A DNA stretch of 64,000 nt from Actinokineospora bangkokensis (GTDB lineage Bacteria > Actinomycetota > Actinomycetes > Mycobacteriales > Pseudonocardiaceae), in NCBI RefSeq assembly GCF_001940455.1, contig NZ_MKQR01000009.1, forward strand, positions 369,873 to 433,872, in the 5' to 3' direction. The notes below the pieces were generated by a model. That model saw only the letters and a list, made by a program, of their open reading frames with translations. It did not search any database and had not been told where the DNA came from. How positions within the stretch are numbered: the stretch's first letter is position 1; each line of letters starts with the position of its first letter. The position numbers and the translations under genes are program-made. Positions 1 to 64,000 of this stretch are shown here, piece after piece.

Positions 1-95
1 TAGCGGCCCGCCGACCGGTCCCCACCGCACCCGCCCGCCCCCGTCCCCTGTGGACGGCGGCGGGCGGGTGCCGTCTTCCCCCCCCAGCGCGGGAG

Positions 96-132
96 TTGAC
101 CTCAAGCGCTTGAGGGCTGGTTCGCTCGTGGC
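96..132 (+). promoter_or_regulatory. Promoter with MerR-like dyad, leaderless start
   Basis: A TTGACC -35-like hexamer (96-101) runs straight into a perfect 16-bp palindrome CCTCAAGCGCTTGAGG (100-115). The start codon at 133 has no Shine-Dalgarno sequence, and it sits about where a transcript from this promoter would begin, so the mRNA is probably leaderless. A dyad placed between -35 and -10 is the classic layout for MerR/SoxR-type activators; the half-sites resemble SoxR boxes but are spaced 2 bp apart rather than 4. The regulator gene is not in the window. Confidence 0.5.
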
Positions 133-1113
133 ATGGACACGAACGAGACTGCCCCGGTGCTGGTCACCGGTGGTTCCGGGTACCTGGCCACCCACCTGGT
201 CGCCGCGCTCCTGCGGGAGGGGCGGTCGGTGCGGACGACGGTGCGCTCCACCGCTCGGGAGGGCGAGCTGCGGGCGGCGGTGCGCCGCGGTGGCGCCGAC
301 GACGCGCGGCTGACCCTGGTGGCGGCCGACCTGCTGGCCGACGACGGGTGGGACGCCGCGGTGGCGGGGTGCGCCGAGGTGCACCACGTCGCCTCACCGA
401 TCCCGCTGGCCCAGCCCGACGACCCCGACGAGCTGATCGTCCCCGCGCGGGAGGGGACGCTGCGGGTGCTGCGCGCCGCCTCCGCCGCGGGGGCCCGGCG
501 CGTGGTGCTGACCTCGTCGTTCGCCGCCATCGGCTACACCCCGAAGGCCAGCGGCGAGTACGACGAGGACGACTGGACGGACCCGGACACCCCGGGACTG
601 GCCCCCTACCCGAGGTCGAAGGCGGTCGCGGAGCGCGCGGCCTGGGACTTCGCGCACGCGCACGGCGGCACGGAGCTGGTGGTGGTCAACCCCACCTTTA
701 TCCTCGGGCCGACGCTGACCGCCGACCTGAGGTCGTCCACCCACCTGGTGCGGCAGATGCTGGAGGGCGGCATGCCGCTGGCCCCGGGCAGGCGGTTCGG
801 CATCGTCGACGTGCGCGACGTGGTGGACCTGCACCTGCGGGTGATGACCACCCCGGAGGCGGCGGGCAAGCGGTTCCTCGCCGTCGCGGACGGGTCGACG
901 GCCAGCTTCCTCGACGTGGCGACCATCCTGCGGGACAGGCTGGGGGAGCGCGCCGCGAAGGCGCCCGTCGAGCAGGACGGGGGCGCCGACCTGCCCCGGC
1001 TCACCCTCCGCAACGACCGCGCCAAGGCGCTCGGGTGGAAGCCGCGCCCGGTGGCGGACACCGTGGTCGACACCGCCGAGAGCCTGTTCGCCCTCGGTCT
1101 GGTGCGCGGCTGA
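133..1113 (+). CDS. NAD(P)-dependent epimerase / dihydroflavonol-4-reductase-like oxidoreductase
   Basis: 326-residue extended short-chain dehydrogenase. The N-terminal Rossmann motif VTGGSGYLATHL (about residues 11-22) binds NAD(P). A Ser/Tyr/Lys active site is visible: LTSSF near residue 120, then YPRSKAVAE near 160, with the expected YxxxK spacing. The C-terminal part resembles the substrate lobe of dihydroflavonol reductases and bacterial aldehyde reductases. Such proteins reduce ketones or aldehydes with NADPH in the cytoplasm; the substrate cannot be read from sequence. The ATG at 133 is the only sensible start and lacks a ribosome-binding site, which fits leaderless expression from the dyad-bearing promoter just upstream. 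It is monocistronic as far as the window shows. Confidence 0.85.
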   Translation: MDTNETAPVLVTGGSGYLATHLVAALLREGRSVRTTVRSTAREGELRAAVRRGGADDARLTLVAADLLADDGWDAAVAGCAEVHHVASPIPLAQPDDPDELIVPAREGTLRVLRAASAAGARRVVLTSSFAAIGYTPKASGEYDEDDWTDPDTPGLAPYPRSKAVAERAAWDFAHAHGGTELVVVNPTFILGPTLTADLRSSTHLVRQMLEGGMPLAPGRRFGIVDVRDVVDLHLRVMTTPEAAGKRFLAVADGSTASFLDVATILRDRLGERAAKAPVEQDGGADLPRLTLRNDRAKALGWKPRPVADTVVDTAESLFALGLVRG

Positions 1114-1291
1114 CGCCCACCGCCTGCCGCCGGGCACCCGGCGCGTCCGGGCAGCGCTGTTCACACGGGGCTGTGCGCACGGGGTAGCGAAGGACACGCC
1201 CGCCCCGCGTGTCGCCGGGGTGGTTGGTGGGTAGGTCCCCGGGTGAGGACGGAACCGGGCGCAGAGGGTGCCACGACGACGGGAGGCCACG

Positions 1292-2671
1292 ATGACCGAG
1301 CACGCGACCGCCGGCGGTGCAGGGGGGCGGCACCGCGTCGTGATCATCGGCAGCGGGTTCGGCGGGCTGTTCGCCGCGCGGAACCTGCGCAAGGCCCCGG
1401 TGGACGTCACCCTCATCGCCAGCACCGGGCACCACCTGTTCCAGCCGCTGCTCTACCAGGTGGCCACCGGCGTGCTGTCCGAGGGCGAGATCGCGCCCGC
1501 CACGCGGGAGATCCTGCGCAGGCAGGACAACGCGACCGTCCTGCTGGGACACGTCACCCACATCGACGTCGAGCGCAAGGTGGTCGTCTCGCGCACGCCG
1601 GTGGGGGAGACCACGACCCCGTACGACTCGCTCATCGTCGCCGCGGGCGCCGGGCAGTCCTACTTCGGCAACGACCAGTTCGCCGAGTACGCCCCCGGCA
1701 TGAAGAGCATCGACGACGCGCTGGAGCTGCGCGGCCGGATCTTCGGCGCCTTCGAGATCGCGGAGGTGCTGGAGGACCCGGCCGAGCGCGAGCAGTGGCT
1801 CACCTTCGTGGTGGTCGGCGCGGGCCCGACCGGGGTGGAGATGGTCGGGCAGATCGCGGAGCTGGCGGGCACCACGTTGCAGCGCGACTTCCGCCGCATC
1901 GAGTCCACCTCCGCGAAGGTCATCCTGCTCGACGCCGCGCCCGCGGTGCTCGGCCCGTTCGGGGACAAGCTCTCGCGCAAGGCCAAGCAGCAGTTGGAGC
2001 GGCTGGGCGTCGACGTGCAGCTCGGGGTGAAGGTCGTCGGCGTCGACTCCACCGGGGTCGACGTGATCGACCCCGACGGCAGCCCGCGCCGCATCACCGC
2101 GCGCACGAAGGTCTGGGCCGCCGGGGTCGCGGCGTCCCCGCTGGCGCGGCTGCTCGCGGACCAGACCGGGGCCGAGGTCGACCGGGCGGGCCGGGTGAAG
2201 GTCAACCCCGACACCTCCCTGCCCGGCCACCCCGAGGTCTTCGCCGTCGGTGACATGATGACCATGGACAAGCCCCTGCCCGGCGTGGCGCAGGTGGCCA
2301 TGCAGCAGGGCAAGTACGCCGCGCGCACCATCGCCGCCCGGCTGGCGGGCAAGCCCGAGCTGCCGCCGTTCCACTACCGGGACAAGGGCAACATGGCCAC
2401 GGTCTCCCGGTTCCACGCCGTCGCCAGCGTCGGCTCGAAGATCCGGCTCGCGGGCTTCATCGCCTGGTTGATGTGGCTGGCGGTGCACCTGGTGTACCTG
2501 ATCGGGTTCAAGAACCGGGTCACCACCCTGCTGCACTGGACGGTGACGTTCATCGGCCGGGCGCGCTCGGAGCGCATCGCCACCGAGCAGCAGATCTTCG
2601 CCAGGATGGCCATCCAGCGCGAGCGCACCAAGTCCTCCGCCGACGCCGTGCCGGTGTCCGACTCGGCCTGA
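1292..2671 (+). CDS. ndh: Type II NADH dehydrogenase (NAD(P)/FAD-dependent oxidoreductase)
   Basis: 459 residues. It has two dinucleotide-binding motifs: VVIIGSGFGGLFAARNL at the N terminus for FAD, and FVVVGAGPTGVEMVGQIAEL in the middle for NADH. A late FAVGDMM motif contacts FAD. The C terminus holds a hydrophobic stretch (FIAWLMWLAVHLVYLIGF) followed by basic residues, the usual membrane-attachment segment of non-proton-pumping NDH-2 enzymes that pass electrons from NADH to quinone on the inner face of the membrane. I chose ATG 1292 because GGGAGG lies at 1281-1286; an in-frame GTG at 1268 has no such site. The gene is convergent with the VOC protein, with an inverted repeat between them. 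Confidence 0.9.
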   Translation: MTEHATAGGAGGRHRVVIIGSGFGGLFAARNLRKAPVDVTLIASTGHHLFQPLLYQVATGVLSEGEIAPATREILRRQDNATVLLGHVTHIDVERKVVVSRTPVGETTTPYDSLIVAAGAGQSYFGNDQFAEYAPGMKSIDDALELRGRIFGAFEIAEVLEDPAEREQWLTFVVVGAGPTGVEMVGQIAELAGTTLQRDFRRIESTSAKVILLDAAPAVLGPFGDKLSRKAKQQLERLGVDVQLGVKVVGVDSTGVDVIDPDGSPRRITARTKVWAAGVAASPLARLLADQTGAEVDRAGRVKVNPDTSLPGHPEVFAVGDMMTMDKPLPGVAQVAMQQGKYAARTIAARLAGKPELPPFHYRDKGNMATVSRFHAVASVGSKIRLAGFIAWLMWLAVHLVYLIGFKNRVTTLLHWTVTFIGRARSERIATEQQIFARMAIQRERTKSSADAVPVSDSA

Positions 2672-2751
2672 CCGCGACCCGCGGGTGCGGCGCCGACGCG
2701 GTGGTGCACCCGCGGGACGAGCGCTCGCCGGGTGGGCGCAAACATCCCGAA

Positions 2752-2787
2752 GTGGAGCTGGGGTGCTGTGGCGCACCCCGGCTCCAC
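2752..2787. terminator. Hairpin between convergent genes
   Basis: Arms 2752-2765 and 2774-2787 pair over 14 bases with a single T-G wobble around an 8-base loop. It lies between the convergent ends of ndh and the VOC gene, so it probably acts as a bidirectional terminator. There is no U tract, as is common in actinomycetes. Confidence 0.6.
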
Positions 2788-2810
2788 TCCCGTGTGACGG
2801 GGTGGTCCGG

Positions 2811-3200
2811 TCAGTGCCGGGTAGCGATCTGGATGAGGTTGCCGCAGGTGTCGTCCAAGACGGCGGTGGTGACCGGGCCCATCGCCAGGGGTTCCTGGGT
2901 GAACCGCACGCCCAGGCCGCGCAGCCGCTCGAACTCGGCCTGCACGTCGTCGACCTCGAACGAGGTCAGCGGGATGCCGTCGGAGACCAGCGCCTCCCGG
3001 TACGGCGCCACGGCCGGGTGGTGGCTGGGCTCCAGCAGCAGCTCCACCCCGTCCGGGTCGTGCGGGGACACCACGGTCAACCACCGGTCGCGCTCACCGA
3101 TCGGCACGTCGACCTTCTTCTGGAAGCCCAGCACATCGGTGTAGAAGGCCAGCGCGCGCTCCTGGTCGTCGACGAAGACGCTGGTGATGTAGATCCTCAT
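2811..3200 (-). CDS. VOC-family (glyoxalase/bleomycin-resistance fold) protein
   Basis: 129 residues with the beta-alpha-beta-beta-beta repeats of the vicinal oxygen chelate fold: MRIYITSVFVDDQERALAFYTDVLGF at the start, a mid-protein GVELLLEP strand, and DDTCGNLIQIA at the end, where the Glu/Gln metal-ligand positions normally fall. Family members are metal-dependent lyases, dioxygenases or drug-binding proteins; the substrate is unknown here. Its ATG overlaps the TGA of the upstream ArsR gene (ATGA, 3197-3200), so the two are translationally coupled and presumably under ArsR control. Confidence 0.85.
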   Translation of the reverse strand: MRIYITSVFVDDQERALAFYTDVLGFQKKVDVPIGERDRWLTVVSPHDPDGVELLLEPSHHPAVAPYREALVSDGIPLTSFEVDDVQAEFERLRGLGVRFTQEPLAMGPVTTAVLDDTCGNLIQIATRH

Positions 3201-3517
3201 GGTTCCCTCTCGTCCCCGACCGGGTGGTCGGTGGGCTCTGCCGGTGGTCGGTCGGTCGGCCACCGCTCGGTGATGGCCCGCAGCGGCGCGGTGTCGACGC
3301 GGTGGAACTTGTAGCGGCCCTCCCGCCGCGTCCGCACCAGCCCGACCTGCTCCAGGAGGTCCAGGTGCTGCGAGACCGCCTGCCGGGACGAGCCGAGGCC
3401 GTGCTTGCCCGACAACCGGGCGCACAGCTCGAACAGCGTCTGGTCGTCGCGCTCGCACAGCTCGTCGAGGATCGCCCGGCGGGTCGGGTCGGCCAGCGCC
3501 TTGAACACGTCCGCCAC
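3197..3517 (-). CDS. ArsR-family winged-helix repressor
   Basis: 106 residues from the start I choose. The N-terminal VFKALADPTRRAILDELCERD and the later SRQAVSQHLDLLEQVGLVRTRREGRYKFH are typical of ArsR/SmtB regulators that act on a downstream VOC gene. No metal-binding ELCVCDL-type cysteine motif is present, so it is more likely a non-metal sensor. GTG 3517 is preferred over a longer reading from 3553 because 3553-3524 forms a promoter whose expected transcription start falls at the GTG, giving a leaderless mRNA. The longer reading would also translate the -35 region. It overlaps the VOC gene by 4 bp. Confidence 0.85.
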   Translation of the reverse strand: MADVFKALADPTRRAILDELCERDDQTLFELCARLSGKHGLGSSRQAVSQHLDLLEQVGLVRTRREGRYKFHRVDTAPLRAITERWPTDRPPAEPTDHPVGDEREP

Positions 3518-3523
3518 GCGCCC

Positions 3524-3553
3524 AAGATAGGCAAGTGCGCACTTGCGTGTCAA
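3524..3553 (-). promoter_or_regulatory. ArsR promoter with operator in the spacer
   Basis: Read on the minus strand, a consensus -35 TTGACA lies at 3553-3548 and a -10-like TATCTT at 3529-3524. Between them lies a perfect 16-bp palindrome, GCAAGTGCGCACTTGC (3546-3531). This is the expected autorepression site of the ArsR protein encoded immediately downstream. Transcription would start near 3517, at the GTG. Confidence 0.75.
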
Positions 3554-3653
3554 TGTGGACAGCCGAAGCGGCCGGAGGGGACCTGGGTGGAGGTTGAACC
3601 GGATGACCCCGGGTAATCAGCACCGACACTCGCGAGTGGTGAAGGAGACTCTG

Positions 3654-4949
3654 GTGGCTGATGCCGGGCCGTGGTTGTACACAGCGGCGGGAGCGGCCAC
3701 CCTGGCGGCGGCGGTGCTGCCCCGCGCGCTGTCCCGGATCCCGATCTCGATGCCGATGGTGTTCCTCGGCGCGGGCGCGCTGGTGTTCGGGCTCGTCGAC
3801 GGCCTGCCCGCGCCCGACCCGGTCACCCACGCCGACGCCGCCCGGCGGCTCACCGAGCTGTGCGTGATCGTCTCGCTGATGGGCGCGGGCCTGGCCCTCG
3901 ACCGCCCGGTCGGCCGACGGCGGTGGTCGACCACGTGGCGGCTGCTGGGGCTCACCATGCCGCTGTCGATGCTGGCGGTGGGCCTGCTCGGCTGGGGCGT
4001 GCTGGGCTTCGGGGTGGCGGGCGCGGTGCTGCTCGCCGCCGTGCTCGCCCCCACCGACCCCGTGCTGGCCACCGAGGTGCAGGTGGGTGAACCGGCGGGG
4101 GAGGAGGACGGCGACGAGGACGAGGCCCGCTTCGCCCTGACCTCCGAGGCCGGGCTCAACGACGGGCTGGCCTTCCCGTTCACCTACGCCGCCATCGCGA
4201 TCAGCCTGGTGGGGGTGGCGCCGGGGGCGTGGCTGCCGCACTGGCTCGGCGTCGACGTGGCGCTGCGCCTGGCGATCGGCGTCGCGCTGGGACTGGTGAT
4301 GGGGTGGCTGCTGCGCAAGCTGTTCTTCGGCGCCCGCGCCGAGCGGTTCCGGCTCGCGACCTACGCGGAGGGGTTCGTCGCGCTCGCCGCGACGTTCCTG
4401 ACCTACGGCATCACCGAGTTCGCGCACGGTTACGGCTTCGTGGCGGTGTTCGTCTGCGGGTGCGCCCTGCGCGCGGGGGAGCGGGCGGGCACCTACCACC
4501 GCGTGCTGCACAGCTACGTCGAGCAGGGCGAGCGGATGCTCACCGTGCTGGTCGTCTTCCTGCTCGGCGGCGCCGCCGTCACCGGCCTGTTCGCCGGGCT
4601 GCGGTGGGTGGAGGTCGGCTTCGCCGCCGCGGTGCTGCTGCTCGTGCGCCCGCTGGCCGGGGTCGTCGGCCTGGCCGGGGGCAAGACCGGGCCGCGGGAG
4701 CGGGTCGTCATCTCCTTCTTCGGCGTGCGCGGGGTCGGCTCGCTGTTCTACGTCGGCTACGCGCTGACCCACGGCCAGTTCTCCGACCCGGGCACCATCT
4801 GGCGGGTCGTCGGCCTGGTCGTCGTGGGCTCGGTGCTGCTGCACGGGATCACCGCGACGCCGGTGATGCGCCTGCTCGACCGCAGGCGCGAGCGCACCGC
4901 CGAGCGCGAGCACGGCGACCCGGCCGAGGCCGCCCACACCCCCGTCTGA
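3654..4949 (+). CDS. CPA1-family cation/proton antiporter (NhaP-like)
   Basis: 431-residue integral membrane protein with about 12 hydrophobic segments. The ion-binding core of CPA1 exchangers is visible: the unwound-helix motif APTDPVLATEVQ and the Asn-Asp pair in SEAGLNDGLAFPFT, which carries ions across. A later VFGVRGVGSLFYVGYAL-like segment is also typical. The cytoplasmic C-terminal tail is short and charged, so there is no TrkA_C or cyclic-nucleotide regulatory domain. GTG 3654 is chosen because GGAG at 3644-3647 lies 6 bases upstream; the open frame extends back to 3543, across the divergent ArsR promoter. Its likely role is Na+/H+ or K+/H+ exchange for pH and salt homeostasis. Confidence 0.88.
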   Translation: MADAGPWLYTAAGAATLAAAVLPRALSRIPISMPMVFLGAGALVFGLVDGLPAPDPVTHADAARRLTELCVIVSLMGAGLALDRPVGRRRWSTTWRLLGLTMPLSMLAVGLLGWGVLGFGVAGAVLLAAVLAPTDPVLATEVQVGEPAGEEDGDEDEARFALTSEAGLNDGLAFPFTYAAIAISLVGVAPGAWLPHWLGVDVALRLAIGVALGLVMGWLLRKLFFGARAERFRLATYAEGFVALAATFLTYGITEFAHGYGFVAVFVCGCALRAGERAGTYHRVLHSYVEQGERMLTVLVVFLLGGAAVTGLFAGLRWVEVGFAAAVLLLVRPLAGVVGLAGGKTGPRERVVISFFGVRGVGSLFYVGYALTHGQFSDPGTIWRVVGLVVVGSVLLHGITATPVMRLLDRRRERTAEREHGDPAEAAHTPV

Positions 4950-5026
4950 CCCGTCCTCGATCCGGTCGCCCGGCGCGCCACCACCCGGGCACGTGCTCGA
5001 CGTCTCACCACGCCGTACGCGATTTG

Positions 5027-5038
5027 GTTGTGCACAAC
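5027..5038. promoter_or_regulatory. 12-bp operator-like palindrome
   Basis: GTTGTGCACAAC is a perfect palindrome flanked by TTTG and CAAA, in an AT-richer island about 60 bp before the esterase start. The shape is like MarR/OhrR-type operators. No such regulator gene is adjacent, so the partner is unknown. Confidence 0.4.
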
Positions 5039-5095
5039 TCAAATGGCGACTAGGTTCGACCTCGTCGGACGCGCCACCACCGTGAGGAGCACACC

Positions 5096-6058
5096 ATGAC
5101 CGCCAACCCCCGGAACCTGGTCCTCGAACCCGCCGCCCAGGCCTTCGCCGAGGCCACCGACGAGCCGCCCTACCTGTTCCAACTGCCGCCGGAGGAAGGG
5201 CGCAAGGCCGTCGACGGCGTGCAGGACGGCGAGGTCGAGATGCCCGCCGCCGACGTCGAGGTGCTGCGGGTCCCCGGTGGGCCCAGCGGCGAGGTGGAGG
5301 TGCGCGTCGTCCGCCCGCGGGGCGTCGAGGGCGACCTGCCGGTCCTGGTCTACATCCACGGCGCGGGCTGGGTCTTCGGCAACTTCCACACCCACGAGCG
5401 CCTGGTGCGCGAACTGGCCGTGGGCACCGGCGCCGCCGTCGTGTTCCCCGAGTACAGCCGTTCCCCCGAGGCCCGCTACCCGGTCGCCATCGAGGAGAAC
5501 TACGCCGCGGCGAAGTGGGCCGTCGAGCACGGCGCCGAGCACGGCCTGGACACCTCGCGCATCGCCATCGCGGGCGACTCGGTGGGCGGCAACATGACCG
5601 CCGCGCTCACGCTGATGGCCAAGGAGCGCGGCGACGTCGACTTCCTGGCGCAGGTGCTGTTCTACCCGGTGACCGACGCGGCGTTCGACACCGAGTCCTA
5701 CCACCTGTTCGCCGAGGGCTACTTCCTCGCCCGCGAGGGCATGCAGTGGTTCTGGGACCAGTACACCACCGACGAGGCGCAGCGCGCCGAGATCACCGCC
5801 TCCCCGCTGCGGGCGACCACCGAGCAGCTCGCGGGCCTGCCCCCGGCGCTGGTCATCACCGGTGAGGCCGACGTGCTGCGCGACGAGGGCGAGGCGTACG
5901 CGGCGAAGCTGCGCGCCGCGGGCGTGCCGACCACGGCCGTGCGCTACCAGGGCGTGATCCACGACTTCGTCATGGTCAACGCGCTGCGCGAGACCCAGGC
6001 CGCCGAGGCCGCGATCACCCAGGCGATCACCACCCTGCGGCGCGCGTTCGGCGCCTGA
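5096..6058 (+). CDS. Alpha/beta hydrolase, hormone-sensitive-lipase (HSL) family esterase
   Basis: 320 residues. The oxyanion-hole motif of the HSL family appears as HGAGW (His88 onward, a variant of HGGG). The nucleophile elbow is GDSVGG with Ser162, and the remaining catalytic residues are probably Asp259 (GEADVLRDE) and His289 (GVIHDFVM). Family members hydrolyse short-chain esters, including acetylated sugars and drugs, in the cytoplasm. A GAGGAG ribosome-binding site precedes the ATG. It stands alone between the antiporter and the GntR gene, with an operator-like dyad upstream and a hairpin downstream. Confidence 0.9.
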   Translation: MTANPRNLVLEPAAQAFAEATDEPPYLFQLPPEEGRKAVDGVQDGEVEMPAADVEVLRVPGGPSGEVEVRVVRPRGVEGDLPVLVYIHGAGWVFGNFHTHERLVRELAVGTGAAVVFPEYSRSPEARYPVAIEENYAAAKWAVEHGAEHGLDTSRIAIAGDSVGGNMTAALTLMAKERGDVDFLAQVLFYPVTDAAFDTESYHLFAEGYFLAREGMQWFWDQYTTDEAQRAEITASPLRATTEQLAGLPPALVITGEADVLRDEGEAYAAKLRAAGVPTTAVRYQGVIHDFVMVNALRETQAAEAAITQAITTLRRAFGA

Positions 6059-6120
6059 GCGGACCCGCGGGGCCCGTCTGAGCGCGCCTCGGCGGGCCTC
6101 GCGCCCCACCCCGGTCCCCT

Positions 6121-6156
6121 GATGAGCAGGTCCGCATGCCCGCGGGCCTGCTCATC
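6121..6156 (+). terminator. Hairpin downstream of the esterase
   Basis: Perfect 10-bp arms GATGAGCAGG (6121-6130) and CCTGCTCATC (6147-6156) enclose a 16-base loop. The site is 63 bp past the esterase stop and ahead of the GntR promoter. It is probably a terminator, but a second protein-binding dyad cannot be excluded. Confidence 0.45.
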
Positions 6157-6167
6157 CGCGTTCGGGC

Positions 6168-6207
6168 TTGACTTCTGCGCGTCAGCCGCATGCAATATAT
6201 TGCATGC
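6168..6207 (+). promoter_or_regulatory. GntR/acdS promoter and 20-bp operator
   Basis: The -35 TTGACT is at 6168-6173 and a -10-like TGCAAT at 6191-6196 (17-bp spacer). The -10 is buried in a perfect 20-bp palindrome GCATGCAATATATTGCATGC (6188-6207), which also covers the ATG at 6204. An AT-centred dyad is typical for FCD-type GntR regulators, so autorepression by the downstream protein is likely. Confidence 0.75.
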
Positions 6208-6902
6208 CGGTCCCGAGCACGTCCGTCCCGATACGCCGCGCGCTGCTGCGCGAGGACGTCTACGCCCGGCTGCGCGACGCCATCGTCGACTGCACCTTCG
6301 AGCCGGGGGAGCAGCTGCGCGACCAGGAGCTCGCCGCCTGGCTCGGGGTGAGCCGGACACCGGTGCGCGAAGCGCTGCTGCGGCTCGGTGAGGCCGGGCT
6401 CGTCCGCGCCGAGCCGGGCCGCTCCACCACCGTCGCGCCGCTCGACCACGCCGCCGTGCGCGACGCCCAGTCCGTCGTGGCCGCCATGCACCGGCTCGCC
6501 GTCGCGGAGGCCATCGCCGCGCTCTCGCCCGCCGACCTCGACCGGATGCGGGCGGCCAACCGGCGCTTCGCCGCGGCGGTGGCCGCGGGCGACGTGCACG
6601 CCGCGCTGGCCGCCGACGACGACTTCCACGCCGTCCCGGTGCGGGTCAGCGGGAACGCCGCGCTGCGCGCGGTGCTGGCGCAGTACGGCCCGGTGCTGCG
6701 GCGCCTGGAGCTGCTGCGGTTCGGCTCGGCGCAGGCCCGCGCCTGCGTCGAGCGCCACGACCGCCTCGTCGAGCTGTGCGCGGCCGGGGACGCCGCCGCC
6801 GCCGAGGTCTCGCACGACACCTGGAAGGACCTCACCTCGGTCCTCGACGACCCGGCGGCGCGGGACCCCCGCCCGCCCCTGACCGGAACGGACCGCCGAT
6901 GA
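6204..6902 (+). CDS. GntR-family (FCD-type) regulator of ACC deaminase
   Basis: 232 residues. The N-terminal winged helix is clear: [53 protein letters not shown]. It is followed by an all-helical FCD ligand-binding domain (roughly residues 80-215) with histidines that commonly bind a metal or carboxylate ligand. ATG 6204 is chosen over an upstream in-frame start at 6168 because 6168 lies inside the -35 box; transcription is predicted to begin at about 6203, so the mRNA is leaderless. The stop overlaps the acdS ATG (ATGA, 6899-6902). The coupling implies that it controls acdS in response to ACC or a product; the ligand is an inference. Confidence 0.9.
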
Positions 6903-7918
6903 GGCTCGCCGAGTTCCCCCGCCACCCGCTGACCTTCGGGCCCAGCCCGGTGCACCCGCTGCGCAGGCTCAGCGCCCACCTCGGCGGCGCCCAGGTCTGG
7001 GCCAAGCGCGAGGACGTCGCCAGCGGCCTGGCCTACGGCGGCAACAAGGTCCGCAAGCTGGAGTACATCGTCCCCGACGTGCTGGCCAGCGGCGCGGACA
7101 CGCTGGTGTCCATCGGCGGCTACCAGAGCAACCACACCCGCCAGGTCGCCGCCGTGGCCGCCCACCTCGGCCTGCGCTGCCGCCTGGTCCAGGAGCGCTG
7201 GGTCCCCTGGGACGACCCGGTGAACGACAAGGTCGGCAACCTGCTGCTCTCGCGCATGATGGGCGCCGACACGCGGCTGGACCCGGCGGGCTTCGACATC
7301 GGCATCCGCGACTCGTGGAAGGACGCCCTGCGCGAGGTCGAGGAGGCGGGCGGCAAGCCCTACCCCATCCCCGCGGGCGCCTCCGAGCACCCGCTGGGCG
7401 GCCTGGGCTTCGCCAACTGGGCGTTCGAGGTCGCCGAGCAGGAGCGCGAGCTCGGCGTCGTCTTCGACACCATCGTCGTCTGCACCGTGACCGGGTCCAC
7501 CCACGCGGGGATGATCGCCGGGTTCGCCGCCCTGGAGGACCTGACCGGCGTCCCCCGCCGCGTCCTGGGCATCGACGCCTCGGCGACGCTGGAGAAGACG
7601 CGGGACCAGGTCGAGCGCATCGCGCGGCACACCGCGGAGCTGATCGAGCTGGGGCGGGAGCTGCGCGCGGACGAGGTGCAGGTGCTGGCGGGCTGGGCGG
7701 GCGAGCAGTACGGCATCCCGGTGGAGTCCACGATGGCGGCGATCGCCCTCGGCGCCGAGCTGGAGGCGATGATCACCGACCCGGTGTACGAGGGCAAGTC
7801 CCTCGCGGGCCTGATCGACCTGGTGACCAGCGGGGAGATCGGGCGGGACTCGACCGTGCTCTACGCGCACCTGGGCGGCCAGCAGGCCGTGAACGCCTAC
7901 CACCGCTTGTGGGACTGA
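6899..7918 (+). CDS. acdS: 1-aminocyclopropane-1-carboxylate (ACC) deaminase
   Basis: 339-residue PLP-dependent fold-type II enzyme, the usual length for AcdS. It opens rings of ACC, the plant ethylene precursor, to 2-oxobutyrate and ammonia. Visible blocks are [14 protein letters not shown] near the start, the PLP lysine in [10 protein letters not shown] (Lys about 51), [21 protein letters not shown], the phosphate-cup VTGSTHAGM, then [17 protein letters not shown] and LYAHLGGQ. The Glu in IPVEST is of the kind that separates true ACC deaminases from D-cysteine desulfhydrases (family knowledge, recalled). The gene is translationally coupled to its GntR regulator and ends at a strong hairpin. 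It suggests a plant- or soil-associated lifestyle. Confidence 0.9.
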
Positions 7919-7942
7919 ACGCCGCGCTCCCCTGTGGAGGGT

Positions 7943-7977
7943 GCGCACCGGGCGGCACCCACCGCCGCCCGGTGCGC
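7943..7977. terminator. Bidirectional terminator between acdS and aacS
   Basis: Perfect 14-bp arms, 7943-7956 and 7964-7977, enclose a 7-base loop. The hairpin lies between the convergent ends of acdS (plus) and the acetoacetyl-CoA synthetase gene (minus) and can serve both. Confidence 0.75.
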
Positions 7978-7985
7978 CTGCGCCG

Positions 7986-9995
7986 CTACACGCGCCCGGC
8001 CAACTCCAGGAAGGGCCGCAAGGACCCGGGGTCCTGCAACGCGTCCCGGCTCACGGCCTTCTCCAGCGACACCCCGGCGAGGATCTTCTTCACCGGCACC
8101 TCGCACTTCTTCCCGTTCAGCGTCCGGGGCACCGAGTCGACCACGACGAACCGGTCCGGGACGTGCCGGGGCGACAGCTCCGACCGCAACGCCTTGCGCA
8201 GCAGCGGTTCCACGTCCTCCAGCGCCGTCCCCGGTGCCAGCACGAGGAAGCACAGCAGCGCGCCCTCGTCCTTCGCCCCCAGCTCGGTCGTGTCGATCAC
8301 CAGGGAGTCGGCCACGCCGTCGAACGCCTCGACCACCGCGTAGAAGTCGGCGGTGCCCATCCGGACCCCGCCGCGGTTGAGCGTGGAGTCCGAGCGCCCG
8401 TAGATCACGAACGACCCGCGCGGGGTGGCCCGGACCCAGTCGCCGTGGCGCCACAGCCCCGGGTAGTCCGCGTAGTAGGCCTCGCGCAGCCGGGTGCCGT
8501 CCGGGTCGTCCCAGAACCGGACGGGCATGGACGGCATGGGCTGGGTGATGACCAGCTCGCCCACCTCGTCGACCAGGTCGGCGCCGTCCTCGTCGAAGGA
8601 GTGGACGTCGGCGCCCAGGGCGGCCACGGACAGCTCGCCCAGCCAGACCGGCACGGTGGGGGAGGAGCACAGGAACGCGGCGCAGACGTCCGTGCCGCCG
8701 GAGACCGAGCAGATCTGGATGTGCTCGCCCGCCGCGTCGGCGATCCAGCGGAAGCCCTCGGGGGACAGCGGGGCGCCGGTGGAGCCGAGGGCGCGCATGC
8801 CGGTGAGGTCGTGGGTGTCGCGGGGCCGCAACCCCGCCTTGAGGCAGGACTGGACGAACGGGGCGGAGGTGCCGAAGACGGTGACCCGGTGGCGCTCGGC
8901 CAGCGCCCACAGCGCGTCGAGGTCCGGGTGGCCGGGGCTGCCGTCGTAGAGCACGACGGTCGCGCCGACCAGCAGGCCGCCGATGAGGAAGTTCCACATC
9001 ATCCAGCCGGTCGTGGAGAACCAGAAGAAGCGGTCGCCCGGGGCGAGGTCGGTCTGCAGGCGCAGCGCCTTGAGGTGCTCGACGACGATGCCGCCGTGGC
9101 CGTGCACGATGCCCTTGGGCAAGCCCGTGGTGCCCGAGGAGTAGAGCACCCACAGCGGGTGGTCGAACGGCACCGGCTCGAACTCCAACGGGCCCGCCTG
9201 CGCGGTGAACTCGGCCCAGGGCGTCGCCCCCGCCAGCTCCGCGCCCGGGTCGAGGTAGGGCACGAGCACGGTCGCGCGCAGCGTCGGCAGCTCGGCGCGC
9301 AGGGCGGAGACGGTGGGCAGGATGTCGAAGGACTTGCCGCCGTAGCGGTAGCCGTCGACCGCCAGCAGCACCGTCGGCTCCACCTGGGCGAAGCGGTCGC
9401 GCACCGCGCGGACGCCGAAGTCCGGCGAGCAGGACGACCAGGTGGCACCCAGCGAGGCCGCCGCGAGGAACACCACCAGGGTCTCCACCGAGTTGGGCGC
9501 CAAGGCCACCACCCGGTCGCCCTTGCCGACGCCCGCGGCCACCAGGCCCGCCCGGGCCCTGGCCACCTGGTCGCGCAGCTCGCGGTGGGTGACGGTGCGC
9601 TCCAGGCCGTCCTCGCGGGCGAACACCACCGCCACGTCGTCGTCGGCGCGGCCGGGGCCGGGGGTCAACGCGTGCTCGGCGTAGTTGAGGGTGCCGCCGG
9701 GGAACCACTGCGCGCCGGGCATCTCCCGCGACCCCAGCACCCGCTCGGGCCGTTCGTGCCAGCGCACGCCGCAGAACTCCGCGATCGCCGACCAGAAGCC
9801 CTCCAGGTCCGCGACCGACCACGCGTGCAGCGCGGCGTAGTCGGTGTCGGGCCGCCCGGTGGCCGAGGTCAGCTCCACCCCGCGCTGGTCGCGCACCCAG
9901 CGGGCGAACTCCGCGACGGCGCTGCCCGCAGCCTGCTCGGCGGTCGGGGACCACATGGTCTCCGGCACCTCGTGGGTCGCGGTGGCGTCGGACAT
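7986..9995 (-). CDS. Acetoacetyl-CoA synthetase (acetoacetate-CoA ligase)
   Basis: 669 residues, the normal size of acetoacetate-CoA ligases in the acyl-AMP ligase superfamily. They activate acetoacetate with ATP and CoA for carbon recovery or lipid synthesis. The P-loop-like A3 motif reads [18 protein letters not shown]; later [27 protein letters not shown] and the C-terminal lysine region [15 protein letters not shown] are diagnostic. The N terminus (MWSPT, then [13 protein letters not shown]) matches the family. ATG 9995 has GGAGGG just upstream. It lies 81 bp after the AraC gene on the same strand and is probably that regulator's target. Confidence 0.9.
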
Positions 9996-10058
9996 GGTCA
10001 CCCTCCGGTGATCTCGGCGTGGACAGCGGGCGGCCCCCAGCCTGCATGGCGGGGTGCG

Positions 10059-10074
10059 GGCGGACAAGTCCGCC
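10059..10074. promoter_or_regulatory. Short dyad in the AraC-aacS gap
   Basis: GGCGGAC and GTCCGCC are 7-bp arms around AA, 2 bp beyond the AraC stop codon and about 64 bp upstream of aacS. It may be an operator or a small attenuating hairpin. I see no more evidence than the symmetry. Confidence 0.3.
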
Positions 10075-10076
10075 GA

Positions 10077-11024
10077 TCAGCCCACGGCGCGCCCGCGCAG
10101 GGTCGCGCTCGGCGGCGCGCCGAACTCCGCCCGGTAGAGGGCGGTGAACCGGCTGGGCCGGGCGAAGCCCCAGCGGGCGGCGACCGCGGTGACGGTGTCG
10201 CCGGGGTCGCCGCGGCGCAGGTCGTCGTGGGCGTGGTGCAGGCGGATCCGGCGCAGGTGGGCCATCGGCGTGGTGCCCAGGTGGCGGCGGAAGGCCAGCT
10301 GCACGGCCCGGACGGTCACCGACGCGGCCGCGGCGATGTCGGCGGCGCTGAGGTCGACGTCGGCGTGGGACTCCATGAACGCCAGCGCGGCGCGCAGGGT
10401 CGCCGGGTGCGCGTCGTGCCGGTCGACGGCGGTGGGCTCGACCACCGCGGTGCTCGGGAACGCGGCGAGGGTCGCGGCGGCCAGCAGGCGGGCGGCCTGG
10501 GCGGCCACGAGCGCGGGCAGCGCCGCGCCCGGGGTCCCGTCGACCAGCGCCCGCACCGCGGCGCGCACCCGGGACCACTCGGCGGCGGCCGCGGCGGAGG
10601 TGGGGGAGCGGTCGAGCAGGCGCACCGGGCCCTCGGCGTCCGAGCGGGGTTGGGCGACGGCGCCGAGCAGGGCGGTGTCGAGGACGGCCCAGTCGGCGTC
10701 CACCTGGTCCACCGCGACCTCCATCGCCTCGTCCGGGTGGCCGACCAGGAACAGCTCGCCGCGCGTGCGCAGCACCTCGGTGCTCCGGTAGCGGTAGCGG
10801 ACCCGGCCGCTGCGCAGGCTGCCGAGGCAGTACGTCCCCATCGGCTCGACGGCGAAGTCGGCGCGCATCCCCAGCGTGGTCCAGTCCAACCTCGCCCCGG
10901 GCAGCTGCGCCTGGGCGATCCGCACGTGGTGCGCGCCCGTCCCGGACATCCGCATGGCGGCGTACTGCTCCGACAGCAGCGCCTCGGCGAAGTCGCGGTC
11001 GAAGGTCTCCAGCACCTGGTCCAC
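10077..11024 (-). CDS. AraC/XylS-family transcriptional regulator
   Basis: 315 residues. The first 190 form an AraC-binding-like sensor domain. The C-terminal hundred residues hold two helix-turn-helix units: LSAADIAAAASVTVRAVQLAFRRHLGTTPMAHLRRIRL and then VTAVAARWGFARPSRFTALYRAEFG. GTG 11024 is chosen because GGAGGAG lies 6 bases upstream; the frame stays open far upstream but across the divergent STAS promoter. Position and orientation, immediately ahead of the acetoacetyl-CoA synthetase, suggest that it activates that gene. The ligand is unknown. Confidence 0.85.
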   Translation of the reverse strand: MDQVLETFDRDFAEALLSEQYAAMRMSGTGAHHVRIAQAQLPGARLDWTTLGMRADFAVEPMGTYCLGSLRSGRVRYRYRSTEVLRTRGELFLVGHPDEAMEVAVDQVDADWAVLDTALLGAVAQPRSDAEGPVRLLDRSPTSAAAAAEWSRVRAAVRALVDGTPGAALPALVAAQAARLLAAATLAAFPSTAVVEPTAVDRHDAHPATLRAALAFMESHADVDLSAADIAAAASVTVRAVQLAFRRHLGTTPMAHLRRIRLHHAHDDLRRGDPGDTVTAVAARWGFARPSRFTALYRAEFGAPPSATLRGRAVG

Positions 11025-11184
11025 CGGGGTCTCCTCCCGCCGCCGTCGGGCCAGCCTGCCACCGGGCGCGCCACCCGCCCCGGGCGGGTTCGCTTTCCGG
11101 TGCGCCGCGTTCGCTCCGGGGACTATCCCCGGCGGCCGTGGGCTGGTCGGCTTGACCCCGTCGGAGGCGAACGGGGGGTGGGTC

Positions 11185-11553
11185 GTGGGCACACCGGTTC
11201 CGCACCCGGCCGAGCACGCGCTCACCACGGAGGTGGACGGGCGGGCGGCGACGGTGGTGCTGCGCGGCGACCTGGACGTGGCCGCGGTCGGGTGGCTGCG
11301 GGTGGGCCTGCGCGACGCGCTGTCCCGCGGTCCCCGGGCGCTGGTCGTCGACCTCGGCGGGGTCACCCTGTGCGCCGCGGCCGCGCTGCACGTGCTGCTG
11401 GAGGCGACCGCCGACGCCGAGACCGCCGGGGTGCCGTGGGCGGTGGTGGCAGGGGGACCCGCCGCCCGGCGCGCCATCGAGGCGGCCGGGCTCGTCGACC
11501 GCCTCCACCCGGTGCCGTCCGCCGCGGCGGCGCCCTGGCTCAGCGACCGCTGA
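11185..11553 (+). CDS. STAS-domain protein (anti-sigma factor antagonist-like)
   Basis: 122 residues covering one STAS domain: [25 protein letters not shown], then [28 protein letters not shown], a typical SpoIIAA-type strand-helix pattern. The usual phosphorylatable Ser in the D(S/T)SG position is replaced: the segment reads [12 protein letters not shown]. Classic phosphoregulation by an anti-sigma kinase therefore seems unlikely. No kinase or sigma factor is adjacent. GTG 11185 follows a G-rich ribosome-binding site. It is divergent from the AraC gene and overlaps the 3' end of the nitrilase fragment by 14 bp. Confidence 0.75.
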
Positions 11554-11968
11554 CGCCCACCCGCGCCGACCGGTCGACCCCCAGGGTGAACACGTCCGGG
11601 CGGGCGTAGTGGCCGGTGGCGTCGAAGTCGAACCGCGCCCTGGCCAGGTCGTCGAGGTCCAGCTCGGCGGCGAGCACCCCCTCGCCGTCGCGCAGCGGGC
11701 CCGCCAGCACCTCGCCCAGCGGGGAGACGATCACCGAGCCGCCGCCGATCAGCACGGTGTCCGGGGCCTCGCCCTGCACCGGGTGCAGGTCCGCGGGCAG
11801 CGCGTCCCGCCGCAGGTGCTGCGCGGCGGCCAGGACGAAGCACCGGCCCTCCAGCGCGATGTGGCGCATGGTGGCCTGCCAGGCGTCGCGGTCGTCCACC
11901 GTGGGGGCGCACCACAGGTCGACCCCCTGGGCGTAGAGCGCCGTGCGCAGCAGCGGCATGTAGTTCTT
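11540..11968 (-). pseudogene. C-terminal half of a split nitrilase (carbon-nitrogen hydrolase)
   Basis: About 142 residues beginning [30 protein letters not shown] and continuing [25 protein letters not shown]. This is the portion of a class 1 nitrilase that normally follows the catalytic cysteine in CWENYMPLLR. The N-terminal half, ending at that cysteine, lies at 15253-15747 on the same strand. The halves total about 307 residues, the normal length. An apparent ORF continues a short way into foreign DNA up to 11998, but no functional enzyme can be made. Confidence 0.88.
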
Positions 11969-12006
11969 GCAACAGGTTGCTGAATGTATGTGTGGCAAGC
12001 ATACGA

Positions 12007-12034
12007 TTGACTTATTCTGACTTTCACCTGTAAC
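12007..12034 (+). promoter_or_regulatory. Possible promoter of the OLD-family gene
   Basis: TTGACT (12007-12012) and TGTAAC (12029-12034) are separated by 16 bp in AT-rich DNA, 51 bp upstream of the ATG at 12086. A GGGGTG ribosome-binding site lies at 12077-12082. Supported only by weak consensus matches. Confidence 0.4.
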
Positions 12035-12085
12035 GGGCGTGTTCGTGTACGCGATACCCGTCCTAGTCTAAATTTGGGGTGTTGA

Positions 12086-13807
12086 ATGATTGCTCGAATG
12101 CGCTTGACTAGCTATAAAGGATTTGAGAGTTTCACACTTAGCTTTCGAGGTGGGACCACCCTTCTGGTCGGACCCAATAATGCAGGCAAGAGTACTATCA
12201 TCGACGCTCTCCGGTTGGCTTCCCATCTTCTCAATGTAACTAAGCGTAGAAATCCTGACATCCGCAGAAGAGACGAGACTCGTAAGCTAAACATTAAAGG
12301 ATACAGTCTCGTCAAATATGGTTCAGACCTAATTGACGAGAACGTTCGTCACGAATTTCGTGAAGTTGAATCTAGGATAGAGCTCCATTTCAAGAACAAA
12401 GCGGCGATATATGTAGTGTGGCCTGTCGACAACGATGCATACTTTTACGTAGAGCATGAACCGACAGTGCAAGCTGGAACTCTTCAAACTGTACGTGAGC
12501 GGTTCGACACAATAGCAGTCGTTCGGACGATGACTCCGCTAGAGCCGAATGAGTCCATTCTCTCCGAGAAGTATGTTCGGGACAATCTGGGCAGCCGCTT
12601 GTCTAGTAGACAGTTTCGTAACCAACTTTTCTACTATCTCAGTAGGTCTGAAGACGATCCGTTTGTTTCTTTCGCGCTCGAAAATACCCCGGAATTGGAA
12701 TCTTTCAGCGTCGTGGCTCAACCTCCTGACGTGAACGTCTATTTCATTGAGACGACAAGTCCGTGTGAAAAGGAGTTGTCCTGGGCGGGAGATGGCCTGC
12801 AAATTTGGTTGCAAATCCTATTCCACATATGGCGGCAACTCGACACGAAGATCCTCATACTTGACGAACCTGACGTGTACCTGCATCCGGATCTTCAGCG
12901 GCGCCTAATTGACCTATTGGAAAATCTCGACTGCCAGGTAGTGCTGGCGACGCATGCATCTGAGATGCTTGTCGAGGCAAATCGTGAATCAGTAGTGATC
13001 GTTGATCGCACGAAAAAGGCTTCAAGTCGAATCTCGAACGAGCAGGTTCTTACTGACTTGAACTATGCATTGGGTTCGGGATTCAATCTTAAGCTCGCTA
13101 GAGTTCTACGGTCACGAGTTGCCCTATTTGTTGAGGGGCAGGACATGCGCGTCATGAAGAGCCTTGCAAAGACTGTTGGAGCCGATCTTGTCGCCAAAGA
13201 GCAGGGACTTTCCATAGTTTCGATGGGCGGAGCGTCCAAAAGATCCCTTGCTGCATCATTTGGTTGGTTGAATGAGTCACTTCTTGAGTCTGCCGTACAA
13301 GTATTTTTGGTAATAGATAGGGATTATTTGGCGGACGAATCAGTTGTTGAGATATTGGATCAATTTGATTCAAAGCAAGTTGAAGCTCATGTTTGGGACA
13401 GAAAAGAGTTGGAAAGCTACTTGTTGGTCCCGGCGACTATTTCAAGAATATCGGGATTTGACGAAGGGATAATTAATGAATGGCTTGATGAAGTGAGCAC
13501 TACGTTGAAGGAGTATACTTTCTCTCGAATACTAAGTTCTTGGACAAAGTTGGATTCGAACCGCGCCTTGGATGTTTCCACAATCTACCAACGGTGCAAA
13601 ACAGAGTTCGATTCCAACTGGAAGTCATCCGGTTGGCGACTGCGAGTCATGCCAGCAAAAGATGTGATTAGTCGACTGAATCAGAAAATTCAAGAGGCGG
13701 ATGGGAAACCGTTGTCTTCACGAGCACTGGCAGGTGCGATGCTTGCGCATGAGGTTCCAGAAGAGATGCGCAACTTCCTGCTAGGTGTCAACAGAAAGCT
13801 TGCATAG
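12086..13807 (+). CDS. OLD-family ATP-dependent endonuclease (AAA ATPase + TOPRIM)
   Basis: 573 residues. The N-terminal ABC/SMC-like ATPase has Walker A GPNNAGKST (residues 29-37) and Walker B ILILDEPDVYLHPD (Asp260, Glu261), followed by the H-loop VVLATHASEML. The C-terminal TOPRIM nuclease domain is marked by LFVEGQ (Glu350) and VIDRD (Asp411, Asp413), the acidic metal-binding residues. ELESYLL follows. Such proteins cut DNA and serve in phage or plasmid defence. The length is close to GajA of Gabija, but no UvrD-like GajB or other partner is adjacent, so it is either a solo class 1 OLD enzyme or half of a broken system. Codon use is far less GC-rich than that of every neighbour, indicating recent transfer. 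Intact and probably expressed. Confidence 0.85.
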   Translation: MIARMRLTSYKGFESFTLSFRGGTTLLVGPNNAGKSTIIDALRLASHLLNVTKRRNPDIRRRDETRKLNIKGYSLVKYGSDLIDENVRHEFREVESRIELHFKNKAAIYVVWPVDNDAYFYVEHEPTVQAGTLQTVRERFDTIAVVRTMTPLEPNESILSEKYVRDNLGSRLSSRQFRNQLFYYLSRSEDDPFVSFALENTPELESFSVVAQPPDVNVYFIETTSPCEKELSWAGDGLQIWLQILFHIWRQLDTKILILDEPDVYLHPDLQRRLIDLLENLDCQVVLATHASEMLVEANRESVVIVDRTKKASSRISNEQVLTDLNYALGSGFNLKLARVLRSRVALFVEGQDMRVMKSLAKTVGADLVAKEQGLSIVSMGGASKRSLAASFGWLNESLLESAVQVFLVIDRDYLADESVVEILDQFDSKQVEAHVWDRKELESYLLVPATISRISGFDEGIINEWLDEVSTTLKEYTFSRILSSWTKLDSNRALDVSTIYQRCKTEFDSNWKSSGWRLRVMPAKDVISRLNQKIQEADGKPLSSRALAGAMLAHEVPEEMRNFLLGVNRKLA

Positions 13808-14528
13808 TCGATGAGCCAAAATCAAATTCAGTGAAATCTGTTAAAGATTTGCATTATACTATTAACGCATAAAATCCCCTGGTATATCAATATCGGGATG
13901 ATTGGGTGAGCATAGGTAATGTTTTGCAATTAGTCTGTCCTTGCAAGCAAAGAAGCGAATTAGAATGAGGAAGGTTGGCTCATTTGGAAGGTATTCCTAT
14001 CAGCAAGGCGAGGGGTTCGCGCTCCATCAATGCGCCTGCCTCCGGGTTTGGGCTATGCAGAGGGTCATGGGCAGAGGATTCAACAACCCGCTCGACGCTG
14101 CCCCTACCACTATCTCGGCCCGAGTGCCGTCGCGGCGGCCTGGCGTAGCCCGATCAGGGTGGGGAGGGGTCGCAACTTTGCGGAATGGTGGAGGGTGGCT
14201 ATGGCGGCTTGCGGCTCCTCCCCACCCTGATAGCCCTTGGGAGGTCGTTGCAATGGCACGACCGATGTCGCCTGACCTGCGTTCGTGGCTCTTAACCAGC
14301 GGGTTCGGGGCTGGGTTCTGCGGGGTGCTTTGCGTCGGTGGGTGGTGTGGGCTGGTGGGGGCTTGTCACCCGGTGGGAGGGTCGCCCGGCCGGGCGGAGC
14401 GGAGCGGGAGCCCGGCCGTGGCGTGCCCGCACACCTATGGGCGACAAGCTGGCTGCCAAGTCCGCGGTGACCCGGCCCGCGTCGCGCAGCGGCGCGCTTG
14501 ACTGGGGAAAAGAAAGTCTGAACCAGAG
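13808..14528. other. Gene-less stretch inside the foreign segment
   Basis: The first 220 bp are AT-rich like the OLD gene, then composition jumps to high GC near 14030. I see no convincing gene: open frames here lack ribosome-binding sites, domain similarity and codon bias. The one clear structure is the long inverted repeat at 14153-14231. The jump in composition suggests a second junction between two donor DNAs. Confidence 0.5.
14153..14231. repeat. 15-bp perfect inverted repeat
   Basis: ATCAGGGTGGGGAGG (14153-14167) and its exact complement (14217-14231) flank a 49-base loop. It may be a single-strand or double-strand origin structure of the replicon from which the RepSA remnant came, a terminator, or the trace of a small hairpin element. 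No duplicated target is visible outside it. Confidence 0.6.
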
Positions 14529-14903
14529 TCATGCGGTGCGGGGGTGGCGGCGTTGCTCACGGATGGTCTCGGCCCAGGTCTCCTCGCTGCTGAACTTGTA
14601 GCCGGTTCCGATCACGTGCCAGCTTCCGACCTTGTCGACGGGGCCTTCGGGCAGGGGCGGGAGTCCGTGGAACGCTCGGGCCTCGTCGGCGCGGTGTTGG
14701 GCTCGGTCGGCGCGCATGGCTCCCAGGGTGGTGGAGTAGCGGCGGCTCTTGGTGGAGAAGTGTCCGCCGTAGCCGAGCATGTGTGCCCAGTCCCGCAACC
14801 GGAACGACGGGTACGCCTCGGACAGGTGCCAGCAGGTCTCGATCATGCGGCGGGCATGGGGCGTCAGACCACGGATGCGCTCAAGGTGGCGGATGTTGCG
14901 CAA
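14529..14903 (-). pseudogene. C-terminal fragment of RepSA-type replication initiator
   Basis: About 125 residues with the characteristic C-terminal block of actinomycete RepSA/RepAM4-like initiators: IRGLTPHARRMIETCW, then RLRDWAHMLGYGGHFSTKSRRYSTTLGAMR. It is in a different frame from the upstream Rep fragment (14881-15252). The junction lies near 14881-14903 and omits the family's middle region, including the segment where the catalytic-tyrosine motif (YIAKYATK-like) normally sits. The only possible start is a TTG at 14903 without a ribosome-binding site. Non-functional. Confidence 0.75.
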
Positions 14904-15252
14904 TGGGGCGGATGTCGAGCTGCTTGCCCCACCTCAAGGTGTGGTCACCGGCGGACACCTGGGTAGCTCTGGCGGTGATGGTGATGGCCTCGGTGAGAGT
15001 GTCGGTGTCCATGCCGAACGGCGGCAGCTCATCCGGGCCTGCGGGTCCGTCCAACCTGATGACGGCGTGGAAGTGGACCAGGCCCCGGGACTGGTACTCG
15101 GCGACCTTCGCGAACTCCATCCGCAACACCGTCCCCAACTTCGACCTCGACACCTCGGCGGCCTCGGCTAGATGACGGCGCAGGTAGACGGTGAAGGTGT
15201 GCCATAGGTCCCCGGCCCGGTTGTTCCACAAGGCCGCGCTCTCGTAGTCATA
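14881..15252 (-). pseudogene. Middle fragment of RepSA-type replication initiator (HUH motif retained)
   Basis: About 123 residues starting YDYESAALWNNRAGDLWHTF and including FAKVAEYQSRGLVHFHAVIRLDG. The HFH motif is the HUH metal-binding motif of rolling-circle initiators. The N-terminal zinc-finger part is missing; instead the frame continues upstream into the nitrilase N-terminal half. The frame ends after LDIRPIAQHPPP, where a deletion or frameshift breaks continuity with the C-terminal fragment. These initiators drive replication of pSAM2-like elements. Confidence 0.78.
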
Positions 15253-15747
15253 GCAGATTGCCGTGCCGATCGTGGCCTCGCCGGTGCGCACGACCTCCAG
15301 GGTCGACCCGTCGCCCTGCCCCCACAGGTAGCGCTCGGCGGCGGTCGGCATGAGCTTGCGGCGCAGCCCCAGGAACCCCTCGGGACCCAGGTGCAGGGCC
15401 ACGCAGTAGAGCGTGCCGCCGCGCCGCTCCACCGCGCCGACGACCGCGTGCACCCCGAGTTCACGGGTGAGCGTGGCGAGGGCGTCGACCTCCGGGCCGG
15501 GCACCTCCACGGCTGCGGCGTGGTAGCGGCGGAACAGCTCGCGCCCCTCCGCGGTGCGGCTGCCGACGGTGATGCCGAAGTCCAGGCCCTTCGGGTACCC
15601 GCCCAGGAACGCCTCGGGCAGCACCACCACCCGGGCGCCGTGGTCGACGACGGCCGAGCGGATCAGCCGCTCGGCCTTGGCCAGGGCGGCGGGCGTGTCG
15701 AACAGCGGGGCGGACGCCTGGACGACGGCGGCGGTGAGGGTGCGCAT
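15253..15747 (-). pseudogene. N-terminal half of a split nitrilase
   Basis: 165 codons. MRTLTAAVVQASAPLFDTPA opens the carbon-nitrogen hydrolase fold. The first catalytic residue is the Glu in VVLPEAFLGGYPKG, the second the Lys in LRRKLMPTAAER, and the last codon before the break is the catalytic Cys165 in GTAIC. Past that point the frame is RepSA sequence. Nitrilases convert organic nitriles to acids and ammonia. The matching C-terminal half is at 11540-11968. Together these show a once-intact gene split exactly at its nucleophile codon. Confidence 0.88.
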
Positions 15748-15818
15748 GGCGTCGAGACTAGGAATCCCACCACTAGGAATCCCGCCAGGCGGCCACCACC
15801 GCCGCGAGCTGGTGGGCG

Positions 15819-17291
15819 TCAGCTGATGCCGTCGAGCGGCCACCACGTGCTCGACGGCCAGTCCAGCCCGTCCCACGCGGCGCGCTGGGCGCCCTGGGGG
15901 TCGTCCGCGGTGTGCCCGCCGCCACTGCTGATGACCATGGTCGTGCGCCGCTCGGGGGTGTAGGTGGGCCAGTCCGGCAGGTCGTCGGCCGTCGGGGCGG
16001 CCCCGGCGAGGAAGGCGCCCCAGGCCTGGTGCATCCGGGAGTTCTCGGCCCAGATGAGGGGGCCGTCCGTGCCGTGCATGGCGGGCAGGGTGTCGAACGG
16101 TTCCGGCAGGTGGGTCAGCGGGCCGTCGAAGCGGGACCGCCACACGGGCGCGTGCGCGGACTGCGCGTCGGCCAGGCGGCTGGTGGGGACCACGTACCGG
16201 TTGTCGGTCATGACCGCCACGCGCAGGCCGGTCTCGTCGAGGTCCGGCCGCGCCCGCCGGTAGGCCGCGAACAGGGCGTCGCGGCCCGCCGGGCCGAAGT
16301 GACCCGCCAGGACCGTATCGGCGTGTTTGGTGACACCCGGCGCGCCCATCGCGAAGGCCAGGCACTCGTCCAGGCAGTGCTGCGCCAGCAGCGGCACGCC
16401 CGCCGCGCTGCCCGCGATGACGGCGTCCAGGGGCCGGGAGGTGAGCACCACGCCGTCGATGGCGGGGCGCCACAACCACGTGCCGCGCAGGTCGGTGGCG
16501 AGGGCGGTCTGCGCGGCCAGCAGGTCCGCGGCGCTCACGTCGCGGACGCGGTCGGTGCCCAGCTCCCGGAGGAACCGGCGGGTCACGCTCGCGGCCTGCT
16601 CCGGGGTCGCGACGTGGTCGGCGCCCCCGCTCGCGGACGCCGCCCGGTGGAACAACCCGCGCGCCCGCGGCGACCCCATCAGGTTCGCCACGGACTTCGC
16701 CCCCGCCGAGAGGCCGACCACGGCGACGCGGTCGGGGTCGCCGCCGAACGCGGCGATGTTGTCCCGGACCCAGCGCAGGGCGGCGACCTGGTCGTGCAGG
16801 CCGAGCGCGCCGGTCGGGTGCTCGCCGGGGACGGCCAGGAACCCCAGGGCGCCCAGCCGGTAGTTCAGCGTCACCACGACCAGGCCGTGCGAGCGGGCGA
16901 ACGACGCGCCGTCGCCCGCCAGGTCGGTGCCGCTGCCCACCTGGTACCCGCCGCCGTGCAACCACACCACGACCGGGCGGCGGGTGCCCCCGGCGGGCGC
17001 GGTGACGTTGAGGACCAGGCAGTCCTCCGAGCACGGCGGCAGCACGGGCGCGCCGGGGTCGTCGAACAGCCCCGGCCGCGCGGGCGGGGGCTGGACCGCG
17101 GGCGCGCCGTACCGCGTCGCGTCGCGCGTGCCCGACCAGGCCGCGACCGGTTGGGGCGGGCGCAGCCGCAGCTCACCCACCGGCGGCTGGGCGTAGGGGA
17201 TGCCCCGCCACGACAGGACCCCGTCGTCGACCTCGACGCCGCGCAGCGCGCCCGCCGCGTGCTCGACGACCAGCCCCCGCACCGCGGTCAC
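15819..17291 (-). CDS. Type B carboxylesterase (alpha/beta hydrolase)
   Basis: 490 residues with the carboxylesterase/cholinesterase signature blocks GIPYAQPPVGELRLRPPQP, SEDCLVLNVTAP, the oxyanion hole VVWLHGGGYQVGS, and ALRWVRDNIAAFGGDPDRVAVVGLSAGAKSV. The nucleophile elbow reads GLSAGA rather than the usual GESAGG/A, so the Ser is kept but the Glu before it is Leu. A late GGGHTADDPQGAQ region probably carries the catalytic His. Its GTG start overlaps the TGA of the upstream histidine kinase gene (17288-17291), so it is the last gene of the kinase/thioredoxin-reductase operon. The link between esterase and redox signalling is unexplained. Confidence 0.85.
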   Translation of the reverse strand: MTAVRGLVVEHAAGALRGVEVDDGVLSWRGIPYAQPPVGELRLRPPQPVAAWSGTRDATRYGAPAVQPPPARPGLFDDPGAPVLPPCSEDCLVLNVTAPAGGTRRPVVVWLHGGGYQVGSGTDLAGDGASFARSHGLVVVTLNYRLGALGFLAVPGEHPTGALGLHDQVAALRWVRDNIAAFGGDPDRVAVVGLSAGAKSVANLMGSPRARGLFHRAASASGGADHVATPEQAASVTRRFLRELGTDRVRDVSAADLLAAQTALATDLRGTWLWRPAIDGVVLTSRPLDAVIAGSAAGVPLLAQHCLDECLAFAMGAPGVTKHADTVLAGHFGPAGRDALFAAYRRARPDLDETGLRVAVMTDNRYVVPTSRLADAQSAHAPVWRSRFDGPLTHLPEPFDTLPAMHGTDGPLIWAENSRMHQAWGAFLAGAAPTADDLPDWPTYTPERRTTMVISSGGGHTADDPQGAQRAAWDGLDWPSSTWWPLDGIS

Positions 17292-18721
17292 GGCGCCCCC
17301 TCGGCGGGCTGGGCGGTGAGCGGCAGGGCGACGCGGAAGCGGGTGTCGCCGGGCACCGACTCCACCGAGATGTCGCCGTGGTGCTTCTTCACCACGATGC
17401 GCCAGGAGATGTCCAGCCCGAGCCCGGTGCCCTCACCGACGTCCTTGGTGGTGAAGAACGGCTCGAACACCCGGTCCCGGATCTCGGCCGGGATGCCCGA
17501 ACCGGTGTCGCACACCTGCACCACCGCCCGGTCGCCCTCGCGCGCGGTGCGCAGGGTGAGGGTGCCCCCACCGGGCATCGCGGCCACGGCGTTGTCGATC
17601 AGGTTCGTCCACACCTGGTTCAGCTCGGCGGCGTAGGCGGGCAGCGGGGGCAGGGCGCGGTCGTAGTCCTTGACCACCTCGACGTCGCGGCCGATCTTGC
17701 CCGCGAGCATCACCAGGGTGGAGTCCAGCAGCTCGTGCACGTCGACGACCTGGAACGGCGCCCGGTCCAGCTGCGAGTACTGCTTGGCCGCCCCGACCAG
17801 GGTCGACACCCGGGTGGTGGCGTCGAAGATCTCGTTCATCAGCGTCTCGGTCTCCACCGTGTACGCCAGCCAGCGCAGCGCGGTCTCGGTGCCCGCCGAG
17901 GCGCACACCGTCAGCGCGCTCTCCAGCCACGGCACGTCCAGCCCGCCCGCGACCAGGATCGGCGCCAGGTCCCAGGACCCGGAGACCTCGTGCGACTCCA
18001 GCCAGTCGACCATCTCGTCCTCGGCGTCGTTGACCTGCATCGGCGTGCGCTCCGGGGCCTTGGCGACCTGCTCGACGGCCTTCTCCTGCAACCGCACCAG
18101 CCCCGGCAGGGTGGCCGGGTCGATCGCGCCCGAGGCGAGCATCGCCAGCTTGTGCCGCATGCCCGCCACCCGCTCGCGCAGCGCCGCGGTGGCCCGCACC
18201 GCCGCCGCGGCGGGGTTGTTCAGCTCGTGGGTCAACCCCGCCGACAGCGCGCCCAGCGCCAGCAGCCGCTCGCGCTGCCCGACCGCCCGCTGGGTGTTCT
18301 GCATGCCGAAGAACAGGCCCTCCAGCAGGTGCATGGCCATCGGGAACCACTCGCGCACCACGGGGCCGAACTCGTCGGCGGGCAGCTGGTACATCACCAC
18401 GTCGGTGATCGCCTCGACCGTCATCTGGTAGGCCGACTTGGACGCGACGTCGGCCTCCAGGTAGGCCTGGGTGGCGCCGAAGTAGGAGCCGCGGTGGTCG
18501 GTGCGGCTGATCTCCACCCGCTCGCCGCCGATGGTGCGGCACAGCGCGACCGTGCCCTCCAGCAGCACGAAGAAGCAGGTGGCCTCCTCGCCCTCGCTGA
18601 GCACCGGGCCGCCGGCGGGGCTGGTCTCCACCGTGCCGTGCTCGGCCAGCCAGCGCAGCTGGTGCTCTTCGAGGTGCTGGAACAGGAACAGCCCGCGCAG
18701 CTCGTCGACCGTCAGCGCCAT
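17288..18721 (-). CDS. Histidine kinase with N-terminal cyclic-nucleotide-binding domain
   Basis: 477 residues. Residues 1-140 are a CRP/FNR-like cNMP-binding domain. The rest is a soluble kinase: phosphoacceptor His165 in GALSAGLTHELNNPAAA, N box NQVWTNLIDNAVAA, G1 DTGSGIP, F box FEPFFTTK and G2 GEGTGLGLDI. There are no membrane segments, so it senses an internal signal. Its start is 1 bp after the stop of the response-regulator/thioredoxin-reductase fusion, so the two are co-transcribed; the receiver domain of that fusion is the obvious phosphorylation partner. The esterase follows with a 4-bp overlap. Confidence 0.88.
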   Translation of the reverse strand: MALTVDELRGLFLFQHLEEHQLRWLAEHGTVETSPAGGPVLSEGEEATCFFVLLEGTVALCRTIGGERVEISRTDHRGSYFGATQAYLEADVASKSAYQMTVEAITDVVMYQLPADEFGPVVREWFPMAMHLLEGLFFGMQNTQRAVGQRERLLALGALSAGLTHELNNPAAAAVRATAALRERVAGMRHKLAMLASGAIDPATLPGLVRLQEKAVEQVAKAPERTPMQVNDAEDEMVDWLESHEVSGSWDLAPILVAGGLDVPWLESALTVCASAGTETALRWLAYTVETETLMNEIFDATTRVSTLVGAAKQYSQLDRAPFQVVDVHELLDSTLVMLAGKIGRDVEVVKDYDRALPPLPAYAAELNQVWTNLIDNAVAAMPGGGTLTLRTAREGDRAVVQVCDTGSGIPAEIRDRVFEPFFTTKDVGEGTGLGLDISWRIVVKKHHGDISVESVPGDTRFRVALPLTAQPAEGAP

Positions 18722-18722
18722 G

Positions 18723-20420
18723 TCACGACCTCGCCAGGTAGCGGTGCACCAGGGTCACGGCCATCGCGCCCTCGCCGACGGCGGAGGCGACCCGCTTGAC
18801 CGAGTCCGAGCGCACGTCACCCGCCACGAACACCCCGGGCAGGCTCGTCTCCAGGTGGTAGGGCGGCCGGTCGAGCTCCCAGCCCGCCGGGGCGGCGCCG
18901 TCGACGAGCAGGTCCGGGCCCGCCAGGACGAAGCCGCGCTCGTCGCGGTGCAGCACGCCGTCGAGCCAGTCGGTGCGCGGGGCGGCGCCGATGAAGGCGA
19001 ACAGCCACGAGGCGTCCACCGCGGTCTCCTCGCCGGTCTTGCTGTGCCGCAGGGTCAACCCCTCCAGGTGGTCGGTGCCGGTGCCCGCCACGACCTCGGT
19101 GCAGGTCAGCACCTCGATGTTGGGGATGCGGGCGATCTGCTCGATGAGGTAGCTCGACATCGACCGCTCCAGCGAGTCGCCGCGCACGACGATCACCACC
19201 CGGCGGGCGTGGGCGGAGAAGTACACCGCCGCCTGCCCCGCGGAGTTGGCGCCGCCGACGAGGTAGACGTCCTGGCCGGCGCAGTTGGGGCCCTCGGTGG
19301 TGGACGCGCCGTAGAACACCCCGCGACCGGACAGCTCGGACAGGCCCACGCCGTCGAGCACCCGGTAGGACACGCCGGTGGCGAGGATGACGGTGTGCGC
19401 GGCGATCTCGCTGCCGTCGTCGAAGCGCACCACCCTGGCCGCCCCGCGCGCCTCCAGGGCCACCACGTCCCGGGTGGTCAGCAGTTCCACCCCGAACTTC
19501 AGCGCCTGCCTGCGGGCCCGCTCGGTCAGCTGCTCGCCGGACACGCCGTCGGGGAAGCCCAGGTAGTTCTCGATGCGGCTGCTGGTGCCCGCCTGCCCGC
19601 CGGTGGCCAGCCGCTCCACCAGCACCGTGCGCAGCCCCTCCGAGCCGCCGTAGACCGCGGCGCCGAGCCCGGCGGGGCCGCCGCCGATGACGATGAGGTC
19701 GTAGAACTCCGCGGACGGGGCGGTGCTCAGCCCCACCCGCGCGGCCAGTTCGGCGTCGGTGGGGTCGACCAGCGGTTCGCCGTCGGGGGTGACCACCACC
19801 GGCAGCGCGGCGCCGTCGAGCCCGGCGGCGGTGAGCAGCCTGGCCGCCTCGCAGTCGGCGTCGTCGAGGTTGTGCCAGCGGAACGGCACGGAGTTGCGGG
19901 CCAGGAAGTCGCGCACGGCGTACGAGCGCGGCGACCACCGGTGGCCCACCACCCGCACCTGCCGGGCGGGCCGCCGGTCCAGCGCCGACCACGCCGAGAG
20001 CAGGTCGTCGAGCACCGGGTAGAGCTTCTCCTCCGGCGGGTCCCACGGCTTGAGCAGGTAGTGGTCGAGGTCGACGACGTTGATCGCCCGGATCGCGGCG
20101 TCGGTGTCGGCGTAGGCGGTCAGCAGCACCCGGCGGGCCAACGGGAACAGGTCCATCGCCGCTTCCAGGAACTCCACCCCGCTCATCCCGGGCATCCGGT
20201 GGTCGGCCAGCAGCGCGGCCACCTCCTCCCCGCGCAGCCGGATCTCCCGCAGCGCCTCCAGCGCCTGCTCCCCGGACTCGGCGCGGACGATGCGGTAGCG
20301 CTCCCCGTACTTGCGCCGCAGGTCGCGCGCGACGGCCCGGGACACGCCGGGGTCGTCGTCCACGGTGAGGATCGAGGGCCGCGCGGCCCGGGGCGCCTCG
20401 GTGGGCGGCGGAGTCGTCAT
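18723..20420 (-). CDS. Fused response regulator / thioredoxin reductase-like flavoprotein
   Basis: 565 residues from ATG 20420 (an in-frame TTG at 20432 is an alternative; neither has a good ribosome-binding site). Residues about 15-135 form a receiver domain with phosphoacceptor Asp73 in LLADHRMPGMSG and a late LLKPW. A glutaredoxin-like middle domain follows (RVVGHRWSPRSYAVRDFL) that lacks the CxxC cysteines, then an FAD/NADPH thioredoxin-reductase fold (LIVIGGGPAGLGAAVYGG, ILATGVSYR, VYLVGGANSAGQAAVYFS, VFVAGDVRSDSVKRVASAVGEGA). The normal CATC redox disulfide is replaced by FYGASTTEGPNC, as is typical of this fused family. It is therefore not a standard thioredoxin reductase. First gene of the operon. 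Confidence 0.88.
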   Translation of the reverse strand: MTTPPPTEAPRAARPSILTVDDDPGVSRAVARDLRRKYGERYRIVRAESGEQALEALREIRLRGEEVAALLADHRMPGMSGVEFLEAAMDLFPLARRVLLTAYADTDAAIRAINVVDLDHYLLKPWDPPEEKLYPVLDDLLSAWSALDRRPARQVRVVGHRWSPRSYAVRDFLARNSVPFRWHNLDDADCEAARLLTAAGLDGAALPVVVTPDGEPLVDPTDAELAARVGLSTAPSAEFYDLIVIGGGPAGLGAAVYGGSEGLRTVLVERLATGGQAGTSSRIENYLGFPDGVSGEQLTERARRQALKFGVELLTTRDVVALEARGAARVVRFDDGSEIAAHTVILATGVSYRVLDGVGLSELSGRGVFYGASTTEGPNCAGQDVYLVGGANSAGQAAVYFSAHARRVVIVVRGDSLERSMSSYLIEQIARIPNIEVLTCTEVVAGTGTDHLEGLTLRHSKTGEETAVDASWLFAFIGAAPRTDWLDGVLHRDERGFVLAGPDLLVDGAAPAGWELDRPPYHLETSLPGVFVAGDVRSDSVKRVASAVGEGAMAVTLVHRYLARS

Positions 20421-20565
20421 GGGGACAGTCAAGCAGGCCGGTACCCGCCCACCGCACCGCAGCGGACGCGGGTCACAGGGTGTCGCTCGACCGGGTCCCC
20501 GCGACCGGGACTACGGTCGGCGGCGGGCCGCGGCGCACACCGGTCGCGGCAGTGAGGAGCCCCCG

Positions 20566-20826
20566 ATGCCCACCTGCCCCGACCTCGACGTCGACACCCC
20601 CGACCCCACCCCCAGCACCACCGACGGCTGCGAGGACTGCCTCGCGGAAGGCACCCGCTGGGTCCACCTGCGCCTGTGCCTGACCTGCGGCAAGGTCGGC
20701 TGCTGCGATTCCTCCCCGCGCAAGCACGCCAGCGCCCACGCCGCCGCCGACCACCACCCGGTGATCCGCTCCGCCGAGCCGGGCGAGGACTGGCGCTGGT
20801 GCTTCGTGCACCAGACCGCGGGCTGA
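20566..20826 (+). CDS. UBP-type zinc finger protein
   Basis: 86 residues with a ZnF-UBP domain: Cys22 and Cys25 (GCEDC), Cys38 and Cys41 (LCLTCG), Cys46/47, His54, His58, His63/64 and Cys79. This matches the cross-braced zinc sites of ubiquitin-protease zinc fingers, which in bacteria stand alone and have no known ubiquitin. GAGGAG at 20554-20559 fixes ATG 20566. It is divergent from the response-regulator/thioredoxin-reductase fusion, and the two families recur next to each other in actinobacteria (recalled, not checked here). That suggests a shared redox or zinc-sensing role. Confidence 0.85.
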   Translation: MPTCPDLDVDTPDPTPSTTDGCEDCLAEGTRWVHLRLCLTCGKVGCCDSSPRKHASAHAAADHHPVIRSAEPGEDWRWCFVHQTAG

Positions 20827-20876
20827 CACCGCACGCCCCACCTCCCGGTAGCACGAGGACGCCCTGGTCTCCGACT

Positions 20877-20899
20877 CCGAGCCGGCACTAGGGGCTCGG
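20877..20899 (+). terminator. Small hairpin after the zinc-finger gene
   Basis: CCGAGCC (20877-20883) pairs with GGCTCGG (20893-20899) about 50 bp past the stop codon. The direct repeat CGGCACTA (20883-20890, 20897-20904) overlaps it. An AT-rich patch follows (20905-20945) with no gene attached. Confidence 0.35.
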
Positions 20900-21053
20900 C
20901 ACTAAAGTCAACTAATTGCTATCGACTATCAAGATATACAGGTGCTCGCCGCGGATGGATGAGACGTGGAGTGAGCAGTCGTCAAGAACGCCACGGCGGG
21001 GAAACCCTGCGAGGCGATCGAGGTTGTGGCGGCGCTCAGGGGTGCTGGAGCGG

Positions 21054-22184
21054 TCAGGTGGTGAGGCGGGCGGCGATGTCCGCGGGGGTGGGGAGGTCGT
21101 GGATCTCGGCGGCGAGGGAGTGGGCCGCTCGGGCGTAGGAGGGGTCTTGCAGGACTGCGCTGAGGGCCTGGGCCGCGCCGTCGGGGGAAGGGGTGAGGGC
21201 GGCGCCTGCGGCGGTGGCGTCGGCGGCGATGTCGAACTGGTCGGTGGCGATGGGGGTGAGGACGAGGGGGACGCCGTGGGCCAGGGCGCCGAGGGTGGTG
21301 GCGGCGCCCGCGTGGCAGAGGACGGCGTCGACGTGGGGGAGGAGTTGGTTCTGGGGGATGAAGCGCTCGACGCGCACGTGCGGTGGTTGGTCGGCGAAGC
21401 GGGCGGGGTCGCCGTTGGCGCCGATGGTGACGAGGACGTTGACGGGGTGGTGGGCCGCCGCGGCGATCAGCGACTCCAGCAGGCCGGGTTGGGTGTTGTG
21501 GGAGACGCCCGCGGTGACGTAGACGGTGCGCTCGTGCGGGAGGCCGCTCAGCGCGTCGGGCAGCGGGCCCGGGCTGGGCAGCACGTGCTCCGGGCGAAGC
21601 GGCCAGGTCCGTGGGTAGTCCCACTCGACGCCGGGTTGGCGCAGCCCGGCGGGCCAGATGTCCAGGTAGGGGCCGGACTTGGCGGGCGCGGGCAGGCCCA
21701 GTTCCGCGGCGGCGGCCGCCCCGGCCGCCCAGGCGCCCGCCATGACCTCGGCGGTCTTGGGCGGTCCGATGGCGTGCACGGCGGAGGGGATGCCCAGTTC
21801 GGCGGCCACCACCAGCCCGGCGAACTCCCCGATCCCGGCGATCACGAGGTCGGGGCGCCACTCGCGGGCGAAGTCCAGGATCTCCCCGACCCGCGTGCGC
21901 ACGCCGATGTCGGCCATCGCCCGCACGACGACGGCGAGCTTGGCGGTGCTGTCCATCTCGGCCAGGTCCGCGGGGGTGTAGACGGCGGACATGAACCGCG
22001 CGAAGGCGTCCGGCGGTGGGGGTGGCACGGCCAGTGGCCGCACGCCGGAGTCCACCACGGGGCCGACGGCGTCGGGTCCGGTCACGAAGGTGACGTCGTG
22101 CCCGGCGTCCAGCAGGGCGGAGGTCAAGGGCAGCAGCGGCACCACGTGGCTGTGCCAGACGCCTGCGGAGACGAGTACGCGCAC
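21054..22184 (-). CDS. GT1-family (UGT/MGT-like) glycosyltransferase
   Basis: 376 residues with the GT-B fold of macrolide/aglycone glycosyltransferases. The N-terminal acceptor lobe has VRVLVSAGVWHSHVVPLLPLTSALLDAGHDVTFVT. The nucleotide-sugar site near the C terminus reads LCHAGAATTLGALAHGVPLVLTPIATDQFDIA, the bacterial counterpart of the PSPG box. GTG 22184 is chosen because homology begins there; the frame extends upstream without family similarity. It follows the PGM1-like ligase gene on the same strand after 178 bp. The acceptor is unknown; it could be a peptide or small metabolite made with the neighbouring ligase. Confidence 0.85.
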   Translation of the reverse strand: MRVLVSAGVWHSHVVPLLPLTSALLDAGHDVTFVTGPDAVGPVVDSGVRPLAVPPPPPDAFARFMSAVYTPADLAEMDSTAKLAVVVRAMADIGVRTRVGEILDFAREWRPDLVIAGIGEFAGLVVAAELGIPSAVHAIGPPKTAEVMAGAWAAGAAAAAELGLPAPAKSGPYLDIWPAGLRQPGVEWDYPRTWPLRPEHVLPSPGPLPDALSGLPHERTVYVTAGVSHNTQPGLLESLIAAAAHHPVNVLVTIGANGDPARFADQPPHVRVERFIPQNQLLPHVDAVLCHAGAATTLGALAHGVPLVLTPIATDQFDIAADATAAGAALTPSPDGAAQALSAVLQDPSYARAAHSLAAEIHDLPTPADIAARLTT

Positions 22185-22362
22185 CGCCGGGAATCTACGC
22201 GGCGCGGGGCATTCCGGTCGCTGCCGCGCGGAACGTGTCGCGAGACCGCCACGCGCCTGGTGAGCGCGGTCCGCCCGGTTCTCCGCGTTCTGCAACAACT
22301 CGGCGCGGGAGCGCTGGTCAAGCGGTTGCCGTGGCTCGGTTTCCGCTGTGCGTGGCGGTGGG

Positions 22363-23817
22363 TCAGCCGCTGGGGACGGGGTGGGTGCGGGCGTCGACCG
22401 CGTCCACGGCGCGGTGGAAGCGGTGTGTGGCGTCGCGGACGTCGTGGCCGATGGTGAGCAGGCCGAAGCGGCCGATGGACAGGGCGCCGAGCATGTAGGG
22501 GGTGGTGCCGGTGGTGCCGTCGAAGCGTTCGGGGCGCAGGGCGGTGAGGACGTCGGCGGGGGTGAGGTCGGCGTACTCGGGGCGCAGGACGCGGTCGGTG
22601 GCGTAGTAGGCGCGGGGGGTGCCGTCGGCGGCGAGGAGGGCGCCGTCGTCGGTGTGGGTGCCGCGGAGCAGGCCGTGGGCGAGGAAGTGGGGCGCGGTGC
22701 CGCCGCCCATGCGGAGGTTGACCTCCAGGGCGTGCAGGTCCCAGCGGGTGCCGTGGCGGGTGGCGATGAAGTCGACGCTGGCGATGCCGAGGGCGCCCGC
22801 GGTGTGGAGCCTGCGGGCGACGCGGTGGGCGTGGTCGAGCAGGGTGGTGCGGTAGGCGGGGTCGGCGGGGGCGGTGGCGCCGGTGAAGACCTGTCCGGAG
22901 AGGACCTGGTCGTGGGTGGACAGGACGCGGGTGCCGGTGGGGTCGATGAGGACCTGGGCGGAGGGGGAGGTGGTGGCGTCGCCGGTCAGGTACCGCTCGA
23001 CGACGGCGCCCATCTGGGTGATCTTGGGGGCGTAGGCGTCCCAGGTGTCGGGTGGGGAGGCGAAGGCGGCGCGGGTGGGCAGTTCGCGCTCGACCCAGGC
23101 GCGCAGGCCGGTGATGGGGGCGCCCGCGTAGGGGAACAGGACGTTGCCGCCCGCGCCGAAGCTGTCGTTGAGCTTGATGAGGGCTTTCTCGGTGGTGGGG
23201 TCGTCCGTGCGCAGGGCGGTGAGGGCGTCGAGGACGTCGGGCAGGTCGCGCAGGCCGTCGTGGCCGGGGGCGGTGGGGACGCCCGCGGCGGCGAAGGTGC
23301 GGCGGGAGCCGGTCTTGGAGCCGAGGGGGGCCAGGTGGGGGTCGGTGGCGAAGAGGGCGGCGCCGGTGCGGGTGGCCAGCTCGCGTTCGAGGGCGGTGCC
23401 GGTGAAGGCGATGAGGGTGTCGGGGCGGCGGCCGCGCAGGGCGGCGACGAGGTCGGGGCGGCGCAGGACCTTCTCGGTGAGGGGGCGGGGGCTGGGGTCG
23501 GCGCAGTCGAGCAGGGTGAGGCGGTCGCGGGCGGGCAGGCAGCCGAAGGCGGTGAGGGTGTCGTGGACGAGGTCGGGGGGTGGGGTGGTGCTGGTGATGA
23601 GGATGAGGCGGGTGGCGGGGTCGCGCAGGAGGTGGAGGAAGGCGAGGAAGCGCTCTTCGTAGTGCTCGACGCCGGGGATCTTGGCGAGGCCGTCGCCGTC
23701 GAGGGTCATGCTGGGCACGAGGAGCAGGGTGCGGGCGGCGCCGGTGGGGTGGAAGGGGTCCGTGCGCGGGTCGGTGATCGCCCGTTCGGGGGATCCCGAC
23801 CACCCTGTGCTGACCAT
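22363..23817 (-). CDS. PGM1-like ATP-grasp peptide ligase
   Basis: 484 residues. The N-terminal pre-ATP-grasp part begins with TLLLVPSMTLDGDGLAKIPGVEHYEERFLAFL, typical of PGM1-related proteins; PGM1 joins peptides to an amino-acid-like starter in pheganomycin synthesis. The ATP-grasp core includes KTGSRRTFAAAGVPTAPGHDGL, ALIKLNDSFGAGGNVLFPY, and the metal-binding WDLHALEVNLRMGGGTAPHFLA. The C-terminal tail (YMLGALSIGRFGLLTIGHDV) matches the PGM1 C-terminal domain. I choose ATG 23817 because GAGAGGAG lies upstream; an ATG at 23847 has none. With the glycosyltransferase downstream it may form a small peptide-modification unit, but no precursor peptide is visible. Confidence 0.8.
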   Translation of the reverse strand: MVSTGWSGSPERAITDPRTDPFHPTGAARTLLLVPSMTLDGDGLAKIPGVEHYEERFLAFLHLLRDPATRLILITSTTPPPDLVHDTLTAFGCLPARDRLTLLDCADPSPRPLTEKVLRRPDLVAALRGRRPDTLIAFTGTALERELATRTGAALFATDPHLAPLGSKTGSRRTFAAAGVPTAPGHDGLRDLPDVLDALTALRTDDPTTEKALIKLNDSFGAGGNVLFPYAGAPITGLRAWVERELPTRAAFASPPDTWDAYAPKITQMGAVVERYLTGDATTSPSAQVLIDPTGTRVLSTHDQVLSGQVFTGATAPADPAYRTTLLDHAHRVARRLHTAGALGIASVDFIATRHGTRWDLHALEVNLRMGGGTAPHFLAHGLLRGTHTDDGALLAADGTPRAYYATDRVLRPEYADLTPADVLTALRPERFDGTTGTTPYMLGALSIGRFGLLTIGHDVRDATHRFHRAVDAVDARTHPVPSG

Positions 23818-23986
23818 CGGTGATCGTCTCCTCTCGCTGCGTGACATCGAGCGTACAGCGGACGGGCTGTGGTGGCGTTTGGGAGCGGGGCGAGGGGGAA
23901 GCCGCTGCGCGAGCGGGGTCGGCGTCGCCGCGGCGCGCCGGTCCCGACCGTGACGGGATGTCGGCTCGGCAAGTCAGGAGGTACCC

Positions 23987-25084
23987 GTGGACCAGGACCA
24001 GGTGCGCCCCGTGCTCGACGCGCGCGGCCCGTTCGCGTCGGTGTTCTGGGAGGACTCGTTCAACACCGAGGACGCGGCCAGGCAGCTCGACCTGAAGTCC
24101 CGGGAGATCGCCGCCGGGTTGGGGGAGCAGGGGGCGGACGAGGCGACGATCGATGCGGTGGTGACGGCGGTCCTGGACGGGGATCACCCGGTGGGGGCGG
24201 GTGGTCGGGGTGTGGTGGCCGCGCAGGGGCGGGTGCTGCTCGACCAGCGGTTGGCGGCGCCGCCCGCGCGGCAGGTCGCGCGGGTGTCGGAGTTGCCGTA
24301 CCTGCTGCCGTTCATCTCGCACGGCGGCGCCGGGGTGTCGTACGTGGTGGTGGCCGTGGACCACCGGGGGGCGGACCTGGTGGAGCACGACGAGCACGGG
24401 CGTGAGGTCGGCAGCGAGACGGTGGCGGGGGAGCAGCACCAGGTGCACCACGTGCGCGGGGGTGGGTTCGCGCACGCGAGCATGCGGGGCAACGTCGACG
24501 AGGCGCGGGACCAGAACCTGGTGGAGGTGGCCGAGCGGGTGGCCGAGCGGGTGGGTCGGTCGCGGCCAGGGCGGGTGTTCCTGGTGGGGGAGCAGCAGTC
24601 GCGGCGGGCGTTGCACGCGAAGCTGCCCCCGGCGGTGCGGGCGATCACCGAGGAGTTGTCAGCGGGGGGTCGGGCGGCGGGGGCGGGCCGGGATGAGGTG
24701 GAGCGGGAGATCCGGGAGGCGTTGGCGCGGTACCGGTTGGCGGGGTACGAGGAGTTGGCCGAGCGGTTCCGGATGGGGGTGGGGCGCGCGGACGGGTTGG
24801 CGGTGACGGGGTTGGACGAGGTGGCCCGTGCGCTGTCGGAGGCCAATGTGGACACCGCGTTGATCGGTGACCCGGGGGACGCCGAGGTGTGGGTGGGGGC
24901 GTCGCCGGGGGAGATCGCGGTGGACGAGGGCGCGTTGCGGGCGTTCGGGGTGGGGTCGCGGCGGAAGCTGCGGGCGGATGAGGCGTTGCCGTGGATGGCG
25001 TTGGTGTCGGGTGCGTCGGTGGCGGTGCTCGACGAGCGGGTGGACCTCGACGGCGGGGTGGGGGCGTTGTTGCGCCACTCCTGA
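23987..25084 (+). CDS. Rv2629-like bacterial eRF1-domain (baeRF) protein
   Basis: 365 residues resembling Rv2629 of Mycobacterium and related baeRF/Vms1-like proteins, which are distant relatives of translation termination factor eRF1. Typical blocks are PYLLPFISHGGAGVSYVVVAVDHRGADLVEHDE, VRGGGFAHASMRGNVDEARDQNLVEVAERVAERV, and a C-terminal ADEALPWMALVSGASVAVLDERVDLDGGVGALLRH. Roles proposed for the family are in stalled-ribosome or hypoxia responses; the function is not settled. AGGAG at 23975-23980 supports GTG 23987. Divergent from the PGM1-like ligase. Confidence 0.8.
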   Translation: MDQDQVRPVLDARGPFASVFWEDSFNTEDAARQLDLKSREIAAGLGEQGADEATIDAVVTAVLDGDHPVGAGGRGVVAAQGRVLLDQRLAAPPARQVARVSELPYLLPFISHGGAGVSYVVVAVDHRGADLVEHDEHGREVGSETVAGEQHQVHHVRGGGFAHASMRGNVDEARDQNLVEVAERVAERVGRSRPGRVFLVGEQQSRRALHAKLPPAVRAITEELSAGGRAAGAGRDEVEREIREALARYRLAGYEELAERFRMGVGRADGLAVTGLDEVARALSEANVDTALIGDPGDAEVWVGASPGEIAVDEGALRAFGVGSRRKLRADEALPWMALVSGASVAVLDERVDLDGGVGALLRHS

Positions 25085-25140
25085 GGTCCGCGGCGGGTCG
25101 CCGGGCGGGTGCGGGTCGGGCCCCGTACCCGCCCGGGTGG

Positions 25141-25782
25141 TTACGCCTGGGCCGGTACGCGCACCGGCGCGCCGGTCCTGGCGACGACCTCGGCCGCGGT
25201 GACCCCGGGGGCGGTCTCGACCAGGACCAGGCCGTCGGGGGTGACGTCGAGGACGGCCAGGTCGGTGATGACGCGGTCGACGACGCCGGTGCCGGTCAGC
25301 GGCAGGGTGCAGCGCTCGACGAGCTTGGGGGTGCCGTCCTTGGCGACGTGGTCGGTGAGCACGACGACGCGGCGGGCGCCGACGACGAGGTCCATCGCCC
25401 CGCCCATGCCCTTGACCAGGGCGCCGGGGATGGTCCAATTGGCCAGGTCGCCGGTGGCGCCGACCTGCAGGGCGCCGAGCAGGGCCAGGTCGACGTGCCC
25501 GCCGCGGATCATGGCGAAGGAGGCGGCGGAGTCGAAGAAGCTGGCGCCCGGCACGGTGGTGACGGTTTGCTTGCCCGCGTTGACCAGGTCGGGGTCCTCG
25601 TCGCCGTCGAGGGGGAAGGGGCCGAGGCCGAGGATGCCGTTCTCGCTCTGCAGGGTGACGCGGACGCCGTCGGGGACGTGGTTGGCGACCAGGGTGGGGA
25701 TGCCGATGCCGAGGTTGACGCAGGTGCCGTCGCGCAGTTCGCGGGCGGCGACGGCGGCCATCTGCTCGCGGGTCCAGCTCAC
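25141..25782 (-). CDS. 3-oxoacid CoA-transferase subunit B
   Basis: 213 residues. The catalytic glutamate lies in [13 protein letters not shown], and [17 protein letters not shown] and [27 protein letters not shown] are standard family-I CoA-transferase blocks. It transfers CoA from succinyl-CoA to a 3-oxoacid such as 3-oxoadipate or acetoacetate. The GTG start has AGGAGG 7 bases upstream and overlaps the TGA of subunit A (25779-25782). Whether it belongs to the beta-ketoadipate pathway (pcaJ) or to ketone-body use cannot be decided; the divergent IclR regulator favours aromatic catabolism. Confidence 0.9.
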
Positions 25783-26489
25783 GCGGTCACCTCCTGGCGG
25801 GCGCGCACGGTGCGCTTTTCGATGTGCTTGGCCCGCGGGGTGGCGGGGATGACGCGGTGGGCGTGGATGGCGGGGGTGATGACGACCTCCGGGTCGAGGT
25901 GGTCGTCGAGCAGGACCTCGGCCTCGACGGCCACGACGCGGCCGCAGGTGGCCACGAGGGGGTTGAAGTTGCGGGAGCTGCGCCGGTAGACGAGGTTGCC
26001 CGCCGCGTCGGCGGTGTGGGCGTGGACCAGGGACAGGTCGGCGGTGATGGCGCGTTCGCGCACGTGCGGGACGCCGTCGAAGTCGGCGTGGGGCTTGCCG
26101 TCGGCGACGGGGGTGCCCACGCCGGTGCGGGTGTAGAAGGCGGCGATGCCCGCGCCGCCCGCGCGCAGCCGTTCGGCGAGGGTGCCCTGGGGGCTGAACT
26201 CGACCTCCAGGGTGCCGTCGAGGTACTGGCGGGCGAACAGGGCGTTCTCCCCGACGTAGGAGGCGACGACCTTGCGGACCTGCCTGGCTTCGAGCAGCAG
26301 GCCCAGGCCCTTGCCGTCGACGCCCATGTTGTTGGACACCACGGTCAGGCCGGTGACGCCGGAGTCGCGGACGGCTTCGATGAGGTCGTGGGGGTTGCCG
26401 GTGAGCCCGAAGCCGCCCACGGCGATGGTCATGCCGTCGCGCAGCACGCCGTCCAGTGCCGCCGCTGCGGTGTCGTACCTTCTCGACAC
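25779..26489 (-). CDS. 3-oxoacid CoA-transferase subunit A
   Basis: 236 residues. The N-terminal [23 protein letters not shown] is the glycine-rich CoA-binding loop of subunit A, followed by [20 protein letters not shown] and [38 protein letters not shown] 26489 has AGGAG 6 bases upstream. It forms a two-gene operon with subunit B and is divergent from an IclR regulator that probably controls it through the shared intergenic region. Confidence 0.9.
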
Positions 26490-26505
26490 GCCTGTCTCCT
26501 CTCCG

Positions 26506-26628
26506 CTGGGTGGACGCTGCGGAACTGAACCGGTCGGCGTGGGATGCCGTCAACGGCAGGGAGTGTGGTGGGACGGTTCCTCTCGCTCGGTGGACGTCGT
26601 GGACCTCGGCGTTCACTGGGTGGACGCT
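26506..26628. promoter_or_regulatory. Repeated operator-like elements between CoA-transferase and IclR genes
   Basis: The 13-mer CTGGGTGGACGCT occurs exactly twice (26506-26518 and 26616-26628), and a related CTCGGTGGACGTC lies at 26586-26598. One copy is close to each divergent start codon. They are candidate IclR binding sites for joint control. Confidence 0.5.
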
Positions 26629-26639
26629 AGGGTGGTGGC

Positions 26640-27398
26640 ATGGCCGAGCCGCCCAACCACGTGATCGGGCGCATCGCCGCCGTGCTGCGGGCGCTGTCGT
26701 CGGCCCCGGGTGGCGCGAGCACGTCGCGGCTGGCGGGGGTCACCGGGTTGGCCCGGCCGACCGCCCACCGGTTGCTGGTGTCGCTGGCCCAGGAGGGGTA
26801 TGTCGACCGCGACCAGCGCGACGGGCGGTGGTTCCTGGGCCCGGAGCTGTACGTGCTGGGTGGGGCGGCGGCGCACCGGTACGACGTGAGCGGGCACGCG
26901 CGCGCCGCGGTGCACCGGTTGGCGGCGGCGACGGGGGAGAGCGCGTTCTTCTCCGCCCGGCGCGGGGAGGAGACGGTGTGCCTGCTGCGCGAGGACGGGG
27001 ACTTCCCGATCCGGTCGTTCGTGCTGTTCGAGGGTGCCCGGTTCCCGCTGGGTGTCGTCTCGGCCGGTCTGGTGGTGCTGGCCATGCTCGACGACCGGGA
27101 GGTGGCGTCCTACCTGGACCGGGTCGACCTCACCGGGCGGTGGGGCGCGCAGCACTCGGCGGAGCGGGTGCGCGAGCGGGTGGAGCGGACCCGCGCGCTC
27201 GGCTACGCGGTCAACCCGGGCCTGGTGGTGGAGGGCAGTTGGGGGATGGCGGCGGCGGTGTTCGACCGGGCCGGGCACCCGGCGTGGGCGTTGACGCTGA
27301 CCGGGGTGGAGTCCCGCTTCCGCGCCGATCGCAGGCCGCAGTTGGGGGCGCTGCTGCTGCGCGAGGCGCACGCGCTGACCACAGCGCTGCGTTCGTGA
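26640..27398 (+). CDS. IclR-family transcriptional regulator
   Basis: 252 residues. The N-terminal winged helix is clear ([50 protein letters not shown]). The C-terminal effector domain (about residues 80-250) has [20 protein letters not shown] and a final GVESRF. IclR proteins commonly regulate aromatic-acid and 3-oxoacid catabolism. It lies head to head with the CoA-transferase operon, about 150 bp away, and is followed by the MFS transporter gene on the opposite strand. Confidence 0.88.
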
Positions 27399-27456
27399 AG
27401 CAGCGGGCGGAACGCGGCGCGATGGGCGGGGCAGCGGGCCGGGCCACGGGAGGCGG

Positions 27457-28776
27457 TCAGGCGGGGGTGGTGGCGACCTCGTCGGCCAGCACCGGCAGGC
27501 GCCTGCACCACGCCGCCGCGCCGATGGCCAGCAGGCCCGACGCCGACATCAGGGCCGCGGCGGGCCAGAACGCGCCGCCGGTGGTCTTGACCAGGTAGCT
27601 GACCAGGATGGGCAGCAGACCGCCGCCCACCACCGCCGCCAGCTGGTAGGCGGTGGAGATGCCGGTGTAGCGCACGTTCGCCGGGAACAGCCGGGCCACC
27701 AGGGCGGGCACGGCGGCGATGGCGGCGGAGTTGAAGACGAAGTTCACCGATACCGCCACCACGAGGCCCGCGGTGCCGCCGGACTCCGCGATGAGGAACG
27801 CGGGGAACGCCCACAGCGCCACCAGGACCCCGCTCAGCGCGGTGAACCCGCTGGGCTCGTGCCGGTCGAGCCTGCGGCCGAAGGCGTACAGGGCGACCAC
27901 CATCAGCGCCGAGGCGATGATCAGCGCGGTCGTGGCCGCCGACTTGGGCAGCCCGTAGGCGGTCGTGGCCAGGCTGGGCAGGAACGTGGCCACGATGTAC
28001 CCGGCGTGCGGCAGGAAGCTCACCCCGGCCCCCACCAGCACCGCGGGCCAGAACCGGCGCAGCACGTCCACCAGCGGCACCCGCACCACCGCCCGTTCCT
28101 GGCGGGCCGCCAGGAACTGGGTGGTCTCCGACACCCGCAACCGCACGTACAGGCCCACCGCCAGCAGCACCACCGACAGCAGGAACGGCATCCGCCACCC
28201 CCACGCGCGGAACTGCTCGGCGGGCATCAGCTGGAACAGCGCGATCACCCCCGCCGAGGACAGGATCCCCAGCGGGCTGCCGAACATGGGGAACGACCCG
28301 TAGAACGAGCGCTTCTCGCGCGGGGCGTGCTCCACCGCCAGCAGCACCGCGCCGCCCCACTCCCCGCCGACCGCCAGCCCCTGCACGAACCGCAGGGCCA
28401 CCAGCAGCACCGGGGCCAGTACCCCCACCTCGGCGTAGGTGGGCAGCAACCCGACTGCCACCGTCGAGGCGCCCATCAGCACCAGCGACACCACCAGCGC
28501 GCCCCGGCGCCCCCACCGGTCGCCGAAGTGGGCGAACAGCAGCCCGCCGACCGGGCGGGCCAGGAACCCCACCCCGATCGTCGACAGCGCCACCAGCGAG
28601 CTGACCAGCGGGTCGGCCGCCGGGAAGAACAGCGCCCCGAGCACCACGACCACGCTGGTGCTGTAGACGGTGAAGTCGTAGTACTCGATCGTCGTGCCGA
28701 TCAGCGACGCCGCGGCGACCCCGCGCGGGCCCAGCGGCGCCCGGCCCGCCGCGGTCGTGGTGTCCTCGGTGCCCAT
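27457..28776 (-). CDS. MFS transporter, metabolite:H+ symporter (MHS) family
   Basis: 439 residues with 12 predicted transmembrane segments. The MHS hallmarks are GTTIEYYDFTVYST in the first helix, FPAADPLVSSLVALSTIGVGFLARPVGGLLFAHFGDRWGRRGALV across helices 2-3, and RFVQGLAVGGEWGGAVLLAVEHAP. These proton symporters take up organic acids such as citrate, ketoglutarate, proline or shikimate; the substrate here is unknown. I use ATG 28776 rather than an ATG at 28827, since similarity and a purine-rich leader support the shorter form. Convergent with the IclR gene. Confidence 0.85.
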   Translation of the reverse strand: MGTEDTTTAAGRAPLGPRGVAAASLIGTTIEYYDFTVYSTSVVVVLGALFFPAADPLVSSLVALSTIGVGFLARPVGGLLFAHFGDRWGRRGALVVSLVLMGASTVAVGLLPTYAEVGVLAPVLLVALRFVQGLAVGGEWGGAVLLAVEHAPREKRSFYGSFPMFGSPLGILSSAGVIALFQLMPAEQFRAWGWRMPFLLSVVLLAVGLYVRLRVSETTQFLAARQERAVVRVPLVDVLRRFWPAVLVGAGVSFLPHAGYIVATFLPSLATTAYGLPKSAATTALIIASALMVVALYAFGRRLDRHEPSGFTALSGVLVALWAFPAFLIAESGGTAGLVVAVSVNFVFNSAAIAAVPALVARLFPANVRYTGISTAYQLAAVVGGGLLPILVSYLVKTTGGAFWPAAALMSASGLLAIGAAAWCRRLPVLADEVATTPA

Positions 28777-29108
28777 GTCCTCGTGCTCTTCCTCGCCCCG
28801 CGGCCGGGACCCGACCGCCGGGGGCATTCAAGCACCGCGCCCATCCGGGCTGATCGTGGTGGGGCCCGACGCGGCGAGGACCTGGGTGGCGTGGGCGACG
28901 AGCCCGCGGCCCACGACGCCTGCCGGCAGGACCGGCACATCGAGCCGGTCAGCGCTGCTTGTGCGCGACCAGGCCGCTGGACGCTGCGGGCGGGTGGTGC
29001 GTCCCTCGACCAGGTGGTGCTCCGGTGTGCCGCGCGGCGCGCAGGCGGGCCGACGCGCGGTGGCCCGCTAGCTTGCGGCCAGCCACCCCGCCGAACCCGG
29101 AGGTTCCC
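28777..29108. other. Intergenic stretch without a visible gene
   Basis: About 330 bp between the divergent MFS and PNPOx-fold genes. Open frames run through it but none has a ribosome-binding site or recognisable similarity. No strong dyad was noticed; it should hold both promoters. Confidence 0.4.
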
Positions 29109-29567
29109 GTGACCACGACCGAGCATCGCGTGCCCGAGGTCGAGGCCGCCGTCCGCGACACCCTCGCCGCCCACAAGTCGCTGTACCTGGCCACCGCGGG
29201 CAGCTCGGGCCCCTGGGCGGGCGGGGTGTACTTCGCGGAGGTCGACCCGTTCACTCTCGCCGTGGTGCTGGAGGAGCGCGGCCGGACCCTGGCCGCGGTG
29301 CGGGAGAACCCGCAGGTCGCCGTGGTGGTGTCCACCGGGTCCCCGGCGCAGCCGTTCCTGCAGGCCCGCGCGGAGGCCGAGGTGGTGACCGGCGAGCGGG
29401 ACGCCGACGTGCGCGCCCGGCTGCTGGCCAAGGTGCCCGAGTGCGCGCCGTTCCTGGGGTTCCCGATCGCCGCGGTGCACCTGTCGGTGCGAGCCTGGCG
29501 GATCACCGACCTGGACCGGGGGTGGTTGCCCGGCCGCGAGCTGGCGGCGGTCACCGACCCGCGGTGA
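29109..29567 (+). CDS. Pyridoxamine 5'-phosphate oxidase-fold protein
   Basis: 152 residues with the split-barrel flavin-binding pattern: AHKSLYLATAGSSGPWAGGVYFAEVDPFTLAVVLEERGRTLAAVRENPQVAVVVS, then FLQARAEAEVVTG. The family binds FMN, F420 or heme; residues here do not decide which. GGAGG upstream fixes GTG 29109. Its 3' end overlaps the TetR gene on the other strand by 17 bp. Confidence 0.8.
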   Translation: MTTTEHRVPEVEAAVRDTLAAHKSLYLATAGSSGPWAGGVYFAEVDPFTLAVVLEERGRTLAAVRENPQVAVVVSTGSPAQPFLQARAEAEVVTGERDADVRARLLAKVPECAPFLGFPIAAVHLSVRAWRITDLDRGWLPGRELAAVTDPR

Positions 29568-30120
29568 GCCCCACCAGCTCGTCCAGGACCCAGTCCGCCA
29601 CCTGCGCGAACGAGCGCCGCTCGTCCTCGTGCAGCCAGCGGGTGAAGGCGATCGCGAACACCGTCATGCCCGACTCGGCGGCCAGGGTGGCCGCCGGTTC
29701 GGGCACCCCGCGCCCGCGCAGGGCGGCCGCGATGGCCTCGGCGATGGTGGCCAGCTTGTGCCGCTCGCGCTCGCGCAGCGCCGGGACCGCGTCGACCACG
29801 GCCTGCCGGGCGCGCGAGCGGGGGCGGCGCTCGTCGGGGAAGTAGTCGGCGGACGAGCGCAGCGCGTGCTCGACCACCCGCATCGGCGGGGCGTCCGCGG
29901 GGGCGGCGGCCACCCCGTCGAGGAAGCAGGACAGCAGTTGGTCCTGCCCGTGGAACAGCACCTCGCGCTTGTCGCTGAAGTGGCGGAAGAAGGTGCGCTC
30001 GGTGAGCCCGACGGCGGCGGCGATCTCGGCGGCGGTGGTCTGCTCGAAGCCGCGGGTGGCGAACAGCTCCAGCGCCGCCTGCTGCATCCGCTCCGCGGTC
30101 CCGGGTTCCCAACGCGCCAT
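29551..30120 (-). CDS. TetR-family transcriptional regulator
   Basis: 189 residues. The DNA-binding domain is residues 8-55: RMQQAALELFATRGFEQTTAAEIAAAVGLTERTFFRHFSDKREVLF. The C-terminal helical domain (about 75-185) resembles the TetR_C group of Streptomyces regulators. It is divergent from an NAD-dependent reductase gene, with a large dyad between them that is very probably its operator. Confidence 0.88.
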   Translation of the reverse strand: MARWEPGTAERMQQAALELFATRGFEQTTAAEIAAAVGLTERTFFRHFSDKREVLFHGQDQLLSCFLDGVAAAPADAPPMRVVEHALRSSADYFPDERRPRSRARQAVVDAVPALRERERHKLATIAEAIAAALRGRGVPEPAATLAAESGMTVFAIAFTRWLHEDERRSFAQVADWVLDELVGLTAGR

Positions 30121-30174
30121 GCCCGCGAGTCTAGTGCCGCACGACGCTGATGACAGCGGCTGACATTGCGAGTA

Positions 30175-30228
30175 CGGTGATGTCCGTGGCTGACGTCAGT
30201 CGCAGACATCACCGCACAGACATCACCG
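30175..30228. promoter_or_regulatory. TetR operator region with nested palindromes
   Basis: CGGTGATGTC (30175-30184) and GACATCACCG (30205-30214) are perfect inverted repeats exactly concentric with a central palindrome CTGACGTCAG (30190-30199). A further copy of the right half-site, CAGACATCACCG, follows at 30217-30228, 14 bp downstream. The cluster lies between the TetR and SDR start codons. Confidence 0.75.
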
Positions 30229-30244
30229 AACGGGAGAGACCCCC

Positions 30245-31132
30245 ATGCGCGTATTCGTCACCGGCGCCTCCGGCTGGATCGGCACCGCCGTCGTCGACGA
30301 CCTGCTCGCCGCGGGCCACCAGGTCACCGGCCTGGTCCGCACCCCGACCGCCGAGGCCGCGCTGGCCGCCAAGGGCGCCACCCCCCACCGCGGCGACCTC
30401 GACGACCTCGACGGCCTGCGCGCGGGCGCCCGCGCCGCCGACGCGGTCGTCCACCTGGCCAACAAGCACGACTGGGCCGACCCGGCGGGCACCAACGCCG
30501 CCGAGCGCGCCGCCACCGCCACCCTCGGCGACGCCCTCGCGGGCACCGGCAAGCCCCTGCTGCTGGCCTCCGGCGTCGCGGCCCTGGCCCAGGGCAGGCC
30601 CGCCACCGAGGACGACCCGTCGCCCTTCCACGGCCCCGACTCCGCCCGCGGCGGCAGCGAGAACCTGGCCCTGGACCACGCCGAGCGGGGCGTGCGCGCG
30701 GTCGCCGTGCGCTTCTCGCCCACCGTCCACGGCGCGGGCGACCACGGCTTCGTCGCCATCCTCACGGCCATCGCCAAGGAGAAGGGCGTCTCGGGCTACC
30801 CCGGCGACGGCACCAACCGGTGGGCCGCGGTGCACCGCTCCGACGCCGCCCGCCTGGTCACCCTCGGCCTCACCGGCGCCCCCGCGGGTGCCCGCCTGCA
30901 CGCCGTGGCCGAGGAGGGCGTGCCCACCCGCGAGATCGCCGAGGCCATCGGCCGCGCCCACGGACTGCCCACCGCCCCCATCGAGGACGCCGAGGCGCAC
31001 TGGGGCTGGATCGGCCGGTACTTCGCCATGGACCTGGCCGCCACCGCCAAGATCACCCGCGACCTGCTCGACTGGACGCCCACCGGGCCCACCCTGATCG
31101 CCGACATCGACGCGGGCGGCTACCCCGGCTGA
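30245..31132 (+). CDS. NAD(P)-dependent SDR/epimerase family oxidoreductase
   Basis: 295 residues with an N-terminal VTGASGWIGTAVVDDLLAAGH Rossmann motif, extended-SDR type. The usual YxxxK active site is altered (the segment reads GGSENLALDHAERG), so it may act as an atypical or binding-only member. GGGAG at 30232-30236 precedes ATG 30245. Divergent from, and probably repressed by, the TetR protein next door. TetR-SDR pairs of this kind often respond to electrophiles or antibiotics; that is inference. Confidence 0.8.
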   Translation: MRVFVTGASGWIGTAVVDDLLAAGHQVTGLVRTPTAEAALAAKGATPHRGDLDDLDGLRAGARAADAVVHLANKHDWADPAGTNAAERAATATLGDALAGTGKPLLLASGVAALAQGRPATEDDPSPFHGPDSARGGSENLALDHAERGVRAVAVRFSPTVHGAGDHGFVAILTAIAKEKGVSGYPGDGTNRWAAVHRSDAARLVTLGLTGAPAGARLHAVAEEGVPTREIAEAIGRAHGLPTAPIEDAEAHWGWIGRYFAMDLAATAKITRDLLDWTPTGPTLIADIDAGGYPG

Positions 31133-31422
31133 GGGCCCGCCCACGACCGGGGCGGGCGGCCTCGCCGCGCGCGGCCGCCGCACCCGGTCCTGGGCGCCCC
31201 GCCCACCTCCGCAGCCCAGCACCGCCACCCGCAACCCCGCCGGGCACCTCGTGCGGGGCTCGGGCCCACCGCGGCGACCCTCGACGGCGCCCACCGCCGC
31301 CTCCGGCCACCGGGTCGCCCCGGCCCAGCGGCGGCAGCCGCACACCCGATCAGCCCCTCCCGGAGCCCCGCGGGGCCGCATCACGGTCCGTGACTGGACC
31401 TGCGCGCGGCGCTGCGGGCACG

Positions 31423-32640
31423 ATGGGGGAGGTGCGGCCGCCGCGCACCCCCGCCACCCGGAGGAGGGCCACGCTGAGCGCCGCGCGACCCGCCCTGCCC
31501 CGCTCCGCCGAGGTCGTCGTCATCGGTGGTGGCGCCATCGGCACCAGCGCCGCCTTCCACCTCGCCGAGGCCGGGGTCACCGACGTCGTGCTGCTGGAGC
31601 GCGACACCCTCGGCGCCGGGTCCACCAGCAAGGCCGCCGGGGGCGTGCGCGCCCAGTTCTCCGACCCGGTCAACGTCGAACTCGGCGCGCGCAGCCTCGC
31701 CGCCTACACCCGCTTCGAGCAGCGCCCCGGGCAGCGCATCGACCTGCACCAGGTCGGCTACCTGTTCCTGCTCTCGACGCCGGACGACGTCGCCGCCTTC
31801 GAGCGCGACATCGCCCTGCAGAACTCCCTCGGCGTGCCCAGCCGCCTGCTCGACCCCGCCGAGGCCGCCGCGCTCAGCCCGCTGATCAGCACCGAGGGGC
31901 TGCTCGCCGCGGCGTTCTCCCCCGACGACGGGCACTGCACCCCGGAATCGGTGGTGCTCGGATACGCCACCGCCGCCCGCGCGCTCGGCGCCACCCTGCT
32001 CACCGGGGTCACCGCCACCGGCATCGATGTGGTCGGCGACCAGGCCAGGGTCGTGCGCACCGACCACGGTCCCATCACCGCGGGCACGGTCATCTGCGCC
32101 GCGGGCGCCTGGTCGCGAGAGGTCGGGCAGTGGATCGGCACCGACCTGCCGGTCACCCCCGTCAAGCGGCAGACGATCTTCACCGAGCCGCTGCCCGACC
32201 TGCCCGACCGGGTGCCGTTCACCATCGACTTCAGCACCTCCTTCTACTTCCACCGCGAGGGCCGCGGGCTGCTCATGGGCCTGTCCGACCCCGACCAGGC
32301 ACCCGGGTTCGACCTCGCCTACACCCCGGGGTGGCTGCCCCGGCTCGGCGCCGCGCTGGCCGCCCGCACCCCCGCCCTGCTCGACGTGGGCCTGGTCGAC
32401 GGGTGGGCGGGGCTCTACGAGGTCACCCCCGACCACAACGCCCTCATCGGGCGCAGCACCACCACCCCCAACGCCCTGTACGCCACGGGGTTCTCCGGCC
32501 ACGGGTTCCTGCAGGCCCCCGCCGTCGGGGAGGTCCTGCGCGACCTGCACCTGGGCCGCGACCCCGCCGTCGACACCGGCCCGCTCAGCGCCGACCGCTT
32601 CCGCGGCGGCACCGCCCGCCCCGAGTCCCACGTCGTGTGA
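31423..32640 (+). CDS. FAD-dependent amine oxidase (DAO family), possible L-pipecolate oxidase
   Basis: 405 residues from ATG 31423. The FAD motif is VVVIGGGAIGTSAAFHLAEAG, and the flavin-proximal STSKAAGGVRAQFSDP and C-terminal GWAGLYEVTPDHNALIG and ATGFSGHGFLQAPAVGE are typical of sarcosine oxidase/DAO-family enzymes. The start is uncertain: ATG 31423 has no ribosome-binding site, while a CTG at 31474 lies 5 bases after GGAGGAGGG (31460-31468), so a 388-residue product from CTG is possible. First gene of a run with HglS and an ALDH7-type dehydrogenase. That context makes L-pipecolate oxidase (AmaA-like) the best specific guess; other secondary amino acids remain possible. Confidence 0.75.
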   Translation: MGEVRPPRTPATRRRATLSAARPALPRSAEVVVIGGGAIGTSAAFHLAEAGVTDVVLLERDTLGAGSTSKAAGGVRAQFSDPVNVELGARSLAAYTRFEQRPGQRIDLHQVGYLFLLSTPDDVAAFERDIALQNSLGVPSRLLDPAEAAALSPLISTEGLLAAAFSPDDGHCTPESVVLGYATAARALGATLLTGVTATGIDVVGDQARVVRTDHGPITAGTVICAAGAWSREVGQWIGTDLPVTPVKRQTIFTEPLPDLPDRVPFTIDFSTSFYFHREGRGLLMGLSDPDQAPGFDLAYTPGWLPRLGAALAARTPALLDVGLVDGWAGLYEVTPDHNALIGRSTTTPNALYATGFSGHGFLQAPAVGEVLRDLHLGRDPAVDTGPLSADRFRGGTARPESHVV

Positions 32641-32692
32641 CCCGGGCCCGCGCGCGGACCCGACCACCGCAAGCACCCGGGAAAGGGGTGGC

Positions 32693-34111
32693 ATGACGGT
32701 CAGCCAGTGGCGGCTGCGGGCGGCCTTCGCCCGTCGGCTCTCGCGGATGTACGGGCGCGAGGTCCCCGCCTACACGACCCTCGTCGAGGTCTCCGAGCAG
32801 GTCAACCGCGACGTGCTCGCCCGGTGGGGCGAGGCGGCCGAGCGCCTGGGGTCCCTCGCCCGCGTCACCGCCGAGCGGCACGGGGCCATCCGGGTCGGCA
32901 CCCCCGCCGAGCTCAACCAGGTCGCCAGGGTCTTCGGGGCGCTGGGGATGCGCCCGGTCGGGTTCTACGACCTGCGCGAGGCCGCCGCCAGCGCCGTCCC
33001 CGTCGTCTCCACCGCCTTCCGGCCCGTCGACGCCGACGAGCTGGCCCGCAACCCCTTCCGCGTGTTCACCTCCCTGCTCACCCCCGACGACCCGCGCTTC
33101 TTCGACCCCGACCTGCGCGCCGAGCTGACCGCGTTCCTGGCCCGCAGGCAGCTGTTCAGCCCCGAGCTGCTGGCCCTGGCCGACCGCGCCGAGGCCGAGC
33201 GGGAACTGCCCGAGCAGGCCGCCGAGCGGTTCCTGGAGCTGGCCGTCGCCGCGTTCGAGCTGTCCACCGAGCCGGTCGACCACGCCTGGTACCGGCGCCT
33301 GGAGGCCGTCTCCGCCGTCGCCGCCGACATCGGCGGGGTCACCAGCACCCACGTCAACCACCTCACCCCGCGCGTGCTCGACATCGACGAGCTCTACCGG
33401 CGGATGCGCGGGCGCGGCATCGAGATGATCGACGCCATCCAGGGCCCGCCCCGCTGGCGCGGACCCGACGTGCTGCTGCGCCAGACCTCCTTCCGCGCCC
33501 TGGCCGAACCCCGCCCGCTGCGCCAACCCGACGGCACCGTCGTCCCCGGGTCGCTGCGGGTGCGCTTCGGGGAGGTCGAGGCCCGCGGCATCGCCCTCAC
33601 CCGCGCCGGGCGCGCCCGCTACGACGCCCTGCTCACCGAGGTCGACCGGCGCCTGGCCGCCGACCCCGACCAGGTGCGCGCCGAGGTCGCCCGGCAGGTG
33701 TGGGAGCAGGGCCTGCCCGACACCGAGCGCGGGCTCCTCGGCGCCGACCTCGCCTTCTTCACCTACGACCCCGCCCCCGACCCGCCGCGGGGCACCCCGC
33801 CCACCACCCCCGCCGCGCTGGTCGACGGCGGGTGGGCCACCGCCACCCCGATCGTCTACGAGGACTTCCTGCCCCGCTCCGCCGCGGGCATCTTCCAGTC
33901 CAACCTCAGCGGCGAGGGCACCCGCCACCACACCTCCGCCGCCGCCGACCACGACGTCGACTGGCTGGCGGGCGCGGTCGGCCGCGACATCCACGACCCG
34001 TTCGACCTCTACGCCCGCGAGCAGGCCGACAGCCTCGACCGGCTGGCCGCGCGCCTGGGCACCCCGATCACCCCCGACCACGCACCGGCACCACCGGAAG
34101 GGCACCGATGA
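32693..34111 (+). CDS. hglS: 2-oxoadipate dioxygenase/decarboxylase (HglS/YdcJ, DUF1338)
   Basis: 472 residues. The DUF1338 start RRLSRMYGREVPAYTTLVEVSEQVN and the metal ligands are visible: His62 (ERHGAIRVGT), His222 (STHVNHLTPR) and Glu293 (FGEVEARG). GIEMIDAIQGPPRWRGPDVLLRQTSF is another family block. The enzyme uses Fe(II) and O2 to convert 2-oxoadipate to D-2-hydroxyglutarate, a late step of lysine breakdown. A GAAAGGGG site precedes the ATG. Its TGA overlaps the ATG of the aldehyde dehydrogenase (34108-34111), confirming an operon. Confidence 0.88.
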   Translation: MTVSQWRLRAAFARRLSRMYGREVPAYTTLVEVSEQVNRDVLARWGEAAERLGSLARVTAERHGAIRVGTPAELNQVARVFGALGMRPVGFYDLREAAASAVPVVSTAFRPVDADELARNPFRVFTSLLTPDDPRFFDPDLRAELTAFLARRQLFSPELLALADRAEAERELPEQAAERFLELAVAAFELSTEPVDHAWYRRLEAVSAVAADIGGVTSTHVNHLTPRVLDIDELYRRMRGRGIEMIDAIQGPPRWRGPDVLLRQTSFRALAEPRPLRQPDGTVVPGSLRVRFGEVEARGIALTRAGRARYDALLTEVDRRLAADPDQVRAEVARQVWEQGLPDTERGLLGADLAFFTYDPAPDPPRGTPPTTPAALVDGGWATATPIVYEDFLPRSAAGIFQSNLSGEGTRHHTSAAADHDVDWLAGAVGRDIHDPFDLYAREQADSLDRLAARLGTPITPDHAPAPPEGHR

Positions 34112-35649
34112 CCGACACCACCACCGACCGCGCCACCGCGGTCCCGCCGACCACCGACGAGGTGCGCGCCAGGGTCCGCGCCGCCCTCGACCGGGTCGGC
34201 GCGACCGTCCCCGAGGGCACCGGGCTCGCCGCGCGCACCCCCATCACCGGGGACACCCTGTTCGAGCTGCGCGCCGACACCGCGGCGGACACCGACGCCG
34301 CCATCGGCGCCGCCGCCGAGGCCTTCCGCGCCTGGCGCACCACCCCGGCGCCCGCGCGCGGCGAGCTGGTGCGCACCTTCGGGGAGCTGCTGCGCGCGCA
34401 CAAGGCCGACCTGGCCGTCCTCGTCACCGCCGAGGCGGGCAAGATCGCCTCCGAGGCGCTGGGCGAGGTCCAGGAGATGATCGACATCTGCGACTTCGCC
34501 GTCGGCCTGTCCCGCCAGCTCTACGGCCGCTCCATCGCCTCCGAGCGGCCGGGGCACCGGCTCGCCGAGACCTACCACCCGCTCGGCGTCGTCGGGGTCA
34601 TCTCCGCGTTCAACTTCCCCGCCGCGGTCTGGGCGTGGAACACCGCGATCGCCCTGGTCTGCGGGGATGCGGTGGTGTGGAAGCCCAGTGAGCTGACCCC
34701 GCTGATCTCGCTGGCCGCGAGCCACCTGCTCGACCGGGCCATCGCCGCCACCGGCGCCCCCGCCGACGTCCACCGGCTCGTCCTCGGGGACCGGGCCGCC
34801 GGGGAGCGCGTGGTCGACGACCCGCGCGTCGCCCTGGTCAGCGCCACCGGCTCGACCAGGATGGGCCGCGAGGTCGGGCCCCGCGTCGCCGCCCGCTTCG
34901 GCCGGTCGCTGCTGGAGCTCGGCGGCAACAACGCCGCGGTCGTCGCCCCCAGCGCCGACCTGCGGCTGGCCACCGCGGGCATCGTCTTCGCCGCCGCGGG
35001 CACCGCGGGCCAGCGCTGCACCACCCTGCGCAGGCTCATCGTGCACGAGGACGTCGCCGACGACCTCGTCGGCCGCCTCACCGCCGCCTACGCGGGCCTG
35101 CCCATCGGGGATCCCTACGACGACGCCACCCTCGTCGGCCCGCTCATCAGCGACCGGGCCGCCGACACCATGGCCGCCGCGCTGGAGCAGGCCCGCGCCG
35201 AGGGCGGCGAGGTCCTCGTGGGGGGCACCCGCGTGCCGACCCCCGGCGGCGCCTACGTCCGGCCCGCGATCGTCCGGATGCCCGCCCAGACCGCGATCGT
35301 GCGCGAGGAGACCTTCGCGCCGGTCCTCTACGTGCTGACCTACCGCACCTTCGAGGAGGCCGTGGCCCTGCACAACGACGTCCCCCAGGGCCTGTCGTCG
35401 TCGATCTTCACCCAGGACCAGCGCGAGGCCGAGCGGTTCCTGGCCGCCGACGGCTCCGACTGCGGCATCGCCAACGTCAACATCGGCACCTCCGGCGCCG
35501 AGATCGGCGGCGCCTTCGGCGGGGAGAAGGAGACCGGCGGCGGCCGCGAGTCCGGCTCCGACGCCTGGCGGGCCTACATGCGCCGCGCCACCAACACCAT
35601 CAACTACTCCGACACCCTCACCCTCGCCCAGAACGTCAGCTTCCTCTGA
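34108..35649 (+). CDS. ALDH7-type aldehyde dehydrogenase (aminoadipate-semialdehyde dehydrogenase)
   Basis: 513 residues. The cofactor region has GVVGVISAFNFPAAVWAWNTAIALVCGDAVVWKPSELTPL. The catalytic Glu lies in LLELGGNNAAVV and the catalytic Cys in AAAGTAGQRCTTLRRL; the GQRCT motif is typical of ALDH7A1/AmaB. The tail GGAFGGEKETGGGRESGSDAWRAYMRR is diagnostic of this branch. It oxidises alpha-aminoadipate semialdehyde to 2-aminoadipate. Between a pipecolate-oxidase-like enzyme and HglS it completes the core of L-lysine/pipecolate catabolism; the aminotransferase and D-2-hydroxyglutarate dehydrogenase must lie elsewhere. Confidence 0.9.
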   Translation: MTDTTTDRATAVPPTTDEVRARVRAALDRVGATVPEGTGLAARTPITGDTLFELRADTAADTDAAIGAAAEAFRAWRTTPAPARGELVRTFGELLRAHKADLAVLVTAEAGKIASEALGEVQEMIDICDFAVGLSRQLYGRSIASERPGHRLAETYHPLGVVGVISAFNFPAAVWAWNTAIALVCGDAVVWKPSELTPLISLAASHLLDRAIAATGAPADVHRLVLGDRAAGERVVDDPRVALVSATGSTRMGREVGPRVAARFGRSLLELGGNNAAVVAPSADLRLATAGIVFAAAGTAGQRCTTLRRLIVHEDVADDLVGRLTAAYAGLPIGDPYDDATLVGPLISDRAADTMAAALEQARAEGGEVLVGGTRVPTPGGAYVRPAIVRMPAQTAIVREETFAPVLYVLTYRTFEEAVALHNDVPQGLSSSIFTQDQREAERFLAADGSDCGIANVNIGTSGAEIGGAFGGEKETGGGRESGSDAWRAYMRRATNTINYSDTLTLAQNVSFL

Positions 35650-35658
35650 CCCCGCGGG

Positions 35659-35691
35659 CCGGTCGCGCGGGGCAGGACCCCGCGCGACCGG
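35659..35691 (+). terminator. Strong terminator of the lysine-catabolism operon
   Basis: Perfect 14-bp arms 35659-35672 and 35678-35691 with a 5-base loop, extendable by a G-T and a G-C pair. It begins 9 bp after the aldehyde dehydrogenase stop codon. Confidence 0.85.
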
Positions 35692-35935
35692 TCGCGTCCC
35701 AGCACCGACCCGGGCGCGCGGGAACCGCCTGCCCAGGGGTGGCAGGCAGGGATGTCAGGACCTCACAGGGGAAATCGGCCGCTCGGCGCAGGCACCGGGG
35801 GAGTGCCAGGCGGTGCGGGGAGAGTCCCGCACCTCGGCCCGCCTGCCCGGGAGTGGACACCGGGGGCGGGCGGCGGCGGAGCGGTCGGACAGCGGCGGTG
35901 CTCAGCACCGCGGGGAACCGGGGGAGCGGGGGCGC

Positions 35936-36592
35936 TCAGATGAGACCGAGCTGCGCGGCCCGCACACCGGCCTGGAAGCGGCTGTGGGCGTCCATCCCGG
36001 TCATCGTGACCGCGACCTCGTTGCGGACGGTGCGCACGCTGACGCCGATGCGCCGGGCCACCGCCTCGTCGGTCAGGCCCTGGGCCAGCAGCCGCAGCAC
36101 CTGCTCGGCGCGGTTGCTGCGCCCCGGCAGCGGCGTCACCGGCACCGCCCGCTCCCAGTGCCGCTCGGCCGCCGCGCCGAGGGCGTCGATGGCCACCGGG
36201 TCGCGCACCAGCCGGTCCTGGTCGTCCTCGGTCACCACCGCCAGCGAGTCGTCGATCAGCACCGCGTGCAGCGGCAGCCGGTCCACCACCCGCGGCGCCG
36301 CGCCGCGCTCGGCCAGCCACTGCGCGTGCCCGGCCACCGCGCTGTTCGCCGTGAGCGACGAGCGCAGCACCACCCGCACCTGCCCGCCGCGGCGCAGGAT
36401 GGTGTCGGCGATCTCCCGGGAGAACTCCGGCGCGTCCGGGCGGTAGGTCGTGGCCAGCACGGTGATCCGCTCGGACACCCCCACCAGCATTCGTTCCGTC
36501 AGCCGGGACAACCGATCCCGGCAGGTGGTCCGCGCCGATTCGCCAATGGTGGTGCCGAGGGATAAGAGTTCCGGGTTTTCCAGCGTTCTCAT
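35936..36592 (-). CDS. LuxR-type HTH regulator (short form)
   Basis: 218 residues. The C-terminal 65 form a LuxR/GerE-type helix-turn-helix: AEQVLRLLAQGLTDEAVARRIGVSVRTVRNEVAVTMTGMDAHSRFQAGVRAAQLGLI. The middle (about residues 40-130, ITVLATTYRPDAPEFSREIADTILRRGGQVRVVLRSSL through LPLHAVLIDDSLAVV) resembles the nuclease-like effector fold of TrmB-type regulators. It is a paralogue of the regulator at 37366-38406 but lacks that protein's N-terminal winged-helix part. GGAGAA lies upstream of ATG 36592. It follows the small secreted-peptide gene by 67 bp on the same strand. No phosphoreceiver domain. Confidence 0.8.
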   Translation of the reverse strand: MRTLENPELLSLGTTIGESARTTCRDRLSRLTERMLVGVSERITVLATTYRPDAPEFSREIADTILRRGGQVRVVLRSSLTANSAVAGHAQWLAERGAAPRVVDRLPLHAVLIDDSLAVVTEDDQDRLVRDPVAIDALGAAAERHWERAVPVTPLPGRSNRAEQVLRLLAQGLTDEAVARRIGVSVRTVRNEVAVTMTGMDAHSRFQAGVRAAQLGLI

Positions 36593-36659
36593 GAATTTCT
36601 CCGCGATTCCACTCTGAGGTCTGGGATGTCCGCTTCCGGCCGGTGCTGTCCGCACCGGG

Positions 36660-36836
36660 TCACGGCGAGCACGGCCAGAACAGGCCGAGGGTGTGCGGTT
36701 CGCCCTGCTCGGGGACGTAGACGGTGGCGGAGACCCCGGTGGCGATCTGCTCGTGGTCGGCGGAGAGCGCGGCCGCGGCGGCGGGGGTGCCCACGGCGGC
36801 GGCCGCGATGGCGATGGCGGAAAGGAAGCGGTGCAT
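36660..36836 (-). CDS. Small secreted peptide precursor, 58 residues
   Basis: MHRFLSAIAIAAAAVGTPAAAAALSADHEQ is a clean signal peptide (basic n-region, Ala-rich core, cleavage likely after the Ala run near residues 22-24), followed by about 35 residues ending GEPHTLGLFWPCSP. There is one cysteine, two residues before the C-terminal proline. AAGAAGG lies 7 bases before ATG 36836. I recognise no family. It is encoded directly upstream of a LuxR-type regulator on the same strand, at the edge of the NRPS cluster, so a signal-peptide role is conceivable; this is speculation from context. Confidence 0.6.
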   Translation of the reverse strand: MHRFLSAIAIAAAAVGTPAAAAALSADHEQIATGVSATVYVPEQGEPHTLGLFWPCSP

Positions 36837-37365
36837 GGTCTGCCCTTCTTGGTGCGTGACCGGCCGGTGGTCGTCCACGGGGCGGTCGGTGGGGGTGCGA
36901 CCAATGAACCGCATGCCGAAGTGGGGCGCCAGCACGACGGCTGTCCGGACCGGGCCAGTTGTTGTCAAATAACGGCCAGTGCGATAGTCGCGTGTGCAAC
37001 AATAGGGGTGATCATCGTTAGGGGTCGCATTCTTCCGAAAATCGACATCCGGCCCGCCTCGCCGCCGTTCGGCTGCGCGGGCCACCGCCGAACGGGTCAA
37101 GATCACCCACTGGGGAAACCCCTAGTCCGGGTCCGACCCCTGTGCCCGACCCGTGCCCGGGGTGCTCCGCGCGCCCGGATCGGCCCGGACCGGGCCGGTC
37201 GGGGCGCACCGGTCCGGACCGGGACAGGCCGGATCGGGACAGGGGAACGGGAGCGCGCCGGACCAGGACAGGCCGAATCCGGACAGGGCAGACGGGCACA
37301 GGACGGCCCAGGAGACCGGAACAGGACAGGGTGGGCCGGGGCGGGACAGGGCGCGCCGGGGCGGG
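36837..37365. other. Regulatory gap with AT-rich island and GGACAGG repeats
   Basis: About 530 bp without a credible gene. Around 36955-37020 there is an AT-richer island. Read on the minus strand it contains TTGCAC and, further on, TTGACA, so the promoter of the small-peptide gene is probably here. From 37190 to the end of the regulator gene the DNA is a purine-rich low-complexity tract with repeated GGACAGG. Confidence 0.5.
37222..37350. repeat. Degenerate tandem GGACAGG repeats
   Basis: Six exact copies of GGACAGG start at 37222, 37237, 37266, 37281, 37324 and 37344. The spacings 15, 29, 15 and 43 are near multiples of 14.5. The array begins just past the stop codon of the regulator at 37366 (read on the minus strand) and upstream of the small-peptide gene. 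It may be a decayed tandem repeat or a helically phased binding array. Confidence 0.6.
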
Positions 37366-38406
37366 TCAGCCCTCGGTGGGGCAGTAGGTCTCCACCTGGA
37401 CGAGCCCGGCGCGCATCGCCGCGATCCCGAGCTGGAACCGGGTCTCGACCTCCAACCGCTCGAACATCGCGGTCAGGTAGCGGCGCAGCGTCCTGGTCGA
37501 GATGCCCAGCGCCCGCGCGATCGCCTCATCGGTGTCACCGCGGGTCAGCGCCTGCAGGATCGCCAGCTCGATCTCGCCGAACACCCGGTTGTCGTAGGAG
37601 ATCTCCTCCACCGGCTGCGCCCGGTCCCAGATGTGGTCGAAGATGCTGACCAGGAAGTCCAGCACCACCGGGTCGCGCACCACCGCGGCGCCCGGGCCCT
37701 CCTCGGCGGGCAGCGGCACCAGCGCCACCGACCGGTCCAGCAGGATGATCCGGCTCGGCAGCATCGGCGCGGTGCGCACCGTCCCGCCCAACCCGCGCAG
37801 CAGCCGCATGTACTCGATGGAGTCCTGCTGCCTGCGCGCGGTGTGCGGCCAGACCACCTTGTAGTCCACCCCGCGCGCGAGCAGGGCGCGGTCGAGGGCC
37901 AACCCCTCGCGCAGCACCTCCACCGGTGCCATGGTGGGGTGCACCGCCATCACCTCGCGCTGGGCGCTGCCCGCCAGGTCGCTGAGCCTGCGGCGCACCT
38001 GCTCGCTGCCGCGCACCAGCTCGGTGCTGGAATCGGCGGACTGCTTGCGGCGCGCGGCCCGGTGCAGCGGTTCCAGCGACCCGAGCACCGCGCGCACGGA
38101 CTCGGTGCGCTCGGTCAGCTCCCGCACCCGCTCCTGCAGCGGTGCCAGGGACGCGGCGATCGCGGTGTCGGGGGCCACGGCCTCCCACCCGCCGGGCAGC
38201 GCCAGCGCCGGGCGCACCAGGTGCATGGCCGCCAACCGGTGCAGGTCGGGCAGCGCGGGCCTGCCCACCGCGCCCGAGCACTCGTCGGTGGTGAGCGGTC
38301 CCTCCAGCAGCACGCCGTAGACCTCGACCAACGCCGGGTCCAGCGATGGCCCGACCCCGTGGCCGAGGTCCCCGCCGCGCGCAACAACGTCATCGTCGTC
38401 AACCAC
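37366..38406 (-). CDS. TrmB/LuxR-type transcriptional regulator (full length)
   Basis: 346 residues. The N-terminal region (about 20-80, EVYGVLLEGPLTTDECSGAVGRPALPDLHRLAAMHLVRPAL) is a winged helix of TrmB type. A coiled segment (LQERVRELTERTESVRAVLGSL) and an effector domain with PSRIILLDRSVALVPLP follow. The C-terminal GerE-type HTH (EIELAILQALTRGDTDEAIARALGISTRTLRRYLTAMFERLEVETRFQLGIAAMRAGLV) binds DNA. GTG 38406 is chosen for the AGGGGG just upstream. It lies next to sbnB and the NRPS operons and is the best candidate pathway regulator; its ligand is unknown. Confidence 0.8.
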   Translation of the reverse strand: MVDDDDVVARGGDLGHGVGPSLDPALVEVYGVLLEGPLTTDECSGAVGRPALPDLHRLAAMHLVRPALALPGGWEAVAPDTAIAASLAPLQERVRELTERTESVRAVLGSLEPLHRAARRKQSADSSTELVRGSEQVRRRLSDLAGSAQREVMAVHPTMAPVEVLREGLALDRALLARGVDYKVVWPHTARRQQDSIEYMRLLRGLGGTVRTAPMLPSRIILLDRSVALVPLPAEEGPGAAVVRDPVVLDFLVSIFDHIWDRAQPVEEISYDNRVFGEIELAILQALTRGDTDEAIARALGISTRTLRRYLTAMFERLEVETRFQLGIAAMRAGLVQVETYCPTEG

Positions 38407-38537
38407 GGTTCCCCCTGCGTGCGGGGACCGCTCACCGCCGGGTTGTCCCGACCGGGTGGTGCTCGCGGTCACCGCGGGACGGACAGTAGCGCTCCGCACT
38501 GACCGCGACCACCGGGTCGGACCACGAAGATCCACGG

Positions 38538-38565
38538 GTAGGGGTGGCGATACCCCACCCCCTAC
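38538..38565 (-). terminator. Hairpin downstream of sbnB
   Basis: Arms 38538-38547 and 38555-38565 pair with one bulged base around a 7-base loop, 5 bp beyond the sbnB stop codon on the minus strand. Probably ends the ABC-sbnA-sbnB transcript before the regulator gene. Confidence 0.6.
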
Positions 38566-38570
38566 AGGGG

Positions 38571-39641
38571 TCAGCCCACGGCACCCCGGTAGAAGTCCGG
38601 AACCGCCTGCCCACCACCGGAACCGGTCACGCGGTCGTGCGCCCAGCCGCCCACGGCCAGGTCCAGCACGCCCAACCCGAACGGGGCGAACACCACCGCC
38701 CGGCCCGGCTCCGGCACGACCTCCCCGCGCAGCACGCCCGCGATGGTGCCGTGCACGAAGTCGCGGTGGCCCACCACCTGCTCGGCCAGGTGCAGCGAGG
38801 TGCGCTCGCGCACCGCGTGGTCGACGTCGTCGGTGATGTTCGTGGCGGCCAGCACCACCTCCGGCGCCAGGTCGCGCAGCGACAGGTGCAGCACGACGGG
38901 GGCGTGGGCCAGCAGCGCCGGGTCGTGCACGTGCGGCTCGCCCGCGACGGTGGCCAGCACCACCAGGTCGCAGCCGAGGAATGCCCCCGACACCTCGTCC
39001 ACCACGGTGGTGTCGTCCGCCCCGGGCATGCCGTCGGCGGCGATCGCGGCGGCGAAGCGCTCGGCGTTGGCGCGGCGGGTGTCGAACAGGTTCCAGCCGC
39101 CCACCGCCCAGCCCAGGTCGCGCAGGAACCGGCGCACGTGCTCGGCGATCAGGCCGGTGCCCACCACGCCGACGCGGGTCGCGCGGCGCGCGCCCACCAG
39201 CGCCTCGGCCGCCAGCACCGCCGACCCGGCGGTGCGGGTGGCCGAGATCAGCGAGGACTCCAGCACCGCGTACGGGTAGCCGCTGGCGTAGTCGTTGAGC
39301 ACCAGCATCGCCGAGGCGCGCGGGATGCCGTGCTCGGTGTTGCCCGGGTAGCTGGCGATCCACTTGATCCCCGACACCGGGCGCTGCCCGCCGAGGAAGG
39401 CGGGCAGCGCGATGATCCGGTCGCGCGCCCGCTCCGGGAAGCGCAGGAAGCTGCTGTGCGGGTTGACGGTGTCGCCGTCGTGGTGGGCCAGGTAGGCCGC
39501 CCGCACGGCCGCCAGCGCGCCCTCGCGGTCGGACTCGATGACGGCGCCGATGTCGCCCGCGCCGATCACGCGCAGCTCGGGGACGGCGACGACCTCCTGG
39601 TCGGGCTCGGCGGCGCGCGTCGGTTCAGCGGTGGCAGTCAT
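38571..39641 (-). CDS. sbnB: SbnB-like dehydrogenase for L-2,3-diaminopropionate synthesis
   Basis: 356 residues of the ornithine cyclodeaminase/mu-crystallin family. The NAD site is RVGVVGTGLIAEHVRRFL; GGQRPVSGIKWIASYPGN, GIPRASAMLVLND, LHLSLRDLAPEVV and the tail match 2,3-diaminopropionate biosynthesis protein SbnB. In staphyloferrin B synthesis SbnB oxidatively splits N-(2-amino-2-carboxyethyl)-glutamate to L-Dap, 2-oxoglutarate and NADH. It follows sbnA by 88 bp on the same strand and ends at a hairpin. The product L-Dap is presumably a monomer for the divergent NRPS. Confidence 0.9.
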   Translation of the reverse strand: MTATAEPTRAAEPDQEVVAVPELRVIGAGDIGAVIESDREGALAAVRAAYLAHHDGDTVNPHSSFLRFPERARDRIIALPAFLGGQRPVSGIKWIASYPGNTEHGIPRASAMLVLNDYASGYPYAVLESSLISATRTAGSAVLAAEALVGARRATRVGVVGTGLIAEHVRRFLRDLGWAVGGWNLFDTRRANAERFAAAIAADGMPGADDTTVVDEVSGAFLGCDLVVLATVAGEPHVHDPALLAHAPVVLHLSLRDLAPEVVLAATNITDDVDHAVRERTSLHLAEQVVGHRDFVHGTIAGVLRGEVVPEPGRAVVFAPFGLGVLDLAVGGWAHDRVTGSGGGQAVPDFYRGAVG

Positions 39642-39729
39642 GTGCTGGTGCTCCGGTTCTGGGGGTTCTGGAGGGGTTTCGGGCGGTTTCGGCGGCGGCG
39701 CGGTCCGTGCGCGGTTCAGGGGTGCCGCT

Positions 39730-40740
39730 TCAGGCGGGCGCCGGGTCGAGCAGGGTCGCCGCCCACGCCGGGTTGTAGATGGTGTCGGCGTAGGCGGTGC
39801 CGCGGTCGGCGCACAGGAACACCGCGGTGGGGCGGGGACCGGCGCCGCCCGCGGGCAGGTCGGCGAAGTAGCGGGTCAGCGCCGAGTAGACGGTGCCGGT
39901 GGACCCGCCCGCGTAGAGGCCGTGCTCGCGCAGCAGGTCGTGGCAGCCGCGCACGGTGTCGGGCTCGGACACGATGAGCACCTCGTCGATGAGCGCCTTG
40001 CCGATCAGCGGCGGCACCATGCTCGACCCCAGGCCGGGGATGCGGCGGGTCTTGGGCGCCCCGCCGAAGATGGCCGAGCCCTCGGCGTCCACCGCCACCA
40101 CCCGCACGCCCGGGTAGGCCTCCTTCAACCGCAGCGACACCCCGCCGATCGTGCCGCCGGTCCCGGCGCCGATGAACGCGTAGTCGATCCGGTCGAACGC
40201 GCGCACCAGCTCACCACCGGTGAGCAGGTAGTGCGCCTCCACCGCGTCGGCGTTGCCGTACTGGTCGGGCCAGAACGCCGCGGGCAGCTCCGCCCGCAGC
40301 GCCGCCACCCGGCGCAACCGGGTCGCCAGGTAGCCGCCGGTGGCGTCGCGCTCGGTCACCTTCTCCACCCGGTCGCAGGTCAGCCGCAGGTAGGCCTCGG
40401 TGGAGGCGTTGCAGTTCGGGTCGATCACCGGGACGAAGTCGATGCCCAGCACGCGGCAGAACGAGGCCATCGACAGGGCGAAGTTGCCCGAGGAGGACTC
40501 CACCACGGTCGTGCGCTCGGTGACGTCCCCGCGCTCCACGGCGCGCTTGAGGATCCAGAACGCCGAGCGGTCCTTGGAGCTGCCGTTGGGGTTGGCGTAC
40601 TCCAGCTTGGCGTGCAGGTCGACCGCGCCGTGGCGCAGCGGGACGAGCGCGGTCTCGCGCATCGCCCCACCGATGCGCGCCAGTCCGCTCGCCAGCGGAC
40701 CCAGGGTCGTCAGGTCGGGGCCGCTCGCGGTAGCGGTCAC
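39730..40740 (-). CDS. sbnA: SbnA-like PLP enzyme for L-2,3-diaminopropionate synthesis
   Basis: 336-residue fold-type II PLP enzyme of the cysteine synthase group. The PLP lysine is in ANPNGSSKDRSAFWIL, the substrate loop reads VVESSSGNFALSMASFC, and the phosphate cup GAGTGGTIGGVS. SbnA replaces the phosphate of O-phosphoserine with glutamate to give the substrate of SbnB. GTG 40740 has GGAGG upstream. It lies 68 bp after the ABC permease gene on the same strand, so the order transporter, sbnA, sbnB forms one probable operon opposite the NRPS genes. Confidence 0.9.
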   Translation of the reverse strand: MTATASGPDLTTLGPLASGLARIGGAMRETALVPLRHGAVDLHAKLEYANPNGSSKDRSAFWILKRAVERGDVTERTTVVESSSGNFALSMASFCRVLGIDFVPVIDPNCNASTEAYLRLTCDRVEKVTERDATGGYLATRLRRVAALRAELPAAFWPDQYGNADAVEAHYLLTGGELVRAFDRIDYAFIGAGTGGTIGGVSLRLKEAYPGVRVVAVDAEGSAIFGGAPKTRRIPGLGSSMVPPLIGKALIDEVLIVSEPDTVRGCHDLLREHGLYAGGSTGTVYSALTRYFADLPAGGAGPRPTAVFLCADRGTAYADTIYNPAWAATLLDPAPA

Positions 40741-40808
40741 GCCAGGTCACCTCCAGTGCGGCGGCGGGACGGTCCCGCGCGCCCGTCGGGGCTGGGCGGC
40801 ACGGCCGC

Positions 40809-41627
40809 TCAGCGGGTGGCGGTGCGCCGGTAGGCCCGCACCGCGAGCGGCGCGGCCACCAGCAGCAGGGCCAGCACCAGCGCGGTGCCCACGGCCAGCG
40901 GGTGCTGACCGGGCAGGCTGTCGGCGGTCGGGCCGGTGGCGTTGCCGAACAGCTGCCTGCACGCGGTGACCACGGCGCTGAGCGGGTTCCACTCGCACAC
41001 CGCGCGCAGCCACCCGGGCAGACCGGTCAGCGGGATGAAGGCGTTGGACAGGAACGTCAGCGGCAGCACCACGAGCACGGCCACCGAGCTGATCGCCTCG
41101 GCGTCGCGCAGCAGCAACCCCAGCAGGGCGCCCAACCAGGACATCGCCAGCCCGAGCAGCAGCAGCAGGCCGAAGCCCAGCAGCGCGTCGAGCACCCCGG
41201 CGCGCAGCCGCCAGCCGATCCCGTAGCCCACCCCGGACATGACCAGGATGGACAGCGCGGACACCACCACCGCCGACGCGGTGCGCGCGGCCAGCACCGA
41301 CCCGCTCGACATCGGCAGCGACCGGAACCGGTCCACCAACCCGTTGCCCAGGTCGGTCGCCACGCCCAGGGCGGTGCTCGACAGGTTCGTCAGCATCGTC
41401 TGGGCGAGGATGCCCGCCATCAGGTAGTCCTGGTAGTCGCCGCCCGGGGCGGCCATCGCGCTGCCGAACAGCACGCCGAACAGCGCCACGTAGGCGACCG
41501 GCATGACGGTGGCGCTGAGCAGCTTGGCGGGCATGCGCAGCAGGTGGCGCATCTGCCTGCCGAACAGCGCCGCGGTGTCGCTGAGCGCGCCGACGAGGGC
41601 GGGGGTGGCGGGGGTGGCGGTGGTCAT
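40809..41627 (-). CDS. ABC-2 type transporter permease (DrrB-like)
   Basis: 272 residues with six hydrophobic segments. The cytosolic N terminus (ALFGRQMRHLLRMPAKLLSATVMPVAYVALFGVLFGSAM) and the ABC-2 signature near TFLSNAFIPLTGLPGWLRAVCEWNPLSAVVTACRQLFGN are characteristic of drug-export permeases. Its ATG overlaps the TGA of the ATPase gene (41624-41627). With that ATPase it probably exports the NRPS product or provides self-resistance. Confidence 0.88.
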   Translation of the reverse strand: MTTATPATPALVGALSDTAALFGRQMRHLLRMPAKLLSATVMPVAYVALFGVLFGSAMAAPGGDYQDYLMAGILAQTMLTNLSSTALGVATDLGNGLVDRFRSLPMSSGSVLAARTASAVVVSALSILVMSGVGYGIGWRLRAGVLDALLGFGLLLLLGLAMSWLGALLGLLLRDAEAISSVAVLVVLPLTFLSNAFIPLTGLPGWLRAVCEWNPLSAVVTACRQLFGNATGPTADSLPGQHPLAVGTALVLALLLVAAPLAVRAYRRTATR

Positions 41628-42565
41628 GCTGCGGCTCCGTGTCCGGTCAGGGCGAGGAAGACGTCGTCGAGGGAGGGGCGGCGCACGCCGAAGTCCTCGA
41701 CCTCGACGCCGAGGGCGGCCAGCGCGGCGGCGGCCTCGGCGATCGCGCCGATGCCCGGGCGCAGGCCCACCTGCACCACCCGCTCGCCCACCGCCACCGC
41801 GGCCTCGGCACCGACCCGGCTCAGCGCGGCCGCGGCGGTCGCGGACTGGGCGGGGTCGGCCAGCGTCACCGCCAGCCGCTCCCCGCCGACCTTGCGCTTG
41901 AGCTCGTCGGGGGTGCCCTCGGCGATGACCTGCCCGGCGTCGACCACGACCACGCGGTCGGCGAGCTGGTCGGCCTCCTCCAGGTACTGCGTGGTCAGCA
42001 GCACCGTCACCCCGGCCTGCACCTGGGACCGGATGCGCTGCCAGAGGGTGTTGCGGCTGTGCGGGTCCAGCCCGGTGGTCGGCTCGTCGAGGAAGAGCAC
42101 CGACGGCTCGGCGACCAGGCTCGCGGCCAGGTCCAACCGCCGCCGCATGCCCCCGGAGTAGCCCTTCACCGGGCGGTCGGCGGCGTCGGTGAGCTCGAAG
42201 GAGGCCAGCAGCTCCTCGGCCACCGCCCGTGCCCTGGCCCGGCCCAGCCGGTGCAGGACACCGACCAGGCGCAGGTTCTCCCGGCCGGTGAGGGTGTCGT
42301 CGAGCGCGGCGTACTGGCCGGTGAGCCCGATGCGCCTGCGCACCTCGGCGGGCGCGCGGCGCACGTCGTGCCCGGCCACGGTCGCGGTGCCGCCGTCGGC
42401 GTCGAGCAGCGTCGCCAGGATCCGCACGGTGGTCGTCTTGCCCGCGCCGTTGGGGCCCAGCACGCCCAGCACGCTGCCGCTGGGCACGGCCAGGTCGATC
42501 CCGCGCAGCGCCTGGTGGCTGCCGTAGTCCTTGCGCAGGCCCTCGGCCTCGATCGCGTAGTCCAC
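41624..42565 (-). CDS. ABC transporter ATP-binding protein (DrrA-like)
   Basis: 313 residues. Walker A GPNGAGKTTTVR, Q loop GQYAALDDTLTG, signature YSGGMRRRLDLA, Walker B VLFLDEPTTGLDP and H loop TTQYLEEADQLADR are all present. The C-terminal extension ending VEDFGVRRPSLDDVFLALTG is the DrrA-type regulatory tail of antibiotic exporters. GTG 42565 has a GAGG site 7 bases upstream. First gene of the minus-strand operon; its promoter shares the 243-bp gap with the NRPS promoter. Confidence 0.9.
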   Translation of the reverse strand: MDYAIEAEGLRKDYGSHQALRGIDLAVPSGSVLGVLGPNGAGKTTTVRILATLLDADGGTATVAGHDVRRAPAEVRRRIGLTGQYAALDDTLTGRENLRLVGVLHRLGRARARAVAEELLASFELTDAADRPVKGYSGGMRRRLDLAASLVAEPSVLFLDEPTTGLDPHSRNTLWQRIRSQVQAGVTVLLTTQYLEEADQLADRVVVVDAGQVIAEGTPDELKRKVGGERLAVTLADPAQSATAAAALSRVGAEAAVAVGERVVQVGLRPGIGAIAEAAAALAALGVEVEDFGVRRPSLDDVFLALTGHGAAA

Positions 42566-42655
42566 TCGTGCACCTCGGTTCGCTCGCGGCGGTGGCACGC
42601 CTGCTCCGGCGTGCGCCACCACTCAAGCAGCGGCGCCCGCGCCCGCCCAGCGCGT

Positions 42656-42737
42656 TGCAGCAAGCTGAAACCCCGTTGCCGGGCAACGCATCCCCGGCCC
42701 GACCAGCGGTGCAGCTAGCTGCAAGGCGATTGCCGGG
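42656..42737. promoter_or_regulatory. 28-bp imperfect direct repeat in the NRPS/ABC divergent promoter
   Basis: Copies at 42656-42683 and 42710-42737 agree at 22 of 28 positions by hand alignment. Each begins with a dyad: in the second it is the perfect palindrome TGCAGCTAGCTGCA (42710-42723), and each ends TTGCCGGG. A 7-bp-arm inverted repeat (CGTTGCC, G, GGCAACG) overlaps the first copy at 42674-42688. The gap 42566-42808 must hold both promoters, so these are candidate binding sites of the pathway regulator. Confidence 0.6.
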
Positions 42738-42808
42738 GCGAGCGCGGGATCCCGACACTGGCTGCACCCCGCCCCCCGTGCCGCACCGCGAGCGAAGGTG
42801 ATCCCCGA

Positions 42809-45800
42809 ATGAACGCTGCGCCCCCGCGCCTGCCGTTGACGGCCGCCCAGTCCGGCGTCGTCTTCGCCCAGCGCCTCGACCCGGCGAACCCGGTCTACAA
42901 CATCGCCGAGCACGTCGAGGTCGCCGCGCGGGTGGACGCCGGGCTGCTGCGCGCCGCCCTGGTGACGGTGCTCGCGGAGGCCGAGGCGCTGCGGGCGCGG
43001 GTGTCGGTCGACGCCGACGGGACCGCCACCCAGGCCATCACCACCGCCACCGACCCCGGTCTGTCCGAACTGGACTTCTCCGCCGCGGCGGACCCGGAGG
43101 CCGAGGCGACCGCGTGGATGCGCGCGGAGCTGGCCACCCCGGCCGACCTCGACGGCGGCCCGCTGTTCGCCTTCGCCCTGCTGCACGTGGGCCCCGACCG
43201 GTCCTGGTGGTACCAGCGCTACCACCACGCCCTGCTCGACGGCGTGGGCATGTCGCTGGTGCAGCGGCGCGTCGCGGAGGTCTACACCGCGCTGTGCGGG
43301 GGCGGCCCCTGCGGCCCCAGCCCGTTCCCGCCGCTGCGCGAGCTGGTGGAGGAGGAGCGCGACTACCGCGCAGGCGAGCGCTTCGAGCGCGACCGCGCGC
43401 ACTGGGCCCAAGCGCTGGCCCACCGCCCCGAACCGGTCAGCGTCACCGGCGACCGGCCCGTCATGCCGCACCGGCTCGACCGCAGGCGCGCGCACCTGAC
43501 CGGGGAGGACATGGCCGCCGTGCGCGGGCTGGCCCGCGAGGTCGGCTGCGCCTGGCCCGCGGTGGTCGTCGCCGCGTTCGGCGCCTACCTGGGCAGGCTC
43601 ACCGGCGCCCGCGAGGTCGTGCTCGGCATCCCGGTCTCCGCCCGCCCCAAGGGCCCGGCCGCCGGGGTGCCCGGGATGGTGTCCAACATCGTCCCGCTCG
43701 TGCTGCCCGCCGACCCCGCCGCCACCTGCGGCGAGCTGACCGCGGCCGCCTCGACCCGGCTGCGCGCCGCGGTGCGCCACCAGCGCTACCGGTACGAGGA
43801 CATGCGCCGCGACCTCAAGCTGGTCACCGACGACGCCCGGCTGGTCGGCCCGCACGTCAACATCGTCCTGGTCGACCAGGACGACCTGCGCTTCGGCACC
43901 GCCCCCGCCCGGCCGGTCAACCTCGCGGGCGGCCCGGTCGACGAGCTGTCGCTGGTCATCGACGCCCGCGGCGCCGGGCAGGGCGTCGACCTCGTCCTCG
44001 ACGCCAACCCCGACCTGTTCGGCCCGGCCGCGCTCGACGCCCTGCACGCCCGGTTCACCGCCTTCACCGCCGCGTTCGCCGCCGCGGGCCCCGAGGCGCC
44101 GCTCGCGGCCCTGGAGGTGGCCACCCCCGACGAGCTGGACCTGGTGCTGCGCCGGTGGAACGACACCGCGCGCCCCAACCCCGTCGAGACCGCCGTGGAC
44201 CTGCTCGACGCCCAGGCCGCGGCCACCCCGGACGCCGTCGCCGCCCGCCACGGCGGCACCGCGCTGACCTACGCCGAGCTGCACGGGCGCGCCAACCGCC
44301 TCGCCCGGCTGCTCGTCGAGCGCGGGGCCGGGCCGGAGACCGCCGTCGCCCTGTGCCTGCGCCGCACCCACGACCTGCTCGTGGCGGTGCTGGCCGTGCT
44401 CAAGTCCGGCGCCTCCTACGTCCCGGTCGACCCCGCCTACCCCGCCGACCGCATCGCGTTCATGCTCGCCGACGCCGCGCCCGTGCTCGTGCTCACCGAC
44501 ACCTCGGCCCGCTCGGCCCTGCCCGGGGGCGACCACGCGCTGCTCGTGCTCGACGAGACCGACACCGCCGCGCTCGACCCCGCCCCGCTGACCGACGCCG
44601 ACCGCCGCGCCCCGCTGCGCCCGGCCACCGCCGCCTACACGATCTTCACCTCCGGCTCCACCGGCCGCCCCAAGGGCGTCGTCGTCGAGCACGCCGCCCT
44701 GGCCGACCTGCTGCGCTGGGCCGCGGCGGACTTCGGGCCCGCGCGGCTGGCGCACGTGCTCGCCGCGACCTCGCTCAACTTCGACGTCTCGGTCTTCGAG
44801 CTGCTGGGCCCGCTGGCCTGCGGCGGCTCGGTCGAGGTCGTGCGCGACCTGCTCGCGCTGGCCGAGCAGCCCGGCGCCCGCTGGTCGGGCACCCTCGTCA
44901 GCGCCGTGCCCTCGGCCCTGGCCCAGGTGCTCGCCCACGGCGGCGTGCGCGTCGAGGCCGGGGACGTGGTGCTCGCGGGGGAGGGGCTGTCGCTGCCCAA
45001 CGCCCGCCTGGTGCAGGAGACCGTCCCCGGCACCCGGCTGTCGAACATCTACGGCCCCACCGAGGCCACCGTCTACGCGACCGCCTGGTACGCCGACGGC
45101 CCGGTGGCCGCCGCGCCGCCCATCGGCGCCCCCATCCGCAACACCCGCGCCTACGTGCTGGACACCGCGCTGCGCCCGGTGCCCCCCGGCGCCACCGGCG
45201 AGCTGTACCTGGCCGGTGCCGGGCTCGCCCGCGGCTACCTCGACCGCCCCGGCCTGACCGCGCAGCGGTTCGTCGCCGACCCCTTCGGCGGCCCCGGCGA
45301 CCGCATGTACCGCACCGGCGACGTCGTGCGCTGGAACCCCGACGGCGACGTCGAGTACCTCGGCCGCGGCGACGACCAGGTGAAGGTGCGCGGGTTCCGC
45401 ATCGAGCTCGGGGAGGTCGAGACCGCCGCCGCCGCGCACCCCTCGGTCGCCCAGGCCGCGGTGGTCGTCCGCGAGGACACCCCCGGCGTCAAGCAGCTGG
45501 TCGCCTACCTCGTCGGCGCGGGCGGTGCGTCCGCCGACGTCGACGGCGTGCGCTCGGCGCTGGCCGCGGCGCTGCCGGAGTACATGGTGCCCGCCGCGTT
45601 CGTCGAGCTGGACCGGTTGCCGCTCAACCCCAACGGCAAGCTCGACCGCAAGGCCCTGCCCGCCCCCCGCTACCTCGCCGCCGGGGCCGGTGACGAGCCC
45701 GCCGACGAGTCCCAGCGCCTGCTGTGCGAGCTGGTCGGGGACGTGCTCGGGGTCGACGGCGTCGGCCCCGCCGACAGCTTCTTCGACCTCGGCGGCGACA

Positions 45801-48800
45801 GCATCGTCGCCATCCGGCTCGTCTCCCGCGCCCGCGAGGCCGGGCTGCTACTCACCCCGCGGCAGGTCTTCGACGCCCGCACCCCCGCCGCGCTCGCCGC
45901 CGTGGCCGAGCGCGCCGGGCGGGCGCCCGCCGCCGCGGGCACCGGCCAGGGCACCGGTGCGCTGGCGCCGCTGCCCATCGTGGCCGACCTGTTCGACCGC
46001 GGCGGCCCCGTCGACGGCCTGCACCAGGCCGTCCTGCTCGACACCCCGGCCTGGCTCGACCCCGACGGGTTCGCCACCGCCCTGCAGGCGCTGTTCGACC
46101 ACCACGACGCCCTGCGCACCCGCGTCGTCGTCGACGCCGACCACTGCGGGCCGCGCCTGGAGGTGGGCGCGCCCGGTTCGGTGCGCGCCGCCGACCTGAT
46201 CACCCGGGTCCCCGCGGGCACCGACGTCGAGGAGGCGACCCGCGCGGCCTGGCAGCGGCTGTTCCCCGAGGACGGGGTGCTGGCCCAGGTCGTGTGGTTC
46301 GACGGCGCCCGGCGGGTCCTGCTCGTCCTGCACCACCTGCTCGTCGACGGGGTGTCCTGGCGCATCCTGCTGCCCGACCTGGCCCAGGCCGCCACCGCCG
46401 TGGCCGCGGGCGACCCGGTGCGCCTGCCCGAGGTCGGCACCGCCTACCGGTGGTGGGCCCAGCAGCTGTCCACACTGGACCGATCGGGTGAGGCGGGGCT
46501 GTGGCGGGAGCACCTGGCCGTGGCTGACCCGCGCTTCGGCGACCGCGCCTTCGACCCCGCCCGCGACACCCGCGCCACCACCGCGACCACCACCCTGCGG
46601 GTGCCCGGCGCGCTCGCCGCCGAGCTGCTGGGCCCGGTCGCGGCCGCCTTCGGCGGCGTGGCCGAGGTGCTGCTGGCCGGGCTCGCGCTGGCCGCGGAGT
46701 CGGTGCGCCCGGCGGGCGGCCTGCTCGTCGACGTCGAGACCCACGGCCGCGCCGACGTGCTGCCCGGGGTCGACCTGTCCCGCACCGTCGGCTGGTTCAC
46801 CGCCGTGCACCCGCTCGGCATCGACCTGTCCGGTGTGGACCTCGGCGACGCCATGGCGGGCGGGCGTTGCGCGGGCACCGCCGTCAAGCGCGTCCGCGAC
46901 CTGCTGCGGGCCGTGCCCGACAGCGGCGTCGGCTACGGCGTGCTGCGCCGCGCGGGCGGGCTGCCCGGGGCCGCGGTGCCGCAGGTGTGCTTCAACCACC
47001 TCGGCTCGCTCGTCCTGCCCGACCTGGGGGAGTGGGCGCTCGCCGACGCCCCCGCCGTCCCCGGCGACCACGACGGGGCCCGCCCCGCGCACGCGGTCGA
47101 GGTCACCACCCTGGTCACCCCCGACGGCGGCCTCACCGCGCACGTCACCGCCGCCGTCGACGCGGTGGGCCACGACCTGCCCGCCGACCTGGTCGCCGCC
47201 TGGCAGCAGGCCTTGGCCGCCATCGCCGCGCACGTCGCCGCCGTCGGCGGCCGCGTCGGCGCCACCCCCGGCGACTTCCCGCTGGTCGAGCTCGACCAGG
47301 ACCGGGTCGACGCGCTGGAGCTGCGGTACGGCCCGCTGCGCGACGTGCTGCCGCTGGCCCCCCTCCAGCGCGGGCTGCTCTTCCACGCCCGCTTCGACGA
47401 CGCCGAGGCCGACGTCTACACCGTCCAGTTCGGGTTCGACGTCGACGGCCCGGTCGACGAGACCGCGCTGCGCGCCGCCTTGGCCGCCCTGCTGCGCAGG
47501 CGCCCCGAGCTCGGCGCCGCCTTCCCCGCGGGCGGCGGCGACCCGGTGCAGGTGCTGCCCGCCGAGGTCGAGGTCCCGCTGGCCGTGCACGACCTGTCCG
47601 CGGCCCCCGACCAGGCCGCGCGGCTGGCCGCTGTGCAGGCCGCCGACCGCGGCGCCCGGTTCGACCTGGCCGCCCCGCCGCTGCTGCGGGTCGCGCTGTT
47701 CCGCCTCGGCGGCGGCAGGCACCGGATCACCCTGACCAACCACCACATCCTGCTCGACGGCTGGTCCACCCCCATCGTCGCCACCGAGCTGTTCGCCCTC
47801 TACGGCGACGCGGGCGCCGACCTCGGCCCGGCCCGGCCGTTCCGCGACCACCTGGCCCACCTCGCCGCGCTGCCCGCCGAACCCGCCCGCCAGGCGTGGG
47901 CCGCCGAGCTGGCCGGGGTCGAGGAACCGACCCTGCTGCTGCCCACCGAGCGCCCCGAGCACGCCGCCGAACCCGCCCGGGTCAGCGTGCACGTGCCCGC
48001 CGCCCCGCTCGACGCGCTGGCCCGCGCCCGCGGGATCACCACCAACACGCTGGTGCAGGGCGCGTGGGCGCTGCTGCTGTCCGCGCTCACCGGCCGCACC
48101 GACCTCACCTTCGGCGCCACCGTCAGCGGCCGCCCCGCCGACCTCGACGGCGTGGAGACCATGGTCGGGCTGTTCATCAACACCGTCCCCGTGCGGGTGC
48201 GGCTCGACCGGCACCGCCCCGCCCTGGACGCCTTCGCCGACACCCAGGACCGGCAGGCGGGCCTGGTGCCCCACCAGCACCTCGGGCTGGCCGAGGTGCA
48301 GCGCCTCGCAGGCGTCGGGGAGCTGTTCGACACCCTGGTGGTGTTCGAGAACTACCCGCTCGACCCGTCCGCGCTCACCCTGCCCGGCGCCACCATCACC
48401 GGCATCGACGGCGTCGACGCCACCCACTACCCGCTGACCCTGATGGCCGTGCCTGGCCCGGAGCTGGAACTGCGCCTGGGCCACCGCCCCGACCTCGTTG
48501 ACGCCGACGCCGCGCGGCTGCTGCTCACCCGCCTGCGCCGCGTCCTGGACACCCTCGTCGCCCACCCCGATGCCACCCCCGCCCAGATCGACGTGCTCGG
48601 CGACGACGAGCGCCACCTGGTGCTGCGCGGGTTCAACGACACCGCCGCCGACCTCCCCGACACCACGCTGACCGCCCTGCTCGCCGCGGCCGCCGCGCGC
48701 ACCCCGCACGCCGAGGCCCTGGTGTTCGAGGACCGCTCGCTGACCCACGCCGAGTTCGACGCCGAGGCCAACCGGCTCGCCCGGCTGCTGGTCGAGCGCG

Positions 48801-51800
48801 GCGCGGGCCCCGGCCGGTTGGTGGCCGTGGCGGTGCCGCGCTCGGTCGAGCTGGTCGTGGCCCTGCACGCGGTGCTGCGCGCTGGTGCGGCCTACCTGCC
48901 CATCGACCCGGACTACCCGGCCGACCGCATCGGGTTCCTGCTCGAAGACGGCGCCCCCGCGCTGCTGCTGACCACCCCCGAGCTCGACCCCACCCTGCCC
49001 GGCGACGTCCCCCGGCTGCTGCTGCCCGTCGACACCTCAGCGCACAGCCCGGCCCCGCTCACCGACGCCGACCGCACCACCCCGCTGCTGCCCGAGCACC
49101 CCGCCTACGCCATCTTCACCTCCGGCTCCACCGGCAGGCCCAAGGGCGTGCTCGTCCCGCACCGCGGCATCGTCAACCGCCTGCTGTGGACCCAGCACGC
49201 CTACGGGCTGCGCACCGACGACCGGGTGCTGCAGAAGACCCCGTCCGGGTTCGACGTGTCGGTGTGGGAGTTCTTCTGGTCCTTCCTCGCGGGCTCCGCG
49301 CTGGTGGTCGCCCGCCCCGAGGGCCACCGCGACCCCGGCTACCTGGCCGAGCTGATCGACCGGCAGCGGGTCACCACCGTCCACTTCGTCCCGTCGATGC
49401 TCCAGGCGTTCGCCGCCGAGGCCGACCCGGCGCGCTGCACCAGCCTGCGCCGGGTGCTGTGCAGCGGCGAGGCCCTGCCCGGTGAGCTGGCCACCCGCTT
49501 CAGCTCCGAGTTCGCCGTGCCGGTGCACAACCTCTACGGGCCCACCGAGGCCTCCGTCGACGTCACCTCCTGGGCGGTCACCCCCGAGGACGGCACCTCG
49601 GTGCCCATCGGCCGCCCGGTGTGGAACACCGCCACCTACGTCCTCGACCCCGCGCTGCGGCCGGTGCCGCCCGGCGTCCCCGGCGAGCTGTACCTGGCGG
49701 GCCGCCAGCTGGCCCTGGGCTACCACCAGCGCCCCGGCCTCACCGCGGGCCGCTTCGTCGCCGACCCGCACGGCGGCCCCGGTGACCGCATGTACCGCAC
49801 CGGCGACATCGCCCGCTGGCGCGCCGACGGCGCCCTGGAGTACCTGGGCCGGGTCGACGACCAGGTCAAGATCCGCGGCCAGCGGGTCGAACCCGGCGAG
49901 GTCGAGGCCGTGCTGGCCGGGCACCCCGCGGTCGAGGCCGTCGCCGTCGTGGCCCGCCGCGACCGGCCCGGCTCGGTGCGCCTGGTCGCCTACGCCGTCG
50001 GCGCCGCGGTCGACCCCGAGCAGCTGCGCGCGCACGCCGCCGCCGCGCTGCCCGAGCACATGGTGCCCGCGGCGGTGCTGGTCCTCGACGCGCTGCCGTT
50101 GACCCCCAACGGCAAGCTCGACCGCAAGGCCCTGCCCGCCCCCGACCCGGTGCGCTCCGGCGCGGGCAGGCGCGCCGAGGGCCCGGTGGAGGAGCTGATC
50201 GCCGGGCTGGTGGCCGAGCTGCTGGGCCTGGCGTCGGTCGGCGCCGACGAGAGCTTCTTCGAGCTCGGCGGCGACAGCATCATCTCCATCCAGCTCGTGT
50301 CCCGGGCCAGGGCCGCGGGGGTCGTGCTCACCCCGCGCCAGGTCTTCGAGCACCGCACCCCCGCCCGCCTCGCGGCGGTCGCGGGCACCGCCACCACCGC
50401 CGTCGCCGAGGACGCCGACGCGGGCACCGGGCCGCTGGTGCTCACCCCCATCTCGCACTGGCTGCTCGACCTGCCCGGCAAGCTCACCGGCTTCCACCAG
50501 TCGATGCTCGTCACCACCCCCGCCGGGGCGGACGTGGTGCGCCTGGCCGCCGCGCTGGACGCCCTGCTCGACCGGCACGACGCGCTGCGCCTGCGCCTGG
50601 ACCCGGCCGGGGGCGCCGCCGTCGAGCCGCGCGGCGCGGTGCGCGCCACCCAGCTGCTCAGCCGGGTCGACGTCACCACCGTCGACCCGGAGGGCCTGGC
50701 CGCCGTCGTCGCCGAGGAGGTCGAGCACGCCCGCCGCGCCCTGGACCCGTGGGCGGGCCGGGTGGCCCGGTTCGTGTGGTTCGACGCCGGTGCCCGCCGC
50801 CCCGGGCGGCTGCTGCTCGTGGTGCACCACCTCGCCGTGGACGGGGTGTCCTGGCGGGTCCTGCTGCCCGACCTGGCCGCGGCCTGGCAGGGCGCCGAAC
50901 CCGCCCCGGTGCCCACCTCCTACCGCACCTGGGGGCGGCTGCTCACCGAGGAGGCCACCCGCCGCACCGCCGAGCTGCCGCTGTGGCTGGAGCAGGTCGG
51001 GCAGCCCGACGCGCCGCTGGCCGCCCGGCCGCTGGACCCGGCCCGCGACACCGCGGGCACCGCCGAGGTCGTCACCGTCGAGCTGACCCCGGCCGAGACG
51101 CTGCCGCTGCTGACCGAGGTGCCCACCGCCTTCCACGCCGGGGTGCAGGACGTGCTGCTGGCCGCGCTGGCCATCACCGTCGCCGACCAGCGCCTCGACG
51201 CCAGCGGCCCGGTGCTCGTCGACGTCGAGGGCCACGGCCGCGCCGACCTGCCCGGCGCCGACGTCTCCCGCACGGTCGGCTGGTTCACCAGCCTGCACCC
51301 GGTGCGGCTGGACCCCGGCGTCGACGACTGGGACGAGCTGTGGGCGGCGGGCCCGGCCGCGGGCCGCGCCCTCAAGCAGGTCAAGGAGCAGGTGCGGGCG
51401 CTGCCCGACGGCGGCATCGGCTACGGCCTGCTGCGCCACCTCAACCCGGCCACCGCCGCGGCGCTGGCCGCCGGGACCACCCCGCAACTCGGCTTCAACT
51501 ACCTGGGCCGGGTCAGCGAACCCGGCGACGGCGGCGACTTCGAGGCCGCCCCCGAGGCACCCGGCCTCGGCGGCGGCGCCGACCCCGCCATGGCGCTGCC
51601 GCACGCGGTGGAGATCACCGCGGTCGCCGTCGACGGCCCGGACGGGCCGCGGCTGTCGGCGACCTGGCGCTACCCGGCCGGGCTGCTCAGCGCCGCCGAG
51701 GTCGGCGCGCTGGCTCGCACCTGGCGGCGCGCCCTCGGCGTGCTCGTCGAGCACGCCGCCCGCCCCGACGCGGGTGGGCTGACCCCGTCCGACCTGGCCC

Positions 51801-51853
51801 TGGTGTCGGTCAGCCAGGACGACATCGACGAGTTCGAGGACCTCCTCGACTGA
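42809..51853 (+). CDS. Nonribosomal peptide synthetase 1: C-A-PCP-E-C-A-PCP-E
   Basis: 3014 residues, two modules, each with an epimerase. C1 (1-430) has HHALLDG at His139 and resembles the EntF C domain, which takes an aryl or acyl donor. A1 (about 455-960; TSGSTG from 614) gives a hand-read code of about D-V-F-S-V-A-I-V-Y-K, which I cannot assign. PCP1 has Ser998 in LGGDS. E1 has [10 protein letters not shown] (His1175) and FNHLG. C2 has HHILLDG (His1645). A2 (TSGSTG from 2104) reads D-V-W-H-L-S-L-V-D-K, a serine code. PCP2 has Ser2490, and E2 has [10 protein letters not shown] (His2673). So it adds X1, D-configured, then D-Ser. The tail [13 protein letters not shown] is acidic and may dock to NRPS2, 109 bp downstream. 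No start-loading A domain and no TE. Confidence 0.93.
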
Positions 51854-51962
51854 GCCGGGCCCCCGGACCCGGCACCCCCCGACCCGCCACGCGCACGGCC
51901 CCGCACACCGACGACCAGCCTGCGCCACCCCTCTTGCGAGACGAAGCCCTAGGAGACGACTG

Positions 51963-54900
51963 GTGCCCCACAACGCACAAGACCCCGCCGTGCGCGCGCA
52001 GGCCAAGGCGCCGTCGAAGGTGGCGGACGTCCTCCCGCTCTCCCCCCTGCAGGAGGGGCTGCTCTTCCACGCCCTGTTCGACGAGGCCGCCCAGGACGTC
52101 TACACCGTCCGGTTCGCCTTCGACCTGGCCGGGCCGCTCGACGCCGCCGCGCTGCGCGCCGCCGCCGAGACCCTGCTGGAGCGGCACGCGGTGCTGCGCA
52201 CCGGCTTCCGGCAGAAGAAGACCGGCGAGACCGTGCAGGTCGTCGCCCGCCGCGCCGAGCTGCCTTGGCGGGAGCTGGACCTGGCCGCCGAGCCCGACCC
52301 GGCCGCCGCCGCCGAGCGCGCCGCCGAGGCCGACCGCACCACCCGCTTCGACCTCACCGCGCCGCCGCTGATCCGGTTCACCCTGCTGCGCCTGGGCGCC
52401 GACCGGCACCGGCTGCTGGTCTGCCACCACCACATCCTGCTCGACGGCTGGTCCATGCCGGTGCTGGTGCGCGAGCTGTTCGCCGCCTACGCCGGGGCTG
52501 AGCTGCCCCGCGTCACCCCCTACCGCGACCACCTCGCGTGGCTGGCGGGCCGCGACCGCGACGCCGACGCCAAGGCCTGGGGCCGCGTCCTCGACGGGCT
52601 CACCGAGCCCACCCTGGTCGCCCCCGCCGACCCCGGCCGCGCCCCCGCCGAACCCGCGCGCCTGGAGGCGGTGCTCGACGAGGCCACCACCACCGCCCTC
52701 GCCGCCACCGCCCGCGCCTACGGGCTCACCGTCAACACCGCCGTGCAGGGCGCCTGGGCGCTCGTGCTCGCCGCGCACACCGGCCGCCAGGACGTCGTGT
52801 TCGGCTCGGTCGTCTCCGGGCGCCCCGCCGACCTGCCCGGCGTGGAGTCCATGGTGGGCCTGTTCATCAACACCGTGCCCGTGCGCGTCCCGCTCGACCC
52901 CGCCGACACCCTCGCCGAGGCGCTGTCCACGCTGCGCAAGCAGCAGACCGAGGTGCTGGGCCACCAGCACGGCAGGCTGGCCGACATCCAGGCCGCCACC
53001 GGCCTGGGCGAGCTGTTCGACACCCTCGCCGTCTACGAGAACTACCCGCTCGACCCCGAGGCCCTGAAGCTGCCCGGCACCGGCCTGGCGCTGACCGGGG
53101 TCGACGTCCGCGACGCCACCCACTACCCGCTGGTGCTGGTCGCCCTGCCCGGCGACGCGCTGCGGCTGCGCCTGGACCACCGCGCCGACCTCGTCGACGC
53201 CACCACCGCCCGCGCCCTGCTCGACCGGGTGCTGCGCGCGCTGACCACCATCGCCACCACCCCCGAGGCGCTGGTGGGCTCGGTCGACCTGCTCTCCGCG
53301 CACGAGCGCGACCTGGTGCTGCGCCGCTGGAACGACACCGCCGCGCAGATCCCGCGGCTGACCTTCCCCGAGCTGTTCGACGCCGCCGCCACCCGCGACC
53401 GCGGCGCCACCGCGCTCGTGCACGGCGCCACCGAGCTGAGCTACGCCGAGGTCGACGCCCGCGCCAACCGCCTCGCCCGGCTGCTCGTCGAGCGCGGCGT
53501 GCGCCCGGAGGAGCGGGTCGCGCTCGTGCTGCCCCGCTCGCCGGAGCTGGTCATCGCCGCGCTCGCGGTCACCAAGGCGGGCGGCGCCTACCTGCCCGTC
53601 GACCCGGACTACCCGGCCGACCGCATCCGCTTCACCCTCACCGACGCCGAGCCGGTGCTGGTGATCACCGCCGCGGGCGTGGACTGCCCCGGCACCGGCG
53701 CCGCCCACCTGCTCGTCGACGAGCCCACCGACGCCTACCCCGCCGACCCGGTGACCGACGCCGACCGGTCCGCCCCCCTGCTGCCCGAGCACCCCGCCTA
53801 CGTCATCTACACCTCCGGGTCCACCGGTGTGCCCAAGGGCGTCGTGGTCTCGCACGCCGGTGTCGCCGCGTTCGCCCAGTCCTGCGTGGAGCGCTTCGCC
53901 GCCGACGCGGGCAGCCGGGTGCTCCAGTTCTCCTCGCCCAGCTTCGACGCGTTCGTGCTGGAGCTGTGCACCGCCTTCGGCGCGGGCGCCGCGCTCGTCG
54001 TGCCCGACCGGGGCCCGCTCGCCGGTGAGGTGCTGGCCGAGGTGCTGGCCGAGCAGCGCGTCACCCACGCCCTGATCCCGCCCGCCGCGCTGGCCAGCGT
54101 CCCGCCGACCGCCCTGCCGCACTTCCGCTCGCTGGTCGTCGGCGGCGACGCCACCTCCGCCGAGCTGGTCGAGACCTGGTCGCCCGGCCGCCGGATGGTC
54201 AACGCCTACGGGCCCACCGAGGCCACCGTCGCCGCGACCACCAGCGCCCCGCTGGCCCCCGGCCGCGTGCCGCCCATCGGCACCCCGCTGCACAACACCC
54301 GCGTCCACGCCCTCGACGCCCAGCTGCGCCCGGTGCCCCCCGGCCAGGTCGGGGAGCTCTACATCGCCGGCGGCGGCCTCGCCCGCGGCTACCTCGCCCG
54401 CCCCGGCCTCACCGCGTCCCGGTTCGTCGCCGACCCGTTCGGCGCGGCGGGGGAGCGGATGTACCGCACCGGCGACCTGGTGTCCTGGACCCCCGAGGGC
54501 GAGCTGGTCTTCCACGGCCGCGCCGACGACCAGGTCAAGGTGCGCGGGTTCCGCATCGAGCTGGGCGAGCTCGAGTCCGCGCTGCGCGCGCACCCCGGCG
54601 TGGAGCAGGCCGTCGTGGTCGTCCGCGAGGACCGGCCCGGCGTGCGCATGCTCGTCGGGTACGTCGTCGCCGCCGAGGGCGCCACCTGCGACAGCGACAC
54701 CCTGCGCGCGCACGTGGGCACCACCCTGCCCGACTACATGGTGCCCGTCGCCGTCGTCCCCCTCGCGGCGTTCCCGGTGACCGCCAACGGCAGCAAGGTC
54801 GACCGGGCCGCGCTGCCCGCCCCCGACCTGGGCCGCGCCGGGGCCACCCGCGCCCCCGCCACCGAGGTCGAGCGGCTGCTGTCCGAGCTGTTCGCCGAGG

Positions 54901-57900
54901 TGCTGGGCGTCGCGGGCGTCGGCGCCCAGGACAACTTCTTCGACCTGGGTGGCGACAGCATCATGTCCATCCAGCTCGTCAGCCGCGCCCGCCGCGCCGG
55001 GTTCGTCCTGACCCCCAAGGACATCTTCACCCTGCGCACCGTCGAGGCGCTGGCCGCCGCCGCCCGCCCGGTGGCCGAGGCCGTGCGCACCGACCCGGAC
55101 GCCGGCACCGGCGTCGTGCCGCTCACCCCGATCGTGCACTGGCTGCGCGAGCACGGCGGCCCGGTCGACTCCTTCCACCAGTCGACCCTGCTGCGCGTGC
55201 CCGCGGGCCTGGACCCCGTGCACCTGGGCACCGCGCTGACCGCGCTGCTCGACCACCACGACGCGCTGCGCCTGCGGCTGACCCGCGCGGGCGGTGTGGT
55301 GTGGGGCCTGGAGGTCCCCCCGCGCGGCTCGGCCACCGCGAACGTGTCCATCGTGGACGCCCGCGCCGCCGACCTGGCCGAGCTGGTCGCCACCACCGCC
55401 CGCGCCAAGGCCGCCGAGCTGTCCCCCGAGCGCGGCGACCTCGTGCGCGCGGTGTGGTTCGACCGCGGTGCCGAGCCCGGCCGCCTGCTCGTCCTCGTGC
55501 ACCACCTCGCCGTCGACGGCGTGTCCTGGCGGGTGCTGCTGCCCGACCTCGCCGCCGCCTACGCCGCGGCCGCCGCGGGCCGCAGGCCCGAGCTGGACCC
55601 GGTCGGCACCCCGCTGCGCGCGTGGGCCGAGCACCTGGCCGCCGCCGCCCAGGACCCCGCCACGCTGGCCGAGATCCCGTACTGGACGGGGGTCGTGCGC
55701 GCCGACGAGCCGCTGACCCCCGCCCCGGTGCGCGACCGCGACACCGTGGCCACCGTCCGCGACCTGCGCGTCGAGCTGCCCACCGCGGTCACCGAGGCGC
55801 TGCTGACCGACGTGCCCGCCGCCTTCCGCGCGGGCGTGCAGGACGTGCTGCTCACCGCCCTGGCCGTCGCCGTCGCCGACTGGCGCGCCCGCCGCGGGCA
55901 CACCAGCACCGCGGCGCTGCTCGACCTGGAGGGCCACGGCAGGCACGAGGTCGACGGCACCGACCTGTCCCGCACCGTCGGCTGGTTCACCGCCCTGCAC
56001 CCCGTGCGCCTGGACCTCGACGGCCTCGACACCGCCGACGCCCTCGCGGGCGGCGACGCCGCGGGGGCCGCGCTGAAGTCCGTCAAGGAGCAGCTGCGGG
56101 CCGTCCCCGGCCACGGCACCGGCCACGGCCTGCTGCGCCACCTCAACCCGCAGACCGCCGCCCTGCTGGCCGCGGGCGAGTCGCCCCGGCTCGGCTTCAA
56201 CTACCTGGGCCGGTTCAGCGCCACCGACGCCGACTGGGCCCAGGCCCCCGAGGCCGCGGGCCTCGGCGGCGGCATCGACCCGGCGACCCCGCTGCCGCAC
56301 GCGCTGGAGCTGACCGCCGTCACCGAGGACCTGGCCGACGGCCCGCACCTGACCGCCACCTTCGCCTGGGCCGGGCACCTGCTGGCCGAGGACGACGTGC
56401 GCGAGCTGGCCGGGGCGTGGACCCGCGCGCTGACCGCGCTCGTCGAGCACACCGCCCGGCCGGGCGCGGGCGGGGCCACCCCCTCGGACTTCCCGCTCGC
56501 CCGGCTCACCCAGGCCGAGCTGGACGCCGTGCTGCCGACCGTGCCCGCGGGCGCGGACCTGCTGCCGCTGTCGTCGTTGCAGGCGGGCCTGCTCTTCCAC
56601 TCCCTCTACGACCAGGGCGCCGACGTCTACACCGTGCAGCTCGCGGTGGACCTCGTCGGCCCGGTCGACGCCACCGCCCTGCGCCGCGCCGCCGACGCCC
56701 TGCTGGCCCGCAACCCCGGGCTGCGCCTGGGCTTCCGCCACGACGGCCTGGCCACACCGGTCGCCTTCGCCCCCGCCGCGGTCACCGCGCCCTGGCGCGA
56801 GGTCGACCTGACCGGCGCCGACGACGCCACCGTCGACGGGCTGCTGGCCGAGGACCGGGCCGCCGGGTTCGACCTGGGCGCCCCGCCGCTGGTCCGGTTC
56901 ACCCTGGTGCGCCTGGCCCCCGAGCGGCACCGCTTCGTGCTCACCAACCACCACGTGCTCTTCGACGGCTGGTCCATGCCGCTGCTGGCGGGCGAGCTGT
57001 TCGCCCTCTACGCCGGGCAGACCCCGGCCGCGGCACCGCCGCCGCAGGACTACCTGCGCTGGTTGGCCGCCCAGGACCGCGACGCCGCCCGCCGCGCGTG
57101 GGCCGACGTGCTCGCCGGGGTCGAGGAGCCCACGCTGATCGCGCCGGGCGCCGCGGGCACCGCGCCGGGCGCGCCGCAGCGGCTGGTGCTGCGCACCCCG
57201 CTCGCCCCGCTGACCGCGTTCGCCCGCGGCCGCGGCCTGACCCTCAACACCGTCGTCCAGGGCGCCTGGGGCCTGCTGCTGTCCGGGCTCACCGGCCGCG
57301 CCGACGTCGTCTTCGGCGCCACCACCTCCGGCCGCCCGGCCGAGCTGCCCGGCGTCGAGGCCATGATCGGGCTGTTCATCAACACCCTGCCGGTGCGCGT
57401 CGCGCTGCGCCCGGACGAGCCGGTCGCCGCCCTGCTGGGCAGGCTCCAGGAGCAGCAGGCGTCCCTGCTGGCCCACCAGTACCTCGGCCTCACCGAGGTG
57501 CGCGAGGTCGCGGGCACCACCGAGCTGTTCGACACGCTCACCGTGTTCGAGAACTACCCGCTCGACCCGGCGGCCGTGCGGCTGCCCGGCGGGCTGCGCG
57601 CCGAGGCCGCCCGGGTCGACGACAGCACCCACTACCCGCTGACGCTGATCGCCCTGCCCGACGGCGAGCACCTGACCCTCACCCTCGACCACCGCGCCGA
57701 CGTGGTCGACGCCGAGGCCGCGCAGGCCGTCGGCGCCCGCCTGCTCGCCCTGCTGGCCCTGCTCACCGACGCCCCCGACACCCCCGTCGGCCGCGTCGAC
57801 GTGCTCACCCCCGCCGAGCGGGAGCGGCTGCTGGCCGCCTCCCGGGGCGCCGAGCGCGACACCCCCGCCGACACGGTCCACCAGCGCTTCGCCGCCCAAG

Positions 57901-60900
57901 TCGCCCGCACCCCGGACGCGGTCGCCCTGCACACCGCGGGCACCCGGATCACCTACGCCGAGCTGGACGCGCGGGCCAACCGGCTCGCGCACCGGCTGAT
58001 CGGCCTGGGCGTGCGGCCGCAGGACACCGTGGCGCTGTACCAGCAGCGGTCGGTCGACCTGGTCGTCGCCACCCTCGCGACGCTCAAGGCGGGCGCCGCC
58101 TACGTCCCGCTCGACGCCCGCAGCCCCCGCGCCCGGCTCACCGCCGTCCTGGAGACCACCGGCGCCGCCGCCCTGCTCACCGACCGGGCGCTGCGCGACG
58201 ACCTGCCGGAGAACTCCTGCCGGGTGCTCGTCGTCGACGACGACCTGGCGCTGGCCGCCCAGCCCGCCACCGACCCCGGTGCCGCCTGCCACCCGGACGC
58301 GCTGGCCTACGCCATGTTCACCTCCGGCTCCACCGGCGTGCCCAAGGGCGTCGCGGTCACCCACCGCGACGTGCTCGCCCTGGCCACCGACAGCGCCTGG
58401 GACGGGCCCAACCAGCAGCGGGTGCTGCTGCACTCCCCGCACGCCTTCGACGCCTCCACCTACGAGCTGTGGACGCCGCTGCTGTCCGGCCGCGAGGTCG
58501 TGGTGGCCCCGGCGGGCGAGCTGGACCTCGCGGAGCTGGCGGAGGTCATCCGGACCGGCGGGGTGACCGGGCTCTGGCTCACCGCGGGCCTGTTCCGGCT
58601 GCTGGCCGAGGAGGACCCCGGCTGCTTCGCCGGGGTGCGCGAGGTGTGGTCGGGCGGCGACGTCGTGCCCGCCGCCCTGGTGCGCAAGGTGCTCACCGCC
58701 AACCCCGGCCTGGTCTTCGGCGACGGCTACGGCCCCACCGAGACCACCACCTTCGCCACCTACCACCGCGTCGACGACCCGGAGCGGGTCGGGCAGACCG
58801 TGCCCATCGGCAGGCCGCTGGACGGCATGCGCGCCCTGGTGCTCGACGACCGGCTGCGGCTGGTGCCGCACGGCGTCGCGGGCGAGCTGTACATCGGCGG
58901 CCTCGGCGTCTCCCGCGGCTACCTGGGCCGCCCCGGCCTGACCGCCCACCGGTTCGTCGCCGACCCGCACGGCGGCGCCGGGCAGCGGCTCTACCGCACC
59001 GGCGACGTCGTGCGCTGGACCGGCGCGGCGGACCGGCCGGTGCTGGAGTTCGTCGGCCGCGCCGACGAGCAGGTCAAGATCCGCGGCTTCCGCATCGAGC
59101 TGGGCGAGGTCGAGGCCGCCATCGCCGAGGTCGAGGGCGTGGCGCAGGTCGCGGTCATCGTCCGCGAGGACCGCCCCGGCGACAAGCGGCTGGTCGCCTA
59201 CGTCGTCGGCACCGCCACCACGGGGGCGCTGCGCGAGCACGCCGCCGCCGCGCTGCCGGAGTACATGGTCCCCGCCGCGTGGGTCGAGCTGGGCACCCTG
59301 CCGCTGACCGCCAACGGCAAGCTGGACCGGCGCGCCCTGCCCGTGCCGGACCTGACCAGGGACAAGGCGTCGCGGGCGCCGCGCAGCCCGCGCGAGGAGC
59401 TGCTCTGCGGCCTGTTCGCCGACGTGCTGGGCGTGCCCGCGGTCGGCATCGACGACGGGTTCTTCGCCCTGGGCGGGCACTCGCTGCTGGCCACCCGCCT
59501 GGTCAGCCGCATCCGCACCGCCCTGGGCATCGAGGTGCCGGTGCGGGCGCTGTTCGAGGCGCCCACCGTCGCCGGGCTGGTCGGCGTGCTCGACGAGTCG
59601 GCCCGCGTCCGGGTGCCGCTGGTGCCCGCCGAGCGCGGGGAGCTGGTGCCCGCGTCCTTCGGCCAGCGCCGCCTGTGGTTCCTCGACCGGCTGGAGGGCG
59701 CCGAGTCGCCCTACAAGATCCCGATCGGCCTGCGCCTGCGCGGCACCCTGGACGTGCCCGCGCTCACCGCCGCCCTGCGCGACGTGGTGGGCAGGCACGA
59801 GGTGCTGCGCACCGCCTACCCCGAGGTCGGCGGCGAACCGGTGCAGCTGGTGCTCGACGTCGACGCCGCCGCCCCGCCGGTGCTGGTCCGCGAGCTGCCC
59901 GAGGCCGAGCTGCGCGCCGCGGTGCTCGACGAGGTCGCCAGGGGCTTCGACCTGGCCACCGAGGGCCCGCTGCACGTGACCGCCTACCGGGTCGACGAGC
60001 AGGAGTGGTTCCTGCTCATCGTCCTGCACCACATCGCCGGTGACGGCTGGTCGATGGCCCCGCTGGCCCGCGACCTGTCCACCGCCTACACCGCCCGGCT
60101 GGCCGGTGCGGGTCCGGAGTGGACGGACCTGCCGGTGCAGTACGCCGACTACGCGATCTGGCAGCGCGCGGTCATGGGCTCCGAGGACGACCCCGGTTCG
60201 CAGATCGCCCAGCAGGCCGCCTACTGGCGCGACACCCTCGCCGGGCTGCCCGACGAGCTGGAGCTGCCCGCCGACCGGCCCCGGCCCGCCGCGCCGACCT
60301 ACGCGGGCGGCACCCTCCTGTTCGACCTCGACGCCGAGCTGCACGCCAAGCTCGGCGCCTTGGTCGCCGACGGGCAGGCCAGCCTGTTCATGGTGCTGCA
60401 AGCCGCCGTGTCGGCGCTGCTGACCCGGCTGGGCGCGGGCACCGACATCCCGCTGGGCTCCCCGATCGCGGGCCGCACCGATGAAGCGCTCGACGAGCTG
60501 GTCGGGTTCTTCGTCAACACCCTGGTGCTGCGCACCGACACGTCCGGCGACCCCACCTTCCGCGAGCTGCTCGGCCGGGTGCGGGAGACGGTGCTCGGCG
60601 CCTACGCCCACCAGGACCTGCCGTTCGAGCGGCTGGTGGAGATCCTGAACCCGCCGCGCTCGATGGGCCGCAACCCGCTGTTCCAGACCCTGCTGGTGCT
60701 CCAGAACAACCGCACCGGCGACCTGGCGCTGCCCGGCCTGGCCGTCGAGGTCGAGCCGACCGGGGCGCACGCCGCCCAGTTCGACCTGTCGTTCGACTTC
60801 ACCGAGCGCACCGCCGACGGCCGCCCCGCCGGGCTCGCGGGCCGCTTCGACTACAGCAGCGAGCTGTTCGACGCCGCCACCGCCCAGGCCGTGCTGGACC

Positions 60901-63900
60901 GGCTCACCCGGCTGCTGCGCGCCGTCGCGGACGACCCGGACGTGCGCGTCAGCGCCGTCCCGCTGCTCGGGGAGCAGGAGCGCGCCCGGCTGCTGACGGA
61001 GTTCACCGACACCGCCGCCCCGCTCGACATCGCGGGCAGCAAGGGCATCGTGGAGCGGGTCCGCGCGCTGGCGGTGTCCACACCGGACGCCACCGCGCTC
61101 GTCGACGACGCGGGGACCTGCTCCTACGCCGAACTGGCCGCCCGGGCGGGCGCGCTGGCCGCCGAGCTGTCCGACGCCCGCACCGGCGACATCGCCGCCG
61201 TGCTGTCCGACCGCTGCGCCCTGGTGCCCACCGCGTTCCTCGGCGTGCTCTGGGCCGGTGCCGCCTACACCCCGCTCGACCCGAAGGCCCCCGCCGCGCG
61301 CTCCGCGGGCCTGCTGCGCGACAGCGGTGCCCGCTGGCTGCTGGCCGCCCCGGCCCGCGCCGAGCAGGCCGCCGCGCTGGCCGCCGAGGCGGGCACCGGC
61401 GTCCGGGTCGTCGTGCTCGACGAGGACCTGCTCGGGCGGCGCGGCCCGCTGCCCGAGGTGCGCGGGGAGGACGACGACCTCGCCTACGTCATCTTCACCT
61501 CCGGGTCCACCGGCAAGCCCAAGGGCGCCATGGTCCACCGGCTCGGCATGGTGAACCACCTGCTGTGCAAGGTGGAGGACCTGGAGCTGGCCCCGGGTGG
61601 CGCGCTGGTGCAGAACGCGCCGCTGTCGTTCGACATCTCGGTGTGGCAGATGCTCGCCGCGCTCGCCGCGGGCGGCACCACCCGGGTCGTCGGCGACGAG
61701 ACCGCGCAGGACCCCGACGCGCTGTTCGCCCTGACCCGCGACGAGCACATCGGCGTCCTGGAGGTCGTGCCCTCGCTGCTGCGCACCGCCCTGGACGCCT
61801 GGGACGCCGGTGCCGAGGTGCCCGCCCTGGACCGCCTGCGGTACCTGGTGGTCACCGGCGAGACGCTGCCCGCCCCGGTGTGCGCCCGCTGGTTCGAGCG
61901 CTTCCCCGGCATCCCGCTGGTCAACGCCTACGGGCCCACCGAGTGCTCCGACGACGTCACCCACGCGGTGCTGGCGTCGATGGCCGACATCCCCGGCACC
62001 CGGGTGCCCATCGGCCGCTCCATCCGCAACACCCGCCTCTACGTGCTCGACGAGCTGCTCAACCCGGTGCCCCTCGGGGTCGTCGGGGAGCTGTGCGTCG
62101 GCGGCGTCGGGGTGGGCCTGGGCTACCTGGGCGACCCGGAGAAGACCGCCAGGGCCTTCGTCGACGACCCGTTCGAGCCCGGCGCCCGCCTCTACCGCAC
62201 CGGCGACCGCGTCCGCCACCTGCCCGACGGGCGCATCGAGTTCCTGGGCCGGGTCGACCACCAGGTGAAGATCCGCGGCCAGCGCATCGAGCTGGGCGAG
62301 GTCGAGGCCGCGCTGCGCGGCCTGCCCGGGGTCTCCGACGCGGTCACCGCCGTGCACGCCGACCCCGCCGGGCAGAACCGCCTCGTCGGGTACGTGCTCG
62401 GCCTCGACGACGCCCGCGGCCTGCGCGACGCGCTCGGCGCCGTGCTGCCCGAGGCGATGGTGCCCTCGGTCGTGCTGGCGCTGGCGGAGTTCCCGCTCAC
62501 CCGCAACGGCAAGGTCGACCGCAAGGCGCTGCCCGCACCCGACTTCGGCGCGGTGGCCACCGGCCGCGCGGCCCGCACCCCCGCCGAGCACGTGCTGTGC
62601 GCGGTGTTCGCGGAGGTCCTGGGCGTGGCCGCGGTGGGCGCCACGGACGACTTCTTCGACCTGGGCGGCCACTCCCTGCTGGCCACCCGCCTGGTCAACC
62701 GCGTCCGCGCGGTGCTGGGCGTGGAGCTGCCGGTGCGGGTGCTGTTCGAGTCGCCCACCCCGGCCGCGGTCGCGGAGCGGCTCACCGGGGCCGGTGGCGC
62801 CCGCGCCGCGCTGACCGCCCAGCCGCGGCCCGAGCGGGTCCCGCTGTCGTTCACCCAGCGCAGGCTGTGGTTCCTCAACCAGCTGGAGCCGGGGTCGGCC
62901 GCCTACAACGTGCCGCTGGCGCTGCGCCTCGACGGCGCGCTGGACGTGGCCGCGCTGCGCGCCGCGCTGGCCGACGTGGTGGGCAGGCACGAGAGCCTGC
63001 GCACCCGCTTCCCCGAGGTCGACGGCGAACCCCACCAGCTCGTCGTGCCCGCCGCCGAGGCCGCGCCCGCGCTGCCGGTGACCGCGCTGCCCGCCGCCGA
63101 GGTGGGCGCCGCCGTCGCCGCGGCCGCCCGCCGCGGCTTCGACCTGGGCACCGACCTGCCGCTGCGCGCCGACCTGCTCGCCGTCGGCGCCGAGGAGCAC
63201 GTGCTGGTGCTGGTGGTCCACCACATCGCCAGCGACGGCGGCTCGGCGGGCCCGCTGGCCCGCGACCTGGCCGCCGCCTACACCGCCCGCGCCGAGGGCC
63301 GCGCCCCGGCCTGGTCGCCGCTGCCGGTGCAGTACGCGGACTTCGCGCTGTGGCAGCGGCGGGTGCTCGGCTCCGACACCGACCCGGGCAGCCCGCTGTC
63401 CGCGCAGCTCGCGCACTGGCGCACCGCCCTGGCCGGGCTGCCCGAGGGCATCGAGCTGCCCACCGACCGCCCGCGCCAGGCCACCTCCGAGTTCGCCTCC
63501 GGCTCGGTCGAGCTGGCGCTGCCCGCCGAGCTGCACGCCCGGCTCGACGGCGTGGCCAGGGCGCACTCGGTGAGCCTGTTCATGGTCGTGCAGGCGGCGC
63601 TGTCGGCCCTGCTGACCCGGTTGGGCGCGGGCACCGACATCCCGCTGGGCTCCCCGGTCGCGGGCCGCACCGATGAAGCGCTCGACGACCTCGTCGGGTT
63701 CTTCGTCAACACCCTGGTGCTGCGCGCGGACACCTCCGGCGACCCCACCTTCGCCGAGCTGCTGGACCGGGTCCGCGAGACCGACCTGGCCGCCTTCGCC
63801 CACCAGGACCTGCCGTTCGAGCGGCTGGTGGAAGAGCTGAACCCGCCGCGCTCGATGAGCAGGCACCCGCTGTTCCAGGTGGTGCTGTCCTTCCAGGGCC

Positions 63901-64000
63901 ACACCCCGGTCGCCGCCGAGCTGCCCGGCCTGCGGATCACCGGCCTGCCGGTGTCCTCGGGCGGGGCGAAGTTCGACCTCACCGTCCACCTGGCCGAGCA
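51963..64000 (+). CDS. Nonribosomal peptide synthetase 2 (partial): C-A-PCP-E-C-A-PCP-C-A-PCP-C...
   Basis: Runs off the window after about 4012 residues. GTG 51963 follows AGGAG at 51951-51955. Module 3: C with HHILLDG (His156), A (TSGSTG 617; code about D-A-L-L-V-G-A-V-A-K, hydrophobic/aromatic, unassigned), PCP Ser999 (LGGDS), E (His1180, FNYLG). Module 4: C (HHVLFDG, His1663), A (2120; D-A-Y-W-W-G-G-T-F-K, Val-like), PCP Ser2507 (LGGHS). Module 5: C (HHIAGDG, His2689), A (3179; D-I-W-E-V-T-A-D-D-K, acidic pocket, possibly Dap), PCP Ser3571 (LGGHS). Module 6: C (HHIASDG, His3753), cut off. LGGDS carriers precede E domains and LGGHS carriers precede C domains, a consistent internal check. 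Frame verified at the start, near 54200 and at the end. Confidence 0.92.
60420..60533 (+). repeat. Near-identical tract shared by C domains of modules 5 and 6 (copy 1)
   Basis: About 114 bp in the C5 domain match 63612-63725 in C6 with only about four differences, including third-codon positions. It encodes the [33 protein letters not shown] block. Identity at silent sites points to recent duplication or gene conversion. Confidence 0.75.
63612..63725 (+). repeat. Near-identical tract shared by C domains of modules 5 and 6 (copy 2)
   Basis: Partner of the tract at 60420-60533, offset 3192 bp, inside the C6 domain of NRPS2. Shorter identical stretches follow in both (for example the region encoding [11 protein letters not shown]). 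Confidence 0.75.

Follow-up and report, generated by a model that had tools for sequence, protein, structure and literature searches.

Cinnamoyl-containing nonribosomal peptides and the coprisamides

The coprisamides, reported in 2015 and 2021, are cinnamoyl cyclic depsipeptides that contain diaminopropionate (Dap) and beta-methylaspartate (MeAsp). Coprisamides A and B come from Streptomyces sp. SNU533, while C and D come from Micromonospora sp. UTJ3 (MIBiG BGC0002378). A review table gives coprisamide C as [cinnamoyl]-a-cyc(s l V Dap D(beta-Me))-V, a chain of seven residues (D-Ala, D-Ser, D-Leu, Val, Dap, MeAsp and one more Val), where the splitting of the string '6*-cacyc(...)' into the cinnamoyl group and 'a' is a reading of ours and the string may hold errors. 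Other cinnamoyl-containing nonribosomal peptide (CCNP) clusters, those for skyllamycin, WS9326A, kitacinnamycin, epoxinnamide and globisporamic acid, have KR, DH, ACP, KS/CLF pairs and an isomerase beside the NRPS, and several CCNP clusters carry LuxR regulators. An isomerase together with two or three KS/CLF pairs has been described as typical for cinnamoyl clusters. Two papers on CCNP clusters contain neither 'diaminopropion-' nor 'methylaspart-' in their text (PMC9321520, PMC6510318).

The locus in Actinokineospora bangkokensis

The window analysed here is a stretch of 64,000 nt from this Pseudonocardiaceae genome (NZ_MKQR01000009.1, assembly GCF_001940455.1, 369,873-433,872 of the forward strand), and all coordinates are counted from its start. 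It holds most of a cluster of ~43 kb (35936 to ~78668; Table 1) which, with a high degree of confidence, we assign to a known kind, the coprisamide-type CCNP gene clusters. The diagnostic half, with the type II PKS, isomerase and glutamate mutase genes, sits beyond the window end at 64000. The product is very probably a coprisamide-like cyclic peptide that carries a cinnamic-acid tail and contains both diaminopropionate and methylaspartate, and differs from the peptides of the other CCNP clusters named above. We write 'coprisamide-type' rather than 'coprisamide' because the seventh residue of coprisamide has no module here. A cluster that had been matched with no known product thus becomes testable, with its product class, precursors and mass signature predicted. 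An Rfam scan of the window gave no match.

Table 1. Position of the cluster genes, counted from the start of the window
Feature	Position	Strand	Domains or profile match
LuxR-type regulator (GerE domain), probable cluster member	35936..36904	-	Pfam GerE 31.6 bits (cut-off 23.5)
Second LuxR-type regulator (start codon not fixed)	37366..38490	-	Pfam GerE 33.6 bits
SbnB, 2,3-diaminopropionate biosynthesis	38571..39641	-	TIGR03944 389.2 bits (cut-off 326.9)
SbnA, 2,3-diaminopropionate biosynthesis	39730..40740	-	TIGR03945 375.3 bits (cut-off 349.95)
DrrB-like ABC exporter membrane protein (start approximate)	40809..41630	-	TIGR00025/TIGR01247 matches, both below cut-off
DrrA-like ABC exporter ATPase	41624..42622	-	TIGR01188 349.6 bits (cut-off 312.45)
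NRPS 1, 3014 aa	42809..51853	+	C(starter)-A1-T-E-C-A2-T-E; A1 probably Ala, A2 Ser
NRPS 2, 4921 aa	51963..66728 (in window to 64000)	+	C-A3-T-E-C-A4-T-C-A5-T-C-A6-T-TE
DSBA-fold (DsbA-like) putative isomerase, beside PKS genes	75152-75898 (beyond window end)		

SbnA and SbnB, which an earlier note on this DNA had placed here, both pass the curated NCBIfam equivalog cut-offs; SbnB is 58-73% identical across seven compared clusters, and the best solved relative of SbnA is S. aureus SbnA (5d87, E 2.8e-61). The same note had the two genes back to back with the NRPS genes, but a divergent drrA/drrB pair intervenes. Both LuxR-type genes stand left of sbnB, and the outer one has homologues of 42-48% identity in four of the six cluster regions compared.

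The assembly line

The two NRPS form a line of exactly six modules plus a TE, which sharpens the earlier count of at least six; only five A domains lie in the window, since its end cuts NRPS 2 and A6 starts beyond 64000. The first module opens with a C domain, and the NRPS genes are clustered with PKS genes. E-type cores (HHxxxDGVSW) follow T1, T2 and T3 only, which places epimerases in modules 1-3 and bears out the three epimerase modules proposed before.

Pocket codes were taken from alignment columns. That of A2, DVWHLSLVD, is the textbook Ser code, and that of A4, DAYWWGGTF, is as Val-like as had been claimed: several published Val codes, that of friulimicin PstD among them, read DAYWWGGTFK. 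In A1 (DVFSVAIVY) the first six letters are those of published piperazate codes, so that its assignment to Ala stays unproven. For NRPS 2 the predicted substrates are Leu-like for A3 (DALLVGAVA), Val for A4, Dap for A5 and (methyl)Asp for A6, whose code DLTKLGMVN has the K278 common to printed Asp and 3-methyl-Glu codes. The three residues singled out earlier in A5 (E278, D330 and D331) reappear in its aligned code DIWEVTADD, the sole acidic pocket of the line, which together with the Dap genes suggests that module 5 loads Dap; the start proposed in the earlier note, X(D)-D-Ser-D-X-Val-Dap, is supported to that extent. A literature search with code fragments of A3, A5 and A6 matched no paper. 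A5-like domains (E <= 1e-130) were found in 40 of 297 genomes of the family and nine of 394 of the class, the own genome being counted in both, and this search was not specific; we read these counts as a sign that Dap/Dab/Orn-type A domains are common.

The predicted line matches coprisamide C, as printed in the review string rather than as a gene cluster, in the order of six residues and in the pattern D,D,D,L,L,L, which at positions 1-6 of that compound corresponds to E domains in modules 1-3 only. Ala at position 1 and Leu at position 3 are probable readings of A1 and A3; Ser at position 2 and Val at position 4 agree with the A2 and A4 codes, Dap at 5 with sbnA/sbnB and the acidic pocket of A5 (as predicted substrate), and MeAsp at 6 with the GlmS/MutE genes described below and with K278 of A6 (again as predicted substrate). 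The cluster would thus share with the coprisamides Dap, beta-methyl-Asp, the class of cyclic depsipeptides and, putatively, the cinnamoyl tail. With this order, D/L pattern and these special residues matched, and with the line also present in the genus of the producer, the earlier statement that the cluster is apparently undescribed and fits no known product of this order loses its support. An undescribed scaffold without kinship to any known product could still be argued from the number of modules, six where coprisamide has seven residues, and from A1 and A3, unproven by code; we consider it very improbable, since coprisamide matches in order, D/L pattern, Dap, MeAsp, cinnamoyl machinery and producer genus alike.

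Genes past the window end

Beyond 64000 stand two glutamate-mutase-like subunits, GlmS/MutE, which pass the Pfam cut-offs but miss the NCBIfam equivalog cut-offs (TIGR01503, 145.9 against 390.1 bits; TIGR01501, 41 against 135.8 bits) and are therefore called homologues and not equivalogs; they may supply 3-methylaspartate. MutE alone is unspecific, since relatives (E <= 1e-10) occur in 43 of 397 genomes of the order, the own genome included. Dap/Dab-like A domains and glutamate mutases also occur in lipopeptide and siderophore lines, and on both counts a line of that sort (friulimicin/laspartomycin-like, or staphyloferrin-like from sbnAB) was weighed. We find it hardly conceivable, however, given only six modules, a type II PKS, and neither a fatty acyl-AMP ligase nor a siderophore synthetase among the annotated cluster genes. 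The siderophore reading of sbnAB was dropped on account of the type II PKS and glutamate mutase downstream, and the friulimicin-like lipopeptide on account of the six modules and the lack of a fatty acyl-AMP ligase among those genes.

The PKS set is of discrete type II proteins, namely KR, two DH, ACP and two KS/CLF pairs. Next to it is the DSBA-fold protein, which we presume to be an isomerase by fold kinship as well; the literature on CCNP clusters gives such a gene this name (PMC9321520, PMC6510318). Of 80 KS-related loci 20 were examined; 13 of these hold relatives of the protein (48-67% identity), and two KS/CLF pairs, a DsbA-like protein, a hydrolase and hot-dog genes occur together in 12 of these 20, ten of them without a mutase. 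One locus, L055, ends at a contig end, so that its lack of a mutase carries no meaning.

The same peptide core might instead bear a linear polyenoyl tail made by a type II PKS of the ishigamide sort, with no cinnamoyl group. Among solved structures, the KS is indeed closest to 6kxd ('Ketosynthase'), which we take to be the ishigamide KS, and in one related cluster, G180, the core is paired with a far more distant PKS (KS 50%, DH1 32%, isomerase 32%), so that a single peptide core occurs with acyl-chain PKS sets of two quite unlike kinds. The genes assigned so far also include no ring-closing enzyme (Kcn17-19/YsfX kind). Against this, the gene set that recurs in 12 of the 20 loci, the isomerase with two or three KS/CLF pairs typical of cinnamoyl clusters and the cinnamoyl group of the nearest known peptide make a linear tail decidedly unlikely.

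Proposed pathway

For a coprisamide-type product, the chemistry that we infer, including cyclisation mode and tail length, would run as follows. A polyene would be built by the type II PKS (two KS/CLF pairs, KR, DH and ACP), and the DsbA-fold isomerase would turn one double bond cis, which would allow closure to a benzene ring and so yield a 2-alkenyl-cinnamoyl-ACP. This group may then be placed on residue 1 by the starter C domain of NRPS 1, after which the six modules would provide D-Ala (probable), D-Ser, D-Leu (probable), L-Val, L-Dap and 3-methyl-Asp, with Dap for module 5 presumably supplied by SbnA/SbnB, and 3-methyl-Asp for module 6 from Glu by the putative B12 enzyme GlmS/MutE. The TE would release a ring, most simply through an ester bond between the Ser side chain and the last residue, and export of the product may fall to DrrA/B.

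Related clusters and the seventh residue

A six-module line with near-identical codes is found in Prauserella halophila, in three more genomes of its family and in four of 160 Micromonospora genomes. The line is complete, with its domains in the same order and almost the same codes, in G893, G917, G180, G1011, G287 and G163, while G1044 and Solihabitans fulvus have partial lines; G208 and G869, of the genus of G180, were left out of the comparison. This makes nine related clusters for comparison, two of which were seen in part. That of Prauserella halophila (NZ_JAMTCQ010000008.1, ~1.200-1.242 Mb) is complete and collinear (45-81% identity gene by gene), agrees in its genes and their arrangement from sbnB through mutE and in the six module types, and differs by a stretch of ~1.3 kb between sbnA and drrB. 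We know of no product for it.

The eight complete lines read all consist of six modules plus a TE, and in none of them does the seventh coprisamide residue, Val, have its module; the stretches compared hold no conserved extra ligase or module for it; the six-module lines leave this residue without an explanation. Tentatively, these clusters may make a new hexapeptide, a 'nor-Val' member (with a straight-chain cinnamoyl tail in the case of the window), or the branching Val may be added outside colinearity, for instance by module 4 acting twice or by in-trans attachment of Val to the free amine of Dap, two options that even jointly we hold to be possible rather than probable. Two neighbour genes in G1011 were dropped as sources of the residue, a FemAB-like gene not seen as conserved and a stand-alone AMP-ligase with only 28-32% matches in other regions.

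Unlike the A5 query, A6-T-TE is specific: over this length the four Micromonospora matches reach 66-67%, the next by E-value is at 48% over the same length, and partial matches to the A domain only rise to 59% (all in the 160 genomes). Three of the four Micromonospora clusters are complete and one was seen in part; with respect to sbnAB, their KS/CLF genes are on the opposite side to those here. The three complete ones carry a KSIII gene, whereas none lies in the parts read around the cluster described here, which makes a straight-chain tail likely here rather than a branched one like that of coprisamide C. Micromonospora is also the genus of the coprisamide C producer. RpoB of the four Micromonospora genomes is 97.8-98.3% identical to that of M. 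rosaria, and a 16S search returned pieces in four of seven genomes.

The peptide assembly line and its predicted substrates

The cluster is very probably a coprisamide-type cinnamoyl-containing nonribosomal peptide (CCNP) cluster. In Pfam searches, NRPS 1 showed four condensation-type stretches, two AMP-binding and two carrier domains, and NRPS 2 showed five, four and four, respectively, with a single thioesterase across both genes. Motifs ordered these as C-A-T-E-C-A-T-E and C-A-T-E-C-A-T-C-A-T-C-A-T-TE, and the E-type core HHxxxDGVSW was read behind T1, T2 and T3 only, which defines six modules, three of them with an epimerase, and a thioesterase at the end of the line. The NRPS genes are divergent from a minus-strand sbnB/sbnA/drrB/drrA group, in which a DrrA-like exporter gene (above NCBIfam cut-offs) and a DrrB-like gene (below them) adjoin sbnA/sbnB; to the left of sbnB there are two genes of LuxR type. 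Within the limits of the window, the earlier note had described this arrangement correctly, with SbnA/SbnB, the NRPS and three epimerases where it placed them.

The pocket codes of the six adenylation domains, taken from an alignment anchored on A2, are DVFSVAIVY (A1), DVWHLSLVD (A2), DALLVGAVA (A3), DAYWWGGTF (A4), DIWEVTADD (A5) and DLTKLGMVN (A6). The A2 code is the standard Ser code. The Ser and Val-like readings proposed earlier for A2 and A4 agree with the alignment, and the residues E278, D330 and D331 picked out by hand in A5, the sole acidic pocket of the six, are all present. In PMC9113097, the A4 code is printed for Val (friulimicin PstD and others), and K278, which A6 carries, is common to Asp and 3-methyl-Glu codes. 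A1 is like the piperazate codes printed in PMC5031334 and PMC3943440 over the first six positions but different beyond. A literature search with code fragments gave no match for A3, A5 or A6. Modules 1-6 predict X(D), D-Ser, X(D), Val, a cationic residue (2,3-diaminopropionate (Dap) genes present) and an acidic residue (beta-methylaspartate (MeAsp) genes present).

According to PMC4778507, coprisamides are cyclic heptapeptides that contain beta-methylaspartate and 2,3-diaminopropanoate together with a 2-heptatrienyl cinnamoyl unit; coprisamides C and D are described as cyclic depsipeptides of Micromonospora sp. UTJ3 (PMC11119530). The tabulated string for coprisamide C, '6*-cacyc(slV7*D(beta-m))V', with 7 keyed as 2,3-diaminopropanoic acid, 6 as a 2-(6-methyl-1,3-heptenyl)phenyl-propenoic acid and -c as cinnamoyl (PMC13192320), is read as cinnamoyl, D-Ala, D-Ser, D-Leu, Val, Dap, MeAsp, Val; so read, it has seven residues, in agreement with the heptapeptide statement of PMC4778507. 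Ala for A1 and Leu for A3 would thus be substrates by the match to coprisamide, not by their pocket codes. The Dap-containing, D-rich product proposed earlier is supported by sbnA/sbnB, the A5 pocket and the three epimerases. That it is ‘undescribed’ is not supported, since module order and the Dap and MeAsp genes parallel coprisamide C. A coprisamide MIBiG entry, BGC0002378 (PMC12837462), and a coprisamide-like cluster mentioned for Kitasatospora sp. MAP12-44 (PMC11537117) indicate that genome miners already know the type.

Predicted genes for the acyl chain and the mutase

Genes of the cluster (positions above 64000 are numbered on from the window; adding 369872 to any position gives that on contig C9; genome, 7.45 Mb)
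Feature	Position	Strand	Remarks
SbnB	38571-39641	-	above NCBIfam equivalog cut-off
SbnA	39730-40740	-	above NCBIfam equivalog cut-off
NRPS 1	42809-51853	+	3014 aa
NRPS 2	51963-66728	+	4921 aa; cut by window end
Rest of NRPS 2	64001-66728	+	most of module 6, TE
FabG-type KR	67100-67849	+	TIGR01830 321.8 bits (cut-off 297.75)
FabZ/FabA-like dehydratase, first	67846-68250	+	
FabZ/FabA-like dehydratase, second	about 68241-68711	+	
ACP	68792-69052	+	
KS, first	69054-70262		
CLF, first	about 70262-71434		
KS, second	71418-72551		
CLF-like, second	72551-73372		
Alpha/beta hydrolase	73369-74172		
Hot-dog protein	74169-75152		
DSBA-fold protein	75152-75898		Pfam 57.4 bits
B12-binding protein (mutase subunit)	75898-76341		Pfam 50.4 bits (cut-off 32.1)
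MutE	76338-77597		Pfam 263 bits (cut-off 26.6)
ORF without Pfam family	77551-78144		
DUF3995 gene	78141-78668		

Both KS retain Cys-His-His, residues that both CLF lack. The DSBA-fold protein had no NCBIfam match at 0.001 and no solved relative at E 0.01. YsfG, EpcL and GlaV presumably have the same fold, and by analogy with them it is predicted to be an isomerase. These three are isomerases in print, in PMC9321520 and PMC9381841, and cinnamoyl clusters are described there and in PMC6510318 as an isomerase with two or three KS/CLF pairs, KR, DH and ACP beside the NRPS. MutE has two solved relatives at E <= 1e-5, both glutamate mutase chains; both mutase subunits score below NCBIfam equivalog cut-offs. 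The last two genes of the table are conserved next to the four clusters that were compared within the window's family; no counterparts were seen in two Micromonospora regions compared.

Related clusters and the seventh residue

Scanning genome contigs with the KS gave 80 loci, and among the first 20, which were examined, 12 had every gene of the PKS side, the hydrolase, hot-dog and DSBA-fold genes included. Both mutase subunits were present as well in two of the 12, those of Prauserella halophila and Solihabitans fulvus. In P. halophila the cluster is complete, and from sbnB to mutE it is collinear with the window's (45-81% identity). The window's family is Pseudonocardiaceae, since G037, a genome of the same family, shares its KS coordinates with locus L045 of P. 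halophila. Within the window's family, the clusters of genomes G893 and G917 are complete, and in G180 the same NRPS, sbnAB, drrAB and mutase are accompanied by a much more distant type II PKS set (KS 50%) on the opposite side; in loci L194-L196 (G180:C4:82001-130000), compared with the window, one six-module peptide core thus goes with two acyl-chain machineries. A protein of ~450 aa that resembles, by eye, an SHMT-type PLP enzyme is encoded between sbnA and drrB in G917 (L188) and G893 (L193), for which the window has no room, and a gene that looks carboxyltransferase-like by eye precedes glmS in G917, its G893 counterpart being shortened.

An A6-T-TE query against 160 genomes of one genus group gave four matches with 66-67% identity; the one ranked after them by E-value has 48% over the same length, and partial A-domain-only matches go up to 59%. 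The four genomes have RpoB proteins 97.8-98.3% identical to that of Micromonospora rosaria, so the group is taken as Micromonospora. Three of the clusters (G1011, G287, G163) are complete, with KS/CLF genes left of sbnAB, not right of the NRPS, and that of G1044 ends at a contig edge. In alignment, the A1 code is identical in seven of seven clusters read (six A1 letters of G163 also agree), A4 in 8/8 and A6 in 10/10, and A2, A3 and A5 show conservative changes only. An A5-like match at E <= 1e-130 occurs in 40 of 297 family genomes, own included, and in none of 15 congeners listed (237 genomes without a match were not itemised); the distribution looks patchy.

Six modules make up each of the eight complete lines (window, P. 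halophila, G893, G917, G180, G1011, G287, G163), whereas printed coprisamide has a seventh residue, and no extra ligase or module for it was found among conserved genes around seven of the eight. A KSIII gene adjoins sbnA in the three complete Micromonospora clusters, which is consistent with the branching of the coprisamide C tail; none was found in the other five cluster regions, which suggests a straight acyl tail for the window's cluster.

Other features of the window and genome

A stretch at 12001-14000 has 46% GC (surroundings ~70-78%) and holds a gene for an AAA ATPase (573 aa) of AbiEii/OLD/GajA type (12086-13807, +), a defence-type gene that was likely acquired horizontally; the following ORF (13941-14501) matches no family. 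A tRNA-Leu (gag) called by ARAGORN at 17446-17522 (-) is probably spurious, or else an unusual overlap, lying inside the open frame of a cNMP-binding histidine-kinase-like protein (17288-18721, -). The latter adjoins a response regulator domain fused to a pyridine-nucleotide oxidoreductase (18723-20432, -), an unusual-looking signalling pair. Elsewhere the genome has other large NRPS regions in which condensation domains occur, at G000:C13:218731-300461 and G000:C18:105564-191623.
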